A stretch of DNA of 41,189 nucleotides from a virus (IMGVR_UViG_3300037827_000196:1-41189); one strand, 5' to 3'. Shown: positions 1 to 41,189, counted from the first letter of the stretch. Notes: generated by a model not told the origin, from the sequence alone. Program-made: numbers and translations.

Positions 1-100
1 CGTTCTCCGCACTGATGTCCACGGAGCCCGACACTTCGGTGAGTTCTTGGTATCTCCACAAGTTCTCAGAGGTGATTTTCAGATCGCCGCGATGCTTCAT
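1..100 (-). CDS. N-terminal fragment of unrecognised phage protein
   Basis: An open frame reads leftward off the window edge from an ATG at 98-100. Thirty-three codons are visible without a stop. An AAAGG ribosome-binding site lies just upstream on the minus strand (about 107-111). The visible peptide is polar and contains an 'ELTEVSGSVDI' stretch, a wording I associate with beta-solenoid-like phage proteins made of short repeats, but the fragment is too short to assign. It lies downstream of the leftward repressor gene, about 190 bases away, so it could be co-transcribed with it. Confidence 0.4.
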   Translation of the reverse strand, partial: MKHRGDLKITSENLWRYQELTEVSGSVDISAEN

Positions 101-293
101 TTTTTAGACCTTTCGATAAACAGGAAAAGATGACGTATTCATATTGGCTGTTGGAGCGGTAATCGCGTCCTACCGTCATTGAAAGCGCCATCTCGTATCT
201 CCCTCGGTCTGCGGTGCGCGGGCTTTCCCCGCGCTGTCCCGCATGATCGCCTCCGGGTGTGTGTGCCCTTCAGTGGTCCTATTAGTAAGACAC

Positions 294-521
294 TTAATTA
301 GCTTCGTCAATCCTAAAAATAGGACTGCCCCAAATTTTTCTCACGAGCGTCAGATAATGCGAGGCGCGCATGTCCTTGCCGTGCATGGCGCGGCTCAACG
401 TTGATTTGCTGATACCTGTCTCAGTTTCCAACTCGCGCAATCCGATCGCGCGCGCTTGGAGATGAAGACCGATTGCCTCTCCTAGCTGAGAGAGGGTAGG
501 AATGATCGTTGGCTGTTGCAT
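294..521 (-). CDS. Small HTH (Cro/CI-like) repressor candidate
   Basis: This 75-residue protein is essentially one helix-turn-helix domain. The recognition region is around residues 28-50, with 'LRELETETGISKSTLSRAM' fitting the XRE/Cro HTH pattern. It has no C-terminal dimerisation or protease domain. Its position, leftward and back to back with a strong rightward promoter at 575-603, is the classic layout of a phage immunity or early-control switch, so it most likely represses the early operon and perhaps itself. The best leftward -10 (528-533) lies only 7 bases before the ATG, so the message may be leaderless, as for lambda cI from PRM. An inverted repeat TCCTA-N4-TAGGA (311-324) lies in its 3' end. 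Function as the master repressor is inference. Confidence 0.75.
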   Translation of the reverse strand: MQQPTIIPTLSQLGEAIGLHLQARAIGLRELETETGISKSTLSRAMHGKDMRASHYLTLVRKIWGSPIFRIDEAN

Positions 522-527
522 ATGATG

Positions 528-556
528 GACATACGGCGCGACAGAAAAAATGTCAA
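528..556 (-). promoter_or_regulatory. Leftward promoter of the HTH repressor gene
   Basis: On the minus strand a perfect -35 box TTGACA (556-551) is followed by a 17-base spacer and a weak -10 TATGTC (533-528). The start point would fall at about the ATG (521), predicting a leaderless transcript. The -10 matches consensus at only the first three positions, so the promoter may need activation. Confidence 0.45.
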
Positions 557-574
557 GGGTAGGACGATTTCATG

Positions 575-609
575 TTGACAGCCCCGCCGCGTCGTCTTAT
601 CTATAGGAC
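575..609 (+). promoter_or_regulatory. Rightward early promoter with TAGGAC half-site
   Basis: TTGACA (575-580), a 17-base spacer and TATCTA (598-603) form a strong sigma70-type promoter pointing at the early genes. TAGGAC occurs at 604-609 over the start point and again at 560-565, just upstream of the -35. The same hexamer begins the 17-bp palindromes inside two later early promoters (2030, 3076). A TAGGAC-binding repressor, perhaps the HTH protein next door, is a reasonable inference. Confidence 0.6.
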
Positions 610-627
610 GTAACGAGGGAGACGGAA

Positions 628-684
628 ATGACCAAGACCCATACGCAGGGTCGAAACACACATATCCGGCACCATGAGAGATGA
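628..684 (+). CDS. Possible 18-residue leader peptide
   Basis: The first start codon after the early promoter has a good ribosome-binding site (GAGGGAGACGGA) and opens an 18-codon frame rich in His, Thr and Arg. Its TGA overlaps the ATG of a second 18-codon frame (684-740) in a TGATG junction. Both are far below reliable gene length. They may be leader peptides, remnants of a decayed gene, or chance. Confidence 0.3.
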   Translation: MTKTHTQGRNTHIRHHER

Positions 685-740
685 TGGAGCACCGGGCAAT
701 ATGGTGCGATCGGGCGACAGTCACGGATTTTGCGGTTTAG
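684..740 (+). CDS. Possible second 18-residue coupled peptide
   Basis: This frame starts inside the stop of the preceding mini-ORF (TGATG) and ends TAG at 738-740, directly at a small GC hairpin (GCCGG-TTAT-CCGGC, 740-753). Nothing in its sequence is recognisable. A consensus-like TATAAT at 771-776 follows, immediately before cassette A. Confidence 0.2.
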   Translation: MEHRAIWCDRATVTDFAV

Positions 741-782
741 CCGGTTATCCGGCGATTCCTACCGTGCGCCTATAATTCATAG

Positions 783-1375
783 CGTGCTTATCCGGTTGTC
801 GCACACAGGAGCTAGAGGTTGATGCCCAATCACGTCATCAATGAAATTATCTTCCGCGACCTATCCGACGCACAACTCGACGACATTCTGTCGCGGACGA
901 CGGACGCCGAAGGGCACATCGATTTTTCAATTCTCCTGCCTATTCCAATCAATTGTTGGATGGGTAGCGTCAGCGCTGCCGACGAGAAGGCATTCAAGAA
1001 CACCGCGCTCGACTGGTGCCGCGAGAACTGGGGGACGAAGTGGGGCGCCTATGGCACACACAACGGCGCGGAGCGTGTTGGAAGCGTCCTGACGCTCCGT
1101 TTCGACAGCGCCTGGAGGCCGCCCTACGGTTGGCTCGCGGCGCTCATGAACACGTTCAACCTCTCATTCCAGCACAATTGGCTTAGTGAGGGCGAGCAGC
1201 ACGGGCACGTCGGGCATTTCATCTATCAGCCAGAAAATGTTATGGGCGATGTTGATTGGAAGGAAGAGTCGGCATCGTCAGAAATTCACACGCATCTTCA
1301 CGTTCTGCGTTGGGGCGTCGAGCGCTTCGACGAAAACGAGGAATAGTGGCTGTGTGTCTTAACCGGATAAGCATG
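783..1375 (+). mobile_element. Cassette A: TIR-bounded element with one gene (YubB-like)
   Basis: This 593-bp unit is bounded by perfect 8-bp direct repeats ATTCATAG (775-782 and 1376-1383). The left end reads CGTGCTTATCCGGTT and the right end is its inverted copy (AACCGGATAAGCATG). The arms match at about 21 of the first 26 positions, including an inner CACACAG/CTGTGTG block. The element holds a single gene in the direction of the operon. The left arm supplies the ribosome-binding site (ACAGGAG) and the start codon at element positions 37-39. No transposase is present. TIRs with 8-bp duplications are typical of DDE-transposase movement, so mobilisation in trans is inferred. Cassettes B and C share these ends. 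Confidence 0.85.
819..1346 (+). CDS. YubB/DUF1281 (Api92-like) ferredoxin-fold protein
   Basis: The 175-residue product begins 'MPNHVINEI' after the TTG/ATG pair and carries the hallmarks of the Api92/YubB family as I know it: an N-terminal 'PNH/PNW..N' start, 'FSILLPIP' (residues 37-44), 'WCRENWGTKW' (about 66-75) and 'LRFDSAWRPP' (about 92-101). The family is common on plasmids and phages and has no established biochemical role. The start is placed at TTG 819 because the same codon position is used in all three cassettes; ATG 822 is the immediate alternative. The stop is 29 bases before the element end. It is the only cargo of cassette A. Confidence 0.8.
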   Translation: MMPNHVINEIIFRDLSDAQLDDILSRTTDAEGHIDFSILLPIPINCWMGSVSAADEKAFKNTALDWCRENWGTKWGAYGTHNGAERVGSVLTLRFDSAWRPPYGWLAALMNTFNLSFQHNWLSEGEQHGHVGHFIYQPENVMGDVDWKEESASSEIHTHLHVLRWGVERFDENEE

Positions 1376-1412
1376 ATTCATAGTAACGCCACTTAACGGA
1401 AGGATTGTGAAA

Positions 1413-1622
1413 ATGCAAGGCTGGAAACGCGGTTTGCCTCCAGGCAAATACTACGTAGGCATGACTGACGACTTTGAAGTTTACTTTTCACCCGGTGGGA
1501 TAAAGTGGCATCGGCGACGCTCCTCCGAGGAAGTCACCGCAATCAAGGCGGCACGTACCGACGAAATCATGCAGACGTTCGACCCAGACTTCGCCGACTC
1601 GTTCGAGCGAAATGCTCGATAA
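1413..1622 (+). CDS. Small uncharacterised early protein
   Basis: This 69-residue basic-to-mixed protein starts at ATG 1413, chosen because GGAAGG lies nine bases upstream; a GTG at 1407 is also possible. It shows 'LPPGKYYVGM..DFEVYFSPGGIKWHRR', which looks like a small beta-rich domain. I do not recognise it. Cassette A was inserted directly upstream, between its ribosome-binding site region and a possible TATAAT box at 771-776. Confidence 0.55.
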   Translation: MQGWKRGLPPGKYYVGMTDDFEVYFSPGGIKWHRRRSSEEVTAIKAARTDEIMQTFDPDFADSFERNAR

Positions 1623-1641
1623 TCTGTGTTAGGAGAACACT

Positions 1642-1755
1642 GTGTTTCACGGAATCTATAATGCGCGGCAGGCGGGTCTAAGCGCATTTGAGTTGGTGAT
1701 GATCGTCATTGCTGTCGGATTGGTTATTGACTGGCTTTTCACACGACGACAATAA
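1642..1755 (+). CDS. Small single-span membrane protein
   Basis: This GTG-initiated 37-residue frame has a good ribosome-binding site (TAGGAG, eight bases upstream). Residues 16-33 form one hydrophobic helix ('FELVMIVIAVGLVIDWLF') ending in an Arg-Arg-Gln tail, so the protein should sit in the inner membrane with a short positively charged C-terminus. Role unknown; small early phage membrane proteins often interfere with host envelope functions, which is only a general analogy. Confidence 0.55.
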   Translation: MFHGIYNARQAGLSAFELVMIVIAVGLVIDWLFTRRQ

Positions 1756-1787
1756 TTAACCCTAACTGTAGGTAGGAGACATTTCAA

Positions 1788-1997
1788 ATGCGCGGGCGGC
1801 CTCCGCAGTTATGCCCTCACGGTATTCTTGGAAAATCCAAATGCAGGAAATGCAAGACCGATACAAACCGTTCTTACGATTGGGGAGAATGGTATCAGAG
1901 ACTGCGCGCTAACCCCATACGTCTTCAAGAGCGCCGCGAAAAAGTCAACGCGCAGCGGCGTGGGATGGGATACGGACGCAAAAATAATTCGTCCTAA
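1788..1997 (+). CDS. Small basic protein with Cys/His cluster
   Basis: This 69-residue, strongly basic protein starts at ATG 1788 behind a clear GGTAGGAG site. Near the N-terminus it has C-P-H, then six residues, then C-R-K-C (residues 9-22), which can form a zinc site. The rest is rich in Arg, Lys, Asn and Trp. Nucleic-acid binding is a reasonable guess from charge and Cys spacing, but no family is recognised. Confidence 0.5.
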   Translation: MRGRPPQLCPHGILGKSKCRKCKTDTNRSYDWGEWYQRLRANPIRLQERREKVNAQRRGMGYGRKNNSS

Positions 1998-2021
1998 CCA
2001 TGAATATCGCGTGTTTTAGGC

Positions 2022-2050
2022 TTGCATCATAGGACATAATGCCCTATCAT
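2022..2050 (+). promoter_or_regulatory. Early promoter with 17-bp operator palindrome
   Basis: TTGCAT (2022-2027) and TATCAT (2045-2050) are 17 bases apart. The spacer is filled by TAGGACATAATGCCCTA (2030-2046), a near-palindrome centred on CATAATG. An almost identical palindrome lies in the same place in a second promoter at 3067-3096. An operator between -35 and -10 is the usual geometry for repression. Confidence 0.5.
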
Positions 2051-2076
2051 CCGTCGTGTTGAGAGGGAGTTTAGAA

Positions 2077-2298
2077 ATGTCCTACACGATTGAAGCGGCA
2101 AGCGAATGGGGAAACGGCATAGGGCCGAATGGAACCGGACGCCGCGCGAAAGTAACGGGCTTTTACGTGATCAGCCCGCGTGGTCGCAAAGTTAGGGCAT
2201 TTACCGGCCCGCAAGCGGAGGCCCAAGCGAAGGCATGGGCGGTTCGTTGTGACGAAATGCAGGAAGCGGGGCAGATTGACCCATGCTTATCCGTTTAA
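2077..2298 (+). CDS. Small uncharacterised protein, 3' end altered by cassette B
   Basis: The 73-residue protein starts at ATG 2077 with an AGAGGGAG site 11 bases upstream. It has a compact beta-rich look ('KVTGFYVISPRGRKVRAFTGPQAEAQAKAWAVRCDEM') resembling small single-stranded-nucleic-acid or DUF-type phage proteins, but I cannot name it. Its last five residues (PCLSV) are encoded by the left terminal repeat of cassette B. Removing the cassette and one 8-bp repeat restores an ending '..QIDL' followed by TGA that overlaps the next gene's ATG (2863). The insertion therefore changed only the C-terminal tail. Confidence 0.55.
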   Translation: MSYTIEAASEWGNGIGPNGTGRRAKVTGFYVISPRGRKVRAFTGPQAEAQAKAWAVRCDEMQEAGQIDPCLSV

Positions 2299-2853
2299 CA
2301 CCCACAGGAGCTAAATCTTGATTACACGCACATGGGCAATGCCCAATAAATGGACGTTCAAAATTCCGCCAATCATGGAGTTAGTAAAACGCTACGCGGG
2401 CAACGGTACTGGGTGGGCTGATCCGTTTGCGGGTCAAAGCGACTTTGCGGAATTTAGAAATGACCTTAACCCGGGCAACAAGCAGCCTTCGCAAACAGAA
2501 GCGGCTGAGTTTATGAGCACTTTCCAATCAGCAAGTCTTAGTGGTGTAATTTTTGATCCGCCCTATAGCTTGACTCAAGTGAGCCGTTCCTATGAAGAAA
2601 TGGGGTATAAATTTGCCGGTAAGGAAAACCCCACGGGCGGCTTTCCTAAAGTTCGGGACGCGATCAGTCGCAGCGTTCGTGGCGGCGGCATTTGTGTATC
2701 ATTCGGTTGGAACACGGTCGGCATGGGGAAGGGAAGATTGTTTGAAATAATCGAAATCTTAATCGTGTCTCACGGCGGAAACCGAAACGACACGCTCTGC
2801 ACAGTTGAGCGGAGGCTCTAATGGTGCATGTGGGTGATAACCGGATAAGCATG
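2282..2853 (+). mobile_element. Cassette B: TIR-bounded element with DNA methyltransferase
   Basis: This 572-bp unit is flanked by perfect 8-bp direct repeats GATTGACC (2274-2281 and 2854-2861). The ends are CATGCTTATCCG on the left and CGGATAAGCATG on the right; the arms match at about 23 of 25 positions and share an inner CACCCACA/TGTGGGTG block that differs from the CACACAG block of cassette A. The left arm again provides the ACAGGAG site and a TTG start codon at element positions 37-39. It sits exactly at the former ATGA junction of two coupled genes. One gene, same orientation as the operon, no transposase. Confidence 0.85.
2318..2821 (+). CDS. Small DNA (probably adenine-N6) methyltransferase
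   Basis: The 167-residue product has the two core motifs of an N6-adenine or N4-cytosine methyltransferase: DPFAG (residues 35-39, SAM-binding motif I) and DPPY (80-83, catalytic motif IV). It lacks a sizeable target-recognition domain, so it is a minimal enzyme of the type often found in phages. It would methylate DNA, perhaps to protect against host restriction. The start is placed at TTG 2318 by analogy with the other cassettes; ATG 2339 is in frame. It is the only cargo of cassette B. Activity and specificity cannot be read from sequence alone. Confidence 0.8.
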   Translation: MITRTWAMPNKWTFKIPPIMELVKRYAGNGTGWADPFAGQSDFAEFRNDLNPGNKQPSQTEAAEFMSTFQSASLSGVIFDPPYSLTQVSRSYEEMGYKFAGKENPTGGFPKVRDAISRSVRGGGICVSFGWNTVGMGKGRLFEIIEILIVSHGGNRNDTLCTVERRL

Positions 2854-2862
2854 GATTGACCT

Positions 2863-3078
2863 ATGACAAACGAGGAAATCGAAGAGGCCAAATGGATCGC
2901 TCATGCGCGCGAGTGCGAAAGCGCCGCATTGGCCTACCTTCGCGAGCAGCGAAGGGTTAAGAGGATACAAAACCGCTTTGATCGTATGTGGGGCGAGCAC
3001 TGTGCGGCTTGCGGGATTGTCTTTTACCGCAGCGATAAGAAATGGCCAAAATGTCCTAATTGTGGCTTGACAGGATAG
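2863..3078 (+). CDS. Small zinc-ribbon protein
   Basis: This 71-residue protein has an N-terminal helical, charged half and a C-terminal zinc ribbon: CAAC (residues 47-50) and CPNC (65-68). Before insertion of cassette B its ATG overlapped the stop of the upstream gene. Zinc ribbons of this size usually bind nucleic acid or a protein partner; the partner is unknown. Confidence 0.6.
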   Translation: MTNEEIEEAKWIAHARECESAALAYLREQRRVKRIQNRFDRMWGEHCAACGIVFYRSDKKWPKCPNCGLTG

Positions 3079-3096
3079 GACATTATGCCCTAATGT
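3067..3096 (+). promoter_or_regulatory. Second early promoter with operator palindrome
   Basis: TTGACA (3067-3072) overlaps the end of the zinc-ribbon gene and TAATGT (3091-3096) follows after 18 bases. TAGGACATTATGCCCTA (3076-3092) fills the spacer, differing at one base from the copy at 2030-2046. This is the second of two matched operator-promoter units. Confidence 0.5.
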
Positions 3097-3142
3097 CTCA
3101 GTCGTCGGGGCAATGCCGCCCGCCCAATCTAGGGAGCAGACA

Positions 3143-3445
3143 ATGGGCCAAGATTTCGAGACCGCGCTACAAACCTATTTCGACGGCTGCAAGGCGATCG
3201 AAGCCGCCTATCGAGAAAAGCACTATCCCAACAATCAGCCGCGTGAATGGCGGATTGACCGCTTGCAGAAGCGCGTCCGCATCGTGTCCGACAATTCGGC
3301 GCATAGTTTCATCGATTATGAAACTGGCGACGTGCTTAAGGCAGCTAGCTGGAAAGTGCCGGCGAAACACGCTCGCGGCAACATTTATGCTGAGGATCAC
3401 GGACTGAAACTCATGGGTCCATACGGTCCCGCCTATCTGCGGTAG
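3143..3445 (+). CDS. Uncharacterised phage protein with KHARGNI motif
   Basis: The 100-residue protein starts at ATG 3143 behind AGGGAG. Its C-terminal half reads 'RIVSDNSAHSFIDYETGDVLKAASWKVPAKHARGNIY'. The 'GDVLKAA.WK.PAKHARGNI' block is one I recognise from many small uncharacterised phage proteins. It has no assigned activity. It is the first gene after the operator-promoter at 3067-3096. Confidence 0.65.
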   Translation: MGQDFETALQTYFDGCKAIEAAYREKHYPNNQPREWRIDRLQKRVRIVSDNSAHSFIDYETGDVLKAASWKVPAKHARGNIYAEDHGLKLMGPYGPAYLR

Positions 3446-3456
3446 GAATTGAAGCC

Positions 3457-3681
3457 ATGAAAGCGTCCGAGAAATTTGCAGCTAGCCGTCCCCGTGTTGG
3501 ACAGGTGATCAGCTATCGCGGCGAGCCTGTCGGCAAAGTCACGAATGTTGAGGGCGGCTTGTGCTGGCGTAGCTATCCCGATGGTGAAAGCCTTCCGTTC
3601 ATTTGGTGCTTCAACGATGGGCTGAATGCCCTACACGATTGGCCTACAAAGGCCGGAAAGTGCGCGCTGTGTCCATCCTAA
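3457..3681 (+). CDS. Small uncharacterised protein
   Basis: This 74-residue protein begins 'MKASEKFAASRPRVGQVISYRGEPVGKV', a short beta-strand-rich domain with four Cys residues, two of them in a C-terminal C-x2-C. It is followed without a gap by the next gene. No family recognised. Confidence 0.5.
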   Translation: MKASEKFAASRPRVGQVISYRGEPVGKVTNVEGGLCWRSYPDGESLPFIWCFNDGLNALHDWPTKAGKCALCPS

Positions 3682-3914
3682 AGCACCTAATGGACGTTTG
3701 CCCGTTTCGGGTAGGCCAGACCGTTCGTGTTCGTCAGGGCTCCGACGCGTGGCGCTCTGATTGGAGGGGCGTGTACGTGATCACCGGTATCCGTTGGGAA
3801 TATCAGCGCGCGAATGGGCAACTCAGCATAGAGCTTGCCACAGATGACGAAATCGAGCGCGGATACGGCGCTACTGACGATTTCCGCGTTGACGACTTAG
3901 AGCCTGTGACGTGA
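3669..3914 (+). CDS. Small uncharacterised protein
   Basis: The core 'RVGQTVRVRQGSDAWRSDWRGVYVITGIRWEYQRANGQLSIELAT' looks like a small SH3-like beta barrel. GTG 3669 has GGAAAG eight bases upstream and overlaps the previous gene by 13 bases; ATG 3690 is an alternative with a weaker site. The stop overlaps the next start in a GTGA junction. Confidence 0.5.
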   Translation: MSILKHLMDVCPFRVGQTVRVRQGSDAWRSDWRGVYVITGIRWEYQRANGQLSIELATDDEIERGYGATDDFRVDDLEPVT

Positions 3915-4267
3915 CGGCCGCCGAGCTAAAAGACGCACGCAAGCGGCTCGGTCTAACCGCCGAGGGTTTCGCGCGCCTCGTGCGCGTCAGCGGAGGCCGT
4001 ACAGTGCGACGTTGGGAGCGCGGCGACATTCCGGTGCCCGGATCGATTGCCGCGCTCACAGAGCTTGCGCTGCGGTTTCCCGACGTGCGAGCGTTTTTGG
4101 AAGATAGAATTTCGCAGGCTGCTCGTGAGCGGCTTATAGCCAACTCGACGCCATGTCCGAAATGCGGAGCGGATTGGGGGCTGATTGCACGTTGCGCCGC
4201 TCCCGATTGTCCGTCTACAGAAGCAAGACTTGAGGCGTTCCGCAAGGCGTTGGCGGAGCAGCAATAA
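3911..4267 (+). CDS. HTH protein with C-terminal zinc-binding segment
   Basis: Residues 1-55 form an XRE-like HTH ('LKDARKRLGLTAEGFARLVRVSGGRTVRRWERGDIPVPGSI', the pattern of YiaG/antitoxin-type regulators). Residues 82-99 hold four Cys (CPKC and C.APDC), a possible zinc knuckle. The GTG start overlaps the preceding TGA. It may be a second early regulator; what it binds is unknown. Confidence 0.65.
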   Translation: MTAAELKDARKRLGLTAEGFARLVRVSGGRTVRRWERGDIPVPGSIAALTELALRFPDVRAFLEDRISQAARERLIANSTPCPKCGADWGLIARCAAPDCPSTEARLEAFRKALAEQQ

Positions 4268-4299
4268 TGCGTGCCAACAGCCTTTAGCGAGCATTTTCA

Positions 4300-4491
4300 A
4301 TGACTCTGCCGCTGACCGAACCGCTCCTGTTTACCCACGATCATCGCGAGTGGTTCGCGCAGAAATGGGCGACCAGCGACCCTAGCGCGCCGTTCGTTTG
4401 GAAATACCGCCCCGCGCATCCTGAGCGCGGAATGCCCGACCTTGCGCGTTACCAAGCCACTCGCGCGTATTTCGAGCGCAGCATCGCGTGA
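4300..4491 (+). CDS. Small uncharacterised protein next to CHC2 gene
   Basis: This 63-residue protein is rich in Trp, Arg and Pro ('EWFAQKWATSDPSAPFVWKYRPAHPERGMPDLARYQATRAYFERSIA'). Its stop overlaps the GTG of the CHC2 gene (GTGA), so it is coupled to DNA replication, but it has no recognisable domain. Confidence 0.5.
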   Translation: MTLPLTEPLLFTHDHREWFAQKWATSDPSAPFVWKYRPAHPERGMPDLARYQATRAYFERSIA

Positions 4492-4862
4492 GACCCGATC
4501 TCGTCGAGTTGATTGGCGCTAGCGTCAAACTACGGCGGGCGGGGCGGCGATGGGTGGGGCTCTGTCCATTTCATCCGGATCGTCATCCGTCGTTCAACGT
4601 GTTCCACGCACGCCACGGAGGCTGGCTATGGAACTGTCTTGTATGCCAAGAGCACGGCGACGAAATTACCTGGTTACGCAAGACCCGCAACATGACGTAT
4701 GGGGAGGCTGCGAAGGAACTCGGGCGTCCAGGTGCATACAAACCACATCCTGCTATCCTAGCGGCTCGGGCGGCAGAGGAGGCACGCGAAGCTAAGATGG
4801 TGGCGTTTCTCGATCGTCATCCTGATACGTGTTTGCCGGCTTGGATTATCGCTTGGGATTGA
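4488..4862 (+). CDS. Stand-alone CHC2 primase zinc-binding domain
   Basis: The 124-residue protein contains the CHC2 zinc finger of DnaG-type primases: CPFH (residues 26-29) and CLVC (50-53), with 'DRHPSFNVF' between them. This domain reads the template during primer start. It lacks a Toprim catalytic core. The Toprim domain is found instead on the Toprim-helicase at 7309, so the phage seems to split primase functions over two polypeptides separated by the leftward ParB island. Its last 17 bases overlap the convergent HTH gene. Confidence 0.75.
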   Translation: MRPDLVELIGASVKLRRAGRRWVGLCPFHPDRHPSFNVFHARHGGWLWNCLVCQEHGDEITWLRKTRNMTYGEAAKELGRPGAYKPHPAILAARAAEEAREAKMVAFLDRHPDTCLPAWIIAWD

Positions 4863-5067
4863 GCGCTAGGCGCAAGCGTCTGCGAGACATGCTGAGCGCC
4901 AAGAGTATGAAGCTATCCACGTAGAGCGGGACGGCAAGCGCGCATTCGTTCTCGGGATTGCTGCACCAGCGGCTTATCGTGACACGGTGCGTTCCCATCA
5001 ACTTGGCAAAAGCAGAGCGGGACAACCCTAGCTCGACTAGAGCGTCCCGCAGTTCGGAATTAGTCAT
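4846..5067 (-). CDS. Small HTH regulator in leftward island
   Basis: This 73-residue protein has an HTH ('LRDALVELGLSRSAFAKLMGTHRVTISRW', residues 6-34) followed by a short hydrophobic tail. It is the last gene of a leftward group with the ParB-like protein. Its 3' end overlaps the convergent CHC2 gene. Regulatory role inferred only from the HTH. Confidence 0.6.
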   Translation of the reverse strand: MTNSELRDALVELGLSRSAFAKLMGTHRVTISRWCSNPENECALAVPLYVDSFILLALSMSRRRLRLALNPKR

Positions 5068-5143
5068 TGACCGTCCGCAAGAAAGTTGCGAGCGCTTTCC
5101 TTGCCGGGTGCGCTCGCCAACCCGTTCTCAGGCCCGGAGGTTG

Positions 5144-6058
5144 TTAGGCCCGCAAGCTCGCATCCATCATTTGCCGCGCACCGCTCACACTCGCCTCGCG
5201 GCGTTCCTCCTCGCGGTCGCGCAACCGATCCTCGAACACGGTCAGCCATTCGATGATGCCAGACACATCGTCAGCCCGCATCATGAACAGCGTCGCGGCG
5301 GTGCGCGCGTCATAATCGTTAGCGACGATGTTCTTGAGCAAGGCGATTGCCTTATCGAGCATCCCTTGGTTGCCCTGCGGCTTGGTTGCCTCGGGCTTCG
5401 TCTGTGGCAGGCTGCGGGCGGTGATCTTGGTCTTGCCCTTCGCCTTGGTGGTTTCGCGGGCAAGCGCCAGTGCAGCCCCGGCACCCTCCGCGCCCTCCGA
5501 GCGCACCATCGCTACGGCATTGGTTGCGGACAGTTCACCGGCCCGCACCGCGTCGCGCACGTCCTGCGGCGCCTCCAAGAGCTTTTCGAGGTTTGCGACC
5601 TGTTGCGTGGTCTTGAAGCCGAGCCGCGCGGCGATCTTTTCGCGGGTCCAACCGTAACCCATGAGCCGGCGCACAACCTCGGCCTTTTCCAGCCCGCTTA
5701 GCGGCTCGCCACCGTTGAGGGTGATAAGCCGCGCGGTGCGCTCCGCATCGCCGATCGCTCGCGGCTCGGCAATCGCGGGAACCGAGTCAATCTCGACTCC
5801 TTCGGCGATCAGCGCCATGACGCAATGCAGGCGACGATGACCACTGACCACGAACAGGTCATCGCCAACGAGCCTGATTTCGAGCGGAACCTGTACGCCA
5901 TCGGCGCGGATTTGCTCTTTCAACTCGTCCAACGCCTGCTGCGCGGACGGCGCCGATAGGTCGCGCACGTTGAAACCGTCTTGAATGCGCAACAGCTTCG
6001 GGTCAACGCGGAACTGATCAGCCTTCGCCAAGATGGCGGTATGGTCTCGTAGCTTCAT
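5144..6058 (-). CDS. ParB-like nuclease/partition-domain protein
   Basis: The 304-residue product has an N-terminal ParB/Spo0J-type domain with the conserved 'VSGHRRLHC' box (residues 71-79), followed by 'LITLNGGEPLSGLEKAEVVRRLMGYGWTREKIAARLGFKTTQQVANL' (about 112-160), the central HTH that reads parS-like sites. The C-terminal part is charged and probably dimerises. No ParA-type ATPase is visible. It could support plasmid-like maintenance, act as a transcription regulator, or bind the replication origin; the sequence does not decide. A GGAGG site precedes the ATG. It shares a leftward operon with the 68-residue protein and the HTH gene. Confidence 0.8.
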   Translation of the reverse strand: MKLRDHTAILAKADQFRVDPKLLRIQDGFNVRDLSAPSAQQALDELKEQIRADGVQVPLEIRLVGDDLFVVSGHRRLHCVMALIAEGVEIDSVPAIAEPRAIGDAERTARLITLNGGEPLSGLEKAEVVRRLMGYGWTREKIAARLGFKTTQQVANLEKLLEAPQDVRDAVRAGELSATNAVAMVRSEGAEGAGAALALARETTKAKGKTKITARSLPQTKPEATKPQGNQGMLDKAIALLKNIVANDYDARTAATLFMMRADDVSGIIEWLTVFEDRLRDREEERREASVSGARQMMDASLRA

Positions 6059-6135
6059 AACTTCCCTCCGTTTGAGATGCAGAGCCGATCGTGGCGCTGC
6101 GCTATGCCCTGCCGCAACAGGGCACGCCGCAGAAC

Positions 6136-6342
6136 CTACGCCGCACGGTTGAGAACGAGGCGCCCAGTATTGGCGACCACTTCAATCTCAAACCCCATGC
6201 GCTCAATCAGGCAAAGCGTGCGATGCGTCAACGTTTTGCTGCCGGCGATCTCGGCGAACAGTTTGGCGCGCTCGCAAACCGGGTAAGCCGTCTCGACGCC
6301 GTAGACGCTCTTCAGAGTGATTTGGATAGTCGTTGCGTTCAT
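6136..6342 (-). CDS. Small uncharacterised protein, first gene of ParB operon
   Basis: This 68-residue protein is preceded by a near-perfect Shine-Dalgarno sequence (GGAGGG, six bases from the ATG on the minus strand), which is the reason to prefer it over the overlapping rightward frame. It has a beta-alpha look ('MNATTIQITLKSVYGVETAYPVCERAKLFAEIAG'). No family recognised. Confidence 0.6.
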   Translation of the reverse strand: MNATTIQITLKSVYGVETAYPVCERAKLFAEIAGSKTLTHRTLCLIERMGFEIEVVANTGRLVLNRAA

Positions 6343-6421
6343 GTGTCCCTCCTACATTCGAGGATCACATATTAGCCTCACGCTACGCAGCCAGCAAGCT
6401 ATTTTGCGTGGGTTAACCTAA

Positions 6422-6450
6422 ATTATAAATCCGCCTTTCGGTTGAAAGGC
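6422..6450 (-). promoter_or_regulatory. Leftward promoter and operator-like palindrome of ParB operon
   Basis: The minus strand has a perfect -10 TATAAT (6427-6422). Upstream of it, over the spacer and -35 region, is the perfect 7-bp inverted repeat GCCTTTC-GGTT-GAAAGGC (6433-6450). There is no consensus -35. This geometry suggests a regulated promoter for the leftward operon. The rest of the 290-base gap (6343-6631) shows only a weak rightward candidate (TTGCTC 6464, CAATAT 6486). Confidence 0.45.
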
Positions 6451-6631
6451 TTATTAACGCCCTTGCTCGCATTTGGTTCCCGTGGCAATATTCACCGTGG
6501 AGGGGGCGCAGACGACTCGGCTGATCACCGATGTTCAATCTGTATTGCACGCACCAGCAGCAGCCCCTGCGCATGCCTTACCTGTTTGCGCCCCCTCGGT
6601 TAAACTTCGGGCTGTTATGTGGGGCGCTGCA

Positions 6632-7315
6632 ATGGGTGAACCTAATATAGTTCCGTTCGGTAAGTATCGCGGACAGCCAATTGAACGATTGGCAGGGGAT
6701 AAAGAGTATATTGATTGGCTTTCAGCGCAGCCGTGGTTTCGCGAGCGATACGCCAGTCTATATACCATCATCATAAATCATTTTTCCCCGGCTTCCGACG
6801 ACACGCCAGAACATAACGCTCTCCAGGCTCTATTCTTAGAGGCTCAATTTTGCACGCAGTTCTTAGCTGCTGCAAGACCATCATGGTGGGTCAAGGAAGC
6901 AGAATTTACTCGCCGCAATCTTGAGACACCACCGACTACGGCAGAGTACCGTAGTCTTGCGGAAATATATGCTACGGCTGCATCCGGAACCGCAACAATA
7001 GAATATCGTAGCAGACCTCAATTCGAGGTTGGTGGCGTTGATGTAACATTAGAAATAGAGGCATTTATATTGCCTATGCGTCAGCCGGAACGAAACACAC
7101 CAAGCGTTAAAACATCCGCAAAAATAGAAATAAAACCCACGGTCGGGGACGACTATCCGTCTATTCTCCGTCAAGTTAAGGCGTTAAAAGCCGACACTGT
7201 ATTTTTGGAGTCGTATGTCGGCTCGGGAATAACTGAGCAACAATTCATTGCGCTATTTCGGAACGAACGGATTGCCATCGTTTTTCATCGTGATATTGCG
7301 GAGCGCTTATGTTAA
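6632..7315 (+). CDS. ExoX-C-like/nuclease-like protein
   Basis: Starting at ATG 6632 the product begins 'MGEPNIVPFGKYRGQPIERLAGDKEYIDWLSAQPWF', the short 'PFGKYKGQ' module I know from the C-terminus of exonuclease X-type proteins and from many phage recombination loci. The C-terminal half has 'GVDVTLEIE...KIEIKPTVGDDYPSILRQV', a spacing compatible with a PD-(D/E)XK nuclease core. A role in recombination or end processing is likely. ATG 6617 is an alternative start; longer upstream frames lack a site. Its stop overlaps the helicase ATG by seven bases, so the two are coupled. Confidence 0.6.
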   Translation: MGEPNIVPFGKYRGQPIERLAGDKEYIDWLSAQPWFRERYASLYTIIINHFSPASDDTPEHNALQALFLEAQFCTQFLAAARPSWWVKEAEFTRRNLETPPTTAEYRSLAEIYATAASGTATIEYRSRPQFEVGGVDVTLEIEAFILPMRQPERNTPSVKTSAKIEIKPTVGDDYPSILRQVKALKADTVFLESYVGSGITEQQFIALFRNERIAIVFHRDIAERLC

Positions 7316-9777
7316 GCGAGAGACATCAAGCCTTATTGGAGGCGCGCGGGCTTGACGTAGAGTTACTAATTCGGTTCGGAGTCACGAGCCACGACCGCTT
7401 CGGTCCCGATACAATCGAGATTCCATATCTTTTCGCGGGCGAACGTCAAAACACAAAATACCGCACCATCAGCGGCGAGTTACGGCTGGCCCAAGATGAT
7501 GGCGCCAAATCGCTGTTCTGGAACCAGGATGCGATCTGCGATGAAAGTCTTGCGTCGCATCCCCTGATCATTGCCCAAGACGAATTCGCCGCGATAGCTG
7601 CCATCCAAGCAGGATTCAGCCGTGTTGTCTCGGTTCCGAATGGTGCGCCGATCAGTCCCATCGGCGAGTTGAGTGGCAACAAATACGCCTATCTAGAGCA
7701 GATGCCAGCGCTAGGTCGGGATATCAAAGAAATCATCCTTGCCACTGATGGCGATCAATTCGGCATTGCGCTGCGAGATGACCTGGCACGCAAGCTCGGT
7801 CGCGCACGGTGCAAGTGGATCAGCTATCCAAAAGAGACGACAGACTTGTGCGCCGTGCTCGCCAGATACAATGAGCGCGGCATCGTGGAGACAATGGCGC
7901 GGGCTCAATGGCTCGCAATCGATGGCGTTTATCGTCTCTCAGAACTGCCGCCGCTCAATTCTCCGCAAGCATTTGATAGCGGTTTTCCTGGTCTCTCCGG
8001 TCACTACAAACTACGCATCGGTGACTTCTGCGTTGTTACGGGAACACCGGGAAAGGGCAAGGCGCTTGCGCTCGACACGCCTATTGCGACACCCGATGGG
8101 TGGACAACAATGGGAGCGCTTAGTGTCGGAGATACTATTTTTGACGACCTTGGAATGCCGTGTAGCGTAATTGCAGCAACTCCCGTAATGATTGGAAACA
8201 AGTGTTTCTCTCTACGCTTCAATGATGGGGAAACACTTGTAGCAGACGCAGATCACCTGTGGCTGACCGAAAGCGATAGTGCTAGGTGCAGTCGGCGCCG
8301 CGCTACACGCTCTAGGCCTCTCGCACCGCGTGGAACAGACCAACAATGGAAGAGAGAATTCCCCTCTGTCGTAAATACCGTTCAGATCAGCGAAACGCTG
8401 CGCATAAGGGAAAAATGGAACCACCAAATTACTAATGCGAAAGCGTTAGTTTTACCTGCGGTCACTCTACCGATATCGCCATATCTGTTAGGTGCTTGGT
8501 TAGGAGACGGCACTACGCTAGATGGTCATTTGACGGTATCAGACCAAGATGCTGAACCGATGTATGCATCTATGGGGGGAAGGCCTATCAAAATTCATCG
8601 ATACAGCAAAAAGACTCCTCGCTGGTCTGTGCCTGGTCTAAAAGTGCAACTCCGATCTATTGGAGTTTTAGGTAACAAACATATACCGCTATTGTACTCT
8701 CGCGCATCCATTGCGCAGCGGATAGAGCTTCTTCGTGGTCTAATGGATACTGATGGGTACGCCCATCCCCGTAACGGGCTAGAATTTATATCAACAAATA
8801 AGCGACTGGCGAATGATGTCCATGAATTAATCTGTGGATTAGGATTGCGGGTCGGTTTCTCAATCGGGCGCGCTACGCTAAACGGTAGAGATTGCGGTCC
8901 AAAATATAGACTCCGATTCAGCGCTCCATTCTCAGTATTCTCTATTCCTCGCAAAGCAGAAAAACAGAGAAACTTACATGCCCCTAAGCGTCATCGCTGC
9001 GGTACTCGAACCATTATAGGATGTGATCCCGTAAAAAGCGTACCTGTAAGATGCATCGCAGTAGATTCGCCGTCGCATCTTTTCCTCTCCGGACGAGCAA
9101 TGATCCCGACTCATAACACTACGTTCACGCGGGAAATAGCTTCACTTATGGCCCTTCGCTATAACTGGCGTACAGTCATGGCGAGTTTTGAGGCGGTTCC
9201 TCAACTTGATCATAAGCGTGCATTAAGAACATGGTACAACAGCGAATTGGTCATAAACCAAAGTGAATCTAAACTAGCTAAAGCCGACGAATGGATTGAT
9301 GAACACTTTCGTTTTGTCGTAGCTGCGGAAGACGAGGACATTACTCTTGACTGGCTGATAGAGCGCATAAGCGCCGCCGCTATCAGGGATCATGCTAAAC
9401 TCGCGATTATAGACCCCTGGAACGAAATGGACCACGAGCGCGGTCGAGACGAGACATTGACGGAATACGTCGGCGCGGCGCTTCGCCGCTTAAAGCGGAT
9501 GGCGCGCTCGCTTGGTCTTCACCTGATCGTCGCGGCTCACCCAGCAAAGATGCAGCGCAATCGCGAAGGAAAATATCCTACGCCAGCGCTCTACGATATC
9601 TCCGATAGCGCAATGTGGGCAAATCGCGCAGACGTTGGGATTATCGTCGAACGCGCAGACAACAATCAATCTCAGATCAACATTCAAAAAGTCCGATTCC
9701 ATGACGAAATTGGAACGCCGGGGGAAATCACTGTTAGATTTAACTACCAAACAGGATCGTTTGAGGCACTTCAATGA
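7309..9777 (+). CDS. Toprim-DnaB-like helicase interrupted by a class 3 intein
   Basis: The 822-residue precursor has an N-terminal Toprim-like domain ('PLIIAQDEFAAIAAIQAGF', 'ILATDGDQFG', about residues 75-165) and a RecA-fold helicase. The Walker A loop GTPGKGK-T is split after the last Lys by a 352-residue intein (252-603). The C-terminal extein holds a Walker B-like 'LAIIDPW', 'LIVAAHPAK' and the later helicase motifs. After splicing the enzyme would be 470 residues, the size of a compact gp4-like primase-helicase without its zinc finger; the missing CHC2 finger is encoded separately at 4488. It should unwind DNA at the phage fork. It is coupled to flanking genes by 7- and 4-base overlaps. 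Confidence 0.85.
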   Translation: MLSERHQALLEARGLDVELLIRFGVTSHDRFGPDTIEIPYLFAGERQNTKYRTISGELRLAQDDGAKSLFWNQDAICDESLASHPLIIAQDEFAAIAAIQAGFSRVVSVPNGAPISPIGELSGNKYAYLEQMPALGRDIKEIILATDGDQFGIALRDDLARKLGRARCKWISYPKETTDLCAVLARYNERGIVETMARAQWLAIDGVYRLSELPPLNSPQAFDSGFPGLSGHYKLRIGDFCVVTGTPGKGKALALDTPIATPDGWTTMGALSVGDTIFDDLGMPCSVIAATPVMIGNKCFSLRFNDGETLVADADHLWLTESDSARCSRRRATRSRPLAPRGTDQQWKREFPSVVNTVQISETLRIREKWNHQITNAKALVLPAVTLPISPYLLGAWLGDGTTLDGHLTVSDQDAEPMYASMGGRPIKIHRYSKKTPRWSVPGLKVQLRSIGVLGNKHIPLLYSRASIAQRIELLRGLMDTDGYAHPRNGLEFISTNKRLANDVHELICGLGLRVGFSIGRATLNGRDCGPKYRLRFSAPFSVFSIPRKAEKQRNLHAPKRHRCGTRTIIGCDPVKSVPVRCIAVDSPSHLFLSGRAMIPTHNTTFTREIASLMALRYNWRTVMASFEAVPQLDHKRALRTWYNSELVINQSESKLAKADEWIDEHFRFVVAAEDEDITLDWLIERISAAAIRDHAKLAIIDPWNEMDHERGRDETLTEYVGAALRRLKRMARSLGLHLIVAAHPAKMQRNREGKYPTPALYDISDSAMWANRADVGIIVERADNNQSQINIQKVRFHDEIGTPGEITVRFNYQTGSFEALQ
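8062..9117 (+). other. Intein with LAGLIDADG homing endonuclease (class 3 signature)
   Basis: The insert starts with Ala, not Cys or Ser ('ALALDTPIATPDGW'), and ends 'THN' before Thr+1. It shows the WCT triplet of class 3 inteins: Trp at block B:12 (residue 318, in DHLW), Cys at block F:4 (582, in VRCIAV) and Thr at +1 (604). Splicing should therefore start with the block F Cys rather than an N-terminal nucleophile. Two LAGLIDADG helices are present ('LLGAWLGDG' 393-401 and 'LLRGLMDTDG' 474-483), each with an Asp, so the endonuclease is probably intact. The insertion point, the P-loop of a replicative ATPase, is a classic intein site. Confidence 0.85.
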
Positions 9778-10499
9778 AGGTTCGCCGCGTCGATTTTTCT
9801 CCCGATGAATGGCTGTCTGGAACGCTGGGAATGACCAGCGAGGAAATCGGAGTTTATATCACGATCTGCTCATTGATCTATAGCCGAGGTGGAGCAATAC
9901 CAGATGACGAAAACTGGCTAACTAAAGTCTGCGGATGCAAACATTGGCGCACATTTCGGGCAATCCGATGCAACTTAATAGAGCGCGGAAAGATCGAAAT
10001 CGAGAGCAATAAAATCGTCGTGCGCCGCTGCATTTTGGAGCTAGAAAAAGCCACAAAGAGGAGTTCCGAGGCGAGCCAAAACGCTAAAACACGGTGGGCA
10101 AAAAATTCTCAGGATGAGTTCAGGATGAGTTCAGAAACGGTTCAGGATGACTTTATGAATGGTTCAGGATCAATTCATGATGATTTCACGCCGTCAGTCA
10201 ATGGCCATGATAACAATCACTTAACAGATGCGGACGCAGTACAGACCCGTAATGCTAACCATCAACCATCAACCATCAACTACCATTTACCCCCTATATC
10301 CCCCGTTGGGGGACTTGATTATGGAAAATCCAAACGCTCGCCAAAACGAGACACTGACCCTTGGAAACTTAGCGGCATACATCCCGACGAACTAGGTCGG
10401 CGCTTCAATGACAAATCCCGACCTCGCGATGAACGCCTCGCCATCCGAAAAATCCTCTTTCCAAACGCCTACCCTCCAGAACCTGGAACCTTCAATTAG
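9774..10499 (+). CDS. DUF1376-type replication initiation protein
   Basis: Residues 1-85 match the DUF1376/YdaU pattern ('VDFSPDEWLSGTLGMTSEEIGVYITICSLIYSRGGAIPDDENWL'), a winged-helix-like domain common in phage replication operons. The rest is a polar linker, and the linker is encoded by seven 11-bp repeats (10108-10184). The C-terminus is basic. The gene overlaps the helicase by four bases. By analogy with lambda O it may bind the repeats in its own gene and load the helicase; this is inference. Confidence 0.75.
   Translation: MKVRRVDFSPDEWLSGTLGMTSEEIGVYITICSLIYSRGGAIPDDENWLTKVCGCKHWRTFRAIRCNLIERGKIEIESNKIVVRRCILELEKATKRSSEASQNAKTRWAKNSQDEFRMSSETVQDDFMNGSGSIHDDFTPSVNGHDNNHLTDADAVQTRNANHQPSTINYHLPPISPVGGLDYGKSKRSPKRDTDPWKLSGIHPDELGRRFNDKSRPRDERLAIRKILFPNAYPPEPGTFN
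10108..10184 (+). repeat. Seven 11-bp iterons; candidate replication origin
   Basis: Units with consensus TTCAGGATGAN start at 10108, 10119, 10130, 10141, 10152, 10163 and 10174, all exactly 11 bases apart; units 1, 2, 4 and 6 are closest to consensus and 3, 5 and 7 are degenerate. The period is one helical turn, and 11 is not a multiple of three, so the repetition is not a protein-level repeat. Three AACCATC heptamers follow at 10257-10277. Iterons inside the initiator gene are the lambda-ori arrangement. Confidence 0.55.
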
Positions 10500-10694
10500 A
10501 TAGGTCACACCTATGCTGACTAATCACAAACGATGCGATCACCCTCTCTCGCCACGACCTCGCACAATCCCTTGAACCGCCCGAATCTTCGGTTTCTACA
10601 GGTACGCGCCCGCGTGCATCGGACCTTGCTAAGATTGTCGTATTGTGCTAGTGCGATTATGTGTTTGTCCCAAAACTTGTCGTTTGGAGTTATC

Positions 10695-10910
10695 ATGGCT
10701 AACATTCTCGGCAACGAACCGACGTTGAAGGCTCCTCCGCAGTCGAGTGCGCCGCAGAATACGAGCGTTGGTGGTGGGTCACGTCCTACGGTCAGCAAGT
10801 TCAAGACGGCTGTATCTTCGCCTGAGGATGCACGGTCGCTCGGCGGGCGCGAGACTCCTGGCGCCCTCGGTATGGGTATGGGGCGCAGCAAGGATCAGGG
10901 CGAGCGCTAA
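10695..10910 (+). CDS. Small Gly/Pro/Ser-rich protein before small terminase
   Basis: The 71-residue protein starts at ATG 10695 with GGAG seven bases upstream. It is low in complexity and probably disordered ('PPQSSAPQNTSVGGGSRPTVS', then 'LGGRETPGALGMGMGRSKDQGER'). The 195 bases before it (10500-10694) contain no gene and no strong promoter. Role unknown. Confidence 0.5.
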   Translation: MANILGNEPTLKAPPQSSAPQNTSVGGGSRPTVSKFKTAVSSPEDARSLGGRETPGALGMGMGRSKDQGER

Positions 10911-10918
10911 GTGATCCT

Positions 10919-11389
10919 ATGCCGGCGAGTGTATTCACGCAGGAAATAGCGGACGAAATCTGTCTGCTTATTGGGCAGGGCCGTAGTCTTGTCGAGATAT
11001 GCCGTGCCGAGGGGATGCCGGAAATTTCTACGGTCTTTGGTTGGCTCGGTAAAAAGCCTGACTTTGAGGCGCAATACCGTAGAGCCCGCGAGGCCCAAGC
11101 TGACCTAATGGCCGAGGAAATCCTGCTGATTTCCGACGAAGCGCAGAACGATTACGTCGAGCGTTTAGGTCGCAATGGTGGCACATTCACAGCGCTCGAC
11201 ACTGAGGCGGTGCTACGCTCCAAGCTGCGTGTAGACACCCGCAAGTGGCTGATGGCCAAACTACAACCGAAGAAGTATGGCGAGCGCGTTGCCGTTGAGC
11301 ACAGCGGCGACGTTGGCTTTGCGGAGCGTCTGATCAAGGCTCGGGAGCGGGTCAAGAAGGCTGAGAGCGAGCCTAGGCAGCGTTCTTAG
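10919..11389 (+). CDS. Terminase small subunit (Sf6-like)
   Basis: The 156-residue protein begins with an HTH ('ADEICLLIGQGRSLVEICRAEGMPEISTVFGWLGKKPDF', about residues 10-50), then the helical 'YRRAREAQADLMAEEILLISDEA' and 'RSKLRVDTRKWLMAKLQPKKYGERV'. This is the layout of Sf6-type small terminases, which recognise the pac site and recruit the large subunit. Unusually, it is separated from the large terminase (15656) by about 4.3 kb that contains a mobile cassette and sugar genes. Confidence 0.85.
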   Translation: MPASVFTQEIADEICLLIGQGRSLVEICRAEGMPEISTVFGWLGKKPDFEAQYRRAREAQADLMAEEILLISDEAQNDYVERLGRNGGTFTALDTEAVLRSKLRVDTRKWLMAKLQPKKYGERVAVEHSGDVGFAERLIKARERVKKAESEPRQRS

Positions 11390-11510
11390 CATGAATTGCG
11401 GTTTGGGTAAGTGGTTGATATTGTTAGGATGCGCGCAATGCATGGGGCTTTGCGGTTTGCGAATACATTGACATTTCTTCGGTTTTGTGAGCGAGATCAG
11501 GAGGTTGACA

Positions 11511-11723
11511 ATGCCTAGACGAGTTGTGGGCGGATATGACGATCGGTGGGATGGGCAGACTGTCACAACTGATTGGACACCATCGAGTGCCGCGATGAGG
11601 GCTGCGAATAAGACGACAGAAGCGGCGGAAGCTAGTGCACCAAAGCCGAATATAGATATTAATAAAACTATGGACTTTGCGAAAACTGTTGCTCGCAGAG
11701 TCAAGGACTCTGGTGGTCAGTAA
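11511..11723 (+). CDS. Small uncharacterised protein
   Basis: The 70-residue protein starts at ATG 11511 behind a perfect AGGAGG site. It is polar, with an Ala/Thr/Lys-rich middle ('AAMRAANKTTEAAEASAPKP') and a charged helical end. The 120-base gap before it holds only a 26-codon Cys-rich frame (11391-11471) with no ribosome-binding site. Function unknown. Confidence 0.5.
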   Translation: MPRRVVGGYDDRWDGQTVTTDWTPSSAAMRAANKTTEAAEASAPKPNIDINKTMDFAKTVARRVKDSGGQ

Positions 11724-11728
11724 ATAGA

Positions 11729-12052
11729 ATGGCAAAGTTCGATCTGTCTTGGCATGACCAGGAGAGCCCCGAGTTTCGGGAGTTTGCCAAGGGTCTGAAC
11801 GCGCCGAAGCTGCGGTCGCCGAGCGCTACGTCTCAGACGACTGACTTGGGCACGCCTGATCCTGTCGCTGAGGATGTGACCGTAGCTGCGAAGGGCGGTG
11901 TGGGACGCGGCGGTGATACGCGGTCCAAGGTTACGATCACCAAGAAGATTCCGTTTGCGGCTCCGAAGTATGCGCCGGGATCGTCTCAGCCGTCGCAATC
12001 TAGTTCGTCTAAAGCTCAAGCGGCGACTGATGATGATGACGATGACTGCTGA
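11729..12052 (+). CDS. Low-complexity protein with poly-Asp tail
   Basis: This 107-residue protein has a folded-looking start ('MAKFDLSWHDQESPEFREFAKGLNAPKL') and then a Ser/Gln/Ala-rich stretch ending in six Asp and a Cys. An acidic tail of this kind could mimic DNA or bind basic partners. The poly-Asp codons also encode the start region of the next gene, which overlaps it by 11 bases. Confidence 0.5.
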   Translation: MAKFDLSWHDQESPEFREFAKGLNAPKLRSPSATSQTTDLGTPDPVAEDVTVAAKGGVGRGGDTRSKVTITKKIPFAAPKYAPGSSQPSQSSSSKAQAATDDDDDDC

Positions 12053-12287
12053 AGTCGTCCCGCTAGGCGTCCTGACGAACGATATTCCCGCCGGCCTGAG
12101 GCGGTTGGCCGAACGTATCGAAGCGGGCGATGAAGACTTAGCAGACATTCAGTTTGTCGTTGCTCTCGCAGTGGATAGGAAGGCGGCATTCACCGCGTTT
12201 GGTTTGGGACAATGTTCGATACTTGAAGCCATAGGCGCTTGTGCGCGTGCGGTCTCCCACGATCTAGTGTTAGATCTGGTGCGCTAG
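12042..12287 (+). CDS. Small uncharacterised protein
   Basis: The 81-residue protein (start ATG 12042, inside the previous gene's GAT repeat) is mostly helical: 'AGLRRLAERIEAGDEDLADIQFVVALAVDRKAAFTAFGLG'. This resembles small phage proteins of unknown function in structural operons. No motif supports a specific call. Confidence 0.5.
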   Translation: MTAEVVPLGVLTNDIPAGLRRLAERIEAGDEDLADIQFVVALAVDRKAAFTAFGLGQCSILEAIGACARAVSHDLVLDLVR

Positions 12288-12337
12288 ACAAATCTCGCTC
12301 TATACTCACCGCCTCTTTCTCTCTGAGGGTTAAGATT

Positions 12338-12748
12338 GTGGCGATTGACAAGGCGGTACATGATAGTGCGGTTGAGACGGCGCAGCACGCCATTCGGTAT
12401 TCAATCAATGTTGGACAGCTTGATGCTGCCGCGCTAAAGGGCGCGGCAGAGGCTGCCTACAAGGCGACCGTACACGCCCACAGTCTAGGTGATGAGGTTA
12501 AGACTGTAACGCTCGCTCACCCCGTTGAAGAGGCTGTCTCGGTGGACGGCAAGACCGTCCGGTGCCTCGTCTGCGACTTCACTGGCAATATGCTCAAGCG
12601 GCATCTCCGCATCTCGCATGGGCTATCTCCTGAGGCGTACTATGCTCTTGTCGGTCGCCGCGTGCCGTTGACCGCGCCTGGCTATACGGAAAAGCGTTCG
12701 GCGCTGGCGAAGGCTAGCGGGTTGGGCAAACACCCCAAGGCAGCCTAG
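12338..12748 (+). CDS. MucR/Ros-type zinc-finger regulator
   Basis: The C-terminal half carries the Ros/MucR zinc finger: C-L-V-C, nine residues, H-L-R-I-S-H ('CLVCDFTGNMLKRHLRISHGLSPEAYYALVGRRVP'), then 'APGYTEKRSALAKASGLGK', the usual family ending. The N-terminal half is Ala-rich and helical. Ros/MucR proteins are alphaproteobacterial H-NS-like regulators, often of exopolysaccharide genes, so a phage copy could alter host surface or phage late transcription. GTG 12338 is chosen because GAGGG lies nine bases upstream. Cassette C inserted just after its stop. Confidence 0.8.
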   Translation: MAIDKAVHDSAVETAQHAIRYSINVGQLDAAALKGAAEAAYKATVHAHSLGDEVKTVTLAHPVEEAVSVDGKTVRCLVCDFTGNMLKRHLRISHGLSPEAYYALVGRRVPLTAPGYTEKRSALAKASGLGKHPKAA

Positions 12749-12762
12749 GTTATGTCTGATAT

Positions 12763-13918
12763 CATGCTTATCCGGTTGTCGCACACAGGGACTAAATCGT
12801 GATTCTGACCTATCGCTATAGGCTCAAGGACAACTCAGCGAAGAAAACGCTGAGACGACATGCTTTTGCCTGCAATCAGGTCTGGAACTACTGCAACGCC
12901 TATCAGCGCGATATCGAGGCTCGCTATCGTGCGGGCGCTCCGAAACGCAAATGGCCGTCGCATTTCGACTTGCAAAAGCTGACCAAGGGCACGTCGAAAG
13001 AGCTTGGCATCCACGCGCAAACGGTCGGATCGGTATGCGAGCAATATGTTAGATCACGCGACAAGGCGAAGCATTCACTCCGTTTCCGGGCATCAGGCGG
13101 CGCACGCCGAGCACTCGGCTGGGTTCCGTTTCAAAGCCAGAGCCGTCAGATCGCCGATAACGCGATCACCTATCTCGGCAACCAGTTCCGATGGTTCGGT
13201 AATGCGCGCCGCTCGCTGCCCGACAGCGCCAAAGGCGGGGCGTTCGTTGAGGATGCTCGCGGCAAATGGTGGGTTTGTTTTCACGTCGAGGTTGCCGACG
13301 ATCTGGCGACCGGCAACAGTGAGATTGGGATTGATCTCGGGCTAAAGTCGCTTGCGGCTACTAGCGATGGCGAGATCGTCGAGAATCTACGGCATACCGC
13401 GACCTGGGCACAGCGCCTCGCCAAGGCTCAGCGCGCTCGCAATAAACGCCGGATTAAGGCAATTCACGCCAAGATTGCCAACGCGCGAAAGGATCATCTT
13501 CACAAGGTTTCCTGCCGACTGGCGCGTGAGAACGCGCTGATCGCGGTCGGCAATGTTTCATCTTCTCGATTGGCAAAGACCCGGATGGCGAAGTCCGTGT
13601 TGGATGCTGGTTGGGCGTCCTTCAAGACGATGTTGAGCTACAAGGCCAGCAGGCACTCAGCGTCTTTCCTGGAGGTTGACGAACGTTTCACGACCCAAAT
13701 GTGCTCGTGCTGCGGGAGCATTCCTGGCAGCAGTCCGAAAGGTATGGGCGCGCTTGGAATGAGAGAGTGGGTGTGCTCCGAGTGCGGTGAAAGCCACGAC
13801 CGAGACGTGAACTCGGCTCGGAATATCCTCGCCCTCGCGCTGAGTGCTCAGCGTCGTGTAGACGAAAGCCGGGGAAACACAAGGGGTTGTTCCCATGTGT
13901 GACAACCGGATAAGCACG
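12763..13918 (+). mobile_element. Cassette C: TIR-bounded element with TnpB-like gene
   Basis: This 1156-bp unit is flanked by perfect 8-bp direct repeats TCTGATAT (12755-12762 and 13919-13926). The left end CATGCTTATCCGGTTGTC and the right end GACAACCGGATAAGCACG are inverted copies, identical over 16 consecutive bases. The left arm is nearly the same as that of cassette A through the ribosome-binding site, and the GTG start is again at element positions 37-39. The flanking match extends by CATGCT downstream of the right repeat, which may be chance. It inserted between the MucR-like gene's stop and the next ATG (13928). IS200/IS605 elements, the usual home of TnpB, have neither TIRs nor target duplications. 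Confidence 0.85.
12799..13902 (+). CDS. tnpB: TnpB-like RNA-guided nuclease with atypical RuvC-II
   Basis: The 367-residue protein has the TnpB/OrfB layout: N-terminal 'YRYRL..N..KKTLRRHAFACNQVWNY', RuvC-I 'EIGIDLGLKS' (Asp179), RuvC-II region 'LIAVGNVSSSRLAKTRMAKSVLDAGW', a C4 zinc finger (Cys302, Cys305, Cys326, Cys329) and RuvC-III 'HDRDVNSARNIL' (Asp334/Asp336). The usual RuvC-II Glu is replaced by Gly251. Related proteobacterial TnpBs share this wording and may use a relocated acid; Glu292 or Glu295 are candidates. Otherwise it would be nuclease-dead. There is no TnpA partner. The stop lies inside the right terminal repeat, so a guide RNA scaffold would have to overlap the 3' coding end. 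Confidence 0.85.
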   Translation: MILTYRYRLKDNSAKKTLRRHAFACNQVWNYCNAYQRDIEARYRAGAPKRKWPSHFDLQKLTKGTSKELGIHAQTVGSVCEQYVRSRDKAKHSLRFRASGGARRALGWVPFQSQSRQIADNAITYLGNQFRWFGNARRSLPDSAKGGAFVEDARGKWWVCFHVEVADDLATGNSEIGIDLGLKSLAATSDGEIVENLRHTATWAQRLAKAQRARNKRRIKAIHAKIANARKDHLHKVSCRLARENALIAVGNVSSSRLAKTRMAKSVLDAGWASFKTMLSYKASRHSASFLEVDERFTTQMCSCCGSIPGSSPKGMGALGMREWVCSECGESHDRDVNSARNILALALSAQRRVDESRGNTRGCSHV

Positions 13919-13927
13919 TCTGATATC

Positions 13928-14125
13928 ATGCTGTTCCTTTCGTGGGATGAGGCGCTAGGATTATTACGGGAGCTACCGCGAGAGTACGACAGTGGCCAAG
14001 CGTTTCGTGATCAATGTTCGCCAAATCATGCGGTTTTACGCAGGATTTTGAGTGAGATTGTCTACCGATATCCTAATGCTATTGCGGATGGACAATTGGA
14101 ATATCTGTCGTGGCTATCCAAATGA
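13928..14125 (+). CDS. Small uncharacterised protein
   Basis: The 65-residue protein begins at ATG 13928, one base after the right direct repeat of cassette C; upstream in-frame starts lie in the cassette and are unlikely to be ancestral. It is helical and charged ('WDEALGLLRELPREYDSGQAFRDQ'). Its stop overlaps the transaldolase ATG (ATGA). The cassette displaced its original upstream sequence, so its expression may now depend on the element end. Confidence 0.5.
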   Translation: MLFLSWDEALGLLRELPREYDSGQAFRDQCSPNHAVLRRILSEIVYRYPNAIADGQLEYLSWLSK

Positions 14126-14883
14126 GCGGCTGGGGCGCGAACGCCGATGGTGATCCGCCTAATAGAGGGCGCCGCGTGACCCTGCCTAGCATCAAGCTTT
14201 ACCTCGACGGCGCGGACCTAGCGAGCATGAGCAAGTGGGCTCGCGATGAGCGAGTCAGCGGCTTCACGACAAACCCATCACTGATGCGCAAGGCTGGCGT
14301 TACCGATTACGCCGCATTTGCCCGTGAGGCGCTGTCGATTGTTGGCGGCAAACCCATTTCGTTTGAGGTGCTATCTGACGATTTCGTCGAGATGGAGCGG
14401 CAGGCGTACGTCATCGCCGGCTGGGGTGCAAACGTCTACGTCAAGATACCCGTGACGAACAGCAAGGGTGAGTCCTCGGCACCGCTTGTGGGGCGTCTCA
14501 GCGCGTCAGGAGTGCGGGTAAACGTCACGGCGGTTATGACGGTAGCACAGGTGCGGCGCGTAGCCTCTGTGCTTGTTCCAGAGACGCCTAGCGTGGTCTC
14601 CGTGTTCGCAGGGAGGATCGCCGACACGGGAGTTGATCCGGTCCCGATCATGGAGGAGTCTGCGGACATCTTGCACTCGCGCCCCAAGGCTGAGTTGTTA
14701 TGGGCGAGCACGCGTGAGGTGCTGAACGTCATACAGGCCAACCGAGCGCACTGTCACATCATCACTGTGACGGCAGATGTGTTGGACAAGCTGTCGCTAG
14801 TTGGGAAGGACTTGACAGAGTTCTCGCGGGAGACGGCGGAGATGTTTGTGTGCGATGCGGCTGCGGCGGGGTATGTGCTGTGA
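14122..14883 (+). CDS. Transaldolase-family aldolase
   Basis: The 253-residue protein has the transaldolase/fructose-6-phosphate aldolase signatures: 'KLYLDGADL', 'GFTTNPSL', 'ISFEVLSDD', the Schiff-base Lys in 'VYVKIPVTN' (Lys108), 'VNVTAVMTVAQV', 'VSVFAGRIADTGVDP' and 'LLWASTREV'. Enzymes of this fold move a three-carbon unit between sugar phosphates, for example in making or using sedoheptulose 7-phosphate. ATG 14122 is coupled to the previous gene; GTG 14176, with GAGGG before it, would remove an 18-residue N-terminal extension not expected in the family. It is two genes upstream of a SIS isomerase-like gene, supporting a heptose-type pathway. Confidence 0.8.
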   Translation: MSGWGANADGDPPNRGRRVTLPSIKLYLDGADLASMSKWARDERVSGFTTNPSLMRKAGVTDYAAFAREALSIVGGKPISFEVLSDDFVEMERQAYVIAGWGANVYVKIPVTNSKGESSAPLVGRLSASGVRVNVTAVMTVAQVRRVASVLVPETPSVVSVFAGRIADTGVDPVPIMEESADILHSRPKAELLWASTREVLNVIQANRAHCHIITVTADVLDKLSLVGKDLTEFSRETAEMFVCDAAAAGYVL

Positions 14884-15044
14884 ACCTAGGTATACAACCG
14901 GCGCACTACGGGATCGAACCGCTTTCGACTTCATATCCAGAAGACATGCAAATGCAATGGCTGTGGGATTTTGATTTCATGACTGGCGAGAACTGGGATG
15001 ATAAGCCGCTTGACTGGTATATTACGCAACTAGGTGATGCTTGA
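14880..15044 (+). CDS. Small acidic aromatic protein between sugar genes
   Basis: This GTG-initiated 54-residue protein overlaps the transaldolase stop (GTGA) and its own stop overlaps the SIS-protein start (TTGA). It is acidic and rich in Trp, Tyr and Met ('MQMQWLWDFDFMTGENWDDKPLDWYITQL'). The tight coupling on both sides suggests it is translated with the two enzymes. No family recognised. Confidence 0.45.
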   Translation: MNLGIQPAHYGIEPLSTSYPEDMQMQWLWDFDFMTGENWDDKPLDWYITQLGDA

Positions 15045-15652
15045 GTTCCTACGCTATTCAGTTCCTCTCCGAAGCGGCGGCAGTCTGTGATCGTCTCGAC
15101 GTAGAGATGATCGACCGTGTGGTTGATACTCTGGTGCATGCGCGCCGCAGTAATGGCCGTGTGTTCTTTCTCGGCGTTGGGGGCAGTGCGGCGAACGCTT
15201 CACATGCGGTCAACGACTTCCGCAAGATTGCTGGGTTGGAATGTTATGCGCCCACCGACAATGTTGCTGAGTTGACGGCGCGGACGAATGATGACGGTTG
15301 GGATACGGTGTTCCAGTCCTATCTTGAGACGAGTAGGTTGCGGGCTGATGACGTGGTGTTTGTGTTTAGCGTTGGGGGAGGAAGCCGCGAGAGAGGGGTG
15401 AGCGTCTGCATTGTGGAGGCGCTGGACTACGCGCGGTCTGTGGGGGCGCGGATCGTGGGGGTTGTTGGTCCTGCCGGCGGGTACACGCGCGAGGTAGGTG
15501 ATGCTGTTGTGCTCATTCCGGCGTCGGGGGGGCTGGAGACGCCGTTGTCCGAGGCGTTTCAGGCGGTTGTGTGGCATCTGATCGTGACGCATTCTATGTT
15601 GGCGAAGCACGATCCTTACGAAGCATTGGCGGCTGTCACGCTAGAGACTTAG
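15041..15652 (+). CDS. SIS-domain phosphosugar isomerase-like protein (GmhA-related)
   Basis: The 203-residue protein has a SIS fold: 'VFFLGVGGSAANASHAVNDF' (residues 41-60) and 'VFVFSVGGGS' (about 106-115) are the phosphosugar-binding loops, and its overall layout follows sedoheptulose-7-phosphate isomerase. However, the catalytic Glu of GmhA (in HFAEE) is replaced in 'SHAVNDF' and the late catalytic His (in EIHIKV) aligns with Phe in 'SEAFQAV'. It is therefore a divergent relative of the type often found beside transaldolase and HldE-like genes, and its exact substrate is uncertain. TTG start, coupled to the preceding gene. Confidence 0.75.
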   Translation: MSSYAIQFLSEAAAVCDRLDVEMIDRVVDTLVHARRSNGRVFFLGVGGSAANASHAVNDFRKIAGLECYAPTDNVAELTARTNDDGWDTVFQSYLETSRLRADDVVFVFSVGGGSRERGVSVCIVEALDYARSVGARIVGVVGPAGGYTREVGDAVVLIPASGGLETPLSEAFQAVVWHLIVTHSMLAKHDPYEALAAVTLET

Positions 15653-15655
15653 GTC

Positions 15656-17149
15656 ATGCCTGCTGCCCTATCCGTCCAAGACGCCGAACAGAACCTGATC
15701 GAAGACATCGCGTCGTTCTTCAACGATCCACTTGGTTTTGTGCGGTATGCGTACCCGTGGGGCGAGCCAGGATTGCTCAAGGACTTTGACGGCCCAGACA
15801 AGTGGCAGACGGAATTCCTAAAGACGCTAGGCGAAAGCATAAGCAGAGGGGATGACATACAGGAGGCAATTAGGATATCGGTTGCTTCAGGAAACGGCGT
15901 AGGCAAGACAGCGTGCATTTCGTTTGTGCTGCACTGGTGGATTTCCACTAGAGAATACCCACAGATAGTAGTGACTGCATCCACTCAAACACAGTTGTCA
16001 TCTAAGACTTGGCGTGAGGTTGCCAAGTGGCATCGCATGTCAATCAACAAACATTGGTTTAAGTGGACTGCTACGAAGTTTGCTCATGTGCAGTATCCAG
16101 ATACATGGTTTGCGTCAGCTATTCCTTGGTCAGAGAATAATGCTGATGCATTTGCCGGTACTCACGAGAAGTATGTTTTGGTGATATTCGATGAAGCCAG
16201 CGCTGTCGCGGACACTATTTGGGATACGACAGAAGGTGCGCTGACAACTCCTGGGGCATTGTGGATTGTATTCGGTAATTACACGAAGAACACGGGACGA
16301 TTTCATGAGTGCTTCGCCGGCCGTAACCGTGGCCGGTGGATTCACATGCAGGTCGATAGCCGCAACGCACGAGCGGCTAATCAAAAGCAGATACAGCAGT
16401 GGATCGACGACTACGGTGAGGACAGCGACTTCGTTCGGATCAGAGTACGCGGAATAGCGCCTCGATCGGGTAGTGCGCAGTTCATTTCGCAGGACTTGGT
16501 TGATCAGCCGTATAAGGCTATGGGATGGGAGACTGCGCCAAAGATCATGTCGTTGGACGTTGCGCGGCATGGAGATGCGCAGAGCGTTGTGGGGTTAAGG
16601 CAGGGCCGCAAGTTTACGATACCAGCGAAGTGGCGTGAGCTTGAACTGGATCAGCTTGTCGATCGGGTCTGTGCTCTCATTGACGAGATTGAGCCTGATG
16701 CGATCGTAGTCGATGGCGATGGGATGGGGATTGCGGTTGTTGATTATATTCGACGGCGCAACTATCATCTGAAGGACGGCAAGGATATTCTCACTGCATT
16801 TCAAGGTAACGGCAAACCGCATGATCCGAGGATGTACTTCAATCGGCGCACTGAAGTTTGGGGGTTAACGCGTGATGCTCTGAAGGAAGGACTTGAAACA
16901 CCCGACGACAAAGAACTAAAAGCGGACTTGGTTGGTCCTGAGTATGGCTATGCGACCAAAGGCGGATTTGACGTGTTGCAACTGGAAAGCAAAGACGACA
17001 TGCGGTCTCGGGGCATAGCAAGTCCAGACAATGGAGATGCACTTGCGATGACGTGGGCTGTAAAAGTGCGGGCAAGACCTAAATCCGTGGAGATTAGAAA
17101 GCCCATGTCTGCGGATAGTGGTCCAAGCGGATCGTGGATGAGTTCATGA
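15656..17149 (+). CDS. Terminase large subunit
   Basis: The 497-residue protein has the packaging ATPase motifs: Walker A 'SGNGVGKT' (about residues 78-85), Walker B 'VLVIFDE' ending at Asp179-Glu180, and the coupling motif 'FGNYTKNTG'. The nuclease domain shows its three acidic clusters: Asp301 in 'MSLDVARHGD', Asp353 in 'VVDGDGMG', and Asp458/Asp461 in 'DNGDAL'. It pumps DNA into the procapsid and cuts concatemers. It is preceded by the SIS gene, not by the small subunit. Confidence 0.95.
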   Translation: MPAALSVQDAEQNLIEDIASFFNDPLGFVRYAYPWGEPGLLKDFDGPDKWQTEFLKTLGESISRGDDIQEAIRISVASGNGVGKTACISFVLHWWISTREYPQIVVTASTQTQLSSKTWREVAKWHRMSINKHWFKWTATKFAHVQYPDTWFASAIPWSENNADAFAGTHEKYVLVIFDEASAVADTIWDTTEGALTTPGALWIVFGNYTKNTGRFHECFAGRNRGRWIHMQVDSRNARAANQKQIQQWIDDYGEDSDFVRIRVRGIAPRSGSAQFISQDLVDQPYKAMGWETAPKIMSLDVARHGDAQSVVGLRQGRKFTIPAKWRELELDQLVDRVCALIDEIEPDAIVVDGDGMGIAVVDYIRRRNYHLKDGKDILTAFQGNGKPHDPRMYFNRRTEVWGLTRDALKEGLETPDDKELKADLVGPEYGYATKGGFDVLQLESKDDMRSRGIASPDNGDALAMTWAVKVRARPKSVEIRKPMSADSGPSGSWMSS

Positions 17150-17448
17150 ATCTATACGAGACATTGAGTGAAGCTGGTTGGCGCTACGATGTGGCAAGCA
17201 ACGGCTTCTACAAGGGTGAGGACTGGGTAAGCTTTCAACAGGCTGAACATGCATTGACTGCTGCTGAAGCGGGGATTGATCTGTCTCTAGAAGCGGCTCC
17301 AGCGAACGACGATGGTCCTGTTGGACGGCATACAGATTGTGCTCGGTGCGCAGAACGGCGGGTTGATCCGACAGTCACGTGTGCGCTGATGCTTCCCGAT
17401 CCGTTCTGTGGCGCAATGCAGGATGACGAACCTGATGATGCTGCCTGA
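17146..17448 (+). CDS. Small uncharacterised protein with Cys cluster
   Basis: The 100-residue protein starts at ATG 17146, overlapping the terminase stop (ATGA). The N-terminal half is a small alpha-beta domain ('YETLSEAGWRYDVASNGFYKGEDWVSFQQAEHAL'); the C-terminal half has CARC and two further Cys that could bind zinc, then an acidic tail. Unknown function. Confidence 0.5.
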   Translation: MNLYETLSEAGWRYDVASNGFYKGEDWVSFQQAEHALTAAEAGIDLSLEAAPANDDGPVGRHTDCARCAERRVDPTVTCALMLPDPFCGAMQDDEPDDAA

Positions 17449-17731
17449 CGAAATCGCGCTGCTGCGATCGGAAGAAGCGCATCAGTCCCGGCGCATGGCC
17501 GAACTTGATGTACTGTCGCGCGAACTTTCTGATCGGCCATTTACGATAATGGTAACACCGCAGATGCTGGCGGGAGCATGGGTGGAAGGTCGCCGAGTTG
17601 CGGACAATGAGGTTCGGTTCATCTCCCAGCCTCGTAGCGGGTTGCCGCCGAAGCAGTTCAAACCAAAACTAGGTCATGTCTTGATTGTGCCGCCAGATGT
17701 AGCGCGGCAGATGATTTCTAGGGGGAAATGA
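17423..17731 (+). CDS. Small uncharacterised protein
   Basis: The start is uncertain; ATG 17423 is used, with ATG 17438 equally possible. The protein (about 100 residues) has a helical N-terminus and a beta-rich end 'KPKLGHVLIVPPDVARQMISRGK'. Its stop overlaps the next ATG (ATGA). No family recognised. Confidence 0.45.
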   Translation: MTNLMMLPDEIALLRSEEAHQSRRMAELDVLSRELSDRPFTIMVTPQMLAGAWVEGRRVADNEVRFISQPRSGLPPKQFKPKLGHVLIVPPDVARQMISRGK

Positions 17732-17919
17732 TTATGAAGACAAAAGACACAATTGCTGTCGGTGTGGCAAAAGAACAGCGCCGTTATGAGGTAGAGGACG
17801 CAATGCGTGTCCTGACCCGTGCGGAGCAAATCCGCAAAGCCCTAAAACTCATGCAGGATGTCCGCACATTGGCGAGCGATTTGAAGCGAGTAGTCGGACG
17901 ATCTCCCGCGAAAAAGTAA
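17728..17919 (+). CDS. Small basic helical protein
   Basis: The 63-residue protein is Lys/Arg-rich and predicted helical ('AMRVLTRAEQIRKALKLMQDVRTLASDLKRVVG') with an AKK end. A TAGGGGGA site precedes it. It is the first of five small, strongly basic proteins between the large terminase and the portal. Confidence 0.5.
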   Translation: MIMKTKDTIAVGVAKEQRRYEVEDAMRVLTRAEQIRKALKLMQDVRTLASDLKRVVGRSPAKK

Positions 17920-18174
17920 ATGGCTACGTTTGCGGAGTATAAGTTCTGGTCGGTCATTTTAGGCTGTGATGCTGTAAGAATCAGCATGGTTGACGATCAC
18001 GGGTCAGAGTTTTTCAAGGTGGTCCCTATTGACAATTCTACCAAAAAGTATAGGGACGTTCGTGAACGAGTGCTTGAGATGATCCAAGACGCGATTGACC
18101 GTGGCGATGATCCTGGCGAAGTGGTTGGCGATTGGGAGTCCTATTACGGTGAAGATGCTGAGACTTGGGAGTAG
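17920..18174 (+). CDS. Small acidic protein
   Basis: The 84-residue protein follows directly after the previous stop. It has a beta-rich first half ('FWSVILGCDAVRISMVDDHGSEFFKVVPI') and a very acidic C-terminal third. It is the only acidic member in a run of basic small proteins. Unknown function. Confidence 0.5.
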   Translation: MATFAEYKFWSVILGCDAVRISMVDDHGSEFFKVVPIDNSTKKYRDVRERVLEMIQDAIDRGDDPGEVVGDWESYYGEDAETWE

Positions 18175-18180
18175 CTAGTA

Positions 18181-18348
18181 ATGAAGTCTAAGGCTCATCC
18201 TGGGTTTGCCAAGGCGGCGACAGGCATTTCAAAACGCATGGGGGTTTCTAAAGATCGGGCAGACGCTATCCTTGCTGCTTCTACACGTCGTTCTTCCCCC
18301 GCAGCTAAGAAGGCGAATCCGAGACTGAGTCGCGTGAAAGGAAAGTAG
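18181..18348 (+). CDS. Small basic protein (55 residues)
   Basis: The ATG at 18181 opens a 55-codon frame rich in Lys, Arg, Ala and Ser ('MKSKAHPGFAKAATGISKRMGVSKDRADAILAASTRR', ending KGK). 'GISKRMGVSKDRADAILAA' resembles the short helical motif seen in small phage proteins near portal genes. The stop directly abuts the next ATG. DNA binding is inferred from charge only. Confidence 0.5.
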   Translation: MKSKAHPGFAKAATGISKRMGVSKDRADAILAASTRRSSPAAKKANPRLSRVKGK

Positions 18349-18522
18349 ATGCCTCGCGAAACCCGCAGTGGCCGCAAGACTGCCATTGCTGATGTTGAAG
18401 ATAAATTGAAACGCGAGTATGGCAGCAATAAGAGCGCGATATACGGCACTTTAAACAAGGTTGGTTTAATGCGGGGAAATAAAGCTACTGCTAAAGGTAG
18501 GGCTCCTGCGAGGAAGAAGTAA
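18349..18522 (+). CDS. Small basic protein (57 residues)
   Basis: Starts immediately after the previous stop. The first 42 residues look like a small folded unit ('TAIADVEDKLKREYGSNKSAIYGTLNKVGLMRGN') and the end is a Lys/Arg/Ala tail (APARKK). Its arrangement in the coupled string argues that it is real despite its size. Confidence 0.5.
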   Translation: MPRETRSGRKTAIADVEDKLKREYGSNKSAIYGTLNKVGLMRGNKATAKGRAPARKK

Positions 18523-18523
18523 G

Positions 18524-18625
18524 ATGGCGAAGGAATACAAACCGCTCAAGTTTCAGAATCCAAAACCTAAGAAACCGCCTACGGTGAAGATGCCGCCAAA
18601 GTCGAGTTTACCGAAGAAGGCATGA
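18524..18625 (+). CDS. Very small Lys/Pro-rich protein (33 residues)
   Basis: A 33-codon frame one base after the previous stop, with the upstream AGGAAG as a site. It is almost entirely Lys and Pro with a few hydrophobics ('NPKPKKPPTVKMPPKSSLPKK'). A protamine-like role in binding packaged DNA is one idea; it may also be a mere linker-like peptide. Confidence 0.4.
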   Translation: MAKEYKPLKFQNPKPKKPPTVKMPPKSSLPKKA

Positions 18626-18640
18626 TAAGAGGATAAGACC

Positions 18641-18847
18641 GTGAAGAAGACGACGCAGAATCGTGAAATGAAGCCGCCTATGGGATCAGGGGGCAAGACT
18701 GGTCGCGCTGGCGGCAAAATGGCCCCATCGTTTCTAGCCAAGGGCGAAAGCAAGACTGGGCGTCCCGCTAAGCAGAAGACGATGGTGAAGCCGAACGAGC
18801 AGAGCAAACGTATGATGGACGAGAGTCGTAAGGATTGGAGAATCTGA
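18641..18847 (+). CDS. Small Lys/Gly-rich protein
   Basis: This GTG-initiated 68-residue protein (site GAGG at about 18630) is strongly basic and Gly-rich ('KPPMGSGGKTGRAGGKMAPSF'), ending 'MMDESRKDWRI'. It is likely disordered. It is the last of the basic string before the two structural-looking genes at 18849 and 19218. Confidence 0.5.
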   Translation: MKKTTQNREMKPPMGSGGKTGRAGGKMAPSFLAKGESKTGRPAKQKTMVKPNEQSKRMMDESRKDWRI

Positions 18848-18848
18848 T

Positions 18849-19214
18849 ATGACTACGGCGACTCTTTTCACGAGCGTTCCCGCGCCACAAAATCAGGCTG
18901 GACCTGCTAATCCAGCCAATCCGATCGTGAACACAGGCGGGCTTGTAAGCCACGTAGAATTTACGCTGGTGATTACTCCGTCTACAGGATGGGGTGCTGC
19001 TGCTGTGAATTGGGGACCAGATGGCGTTAGCTATCCCGGTCAGTTCACGATCTATGAAGCCCCGACTGGTACGGGGAGTACTACGCAGGGCACGCGCATC
19101 CATAGCATCCCACTTGAACCGGCGGCCAGTGGAAACGATGGTGCGCAGTATTTCAAGGCTGAGATGATGAGCCTAGCACCAGGGGCTACGGCGACGTTGA
19201 CCATGACGTACTGA
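18849..19214 (+). CDS. Putative beta-rich virion protein
   Basis: The 121-residue protein is low in charge and rich in Thr, Ala, Pro and Gly, with repeated short beta strands ('HVEFTLVITPSTGWGAA', 'GQFTIYEAPTGTG', 'GATATLTMTY'). That composition is typical of capsid-decoration or fibre-type proteins. Its location just before the portal gene supports a virion role, but no family is recognised. Confidence 0.5.
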   Translation: MTTATLFTSVPAPQNQAGPANPANPIVNTGGLVSHVEFTLVITPSTGWGAAAVNWGPDGVSYPGQFTIYEAPTGTGSTTQGTRIHSIPLEPAASGNDGAQYFKAEMMSLAPGATATLTMTY

Positions 19215-19217
19215 GCG

Positions 19218-19571
19218 ATGACGACATACGCATTGATGACGAATCAAACTGTACCGTCTAATGCGTCGAATGCGCCTGCTCCGGTCCAGGTTGTACCTCA
19301 GGGAAATCCACGCCGAGGCCGCGTGACGTTCTCGCTGAACGGGCCAGCCTCTTCGTTTGCGCAAGCCGCGTTGTGGGCACAGACCGCCCTTACACCTTAT
19401 AATTACAGTCAAAACATTCCATTATTGGTTTTGAACATAGGAATTCACGAGCCGAATCAGATTACGCAAGACCTAGAATTCAATATGCAGTATTACAATT
19501 TTCTATTTGCTGAGTTGAATATTATCGATCGAAGCCAAAAAGTCGGCGCGTCAATGTCTCTGGTATGCTGA
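19218..19571 (+). CDS. Putative structural protein
   Basis: The 117-residue protein follows the previous gene after three bases. It is beta-rich and poor in charge ('RRGRVTFSLNGPASSFAQAALWAQTAL', 'IPLLVLNIGIHEPNQITQDLEFNMQYYNF'). It may work together with the preceding protein. No family recognised. Confidence 0.5.
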   Translation: MTTYALMTNQTVPSNASNAPAPVQVVPQGNPRRGRVTFSLNGPASSFAQAALWAQTALTPYNYSQNIPLLVLNIGIHEPNQITQDLEFNMQYYNFLFAELNIIDRSQKVGASMSLVC

Positions 19572-19669
19572 ACGTGGCTGATAAGGCAACAAAGGCATCA
19601 GTGGAGAGACCTATATGTGGCCTGGGTCAGAGGCATGCGCCGATGATTTTGGACCGAAGGAACCTGTAG
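19565..19669 (+). CDS. Possible 34-residue peptide before portal
   Basis: An ATG overlapping the previous stop by seven bases opens a 34-codon frame ending TAG at 19667-19669. The peptide is basic and unremarkable. The coupling is suggestive but the frame could be chance. Confidence 0.25.
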   Translation: MLNVADKATKASVERPICGLGQRHAPMILDRRNL

Positions 19670-19687
19670 AATTGCGAGTTGTGTCTG

Positions 19688-21901
19688 ATGGCTGATAATC
19701 CAGATCGCGCCCCAGACGACGGTGCTATCCGTTTGCCGCCCGTAGACTCGGCAATGAATAAGGTTTCCCCCACCAATATATCTGGCGGCAAGGGAAGCAA
19801 GCGAGATAAGGAAGACACGCGTCTCGGTTTGGACAAGACTAAGGAGCAGGATGTCCTTGAGCGTGCGCGAAAGAACATGGATAGGGCTATTCAGGCAGAG
19901 GGCGACAATCGCAAAGCGGCGTTAGATGATCTAAAGTTCTATAAAGGCGACCAGTGGCCTGCCGATGTTCAAGCGCAACGCAACTTTGATCAGCGCCCGT
20001 GCTTGACGATCAACAAGCTTCCTACCTTTATTCATCAGATTACCAATGATGTTCGTCAGAATCGTCCTGCTATCAACGTTTCTCCAGTAGGAGATAAGGG
20101 CGATCCTGAAGTAGCCAAAATGTATTCTGGTATGATTCGGGAGATCGAACGTAAATCTGTGGCTGATATTGCCTACGATACCGCATTTTCACAGACCGCA
20201 CGTGGCGGATGGGGTTACTGGCGTGTAATTACCGAATTTGAGCGCCCGAATAGCTTCAATCAGGTCATTACGATCAAGCGTATCCGCAATCAATTCACGG
20301 TTTACATGGACCCTACTCATCAAGAGCCCGATGGATCAGACCAAAAATGGTCTTTTATCTCGGAAATGCTTCCTCGCAGTGAGTTCAAGGAGGATTACCC
20401 CGGCGCACAGCAGATGTCATGGACGCAATCTGGCATCGGCGACAGCATGAAGAGTTGGATTACCAAGGATGAGGTGCGGATTGCTGAATATTTCGAGATA
20501 GAAAATGAAAAACGCGCTCTAGTAAAGCTATCTAACGGATTTATTGGATGGAAAGATGATGTATCCAAAGAAGTTTTAGACAAATTTGAAATTGATGAAG
20601 AGCGCGATGCGGATTTTCCGATCGTTCATTGGTACAAGCTGACCGCCGTTGAGGTTTTGGAACACAAGTTATGGGCTGGCAAGTGGATTCCAGTTATAAA
20701 ATTAATAGGAGATGAAATAGATATAGAAGGAAAGGTAACTCTTTCTGGAATTATTCGCGCGGCAAAGGAACCACAGAGAATCTATAATTACTGGGTGACC
20801 TTGATGACTGAAGTTATAGCGCTTCAGCCAAAAGCGCCGTTTGTAGGGGCGGAAGGACAATTTGAAGGTCACGAACAGCAATGGAAAACTGCTAATACGA
20901 AATCCAATCCGTACCTGGAGTATAAACCGACAGACTTAAATGGAACGCCGCTACCCCCACCGCAGCGGCAACCCATGACGGGACCGCCGGCTGGGATCAT
21001 GCAGGCGGAGCAAGTCGCATCACAAGATTTGATGGCGACTACGGGCATTAGATTTGACGCTACTCCCAAAGAGAGGATGTATGACGAGAGCGGTAGAGCG
21101 CTGCGAGAGCTTAGGAAGATAGGAGAACTTGGGTCTTTTCATCTTGTAGACAATCTTGCCCGATCTCTTCGTCATACTGGGGTAATTTTAGTTGATCTGA
21201 TTCCAAAGATTTATAATCAGCGACGAGTCGAGACCATTCTTCGTGAAAACGATGCCGAGGAAAGGATAATTATCGATCCGTCAGCAGCCAAACCGATGGG
21301 ACAGGAAAAAGATCAACAAACGGGGAAGACAGTGAGTGTCTTTAACCCGACTTATGGAGAATACGGTGTTACGGTGACGATTGGTCCGTCATATGCCACC
21401 AAACGAGTAGAAGCAGCCGAAAGCATGATGGACTTTGTGCGTGCTATGACGCCCGCCGCTCCGCAAGTCGGTACGGCAATAATGGACTTGGTATCCCGAA
21501 ATCAGGACTGGCCGGGTGCAGAAGAATTCACAACACGCTTATCTAAGTTAGTCGCTCAGCTTCATCCCGGTCTTGTGGCGCCGGATATGAAGGATATTCC
21601 ACCGCAGGTTCAGGCTGTGTTAATGGGCATGCAACAGCAATTGCAGCAGGCGGCTCAAGAAAAAGTAGTTCTCACAAAGGCTTTGGCTGACCAGACTGCG
21701 GATAGGCAGTCGAGAGATCATGCTGCTGAACTAAAATTTGAATCATCGGTGCTAGGAATTATGCAGAAAGCAGATTCCAGCGCGAACACCCATTTGATTT
21801 CTCGAATAGAAACATTACATTCTCTTATAGAGTCAATGATGAAGAATAATAACGCTGCCAATGACACGGCCTCCGCTCCCGTAGCGCAGGCTGCTGTATA
21901 A
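19688..21901 (+). CDS. P22-type portal protein
   Basis: The 737-residue protein is close in length to the P22 portal (about 725). It has the typical early wording 'DDLKFYKGDQWPADVQAQR' and 'RPCLTINKLPTFIHQITNDVRQNRPAINVSPV' (about residues 75-145), a central wing/stem region, and a Gln-rich helical C-terminus ('QAVLMGMQQQLQQAAQEK') resembling the barrel helix. It forms the dodecameric DNA channel at one capsid vertex. ATG 19688 is preferred over TTG 19679. The stop overlaps the next ATG (TAATG). Confidence 0.9.
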   Translation: MADNPDRAPDDGAIRLPPVDSAMNKVSPTNISGGKGSKRDKEDTRLGLDKTKEQDVLERARKNMDRAIQAEGDNRKAALDDLKFYKGDQWPADVQAQRNFDQRPCLTINKLPTFIHQITNDVRQNRPAINVSPVGDKGDPEVAKMYSGMIREIERKSVADIAYDTAFSQTARGGWGYWRVITEFERPNSFNQVITIKRIRNQFTVYMDPTHQEPDGSDQKWSFISEMLPRSEFKEDYPGAQQMSWTQSGIGDSMKSWITKDEVRIAEYFEIENEKRALVKLSNGFIGWKDDVSKEVLDKFEIDEERDADFPIVHWYKLTAVEVLEHKLWAGKWIPVIKLIGDEIDIEGKVTLSGIIRAAKEPQRIYNYWVTLMTEVIALQPKAPFVGAEGQFEGHEQQWKTANTKSNPYLEYKPTDLNGTPLPPPQRQPMTGPPAGIMQAEQVASQDLMATTGIRFDATPKERMYDESGRALRELRKIGELGSFHLVDNLARSLRHTGVILVDLIPKIYNQRRVETILRENDAEERIIIDPSAAKPMGQEKDQQTGKTVSVFNPTYGEYGVTVTIGPSYATKRVEAAESMMDFVRAMTPAAPQVGTAIMDLVSRNQDWPGAEEFTTRLSKLVAQLHPGLVAPDMKDIPPQVQAVLMGMQQQLQQAAQEKVVLTKALADQTADRQSRDHAAELKFESSVLGIMQKADSSANTHLISRIETLHSLIESMMKNNNAANDTASAPVAQAAV

Positions 21902-22176
21902 TGGTTGACGAACCCGCTATCGCTCAGCAGGGACTTTCGACCGTCGATCGTGGTTCCTCTCCTGCGTATCCTCTTGGTCCAGAGACGATCCGCTTGGCAA
22001 GTGAAATGTCCGCGCGTATGCTCCAAGGACTAATCGCGGTGACGCCAGGTGAAATTACTACGGTATGGGCGGCAAAAGTCGCTGTTGAGATGACGTTTCA
22101 TGTTGTGAACGAGATTAGAGAATATAAATTAATAGATAACAAGATTGTGAAAACTGATACTGAGGTGGTTGTATGA
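21901..22176 (+). CDS. Small uncharacterised protein after portal
   Basis: The 91-residue protein is coupled to the portal stop. It is mostly helical ('PETIRLASEMSARMLQGLIAVTPGEITTVWAAKVAVEMTFHVVNEIREYKLIDNKI'). Its position between portal and scaffold suggests a head-assembly accessory. Unknown family. Confidence 0.55.
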   Translation: MVDEPAIAQQGLSTVDRGSSPAYPLGPETIRLASEMSARMLQGLIAVTPGEITTVWAAKVAVEMTFHVVNEIREYKLIDNKIVKTDTEVVV

Positions 22177-22634
22177 AGTGGCTTAGCGGGGCAGTTGACG
22201 ACGCAGAATCATTAATTGTAAAGACCCTAGACGAAAAACTTGCCCATTTCGAGGCGACGTTTTCGTATGTGAGAGCGCTTGTTCCTAAGGGGCCGGTAGA
22301 GTTTCAGGAATATCCGATGTGGCTTGAGCATCCACAGTCTGCGGTAGAACGCGCTGGTGGATTTTACACGGCGGAAATCTGTAAGTTACCGCCTGTTTTA
22401 GTAAATACGCTTGAGCAAGAGGAAGAGTACAGGGCCAAGGGTTATGAGCGGCCAGGTTCATCGTCTTCAGGCGACTTCATGTTGGCAAAGGCAAGTGAAT
22501 CTCTGCAAAAAGAAATTGCTTCCTGGAATCATAAATACACTCTAGCAATGCGTAAAATGGAGAGTGTCGAGAGGCGCGTTCGCGAAGTTAGGGCGCGCGT
22601 TGACGCTTTAGAGAATCCTGAGTTTGAGGACTAA
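22173..22634 (+). CDS. Protein with EYP-HP / AKGY motif and coiled coil
   Basis: The 153-residue protein has 'EYPMWLEHPQSAV' near residue 45 and 'EEEYRAKGYERPG' near residue 88, a paired motif I know from small uncharacterised phage structural proteins. The same pair recurs several times in the protein at 31115. The C-terminal third is a likely coiled coil ('KMESVERRVREVRARVDALE'). A virion or scaffold-partner role is inferred from position. Confidence 0.55.
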   Translation: MKWLSGAVDDAESLIVKTLDEKLAHFEATFSYVRALVPKGPVEFQEYPMWLEHPQSAVERAGGFYTAEICKLPPVLVNTLEQEEEYRAKGYERPGSSSSGDFMLAKASESLQKEIASWNHKYTLAMRKMESVERRVREVRARVDALENPEFED

Positions 22635-22635
22635 T

Positions 22636-23874
22636 ATGGCTGAAATTACCGCTGATATTTTGACTCCACGTTCTGGACCGGCACTGTCCACGACTTCTGA
22701 TATGCCGACATTCGATGCTCCTGCGTCGGATACAGTGCTTGCTCCGCCCGCCCCTCCTGTGTCGGCGAGCACGGCAGATGTAAACGCACTTGCTGATCCT
22801 GATGCGCCACCCGCACCGGAGCCTGCCGAACCGCTTATTTCTGCTGATCCCGTTGAACCGGCGCCAGACGCTGATGCGGAGCCTGCGGCAGAACCTACGG
22901 TCGTCGAGCCCACAGCGTCAGAGCCAACGCAACGGCACGGACGCCCAACTCTTCAGGAACGGATCAACGATCTGACCGCTGCCCGGCGCGCGGCGGAAGC
23001 GTTGGTGGAATCGGAGAAGGCGCGGGCCGAACTAGCCGAACGGCTGGTTGAGGAAATGCTTGGGCGTGTGCCGAAGCCTCAGGATGCCGCGCCTCCTACA
23101 CTTCCACCGACGCCTCCTCCAGTTCTTGATCCGGAGCCGACGACTCCGCGCCCACAGCGCGAAAACTTCGATGCGCCGGATACCTACGACGAAGCGCTTC
23201 TAGCGTGGGCCGCTGAACGTAGTGCTTGGAGGATCAAACGCGATATCCAAGTCTCGCAAGCCGAACAGGAACAGCATCAACGCGCGGAACGTGAAGCTAC
23301 CGAACGTGCGACACAACAGCAGACCATAGCTCAGCGCGAACAGGAAATCGAAAACACGTATCAGGCGCGAGTGAACACGATCGTCGAACTGCACCCAGAT
23401 TTCAACGAAGTCGTTGGCGCTGCTGATCTTCCTATTTCATTTCCAGTAGCCGCCGCGATCAAACAGTCCGAAGACGGTCCTGCCGTAGCGTACCACCTCG
23501 GCAAGAATCCGGAACTTGCGCGTAAAATCGCGGCGATGGTTGTTCCTGGACAGGTATTTCCCCAAGGCCATCCACTTGCGGGTCAACCCGTTCCTGATGC
23601 TCAGCGCCAATTGATCGAACTTGGCAAGGTCTTTGCGGCCGTTGCTGCCCCACCTGCACCAGCAGTTGCGGAGGCAGTAACTTCACCGCCGGCCCCTATT
23701 CCTCCACCGCCCGCACCGATCACTCCGCTTCGGCGTGGCAACCAAGCCGCCGTTGCGCGCTCTATCGAAGAGATCGGTAACGCCGATGATGGCATGGAAG
23801 AGTATGCCCGTATCCGCACCGAACAGCTTCAAGACGAGCGTCGCAGGACGGGGCTTCCTAGCCGAGCAAACTAA
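22636..23874 (+). CDS. Scaffold-like protein
   Basis: The 412-residue protein sits directly before the coat gene and has the composition of a scaffold: a Pro/Ala/acidic N-terminal third, a coiled-coil segment ('QERINDLTAARRAAEALVESEKARAELAERLVEEML', about residues 100-140), a Gln/Glu-rich helix near 200-240, and a basic C-terminus. Scaffolds line the procapsid interior and leave before packaging. Sequence similarity to P22 gp8 is not evident; the call rests on order and composition. Confidence 0.65.
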   Translation: MAEITADILTPRSGPALSTTSDMPTFDAPASDTVLAPPAPPVSASTADVNALADPDAPPAPEPAEPLISADPVEPAPDADAEPAAEPTVVEPTASEPTQRHGRPTLQERINDLTAARRAAEALVESEKARAELAERLVEEMLGRVPKPQDAAPPTLPPTPPPVLDPEPTTPRPQRENFDAPDTYDEALLAWAAERSAWRIKRDIQVSQAEQEQHQRAEREATERATQQQTIAQREQEIENTYQARVNTIVELHPDFNEVVGAADLPISFPVAAAIKQSEDGPAVAYHLGKNPELARKIAAMVVPGQVFPQGHPLAGQPVPDAQRQLIELGKVFAAVAAPPAPAVAEAVTSPPAPIPPPPAPITPLRRGNQAAVARSIEEIGNADDGMEEYARIRTEQLQDERRRTGLPSRAN

Positions 23875-23910
23875 TTTATGTTGACGCGGTAAAAGGAATA
23901 CGTTAATCGC

Positions 23911-24280
23911 GTTGTCTGTTAACTGAGGCGACAACCATTTAGCCTCAATCGTACCGGCCGAATAGCTGGGACAATCCGCCAGTCAGAGCGCATCTGACAT
24001 CGCTAGCGAGCGATTAACCCTCGCGTCCCATCCGTCCCGAGAGACGCACTCTCGAAAAGCAAACGTTGCCGCGCTGTGAAGCGCCGCGTTCCCTTTGACG
24101 GATTTGTTGCGTGGTTGCTGCTCCCTACTCACTTTCTCTGAGCGAAAATTCCGCTAATGCGGACCTTTGCCATTGCGAGGTGAGTAGGGACAATCGCACC
24201 TGCTTCCGTCATACGCCATTCCACGAAATTTTGATCTGCCAATTTGGCGGCCCTAATCCTCGCGTCGCTTCGGTCGCGAG
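23911..24280 (+). ncRNA. Structured leader upstream of coat gene (candidate RNA)
   Basis: The 433-base gap 23875-24307 holds no convincing gene but many paired segments. In order: a possible H-type pseudoknot, GTTGTC (23911-23916) with GACAAC (23930-23935) and TGAGGC (23924-23929) with GCCTCA (23942-23947); hairpin ATCGCT-AGCG-AGCGAT (23999-24014); hairpin CGAGAG/CTCTCG (24038-24054); GCGCT-GTGA-AGCGC with a GNRA loop (24071-24084); a perfect 11-bp stem TCCCTACTCAC/GTGAGTAGGGA (24122-24132, 24180-24190) enclosing CCGC-TAAT-GCGG; and CTCGCG/CGCGAG with a TTCG loop (24259-24280), 27 bases before the coat ATG. A weak promoter (TTGACG 23881) precedes it. It may be a regulatory leader or a small RNA. 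Confidence 0.45.
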
Positions 24281-24307
24281 CCTTTCTCATGTCTATGGAG
24301 CCAAGTA

Positions 24308-25501
24308 ATGGCAATTAATAGTCTTCTAACTCCGGCGATTATAACAAAAGAAACTTTGGTGATTTTGGCGAACAACTTGGTAGCCGCTGCCAAAGTGAAC
24401 CGGCAGTTCGAGAATCAATTTGCGAAGATTGGCACGACACTTACGGTTCGTAAGCCGAACCGCTTTGTGATCACGAACGGGCCGGGCTTGCAGATTCAGA
24501 ACATTACTGAACCGAGTACGTCGATCACGATCAGCAATCAGCAACACGTGGACTTCCAGTTCACGTCGCAGGATTTGACCCTGACGATCGAAGAGTTCAG
24601 CGAGCGGTATCTAAAGCCGGCGGCTGAAACGCTTGCAAACAGCCTCGATTATGGTGTGATCGGGAACTTCCAGCAGGTTCAGAACGTGGTCGGTACGCCG
24701 GGCACGACGCCGAATGCCTTCTCGTTCCTCGCGGCGGTGGGTCAGCGAATGGACGAGGGCGCGGTTCCGCAGGACGGGCGTGTGCTGCTTCTCAACCCGG
24801 CGACTTACTGGGGCATGGCGAATGGTCTCTCGGGGCTCTACGTCCGCTCCGTCGCTGAGCCGGCTCTGAAAGGCTTCCTCGCCGCCATCGCCAACTTTGA
24901 AATCTACATGGATCAGAACGTCCAGTCGCAGACGCTCGGTGCGTTCGCAGGGACTGGCGTGGTCAATGGCGCAAACCAGACTGGCAGCCAGATCGTCACG
25001 AACGGCTGGACCGCGAGCATCACGGGGCTCTTCAATGTTGGCGATGTGATCACCTTCCCTGGCGTCTTCGCGATCAATCCGCAGTCCCGCCAGACCACGG
25101 GCAGCCTCCAGGATTTCGTCATTACCGCGACGACCAACTCCGACAGCGGCGGCAATGCGACGCTCTCCATCTATCCTGCCATCACGGTCACCGGCGCGTA
25201 CCAGACCGTCTCTGCCTCTCCTGCGAACCTCGCCCGCGTCAACATCGCACCAACCGGCGCTGTCGCCTCCACTTCCTACGCGCAGAACCTCGCCTTCGTC
25301 CGCGATGCTTTCGGGCTCGTCACCGTCCCGATGGAGCTTCCGCAGGGTGTCGATTTCGCGGCGCGGGAAATGTATCGGCAGATCAGCATGAGAATAATTA
25401 GAGCCTACGACGTGAATAATGATGTGTTTCCCGCTAGAGTTGATATTCTCTGGGGCACTTCAACTTTTTATCCAGAGCTAGCGGTGCGCCTGACCAACTG
25501 A
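24308..25501 (+). CDS. Major capsid protein (P22 coat family)
   Basis: The 397-residue protein begins 'MAINSLLTPAIITKETLVILANNLVAAAKVNRQFENQFAKIGTTLTVRKPNRF' and continues 'FTSQDLTLTIEEFSERYLKPAAETLANSLDYGV', the pattern of the P22 gp5 coat family, an HK97-fold shell protein. An inserted domain around residues 215-300 would correspond to the P22 I-domain region. GGAG lies eight bases before the ATG. It is set off from the scaffold gene by the long structured leader. Confidence 0.9.
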   Translation: MAINSLLTPAIITKETLVILANNLVAAAKVNRQFENQFAKIGTTLTVRKPNRFVITNGPGLQIQNITEPSTSITISNQQHVDFQFTSQDLTLTIEEFSERYLKPAAETLANSLDYGVIGNFQQVQNVVGTPGTTPNAFSFLAAVGQRMDEGAVPQDGRVLLLNPATYWGMANGLSGLYVRSVAEPALKGFLAAIANFEIYMDQNVQSQTLGAFAGTGVVNGANQTGSQIVTNGWTASITGLFNVGDVITFPGVFAINPQSRQTTGSLQDFVITATTNSDSGGNATLSIYPAITVTGAYQTVSASPANLARVNIAPTGAVASTSYAQNLAFVRDAFGLVTVPMELPQGVDFAAREMYRQISMRIIRAYDVNNDVFPARVDILWGTSTFYPELAVRLTN

Positions 25502-25562
25502 GGCTACGATGTGAATAAACAACAAAGGGAAATCGGCAGTTAATAACAGTTGAGTTAATATA

Positions 25563-25895
25563 ATGCCTGAAGTCCTGTTCCCTGGTTCGTCCGATCCGTT
25601 CCGCCCCCTAAATCCGTGGGGGCGGTCGATGCCGAAGTCTGGCCGGCGTGCGAAAGCCGCGCTGTACCAGCTTGTGGTGACGCGTGGTGGGAAGGAAATT
25701 CGGCTTGGGCCGAAGATGGAACGGCAGTTTGTGGATCAGTTATATGAGACTGTGTTGAATGGGATTAGGTGTGGTGCTGAGAAGGAATTGAGTAACCCGC
25801 ATATCGTTGCAGTGGTTTCGTCTGAAATTGGCCAACGTCGTGAGACTGTTGGTGACCTGTTGAATGGAGTTTCAAATGCCACTTTCGGTCTCTAG
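25563..25895 (+). CDS. Small uncharacterised protein after coat
   Basis: The 110-residue protein has a Pro-rich start and a helical, charged body ('RRAKAALYQLVVTRGGKEIRLGPKMERQFVDQLYETVLNGIRCGAEKELSNP'). The position suggests a head accessory. Its 3' end overlaps the start of the repeat protein by 20 bases. Confidence 0.5.
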   Translation: MPEVLFPGSSDPFRPLNPWGRSMPKSGRRAKAALYQLVVTRGGKEIRLGPKMERQFVDQLYETVLNGIRCGAEKELSNPHIVAVVSSEIGQRRETVGDLLNGVSNATFGL

Positions 25896-27258
25896 CGCAC
25901 CTCGCCAGCTTAGCGATGGTAATTCGGCCGGCACGGTTTTGGGTAAGAGCCCAACCGACCTGATTTCGTTTTATAACGCTACGCCGGTTACGCAGCCTGC
26001 GGGTGCGGCTGAACTGGCGGTCGGAACGAGCCTTACGGGCGGTGTATTCGCCACGCTGGCTACGTCGCAGTCGCCGGGTGCGGTGGGTCCGAACACGACG
26101 GTTGAGAACAACCTGGCGACTAACGTGAGTGCGCAGGCGGTCACGGGGTCATCGTTCTCGATTGCGACTACTGATCTGGTGGTTGTCAACAAACCGACCG
26201 CACAGGCGGGGTTGGGCGTTGGCAATTCGCGAGTTTCGGGCGCGAACGCGCTTGGCGTGACGTTCTCGAATTGGACGGCGGCGACGGTGACGCCGACGAC
26301 TGGCGAGAAGTACGGCATCGTCGCGCTGCGCGGTATCACGCCGTTGTCGCCAGTGTTGAGCCCTGCGGCTGTTGCGCCCAACACCACGGCTGAGCAGTTG
26401 TTTACGGTGACGGGCCTCGCGGCGGGTCAGTGTGTTGTGGTGTCCAAGCCTACCGCGCAGGCGGGGTTGGATATTGTCGGCATGCGCGTGGCGGCAAACA
26501 ACCAGCTTGCCGTGACGTTCGGAAATTCGACCGCCGCGACCGTGACGCCGACTGCCTCTCAGACCTACACAGTGTTCAGCTTCGGCGGGATCGATGCCGC
26601 GAGCAATACCTTCAATATCGCGGCGAGCGTTGGTGCGCCTCCGGTTGCGGCGATCTCCGTTCTTACGTCGGACAGCATTACGGTTACTGGGCTGGCGACG
26701 ACGGATACGATTGTTGGTGTCTCCAAGCCTACCGTGCAGGCTGGCTTGGCGCTGTTGAGCGGGTTCGTGTCGGGTGCGAACGCGCTGGGGGTCACGTTCC
26801 TCGCGACCACCGTTTCAGTTACGCCGACTTCATATGAGTCGTATGGCGTAACTGTGTTCCGCCCGAGCCCCGCCGCCCCGTGCGTGCTTTACTCGCAGGC
26901 GCTGTCGCCGGTTGGCGTGGCGGCAAATACGACTGCCGAGCAGGGCTTTACCGTGACGGGTCTTGTTGCTAGCTCGATGGTGTGGGTGAACAAGCCGACG
27001 AACCAGATCGGGCTTGGCATCACGGGCTGTCGTGTCTCGGGTGCGAATGTACTCGCTATCACGTATTGCAACGCGACGGGAGCAACGATCACGCCGGCTG
27101 CGGGGGAAATCTACAGCATCGCCAATTTCCAGCAGCCAGTGCCGGACAACGGTACGGCGTTTCTCTTCACTCTGACCCCGCAGGCATTGCAGAATACTGC
27201 TCTGTCGAATGCAATGCGGACGGCTCTAGTGAGCACGGGGCTTATGGCTGGGTCGTAA
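25876..27258 (+). CDS. Four-repeat beta-rich virion protein (decoration candidate)
   Basis: The 460-residue protein starts at ATG 25876 behind GGAG. It contains four related modules of about 70-85 residues (about 70-150, 168-237, 260-330 and 350-420). Shared landmarks are 'NTTAEQ.FTVTGL', 'V.KPT.QAGL', 'RVSGANALGVTF' and 'TVTPT..E.Y'. Each has the look of an immunoglobulin-like beta sandwich. Thr, Val, Ala and Gly dominate. A capsid decoration or surface-binding role fits the position right after the coat. It has no cysteine-rich or enzymatic motif. Confidence 0.6.
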   Translation: MPLSVSSAPRQLSDGNSAGTVLGKSPTDLISFYNATPVTQPAGAAELAVGTSLTGGVFATLATSQSPGAVGPNTTVENNLATNVSAQAVTGSSFSIATTDLVVVNKPTAQAGLGVGNSRVSGANALGVTFSNWTAATVTPTTGEKYGIVALRGITPLSPVLSPAAVAPNTTAEQLFTVTGLAAGQCVVVSKPTAQAGLDIVGMRVAANNQLAVTFGNSTAATVTPTASQTYTVFSFGGIDAASNTFNIAASVGAPPVAAISVLTSDSITVTGLATTDTIVGVSKPTVQAGLALLSGFVSGANALGVTFLATTVSVTPTSYESYGVTVFRPSPAAPCVLYSQALSPVGVAANTTAEQGFTVTGLVASSMVWVNKPTNQIGLGITGCRVSGANVLAITYCNATGATITPAAGEIYSIANFQQPVPDNGTAFLFTLTPQALQNTALSNAMRTALVSTGLMAGS

Positions 27259-27273
27259 TCGCACACCTTACTC

Positions 27274-27301
27274 TTGCAAAAACGGCGGCACGCGCTATAC
27301 C
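27274..27301 (+). promoter_or_regulatory. Possible promoter of the glycosylation operon
   Basis: TTGCAA (27274-27279), a 16-base spacer and TATACC (27296-27301) lie in the 80-base gap before the first glycosyltransferase-like gene. It is the only sizeable gap in this part of the operon, which makes a local promoter plausible. Confidence 0.35.
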
Positions 27302-27338
27302 TTGGCGCGTGTTTGTCGTTTTGGGGGTATTAGTGCGA

Positions 27339-28214
27339 ATGGAAAGGTTGACTATAAACATCGCGACGAGAGGGCGTCCCGAGCGTCTGCTTGATACGGT
27401 ATCGAGAAATGTAAAAATGTTGACTAGGGATGACACAAAGCTAGTTATTTCCATAGATGATGACGACACAGAAACCCTTGCTATCGTTGACCAATTTCCT
27501 GACGATCCGCGCATTCATCCTTGTGTAAAACCCCGCGAAGACGCATTGGGGGAGAAGTGGAATCGAGCAGTAGATTTTCCCGCTAGTGTTTATCTGCCGA
27601 CGACGGATCACGTTGTTTACATCACTGAGGGGTTTGACGAGAAAATCCTAGAGGCGGCGGCGCTGTTGCCTGATGGAATTGGCGTTGTTTATCCGCACAT
27701 GGCGAATTTCTCGTTCCCGGCCTCTCAGGGGGTTACTCATGGGTTGGTTGAGAAATTGGGGTATATGTATCCGCCATATTTTCCGTACTGGTTTGTCGAT
27801 CATTGGGTTGATGACGTTGCAAAGATGATCGATAGGATTGTGTTTGCTAATGTTCACGTTGATCTAGGAACGAAACCATCTACTCAGGAGATGCGAGAGC
27901 CATACTTCTGGGCGACGTTTTATGACATCATGCGACTAGTGCGGCGTCGTCAGGCTGCGGAGATCATCGAATCTCCTGATTTCAAAGAACCCGAATGGCG
28001 CAAGGCTGTGTTGTTGCGGAACCATCCGCTGCACGAGTTCAGATCACAGTGGATCAATGATCAAGTGAGGGGATTTCGTGTTGCGCAAGAGCCACCAGAA
28101 GACGCTCGCTACCAGAGAATGAAGGACGCGGCGTTGAAGATTATTGCAGTGGAGTTACCCGCAATTTCTGCGGAAATTGCAGTGGTCCCTGAGCCCCTTG
28201 GAGAGGCGGCATGA
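27339..28214 (+). CDS. Glycosyltransferase-like protein (GT-A type)
   Basis: The 291-residue protein begins 'MERLTINIATRGRPERLLDTVSRNVKMLTRDDTKLVISIDDDDTET', the start of a GT-A nucleotide-sugar-binding fold with an acidic cluster (DDDD, residues 40-43) in DXD position. 'EKWNRAVDFPASVYLPTTDHVVYITEGFDEKIL' follows, consistent with the second acidic sheet edge. It should transfer a sugar from a nucleotide donor. It is the first gene of a coupled group with another transferase, the HldE-like enzyme and a methyltransferase. Confidence 0.65.
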   Translation: MERLTINIATRGRPERLLDTVSRNVKMLTRDDTKLVISIDDDDTETLAIVDQFPDDPRIHPCVKPREDALGEKWNRAVDFPASVYLPTTDHVVYITEGFDEKILEAAALLPDGIGVVYPHMANFSFPASQGVTHGLVEKLGYMYPPYFPYWFVDHWVDDVAKMIDRIVFANVHVDLGTKPSTQEMREPYFWATFYDIMRLVRRRQAAEIIESPDFKEPEWRKAVLLRNHPLHEFRSQWINDQVRGFRVAQEPPEDARYQRMKDAALKIIAVELPAISAEIAVVPEPLGEAA

Positions 28215-29059
28215 ACCCTATCAATCCACAAGAGGCGCAGGCGCTAAATCTTGCCAATGCGATAAAAGCGGCTACAACTGCCGCTGCAAATCAAGCATTG
28301 GATGTTGTGTTCGCTACACCAACTTATGATCATCGGTATTCGCAGCGCACCTATGGCTCGATGATTGAGACAGAATCGTTGCTGTCTTCTCATGGGATCA
28401 AGGCGTGGTTTGTGTGCCGTGAAGGCGATCCGTTTGTGGCCAAGGTTCGCAATAAGTTGGTCACGGATTTCTTGCGGGATTACCCCAACGTTCAGAATTT
28501 CTTCTTCATTGATGACGATGTCGGGTGGACGGGACAAGCCAATAAGGTATTGGAGTTTTTGAAGCGGCCCGAGGACGTAGTTGTCGGAATCTATCCAAAG
28601 AAGTCAAAGGAGATTGATTTTCCTCTGACGTTGTTGCTCGATTTAGATACTGGAGAGTTGGTTCAGAACAACGGTCTATACGGAGCGTTGATGGTTCCGA
28701 CCGGGTTTATGAGAATAAAGCGGCACGTTCTGGAAAAGTTGGCTGCTAATTCACGGATGTTTACAGATGCGGAGGTGGCCGATAAAATCGGCGAGTATTA
28801 TTACATTTTTGAAACTGGTCCTGCCGCCACAGGAGAGTGGTGGGGTGAAGATTATGTGTTCTGTCGGAAATGGATCGATATGGGGGGAAGCATCTGGGTA
28901 GACCCTGAGATAACGTTTAGTCATCAGGGTCACTATACGTGGCACGGTCGATTGTCGGAGCATCTGGATATTTATCGTGAGAAAGCGGTGAAGTTGGTTA
29001 AGGTGCGTAAGGAAGAGGCTGAACAGTCAGAACTCAGCCAGCAAGAAGCTGCGGAATGA
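28211..29059 (+). CDS. Glycosyltransferase (GT-A, DDD motif)
   Basis: The 282-residue protein has 'DVVFATPTYDHRYSQRTYGSMIETESLLSSHGI' as the N-terminal strand-helix unit and 'FFFIDDDVGW' (residues 97-106) as the metal- and donor-binding DDD. 'GALMVPTGFMRIKRHVLEKL' and 'GEDYVFCRKWIDMGG' are further features of this transferase type. The ATG overlaps the previous stop (ATGA) and its stop overlaps the HldE-like start, so the proteins are made together. Acceptor unknown: host surface glycan, virion protein or DNA. Confidence 0.75.
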   Translation: MNPINPQEAQALNLANAIKAATTAAANQALDVVFATPTYDHRYSQRTYGSMIETESLLSSHGIKAWFVCREGDPFVAKVRNKLVTDFLRDYPNVQNFFFIDDDVGWTGQANKVLEFLKRPEDVVVGIYPKKSKEIDFPLTLLLDLDTGELVQNNGLYGALMVPTGFMRIKRHVLEKLAANSRMFTDAEVADKIGEYYYIFETGPAATGEWWGEDYVFCRKWIDMGGSIWVDPEITFSHQGHYTWHGRLSEHLDIYREKAVKLVKVRKEEAEQSELSQQEAAE

Positions 29060-30480
29060 GTGCGCGGGATAAGGTTGAGACATTAGATCGGATTGTTGCG
29101 CGGCTGCGAGCGCCGCGTGAGGGTTCGTGTGTGGTGCAGGCGCATGGCGTGTTTGATCTTCTGCATCTGGGGCATGTGCGCCATTTGGAAGCCGCCCGTG
29201 CTATGGGTGACATGCTGGTCGTGACCGTGACGGCTGACCGATACGTCAACAAAGGTCCGGGCCGTCCTGCGTTTAGCGAAATGCAGCGTGCCGAGGTGCT
29301 GGCTGCTTTAGACTGTGTTAACTGGGTGGCGATCAGCGGTCACCCCACTGCGGTGGGCGCCATTCGCGCTATTCGTCCGGATGTTTTCGTAAAAGGTAGT
29401 GAGTCTCGGGGCGCAGAGGGGATTGTTGGAGTTCTAGCGGAGGATGAGCGGAAAGCGGTCGAATCCTATGGTGGAAAGGTTGCGTTCACTGATGAAGTGG
29501 TGATGAGTTCGACATCTATCATCAATCGTCATTTACCTATATTCGACAACAATACGACAAAATGTCTATCTGAAATCCGTGATATGGGGGCGCTCCCTGT
29601 TATTGGTGAAGCGATCAGAAAAATCTCCAACTATAAAATCACCTTTGTTGGGGATACTATTATTGATGAGTACGAATATGTTAAGCCAGTTGGCAAGTCG
29701 CTAAAAGCAAATATGCTTTCTACAAAGCATTCTGGAATTGAGCAGTTTGTCGGTGGTGTCGTTGCGGCAGCTAATCATCTTTCTTCGTTCTGCCAATCGG
29801 TTGATGTTGTTACCAACGAGCAGTCCGCGATTCGGAAGCGGAGATTTGTCGATCAATCCAACATGGAAAAACTGTTTGAGGTTAGCTATTCTACTGATCA
29901 AGTGGCCTCATCTCTCTCTGGAGAGATTCTTGAGAAGGTCGGCAATACAGATGTATTCGTAGTTACCGACTTTGGGCACGGCGCCATTTCCAAGGAGTCA
30001 ATCGGTTTGCTCCAGCAACATGCGCCATTCCTTGCGGTGAATTGTCAGACAAACACACTTAATCAAGGATTCAATCTAGTAACAAAATATGCCAGCTCCG
30101 ATTATATCTGTATTGATCTTCCAGAGGCGCGACTTGCTACCCATGATCGTGATAGTGATCCCGAGGATATTTCGAGAAAACTAATGTCTATGGTAAAATG
30201 TTCTCAGATTATCATCACACAGGGCAAAGAGGGCTGTGTAGTCAATGATAACGGGGCTGTGTCGGTTATGCCGGCGCTCGCGGGCAAGGTGGTGGATACG
30301 ATCGGTGCGGGTGACGCGTTCTTTGCCGTAACCGCACCCTTGGTTGCGGCGGGGCTTCCTCTACCGTTGTGTGGTTTCGTAGGCAATATAGTGGGTGGAT
30401 TGAAGGTGCGCACCGTAGGCAACCGAGAATCCGTCCACAAACATGATGTTATGGCGGCTATCGCGAGCCTCCTGAAATGA
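29056..30480 (+). CDS. HldE-like nucleotidyltransferase-kinase, domains swapped
   Basis: The 474-residue protein joins an N-terminal cytidylyltransferase-fold domain ('HGVFDLLHLGHVRHLEAA', HLGH at 37-40, and 'VMSSTSII' near 153-160) to a C-terminal PfkB sugar kinase ('YKITFVGDTIIDEYEYV' near 195, 'QFVGGVVAAANHL', and the kinase signature 'DTIGAGDAFF' from residue 414). HldE of enterobacteria makes ADP-heptose with the same two activities but with the kinase first. Here the order is reversed, so it is not a simple copy of the host-type enzyme. It would phosphorylate and nucleotidylate a sugar phosphate, probably a heptose, for the neighbouring transferases. Confidence 0.8.
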   Translation: MSARDKVETLDRIVARLRAPREGSCVVQAHGVFDLLHLGHVRHLEAARAMGDMLVVTVTADRYVNKGPGRPAFSEMQRAEVLAALDCVNWVAISGHPTAVGAIRAIRPDVFVKGSESRGAEGIVGVLAEDERKAVESYGGKVAFTDEVVMSSTSIINRHLPIFDNNTTKCLSEIRDMGALPVIGEAIRKISNYKITFVGDTIIDEYEYVKPVGKSLKANMLSTKHSGIEQFVGGVVAAANHLSSFCQSVDVVTNEQSAIRKRRFVDQSNMEKLFEVSYSTDQVASSLSGEILEKVGNTDVFVVTDFGHGAISKESIGLLQQHAPFLAVNCQTNTLNQGFNLVTKYASSDYICIDLPEARLATHDRDSDPEDISRKLMSMVKCSQIIITQGKEGCVVNDNGAVSVMPALAGKVVDTIGAGDAFFAVTAPLVAAGLPLPLCGFVGNIVGGLKVRTVGNRESVHKHDVMAAIASLLK

Positions 30481-31115
30481 GCCAATATCCTATAGCTGAG
30501 CATCCGGCAACGCTTGGACCGATCTCAGGCTATGCATGGGAGACTGATCCTCGGCACCTCGCGTTTACTCTAGCGCGGTATAAATTTGTCGCTAAGATGC
30601 TGAACGGATCGGAGCGTGTCGCTGAGATTGGTTGTGGAGACGGGTTTGCTTCACGCATCGTTCAACAAACTGTTGGTTCTTTAATGCTCTATGACGCGGA
30701 GGCAAGTTTCTTGCGCGACCTGTCTTCGCGAGGCGATGCTCGCTGGCCCGTCCAAGCGCGAGAGCATGACATTTTATCGGGGCCGTTGCCCGAGACCTAT
30801 AGTGGAATTTACTGTTTAGATGTTCTAGAGCATGTAGATCATAAATATGAGTCCGTGTTTATGACTAATTTGTGCGCGTCACTTTCCGATCATGGAGTTC
30901 TGATCGTAGGTACTCCGTCTTTAGAAAGCCAAGTTTATGCGGCGCCTCACAATAAAGTCGGACATATAAATTGCAAAAGCGGCGAAAATCTTCGCGGCAT
31001 CTTAAGTAATTGGTTTAACAATGTTTTCATGTTTTCCCAAAATGATGAAGTGGTTCACTGCGGATTCTTCCCAATGTCCCACTATCTTTGGGGAATTTGC
31101 GTAGGAAAGAAGTAA
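30477..31115 (+). CDS. Class I SAM methyltransferase
   Basis: The 212-residue protein has motif I 'VAEIGCGDGFAS' (about residues 48-59), an acidic post-I 'LYDAEA', and 'IYCLDVLEHVDH' plus 'GVLIVGTPSLESQ', the methyltransferase-11/23 pattern used by many sugar and small-molecule methylases. Coupled to the HldE-like gene by ATGA. It probably methylates the sugar or the glycan made by this operon. Confidence 0.75.
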   Translation: MSQYPIAEHPATLGPISGYAWETDPRHLAFTLARYKFVAKMLNGSERVAEIGCGDGFASRIVQQTVGSLMLYDAEASFLRDLSSRGDARWPVQAREHDILSGPLPETYSGIYCLDVLEHVDHKYESVFMTNLCASLSDHGVLIVGTPSLESQVYAAPHNKVGHINCKSGENLRGILSNWFNNVFMFSQNDEVVHCGFFPMSHYLWGICVGKK

Positions 31116-32029
31116 TGTCACAGAATGAATACCCACGCGTCATGATTCATCCTCAGCATAAAGATGCTGATATTCGCAAAGGAGATGCCCGAAGCAATAT
31201 GCCCGGATCGCCAGAACGATGGCCGGCTGTCGAAGTCCGTAATGCGGATGAAGAGGATATGATAAGAGCTAAGGGTTATCTTCGGTATGGTGAGGCAATG
31301 CCAGAACGGGCTGGGTTTAACGAGTATCCGATTGTTCTTTCTCATCCAGAGCACGTAGATGATATTCCCGCAACCTACGGAATGAAAATGGAAGGTGGTC
31401 GCGCAATCACCTATCCAATCCCTATGGTTCCAGGGAAATACCCTGATGTTACCGCCAATACCCCTAGTGAAAAGAAAGAATGGGAAGCAAAGGGATATGT
31501 AGCAAACGGCGTTTTTGATGAACGCGCATTTGAAAAGGCTACGGTTGCGGCAGGTAAACCTGGAGATGAATGGCCACGCTGGGAGGAAATTGATGGTCAG
31601 ATGGTCTTGGTTCAAGACCCCGAAAATCCACCATTGGGTGATGAATATCCGAAATATATTCATTTCGATGATGGAGTATCAATCATCGCTAATGATCCGG
31701 CGCACGAAAAACGCATTTTGGCAAGTCATATATCTGCACCGCATCCTGTGAAGCAGCCGGATAAGCCGTATGTTGCTCTGACTGAGCCAAACGCGGAGTT
31801 TGAGGAATTCCTTGCTTGGAAGGCGTGGAAGACTCAACAGCAGCAACCCGCGTCTGTACCAGAACGAGAATCAGAACGAGAGCCAGATCGTAGCGATGAG
31901 GAGCGTGAGGCCGAAGAACGCGAAACTCTGTTGGCGCTAGCGGCAGAAGCCAACATCAAGGTAGACAAGCGCTGGGGCATCTCTCGTCTCCGTGAGGTTG
32001 TTATGGGCGAGACACAGGCTGCCGAATGA
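31115..32029 (+). CDS. Protein with repeated EYP-HP / AKGY motifs
   Basis: The 304-residue protein repeats a unit built of 'EYP..(V/I)..HP' followed by 'N..EE...AKGY'. Copies begin near residues 5, 70, 108 and 176, with AKGY near 53 and 126; the last copies are degenerate. The same unit occurs once in the protein at 22173. The C-terminus is a charged helix ('ERESEREPDRSDEEREAEERETL') followed by a SAP-like 'IKVDKRWGISRLREVV'. A structural role is likely given the neighbours. TAATG coupling with the methyltransferase gene. Confidence 0.6.
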   Translation: MSQNEYPRVMIHPQHKDADIRKGDARSNMPGSPERWPAVEVRNADEEDMIRAKGYLRYGEAMPERAGFNEYPIVLSHPEHVDDIPATYGMKMEGGRAITYPIPMVPGKYPDVTANTPSEKKEWEAKGYVANGVFDERAFEKATVAAGKPGDEWPRWEEIDGQMVLVQDPENPPLGDEYPKYIHFDDGVSIIANDPAHEKRILASHISAPHPVKQPDKPYVALTEPNAEFEEFLAWKAWKTQQQQPASVPERESEREPDRSDEEREAEERETLLALAAEANIKVDKRWGISRLREVVMGETQAAE

Positions 32030-32056
32030 TAAACGAAAATAAATATAGACCAAATC

Positions 32057-32506
32057 GTGATGAGGTATCCCAATTTTTGGATTATGAAAGTACAAAGAGG
32101 ACAGTGGCCCGCTGGTTCCGTGGCTGGTTCTATAGACAGTCATGGTCAGCGACAGATCATGTTTTTTGGCGAACGTTATATGGCATCGAATCTTGCGTGG
32201 CTCATGGTAAATAACGAGTGGCCGATTGGCCAAATAGATCATGTTAATGTCATTAATAATGATGACAGAATTATAAACCTTAGGCTGTCTACCCAGAGCC
32301 AAAATAAGGCAAATAGCAAAGTATATAAGTCTAACGTTCTTGGAGTGAAAGGTGTTTCCCCTAGGCAGAATGGAAAATTTATTGCACAAATACAGAGCGA
32401 CAAGAAGAAAATATTTCTAGGATATCATAACACCATAGAAGAAGCGGCGGCTGCATACAAAGAAGCCGCTCTAAAGCTTTATGGCGAATTTTCGAGGACA
32501 GAGTGA
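32057..32506 (+). CDS. HNH-AP2 homing endonuclease, N-terminus frameshifted
   Basis: The frame encodes an HNH core ('ASNLAWLMVNNEWPIGQIDHVNVINNDDRIINLRLSTQSQNKANS') and an AP2-like DNA-binding domain ('GVKGVSPRQNGKFIAQIQSDKKKIFLGYHNTIEEAAAAYKEAALKLYGEF'), the standard layout of phage free-standing homing endonucleases. The expected N-terminus ('MINENKYRPNRDEVSQFLDYES') is encoded in another frame from ATG 32026, which overlaps the upstream stop. The frames switch near 32085-32100, where about eight residues also seem to be missing. The gene is therefore probably broken, or starts internally at 32057. Its stop overlaps the next start (GTGA). Confidence 0.7.
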   Translation: MMRYPNFWIMKVQRGQWPAGSVAGSIDSHGQRQIMFFGERYMASNLAWLMVNNEWPIGQIDHVNVINNDDRIINLRLSTQSQNKANSKVYKSNVLGVKGVSPRQNGKFIAQIQSDKKKIFLGYHNTIEEAAAAYKEAALKLYGEFSRTE

Positions 32507-33255
32507 CAACCGCCCTTGACCTCATAACTGATGCTCTCCAGGGGATAGGGGTTTATGCGCCGGGAGAGGCTATATCGTCGGCAGATTCATCGCTAGCATT
32601 ACAACGATTAAATACCATGCTCGACAGTTGGTCAAATGAAAGCCTTATGACCTACTGTATTCTGGAGCAGAGTGGTACGCTAATACCTAGACAATATCAA
32701 TATACAATAGGAACGACGGGATCACCAAGCTTTAACATGACTAGGCCATTGCGTATTTTGAACAGCCCAGGAACCTGTTATGTGCTGGATGATACTGGAA
32801 ACAGGTATAATCTGGAGGTAGTGCCGCGTGACCGTTGGAATCTTATTGGCAACATTGCGCAGGTCACGGCAAATTTTCCGAATACGTTGTTCTATGATCC
32901 ACAATATCCTCTGGGTGTGATCAATTTGTATCCCATTCCAAATGTGGGATGGACGCTGTTTTGGGACAGCTATCTTCAGCTTACGGACTTCAGCAATCTA
33001 ACGGCTGTAATGAGTCTTCCTCCTGGTTATCAGGCGGCAATCCAGGATAATCTAGCTGTTGAATTGTGGCGGTTTTTCAAGCCGGATAATGTGCCTATTC
33101 CTCAGTTGACGCTTGCCGTCGCCGCAAGAAGCAAGGGAAATGTAAAACGCACTAATATTCGGGAGGTTATTTCTGATTACGACAGCGAGCTAGTCAGCCG
33201 TGCTAGCGGTCAGTATAATATTTATAGCGACTCGAATAGGGGTAGCGTTCAGTAA
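32503..33255 (+). CDS. P22 gp4-like tail accessory / head-completion protein
   Basis: The 250-residue protein begins 'VTTALDLITDALQGIGVYAPGEAISSADSSLALQRLNTMLDSWSNESLM', the characteristic start of gp4-family proteins that bind beneath the portal and close the packaged head. 'YPLGVINLYPIPNVGWTLFWDSYLQLTDFSNL' and 'LPPGYQAAIQDNLAVELWRFF' are further family-type segments. It precedes the gp10-like gene as in P22. Confidence 0.8.
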   Translation: MTTALDLITDALQGIGVYAPGEAISSADSSLALQRLNTMLDSWSNESLMTYCILEQSGTLIPRQYQYTIGTTGSPSFNMTRPLRILNSPGTCYVLDDTGNRYNLEVVPRDRWNLIGNIAQVTANFPNTLFYDPQYPLGVINLYPIPNVGWTLFWDSYLQLTDFSNLTAVMSLPPGYQAAIQDNLAVELWRFFKPDNVPIPQLTLAVAARSKGNVKRTNIREVISDYDSELVSRASGQYNIYSDSNRGSVQ

Positions 33256-33259
33256 GTAA

Positions 33260-35233
33260 ATGCCCAAAACTCCATTCTTCGGTCCATTTGATATCACGAG
33301 ATCAAGTAATCTCGCAGATAATCAATTGATAAATTTGCGGCCAGAGGTCGTTGAGACTAAGGACGGCAAGAACGTCGGCGCGTTAATGGGGACTCCGGGT
33401 CTAGATTTACTTGCCACAGTAGGAAATGGACCAATAAACGGTCTTCGTTCTTTGGCCGGAACGATTCTCTATGTAGTGAGTGGGTTGCAGGTTTATACGC
33501 TGACGACGGCATGGGTCAGCGTTTTAGTTGGCACGATCACTGGAAATGGTGGTCGCGTGAGCATGATAGACAACGGCAGCCAACTTGCGATTTTTACCAA
33601 TACCGCTGCATTTGTTGCTCCGGTTGGATATCCGTTGACCGGGGGAAGCATAGGAAGTAGCGGTTATCCTCTTACTGGTGGGATAATCTTATCTGGCGGA
33701 GTAGATTATGCTGTTGGCGATTTTATATATCTATCTAATAACAATGGCGCGGCGGTTGCTAATGCTATATTGCAAGTAACTAGCCAGTCATCAGGGGTGG
33801 TTACTGGATTTTCCGTTTTTTATTCAGGAATTTACTCTGATCAACCAACCTCTTTTGCACAAGGAACGACAAGCGGGATCGGAACAGGATTTACGCTAAC
33901 AACACCGACCTATGGCGCGCTGATCTCGGGCGGGATCAACTATAATGTAAATGATATTATTGTTTTAGAACCGTCCAACGGTATAGCGGTCGGTGCAGCA
34001 ATTATTCAAGTTACGGCAGTTAACGGGGGAGCCGTAACTGGGTTTTCTATCTATCAGGCTGGCTCGTTTCCTTCTCAGCCGACGCAATTTGTTCAAAAGA
34101 ACACTACGGGGTCAGGATCGGGATTTGTTCTCACGTCTCCCACATATGGTTCATCTTTAACTCTCGCTCCAATCACGCTGCCATTCGTGCCAAGCGGCTC
34201 CCAAACTATGTCCGCCACATTTCAAGACGGATACGGTCTTGTCAATCAGCCGGGGACACAAACCATATGGCAATCTCTGATAGAGGACATATCGGTTTGG
34301 CCTGCTCTGAATTTTGCTACGGCGGATGCGCAGTCGGATAATATTATGACTTTGGCCGAAATTCATCGGCTGATTTATGTAGTAAAGCAGAAGACTACTG
34401 AAGTCTGGAATGATGCGGGGACTTCGCCATTTGCGTTTCAAGCATACGGGACAATATTGATAGAGAATGGCACTGTCGCTGAAGCCTCTGTTGCTCGATT
34501 AAATGAGAGCTTGATCTGGCTTAGCGAAACCTCGCAAGGCGATGGCATCGTTCGTGAGGTAGAAGGGTATTCGGCAAAGCGGATTTCTACGCATGCCGTA
34601 GAGACTTTACTGGCTACAGCGACCACGCTCAGTACGGCGTATGCTTACACGTACCAACAAGAAGGACATGAGTTTTACGTTCTCACGGTTCCATCCGCTA
34701 AATTGACGCTAGTGTATGACAAGACAGCCACGACGCTTGCGGGAGTACCGATTTGGTATCAGTGGCTATCGTTCAGTAATGGAGCGTTCAGTCAACATTG
34801 GACGAACGTGTTTTCGTTCTTCAATCAAACCTCTGTTGCGGGAGACTATAGGAACGGAAACATCTATAGGATTGACCTTAACACTCTAACGGACAATGGC
34901 ACTCAACGAAAATGGGTGCGAAGTTGGCGCGCGTTGCAACAGCCAGTAATGCAGCCAATGCGGTTCTCTTCTCTTCAAATAGATATGCAAACGGGTGTTG
35001 GTGTTCCGGCGGGAACGAATCCACAGGTGATGCTGGAATGGTCTGACGATGGCGGGCATACGTGGTCTACTCAAATATTCCAGGCTGCTGGGGTGCCTGG
35101 GGCGACGGCAAAGCGAGTCAAGTTCAATAGGCTTGGCAGTACAAAGCGGAATTCTGGCCTGGACCGGATTTTCAGACTGTCCAGTAGCGATGCGTTTCCG
35201 GTCGCATTGATCGGTGCGGAGCTTGATGTCTAA
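33260..35233 (+). CDS. P22 gp10-like packaged-DNA stabilisation / tail hub protein
   Basis: The 657-residue protein starts 'MPKTPFFGPFDITRSSNLADNQLINLRPEVVETKDGKNVGALMGTPGLDLL' and later has 'LNESLIWLSETSQGDGIVREVEGYSAKRISTHAVE' and 'SDDGGHTWS', as in gp10-type tail hub proteins, which are beta-propeller-like. It carries two extra tandem modules (about residues 139-218 and 219-298) of the form 'SGG..Y.V.D.I.L...NG.AV..A..QVT...G.VTGFS.Y..G....QPT.F' that interrupt the hub fold. P22 gp10 is about 470 residues, so these account for much of the extra length. Confidence 0.8.
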   Translation: MPKTPFFGPFDITRSSNLADNQLINLRPEVVETKDGKNVGALMGTPGLDLLATVGNGPINGLRSLAGTILYVVSGLQVYTLTTAWVSVLVGTITGNGGRVSMIDNGSQLAIFTNTAAFVAPVGYPLTGGSIGSSGYPLTGGIILSGGVDYAVGDFIYLSNNNGAAVANAILQVTSQSSGVVTGFSVFYSGIYSDQPTSFAQGTTSGIGTGFTLTTPTYGALISGGINYNVNDIIVLEPSNGIAVGAAIIQVTAVNGGAVTGFSIYQAGSFPSQPTQFVQKNTTGSGSGFVLTSPTYGSSLTLAPITLPFVPSGSQTMSATFQDGYGLVNQPGTQTIWQSLIEDISVWPALNFATADAQSDNIMTLAEIHRLIYVVKQKTTEVWNDAGTSPFAFQAYGTILIENGTVAEASVARLNESLIWLSETSQGDGIVREVEGYSAKRISTHAVETLLATATTLSTAYAYTYQQEGHEFYVLTVPSAKLTLVYDKTATTLAGVPIWYQWLSFSNGAFSQHWTNVFSFFNQTSVAGDYRNGNIYRIDLNTLTDNGTQRKWVRSWRALQQPVMQPMRFSSLQIDMQTGVGVPAGTNPQVMLEWSDDGGHTWSTQIFQAAGVPGATAKRVKFNRLGSTKRNSGLDRIFRLSSSDAFPVALIGAELDV

Positions 35234-36417
35234 TGATTCCGTATGCGGTGCCAACGGCACCGAACATCCCGCTCATTGATCCGACGACAGGACAAATCGC
35301 CCCTCCTTGGTATCAATTCTTCGTTAGCCTTTGGCAAACTACCGGCTCTGGTCAGGCCAAAATAACTCTTGGACAACTGATAAGTGCGTTTGAGAATCAA
35401 CGGCTCGCTCTTATCACTCCCACTTGGTTGACCGTCACGGGTTCTCCGGTTGGCGGAAGCCAGGGGATTAATGGAACACTGCAAATAGCGGGCACGACGC
35501 TTCCCGCTAATCAAGTGCTAGCTTCACCCAACGGCTCTCAAGGCGCAGTCTCTCCCCGAGCGCTAGTTGGCGCTGATCTTCCCTTTCCAACGGCTGCATC
35601 GCTTGGCGGGGTCAAAAGTCTTGGTGCTACCGCACATGAATTTCTGACATCGATCACGACTGCTGGACAGCCTGTCGCGGCTCAGCCGGCCTTTACTGAT
35701 ATCTCAGGCAGCCTTGCGGGGTCGCAATCGCCGCAAGGTGTCGCGACTAACAGCAATGCCCATGCGGGATATCCAGGAGAGTTTCTATTTTCCAGCACTG
35801 ATGGAACCAGCGCTACCGTAACTATTTCTCATGCTTCTCCTGCGGTTATCACCGACTCAGGTAACGTTTTCGTCGGCAGCGTGGTCAATTTCACTAACAC
35901 TGGTGGGTCGTTGCCGACAGGAATTTCCGCCGGGACAAATTATTACGTAATTTCGTCTGGCTTTAATCAAGGAGTATCTTACCAAATATCGGCTTCTCCT
36001 GGTGGCTCTGCGATCAATACTACGAGTTCGGGAAGCGGAACACAGACGCGTGTAAATTCAGCGATTTTGTCTACGGGCAATTCATTTAATGTTGTGGCAC
36101 TTAGTCTTACTGCGGGCGATTGGGATGTTTATAGCAGCCTGTATTTCGCGCCGGCAACGCTTACCGTGATTACAGCAGAGCAGGGTGGTGTTTCACAAAC
36201 GAGTGCTACGCTTCCAACTGCTCCGACCGGCGGCTATACGACTATCGCTGGACTGACTCAGGCTGCCGGCACGGAGATATCATTGACCCTTGGATACTAT
36301 CGGGCAAGCCTAGCGACGACAACCTTGCTCTATCTAGTTACTCAGGCATCATTCACCACGTCTACCTGTCAAGCTTATGGAATAATACAGGCGCGGAGAT
36401 CGGCCAATGTCTACTGA
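35233..36417 (+). CDS. Tail fibre / spike-like protein
   Basis: The 394-residue protein has an N-terminal tail-attachment-like segment ('PNIPLIDPTTGQIAPPWYQFFVSLWQTTG'), then 'SPRALVGADLPFPTAASLGGVKSL', a fibre-type repeat phrase, then a Ser/Thr/Gly-rich beta region and a compact C-terminal domain. This is the usual build of a receptor-binding fibre. The start overlaps the hub stop (TAATG). The receptor cannot be predicted. Confidence 0.65.
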   Translation: MIPYAVPTAPNIPLIDPTTGQIAPPWYQFFVSLWQTTGSGQAKITLGQLISAFENQRLALITPTWLTVTGSPVGGSQGINGTLQIAGTTLPANQVLASPNGSQGAVSPRALVGADLPFPTAASLGGVKSLGATAHEFLTSITTAGQPVAAQPAFTDISGSLAGSQSPQGVATNSNAHAGYPGEFLFSSTDGTSATVTISHASPAVITDSGNVFVGSVVNFTNTGGSLPTGISAGTNYYVISSGFNQGVSYQISASPGGSAINTTSSGSGTQTRVNSAILSTGNSFNVVALSLTAGDWDVYSSLYFAPATLTVITAEQGGVSQTSATLPTAPTGGYTTIAGLTQAAGTEISLTLGYYRASLATTTLLYLVTQASFTTSTCQAYGIIQARRSANVY

Positions 36418-36481
36418 TTTTGTCATACGCCGAGCATTTCTAGGAATCGTTCTATCATGCGGCGATTACGGGAGAATTTTT

Positions 36482-36532
36482 ATGGCAGACCCGACATACA
36501 CTTTTTCATTCACTTTATTTCGGATGGCATAA
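36482..36532 (+). CDS. Possible 16-residue leader before cupin gene
   Basis: A 16-codon frame (MADPTYTFSFTLFRMA) has a GGGAG site and ends TAA directly before the cupin ATG. It could be a coupling leader or a remnant. Very short, so low confidence. Confidence 0.3.
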   Translation: MADPTYTFSFTLFRMA

Positions 36533-36886
36533 ATGCCCGATCCATCTTCCGATCTCATTCGCGCTCCAGAACAACCTTATGGTGTTGAAATATATACCAA
36601 GGACGGTATTTTTATCAAACAATATGTGATCCCTATGGCTAAAACAATAATACCCCAGCATAGTCACTACTGGGATCACATAACCATGCTTGTTGCTGGA
36701 GAAGTGGCGGTATGGAAAGGGGGAATATTTGACAAAATATATACCGCGCCGTGTGGTATAGAAATACAAGAGGGTATAGAGCATTTGTTTGAAACACGCA
36801 AAGATGAGACCATTCTGTACTGCATCCATAACCTCCACAGCGAGAAGGCCGTCAAAATTCTCGCAGAACACCAAATTGTGGAGTAG
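36533..36886 (+). CDS. Cupin-domain protein
   Basis: The 117-residue protein is a single small cupin: 'IIPQHSHYWDHITMLVAGEVAVWKGG' supplies His residues of motif 1, and 'IQEGIEHLFETRKDETILYCIH' fits motif 2. Such cupins occur near phage tail fibres, where their role is unclear; some cupins bind metal and act on sugars. The 115 bases between the fibre gene and this gene contain only the short peptide frame. Confidence 0.65.
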   Translation: MPDPSSDLIRAPEQPYGVEIYTKDGIFIKQYVIPMAKTIIPQHSHYWDHITMLVAGEVAVWKGGIFDKIYTAPCGIEIQEGIEHLFETRKDETILYCIHNLHSEKAVKILAEHQIVE

Positions 36887-36940
36887 TGTACACTAATGAT
36901 CGCAGCGCCGTGAGGCGTCGCATCCGTTGGAAGGAAAGCA

Positions 36941-37840
36941 ATGCCGTTCGGTATAGCCGCGATACTTGGTGGAGCGGGGATTGCAGGCTCTTTGATCACC
37001 GGCAATGCAGCTACATCTGCGGCTCAGACACAAGCCAATGCTGCCAACAACGCAGCTAATATTCAAGGTCAAGAATATCTAAACACCCAAAATAATTTAA
37101 GACCATTCCTGCAACTAGGGGGTGCTGACCTAGAAAACCTACAGAACATGTTGGGGGTTGGATACAATTTGCAAACCGGGGCACAGTCCTTCACGCCGAA
37201 CTATGGCATATTACAGAATCCGCAGACTGCGCTTGGCCCCGCTCCTACATACAATATGCCTGCGTACACTGCGCAGATGTATCAGCAATCGCCAGGGTAC
37301 AATGCCTTGCTTCAAGGACAGACGCAGGCATTGCAGAATGCTGGTGCTACGACTACGGGTGCGTTGTCTGGCAATGTTCTTCAGGCGCTTCAGGGTGCGG
37401 GAACTCAGTTGGCGAATCAAGATTATCAGCAGAACTATCAAAACTATGCGACCAATTACGGAAATCAATTTAACGCTAATAATGCAAATTATTGGAATAA
37501 TTTGCAGCAAGCAAATAATCAAAATTCTAACGCCTTTAACTGGCTTAGCCAATTAGCGGGTTCCGGCCAAAACGCTGGAGCATCGTTGGGGGCTCTCGGT
37601 GGGCAAGCTGCCGGAAATATAGGAAACGCGTTCATCGGCGCGGGTAACGCACAGGCTGCTGGGACTATTGGCGCGGCAAATGCCTATACTGGTGGGATTA
37701 ATTCTCTGGCTACTCTTGGAGTACTTCCATCATCCATCACAAGCAATAGTCTTTTAGGGCAACTGTTGGGGGGCATCTATAATTCACCATCTAGTACGGC
37801 GATGGCGACTGCTCAAGCCACTTCTCCTTTTGGTGCATAA
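36941..37840 (+). CDS. DNA ejection protein (P22 gp7/gp20-like)
   Basis: The 299-residue protein starts with a short hydrophobic Gly/Ala segment ('AILGGAGIAGSLITG') and is then rich in Asn, Gln, Ala and Gly with 'LRPFLQLGGADLENLQNML', 'QSPGYNALLQGQTQALQNAGATTTGALSG' and 'QDYQQNYQNYATNYGNQFNANNANYWNNLQ'. This is the pattern of phage DNA transfer/ejection proteins released into the host envelope before the genome. Its ATG has GGAAGG upstream, and its stop overlaps the next start. Confidence 0.75.
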   Translation: MPFGIAAILGGAGIAGSLITGNAATSAAQTQANAANNAANIQGQEYLNTQNNLRPFLQLGGADLENLQNMLGVGYNLQTGAQSFTPNYGILQNPQTALGPAPTYNMPAYTAQMYQQSPGYNALLQGQTQALQNAGATTTGALSGNVLQALQGAGTQLANQDYQQNYQNYATNYGNQFNANNANYWNNLQQANNQNSNAFNWLSQLAGSGQNAGASLGALGGQAAGNIGNAFIGAGNAQAAGTIGAANAYTGGINSLATLGVLPSSITSNSLLGQLLGGIYNSPSSTAMATAQATSPFGA

Positions 37841-39630
37841 TGGCACTAGATAACGTCGATCCCAATATAGCGCTTCAGGCTGGCCGAAATATACCGCAGT
37901 TTGGTCCTGACTGGCAGACTGTGCAGAACGCGCAGCGGACGGCGATCTCGCTTCAGCAAGCGCAACAGGTGCAGCAGGCACAGAACGCGCTACGCCAGAC
38001 GTTTGCTGATACCAATAACTGGTCTGCGGACAAAGGTGGTATTGCAGTCAAGCCTGAAGCTATGGCGCAGCTTGCGCAAAGGTCGCCAGCCGCTTTCATG
38101 GATTTGTCCAACAATCTTGCAACGCTGAACACTAAAGCTCTTCAATCCCAAGCGTTGCAGAGTAATGTCATGCAGGATTGGATAAAGAGAGCTAATGATG
38201 GTGGCGATTCGGCGGATGATGAATATCGGGCTGCAATAGCGGAAGGCGTCGATCCGCGTACGGCTTTGGCTAGAGGACAGGAAGCATATACAAAGGCTAT
38301 GACCTCTGTAAAAGCGAGCGGAATGCCGCAAGCTCTTCAGGATATGATCCCGAATACTTTTGACCCAAAGCGCGTTGAACAGCGGCGTATGACGCAAGAA
38401 ATGCGTGCTGCTCAGGAAAAGGAACAGACCGTTCCTGAATACGCTGTTCCAATGATGGTTGGGGGAGGCGCAACTAAGGATGTTCCAGTTGTCAAATCAC
38501 CAGATGGAAAAGGATTTGTCACGGCTGATCCGGCCCATACCCCAGTTACCGATCTGGGGGGGCTTCATAAGATTGGGTCCAAAGAAGAAGGAGCCGCAAG
38601 CAAGGAACTCTATACCGGACAAATCAGTGATGGAAAAGGTGGATTAAAGACCGTTACTGTACAGGTAGGGCAGCACGGATTTGTTGATCCAGATACCGGA
38701 GATAAGATAACTGGTGTACAAAATTTATCTAAAGTGGGAGCGCCATCTCCATTTGGATCAACTATGGGAAACCCTGACCTGAAGGGAGATGAATTTCTAA
38801 AAAGTCTCCCAGCCCCCGAAGCTACGCAAGTAAAGGCTTTGGCAGAGGGCCGTGAGCCATTTCCGTCTGGTTTTTCGATGGCCCGCCTTCAGCCTTTGAT
38901 TCAGGCGGTGTCGCAGTACGATCCAAATTTTGACGCGGTTAACTATATGTCCCGCTACCGCACTCGTCAGGCGTTTACGTCCGGTCAAGAGTCTCGAAAC
39001 ATAACTTCGTTAAATACTGTTATCGGTCACCTAGATAATTTGAAACAGCTTGGCGAAGCGCTGAATAATAATGATATACCTCTAGCTAATAAGGTTTTGA
39101 ATCATATAGCAACAGCCTTTGGAAGCTCAAAAGTTACAAACTTTGACACAGCTAAAAACGCTGTAGCGGATGAATTGGAGCGTACATTTCGTGGAACGGC
39201 AGGTAGTGTTACAGGAATTAAAGGATGGTCTGAACAGTTAACTTCGGATGCCTCTCCGGAGCAACAAAAAGGCGCATGGAAGGTTCTAGGAAATCTGTTA
39301 GATTCACGCGTAGACGCGTTGGGAGACACTTATTCGCGCGGCATGGGGAAAACGACTGACGGTTTAACGTTGTTGTCTCCAAAATCGCAAACCGCTTATG
39401 AAGAACTCACTGGTCGTGCTCCTGAGGTTAAGACTGTTGGTCCTACGGGGAAGGAAACGACCACGCAGTCGGAGCCGAAAACAACCTCGCCGACTACTAT
39501 GCCTCAGCCGGCTTCTTCACAAGGCTCAGGAACAGCAGAGTTGCCGCATCCTACAGCGCCAGAGGAAGCAAACAAACTTCCAGTCGGGACGCATTATATC
39601 GGTCCTGATGGTAAGGTGTGGGTGCGGTAA
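37840..39630 (+). CDS. Ejection / internal virion protein
   Basis: The 596-residue protein is Gln/Ala-rich at the N-terminus ('SLQQAQQVQQAQNALRQTF'), helical throughout, and ends in a Pro/Thr/Ser tail with 'LPVGTHYIGPDGKVWVR', a short C-terminal phrase common in phage internal virion proteins. Position 2 of 3 in the ejection block matches P22-like gp20/gp16 neighbours. It has no enzymatic motif. Coupled to both neighbours by TAATG. Confidence 0.7.
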   Translation: MALDNVDPNIALQAGRNIPQFGPDWQTVQNAQRTAISLQQAQQVQQAQNALRQTFADTNNWSADKGGIAVKPEAMAQLAQRSPAAFMDLSNNLATLNTKALQSQALQSNVMQDWIKRANDGGDSADDEYRAAIAEGVDPRTALARGQEAYTKAMTSVKASGMPQALQDMIPNTFDPKRVEQRRMTQEMRAAQEKEQTVPEYAVPMMVGGGATKDVPVVKSPDGKGFVTADPAHTPVTDLGGLHKIGSKEEGAASKELYTGQISDGKGGLKTVTVQVGQHGFVDPDTGDKITGVQNLSKVGAPSPFGSTMGNPDLKGDEFLKSLPAPEATQVKALAEGREPFPSGFSMARLQPLIQAVSQYDPNFDAVNYMSRYRTRQAFTSGQESRNITSLNTVIGHLDNLKQLGEALNNNDIPLANKVLNHIATAFGSSKVTNFDTAKNAVADELERTFRGTAGSVTGIKGWSEQLTSDASPEQQKGAWKVLGNLLDSRVDALGDTYSRGMGKTTDGLTLLSPKSQTAYEELTGRAPEVKTVGPTGKETTTQSEPKTTSPTTMPQPASSQGSGTAELPHPTAPEEANKLPVGTHYIGPDGKVWVR

Positions 39631-41189
39631 TGGCTGATTGGCCCGGTGCTCCGCTACAGGATTCTGCTACTTTACAGCCTGCGCCGCAACAGCCCGCACA
39701 ACAGCAGCCAAGCGTCTCGGTCGAACTTGCGCCGCAGGCCGCCCCAGAGTTGAATCCGGCGCTTACCCCGTTTGTAAAACGAGAGAGCGGAGGAAAACCG
39801 TTCGTCGGTTACACGCCTCCTGGAAAGCCGCTGGTTGATTTGTCGAGTGCTCCATTGGACGAAACCGGATTTCCGATTTGGTCTGGTAACAGAGACCCGA
39901 ATACCGGACTCATGTCTCATGCGGCTGGCATCCTTCAGATACAACCAAACACATGGCGTCCTATAGCGCAGAAGCTGGGAATCCATGATTTTTCCCTAGA
40001 AAGTCAAATTAAAGTTGCGAATGAGCTTCACAAAGAACAGGGAACCAAGCCGTGGGATTTAACACAATGGCCAGGGGCAAGCGTATCTTCTGGTAATTGG
40101 AAGGTTGATCCCAAGGCGATCAGCTTTGAGCAAGGTCGTCCCGATACCAGCGTCGTCTATATGGCACCAGACGAATATCTCCAGATGGTGCCCACGACTG
40201 AGTCAGATAGAACAGTTAGCCGATCGTTGGCGCGTTCCCTCGCTTTAGGGGAAGACATTGCTGCTATCCCAACGCTCGACGTAAAGCGTGATGGCGAGAG
40301 CGTGAAGGTCGTTGATCAAGATGGCCGCAAGCGCGCCATGGCGGCCAAGGAAGCGGGCGTTGATCTCATTCCTGTGGCAATTCATGGTGCTACAGGCGAC
40401 GCCAAGCAGATCGTTGGTATGGGCGGTCAAGTTAAGCCACTAGATTTCAAGCCGGTTCCGAAGATAGAAAAACCACCAGAGTCAGGATTTAGGAGATATC
40501 TGAATGAATCCCTTGCCGCTCTGGGTACTGGGGCTCGTCAACTACCGTCACCTATCATGGATGTGGGACTCGGCGCGGTCGGTCTTGGCGGTCTTTTGGC
40601 CCATGATACGGCTGATGTATTCAGAGGAAAGCTTACGTCTGAACCTCAGGAAGATCTGGTCGGGCAGGCGGTAGACGTTCTGGGGAACGCAGCCACTGCG
40701 CTGACGGGTGGCTTGGCCGGTCCTATAGCTCCAGAAATTCAGGCCACTAGAGCAGTTTCAGAAGCGCCCCTGCCGTCAGTATCGTTGGCAGAAAGAGAGC
40801 CCATTCCTCCCAGCCGAGCGCTTGTGCCTCAGCCGCAGTCAGTTGAGACTGATCCTCTGCATGCGCAAAATGTCAATCGCTTCAACTCCGCAGTGGACCT
40901 AATCAATCAACGGCACACACAGGATTTGGCAGCGGGAGGAGCGACACGGGAAGAGATTTCCCGCCAGTTGCAGGCTGGGCGTGCGACTGGCCAGCAGTTG
41001 GTTCCAGCCGACGTAGCGGGAGAAAATGTCCGAGCGCTTTTGGGTAATGTCGCAAGAGAGCCGGGACCAGCAAGAGAGACTGTAAAACGATGGGCGGTTA
41101 ATCGTCTCGGTGATATCGATCGTGATTCTCCGATGGCTGCCGACATTGATAGGGGAATAGAAGCCAATCTGGCTACAGGTTCGGCCAAA
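39630..41189 (+). CDS. Large ejection protein with lytic transglycosylase and ParB-like domains (partial)
   Basis: An open frame of 520 codons runs from ATG 39630 off the window edge with no stop. After a Pro/Gln-rich leader, residues 45-135 resemble a lytic transglycosylase: catalytic Glu52 in 'KRESGG', 'SHAAGILQIQPNTWRPIAQKLGI', then 'QIKVANELHKEQGTKPW'. Residues about 190-250 read 'RSLALGEDIAAIPTLDVKRDGESVKVVDQDGRKRAMAAKEAGVDLIPVAIHG', a ParB-like fold with the G-R-x-R-A box. A Gly-rich hydrophobic region and a charged helical part follow. It likely cuts peptidoglycan during DNA entry, and the multi-domain build is that of polyvalent internal virion proteins. Confidence 0.75.
   Translation, partial: MADWPGAPLQDSATLQPAPQQPAQQQPSVSVELAPQAAPELNPALTPFVKRESGGKPFVGYTPPGKPLVDLSSAPLDETGFPIWSGNRDPNTGLMSHAAGILQIQPNTWRPIAQKLGIHDFSLESQIKVANELHKEQGTKPWDLTQWPGASVSSGNWKVDPKAISFEQGRPDTSVVYMAPDEYLQMVPTTESDRTVSRSLARSLALGEDIAAIPTLDVKRDGESVKVVDQDGRKRAMAAKEAGVDLIPVAIHGATGDAKQIVGMGGQVKPLDFKPVPKIEKPPESGFRRYLNESLAALGTGARQLPSPIMDVGLGAVGLGGLLAHDTADVFRGKLTSEPQEDLVGQAVDVLGNAATALTGGLAGPIAPEIQATRAVSEAPLPSVSLAEREPIPPSRALVPQPQSVETDPLHAQNVNRFNSAVDLINQRHTQDLAAGGATREEISRQLQAGRATGQQLVPADVAGENVRALLGNVAREPGPARETVKRWAVNRLGDIDRDSPMAADIDRGIEANLATGSAK

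Follow-up and report, generated by a model that had tools for sequence, protein, structure and literature searches.

Candidate mobile insertion cassettes with IS1595-type ends, each bringing a single gene into phage operons

It is a long-standing question how phage operons, tightly packed as they are, take up small accessory genes without being disrupted, and it is raised by a virus record of 41,189 bases (the whole stretch analysed, referred to below as the window). Besides terminase, portal, scaffold, head and replication genes, the record holds three elements that an earlier note had described as sharing their ends, as directly flanked by different exact 8-bp repeats, as carrying one complete gene each in sense with the operon, and as lacking a transposase. 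Direct reading of the sequence bears out this description. The three elements are very probably mobile insertion cassettes, that is, non-autonomous derivatives of IS1595 that are mobilised in trans by a transposase, ready for translation and kept by selection.

Three elements in one virus record

The features of the three elements, including terminal inverted repeats (TIRs), are as follows.

783-1375: element 1, flanked by ATTCATAG at 775-782 and 1376-1383
775-782, unstranded: left 8-bp target duplication of element 1, ATTCATAG, just after a TATAAT-like hexamer
783-809, plus strand: left TIR of element 1, CGTGCTTATCCGGTTGTCGCACACAGG, with AGGAG from 807
819-1346, plus strand: cargo of element 1, 175 aa, DUF1281_C / Api92-YubB-like (PF18406, 1.9e-10)
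1349-1375, minus strand: right TIR of element 1, CATGCTTATCCGGTTAAGACACACAGC
1376-1383, unstranded: right 8-bp target duplication of element 1, ATTCATAG
2282-2853: element 2, flanked by GATTGACC at 2274-2281 and 2854-2861
2274-2281, unstranded: left 8-bp target duplication of element 2, GATTGACC
2282-2308, plus strand: left TIR of element 2
2318-2821, plus strand: cargo of element 2, DNA methyltransferase of 167 aa with a DPPY motif (phrog_11619, E=1.4e-33)
2827-2853, minus strand: right TIR of element 2
2854-2861, unstranded: right 8-bp target duplication of element 2, GATTGACC
12763-13918: element 3, flanked by TCTGATAT at 12755-12762 and 13919-13926
12755-12762, unstranded: left 8-bp target duplication of element 3, TCTGATAT
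12763-12789, plus strand: left TIR of element 3
12799-13902, plus strand: cargo of element 3, TnpB of 367 aa
13892-13918, minus strand: right TIR of element 3
13919-13926, unstranded: right 8-bp target duplication of element 3, TCTGATAT

The cargo identities proposed earlier (YubB-like, DNA methyltransferase and TnpB) agree with the domain and phrog_11619 matches. A single ORF dominates each element and runs in the same direction as the genes downstream; its start codon is TTG, TTG and GTG in elements 1, 2 and 3, respectively. The TTG of element 1 lies at element position 37 and is followed by an in-frame ATG at 822. The TIRs also reach into coding sequence: that on the left of element 2 gives the upstream ORF (2056-2298) a new stop, TAA at 2296-2298, and the TnpB stop (TGA, 13900-13902) overlaps the right TIR of element 3. 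With up to three mismatches, the 16-mer TGCTTATCCGGTTGTC occurs six times in the window, precisely at the six element ends, against a mean of 0.37 in shuffled windows, and none of 100 shuffles reached six. The 16-base end is thus present at all six places, but the TIR is longer than had been claimed, with imperfect similarity to about position 28, and in insertion-sequence relatives the similarity extends to about position 40. Rfam and tRNA scans of the window gave no match.

No IS1595-type transposase was found in the whole 41-kb record. The elements have two TIRs of insertion-sequence type, a target duplication and a passenger gene and lack a transposase, features expected of mobile insertion cassettes; because they have no transposase gene, they are classed as IS1595 derivatives and not as insertion sequences. 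The presence of TnpB suggested that element 3 could belong to IS200/IS605, and this assignment was rejected. IS200/IS605 elements end in hairpins and not in inverted repeats, make no target duplication and have a TnpA, whereas element 3 is bounded by TIRs and flanked by an 8-bp duplication, so its TnpB is cargo. This TnpB has Gly at the position of the RuvC-II catalytic Glu and is predicted to be nuclease-dead.

A family of cassettes in viral contigs

Scanning viral contigs with CRTGCTTATCCGGTT returned at least 120 stretches, and two longer patterns returned 54 and 21, partly overlapping. Counting end pairs up to 4 kb apart among the viral matches listed, identical 8-mers flank 93 of 162 pairs and seven more differ by one base, while some pairs have no 8-bp duplication. 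Chance was rejected as the origin of the identical 8-mers, since about 0.002 of the 162 pairs would be expected, far below 93. The earlier note had raised the possibility that the ends occur mostly singly and without repeats; they are mostly paired and have exact 8-bp repeats.

After deduplication, the three pattern scans yielded at least 93 distinct viral elements of 207-2253 bp. Among the matches listed, 12 of the 93 carry a transposase, one of them interrupted, and the 81 transposase-free elements have a median length of 546 bp. A single ORF covers at least 60% of the element in 70 of these 81; it starts 20-66 bases in for 64 of the 70 and stops no more than 70 bases from the other end for 67 (matches listed). 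Clustering the proteins of the viral and the longer bacterial elements gave 75 groups among the matches listed, and about 70 mutually unrelated cargo families are left when the transposase group and doubtful calls are set aside (among automatic cargo calls, V35 and V52 were on the wrong strand and V13, V28 and V89 were doubtful). The cargo is oriented with the surrounding genes in 42 of 48 clear cases (p=1e-7), a count based on longer ORFs. The target preference, RWWYRWWY, is weakly palindromic and similar in viral elements and in bacterial elements with the same ends.

Most of the cargo has no nameable function. The named part includes DNA methyltransferases of several types (MT-A70, N6_N4, D12, Dam and C5) and Mom, as well as PAPS-reductase-like, NADAR, MazG-like, radical SAM and DUF1281 proteins and an RlaP-type nucleotidyltransferase. 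The proposal that arbitrary genes can be carried therefore holds roughly, with about 70 families, although many of the nameable ones are DNA-modification genes. Judged by their similarities, many of the named cargoes work on DNA or nucleotides and could protect against restriction or other bacterial defences; carrying them may bring a selective benefit.

Transposase and bacterial relatives

The earlier note had predicted a DDE-type transposase with the same ends, and such an enzyme exists. Elements with these ends and identical 8-bp repeats encode an ISXO2-like DDE-type transposase of the IS1595 family with a zinc ribbon (PF12762, 8.6e-32; PF12760, 2.7e-13; NF033547, 186 bits against a cut-off of 75). 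In 13 aligned transposases D156, D238, N278 and K280 are invariant, which we take to be the catalytic set of the DDNK type. The closest plasmid relatives, at 70% identity, are annotated as ISAcr1-family, and those fetched have the same ends; bacterial insertion sequences sharing the ends include those of Polaromonas and ISAcr1 relatives. The transposase had no match in PDB and only remote ones in GenBank phages (less than 30% identity over most of the query). Between cassette ends and existing insertion-sequence ends the core 15 bp match. The transposase elements found have ACACCCA, ACACATG or ACACATAC as subterminal sequence; an exact counterpart of the commonest phage leader (..TTGCCACACACAAACGC..) was seen in none of them.

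This transposase is present in 9 of 50 cassette-bearing viral records and in none of 35 cassette-free ones (Fisher p=0.009). Several phages hold an autonomous copy and cassettes together; for instance, L381 has a transposase element together with four cassette units bounded by the ends, all in about 12 kb. Because the window and 41 of the 50 cassette-bearing viral records, which may be fragments, encode no such transposase, the cassettes are probably moved in trans by an IS1595 transposase.

The same ends were found in 118 stretches of bacterial genomes, giving 39 elements that comprise transposase-bearing insertion sequences, a few gene cassettes and gene-poor elements. Identical 8-bp repeats flank 36 of 52 end pairs in the bacterial contigs. 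Unlike the viral cassettes, the scanned bacterial copies are mostly gene-poor elements of 100-215 bp (23 of 39, against 1 of 93 among the viral matches listed), a contrast that is only indicative since the two sets come from different search patterns. The end pattern occurs in only 2 of 289 alphaproteobacterial genomes. Some cassettes are chromosomal in bacteria; a Rhodoplanes bin, for example, has one close to dnaA. Polaromonas sp. CG9_12 carries near-identical copies at different 8-mers, some 1111-1112 bp long and others 2292 bp.

Evidence of movement

A single 8-mer at an empty site, another prediction made beforehand, was seen in one related phage. L381 reads ATCCAAAT, a 506-bp element and ATCCAAAC, whereas its close relative L383 has a single ATCCAAAC, the undisturbed sequence at this site being GAGATCATCCAAACAGCCGAG. 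A 365-bp cassette lies at AATGGATA in L069 and at CTATATTT in L004, with 98.3% identity between the copies. No similarity was detectable between the flanks of these two copies, and for the neighbours of L069 and L004 no relatives turned up except those same records. This near-identity in different surroundings indicates that the cassette spread recently between unrelated viruses.

For the three insertions of the window itself, no empty site was found among GenBank phages or 80 helicase relatives. These relatives share only about 50% amino-acid identity with the helicase of the window; a fragment of this same virus is one of the 80, and the rest have scattered, mostly single end-like matches. 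Window positions 1-8000 had no nucleotide-level relative among GenBank phages. A search of 120 genomes likewise gave no empty site for a Bradyrhizobium cassette.

The ends as probable expression adaptors

Two leader types precede unrelated genes. The first, ..ACACAGGAGCTAGATGTTGATG, has the start at 34-37, as in the window; the second, ..ACACACAAACGCTGAGACCTACTAG followed by ATGTTGA, has it at 44. Many unrelated cargoes have in common the leader ..ACCTACTAG followed by ATGTTGA. The claim that the start always lies at element position 37 holds for the three elements of the window but not for the family, in which starts cluster at 34-37, 44-46 and 59-61. At the right end, stops are often TGA followed by CAACCGGATAAGCATG or TAA followed by CCGGATAAGCATG, and in 22 of 70 cases among the viral matches listed the stop is no more than 20 bases from the element end. 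The conserved leaders common to unrelated cargo support the idea that the mobile end brings its own translation signal, and the cargo is probably translated from the end leader.

Transcription may be supplied by the phage. TTGACA stands at positions 14-19 of one end in 10 of 16 autonomous elements; at the same positions of the cargo-side end of cassettes TTGCCA is commonest (20 of 82), and TTGACA is kept in 13 of 82. This hexamer pattern and the co-orientation of 42 of 48 cargoes fit cassettes that rely on phage transcription, without proving it.

We propose a concrete mechanism, in which transposon ends double as translation signals and the transposase family is identified. The transposase gene of an IS1595-family insertion sequence would have been replaced by one short phage gene. 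A DDE-type transposase of that family, coming in trans from a host insertion sequence, a resident prophage or, at times, the phage itself, would recognise the CRTGCYTATCCGGTT ends and carry the unit to a target of the weakly palindromic form RWWYRWWY, leaving an 8-bp duplication. The gene would start in or just past the inner left end, often after a Shine-Dalgarno-like AGGAG, and its stop would often lie within the right end, so that an insertion in sense between phage genes transcribed together could be translated at once. Selection would then retain those insertions that are in sense and leave essential genes intact. The ends, duplications, empty site, transposase kinship, shared leaders and orientation bias are evident at the level of sequence.

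Relation to known systems

Mobile insertion cassettes are an already known class, and passenger-bearing insertion sequences are also established (PMC3129680, PMC6542083). PMC6542083 cites Chen et al. 1999 for the MIC231 type, and PMC3129680 names MICs. Like the phage cassettes, MIC231-type cassettes combine insertion-sequence ends with a passenger gene, lack a transposase and are thought to be mobilised in trans by a related insertion sequence. The phage cassettes differ in having IS1595 and not IS231 ends, in lying mostly in phage contigs, in their roughly 70 cargo families, in a start codon that lies within or next to a conserved leader at one end, often with the stop in the other, and in their sense orientation. 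For the IS1595 family, PMC12561309 cites Siguier et al. 2009, and 8-bp repeats are reported there for an IS1595 element. ISAcr1 relatives of this family share with the phage elements the transposase family, 8-bp duplications and related ends, but they encode a transposase and the window elements do not. Transporter insertion sequences carry passengers unrelated to transposition (PMC3129680), and several of the phage-borne autonomous copies are of this kind. The phage cassettes differ from them in having no transposase and usually one gene.

The ultra-small mobile elements MPME1/2 of mycobacteriophages are small mobile units in phage operons, and start-associated sequences are repeats adjoining gene starts. 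MPME1/2 differ from the phage cassettes in a fixed small ORF and in their ends and insertion features, and we know of no link between them and an IS1595 transposase. No description of IS1595 gene cassettes in phages was found in the literature searched, a partial coverage by which priority is not proven. What appears to be new is how abundant the cassettes are in phages, where their genes start (within or next to the conserved end leader) and often stop (in the other end), and how frequently the cargo is a DNA-modification gene (methyltransferases and Mom). As every insertion is marked by ends and duplications, the traffic of accessory and DNA-modification genes among phages becomes countable, datable and testable. 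The ends also predict gene starts and flag small genes of no known function as traded cargo.

Possible acquisition of cargo and a proposed shared pool

One locus bears on how new cargo is acquired. L381 reads leader, ATGTTGACG.. and gene B, whereas L383 and L384 have the same leader, extra sequence and then gene B; in L383 the extra sequence consists of a further gene, which runs up to a degenerate right-end motif, followed by a methyltransferase. The difference would be simply explained if a deletion had joined the leader start region to gene B, the change probably running from the longer arrangement to that of L381. Cargo may thus be captured when a deletion or fusion places it at the start codon of the leader.

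On balance we favour, with moderate confidence, a broader reading in which single-gene transposons, ready for translation, form a pool common to environmental phages. The transposon ends would be expression adaptors, with leader and start codon on one side and often a stop on the other, and DNA-modification and other accessory genes would be traded among unrelated phages by means of borrowed IS1595 transposases. New genes would be fused by deletion to the leader start codon, and the design would have arisen at least twice, on different IS1595 ends.

Cargo could instead be swapped by phage-type homologous recombination across the leader (about 43 bp) and the right end (about 45 bp), with transposition spreading the finished cassettes. 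Phage single-strand annealing systems can use homology of such lengths, over which leader and right end are near-identical; on the other hand, no two phages were found to share a site and its flanks while differing wholly in cargo, and deletion or fusion accounts better for the difference between L381 and L383, so we regard this route as possible but doubtful. Somewhat less probable is an origin as transporter insertion sequences, each of which separately lost the transposase beside its passenger, leaving mostly dead relics and no traded pool. Autonomous phage copies do have passengers beside the transposase (L024, L078, L086, L114 and L381), and one such family, which adjoins a transposase in V18, also stands alone as cargo in V45 and V55. 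However, the cassettes have intact ends, duplications and ORFs, two phages have one of them at different sites with 98% identity, and near-identical leaders stand directly before many unrelated genes, with the junction at the start codon, which suggests reuse of a shared end set. A site-specific or integron-like system placing genes between fixed ends that pre-exist in phages would account for different genes between the same leader and right end, and for the same leader joined to different genes at the start codon in L381 and L383, but it is very improbable and already disfavoured for whole-unit insertion, given whole units with both ends at unrelated sites, 8-bp duplications, an empty site, and ends tied to an IS1595 transposase and to no recombinase.

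A second origin of the design, as the shared-pool reading supposes, is suggested by another IS1595 lineage with ends GGGAATTATATACTTGA, which occurs in some of the same phages and has an autonomous form. Its cassette at L031:2223-2507 is 285 bp long and has one ORF of 77 aa behind AGGAGG, with the stop inside the right end.

Autonomous and cassette forms

The autonomous copy at positions 3743-5449 of viral locus L024 links the autonomous form of these elements with the stand-alone cassette form: the passenger it carries belongs with the cargo genes of cassettes V45 and V55, both of which stand alone. In the element of locus L007, an HNH_3 endonuclease domain is fused to the IS1595 zinc ribbon (1267-2190) and the transposase sequence picks up again downstream of the fusion; the transposase gene appears to be interrupted by an HNH gene. 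Another IS1595 end type, GGGAATTATATACTTGA, is present in some of the same phages as the first type, and includes both autonomous copies and a one-gene cassette of 285 bp.

Units with the second IS1595 end type
L285, about 2914-4920
L031, 2223-2507
L082, about 6233-7793

The unit at 4470-5985 of locus L032 contains an additional internal leader, TGCTTATCCGGTTGCCATACAAAAACGCTGAGACC, and is read as two cassettes, tandem or nested.

Genes of the window

12799-13902, TnpB cargo of element 3
14110-14883, phage-borne transaldolase-like gene (TAL_FSA, 1.8e-38; phrog_440)
7309-9777, DnaB-like primase-helicase containing a LAGLIDADG match

Sequence comparison revealed that the RuvC-II catalytic Glu of ISDra2 TnpB is replaced by Gly in the TnpB cargo (LIAVGNVSSSRL versus IIGTEHLKPDNM in ISDra2), while the remaining two acidic residues are present. 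The cargo is therefore predicted to be nuclease-dead, and resembles the TldR regulators of phages (PMC13418256). The transaldolase-like gene lies shortly after element 3. In the primase-helicase, terminase profiles match residues 242-614; together with the LAGLIDADG match, this probably marks an intein.
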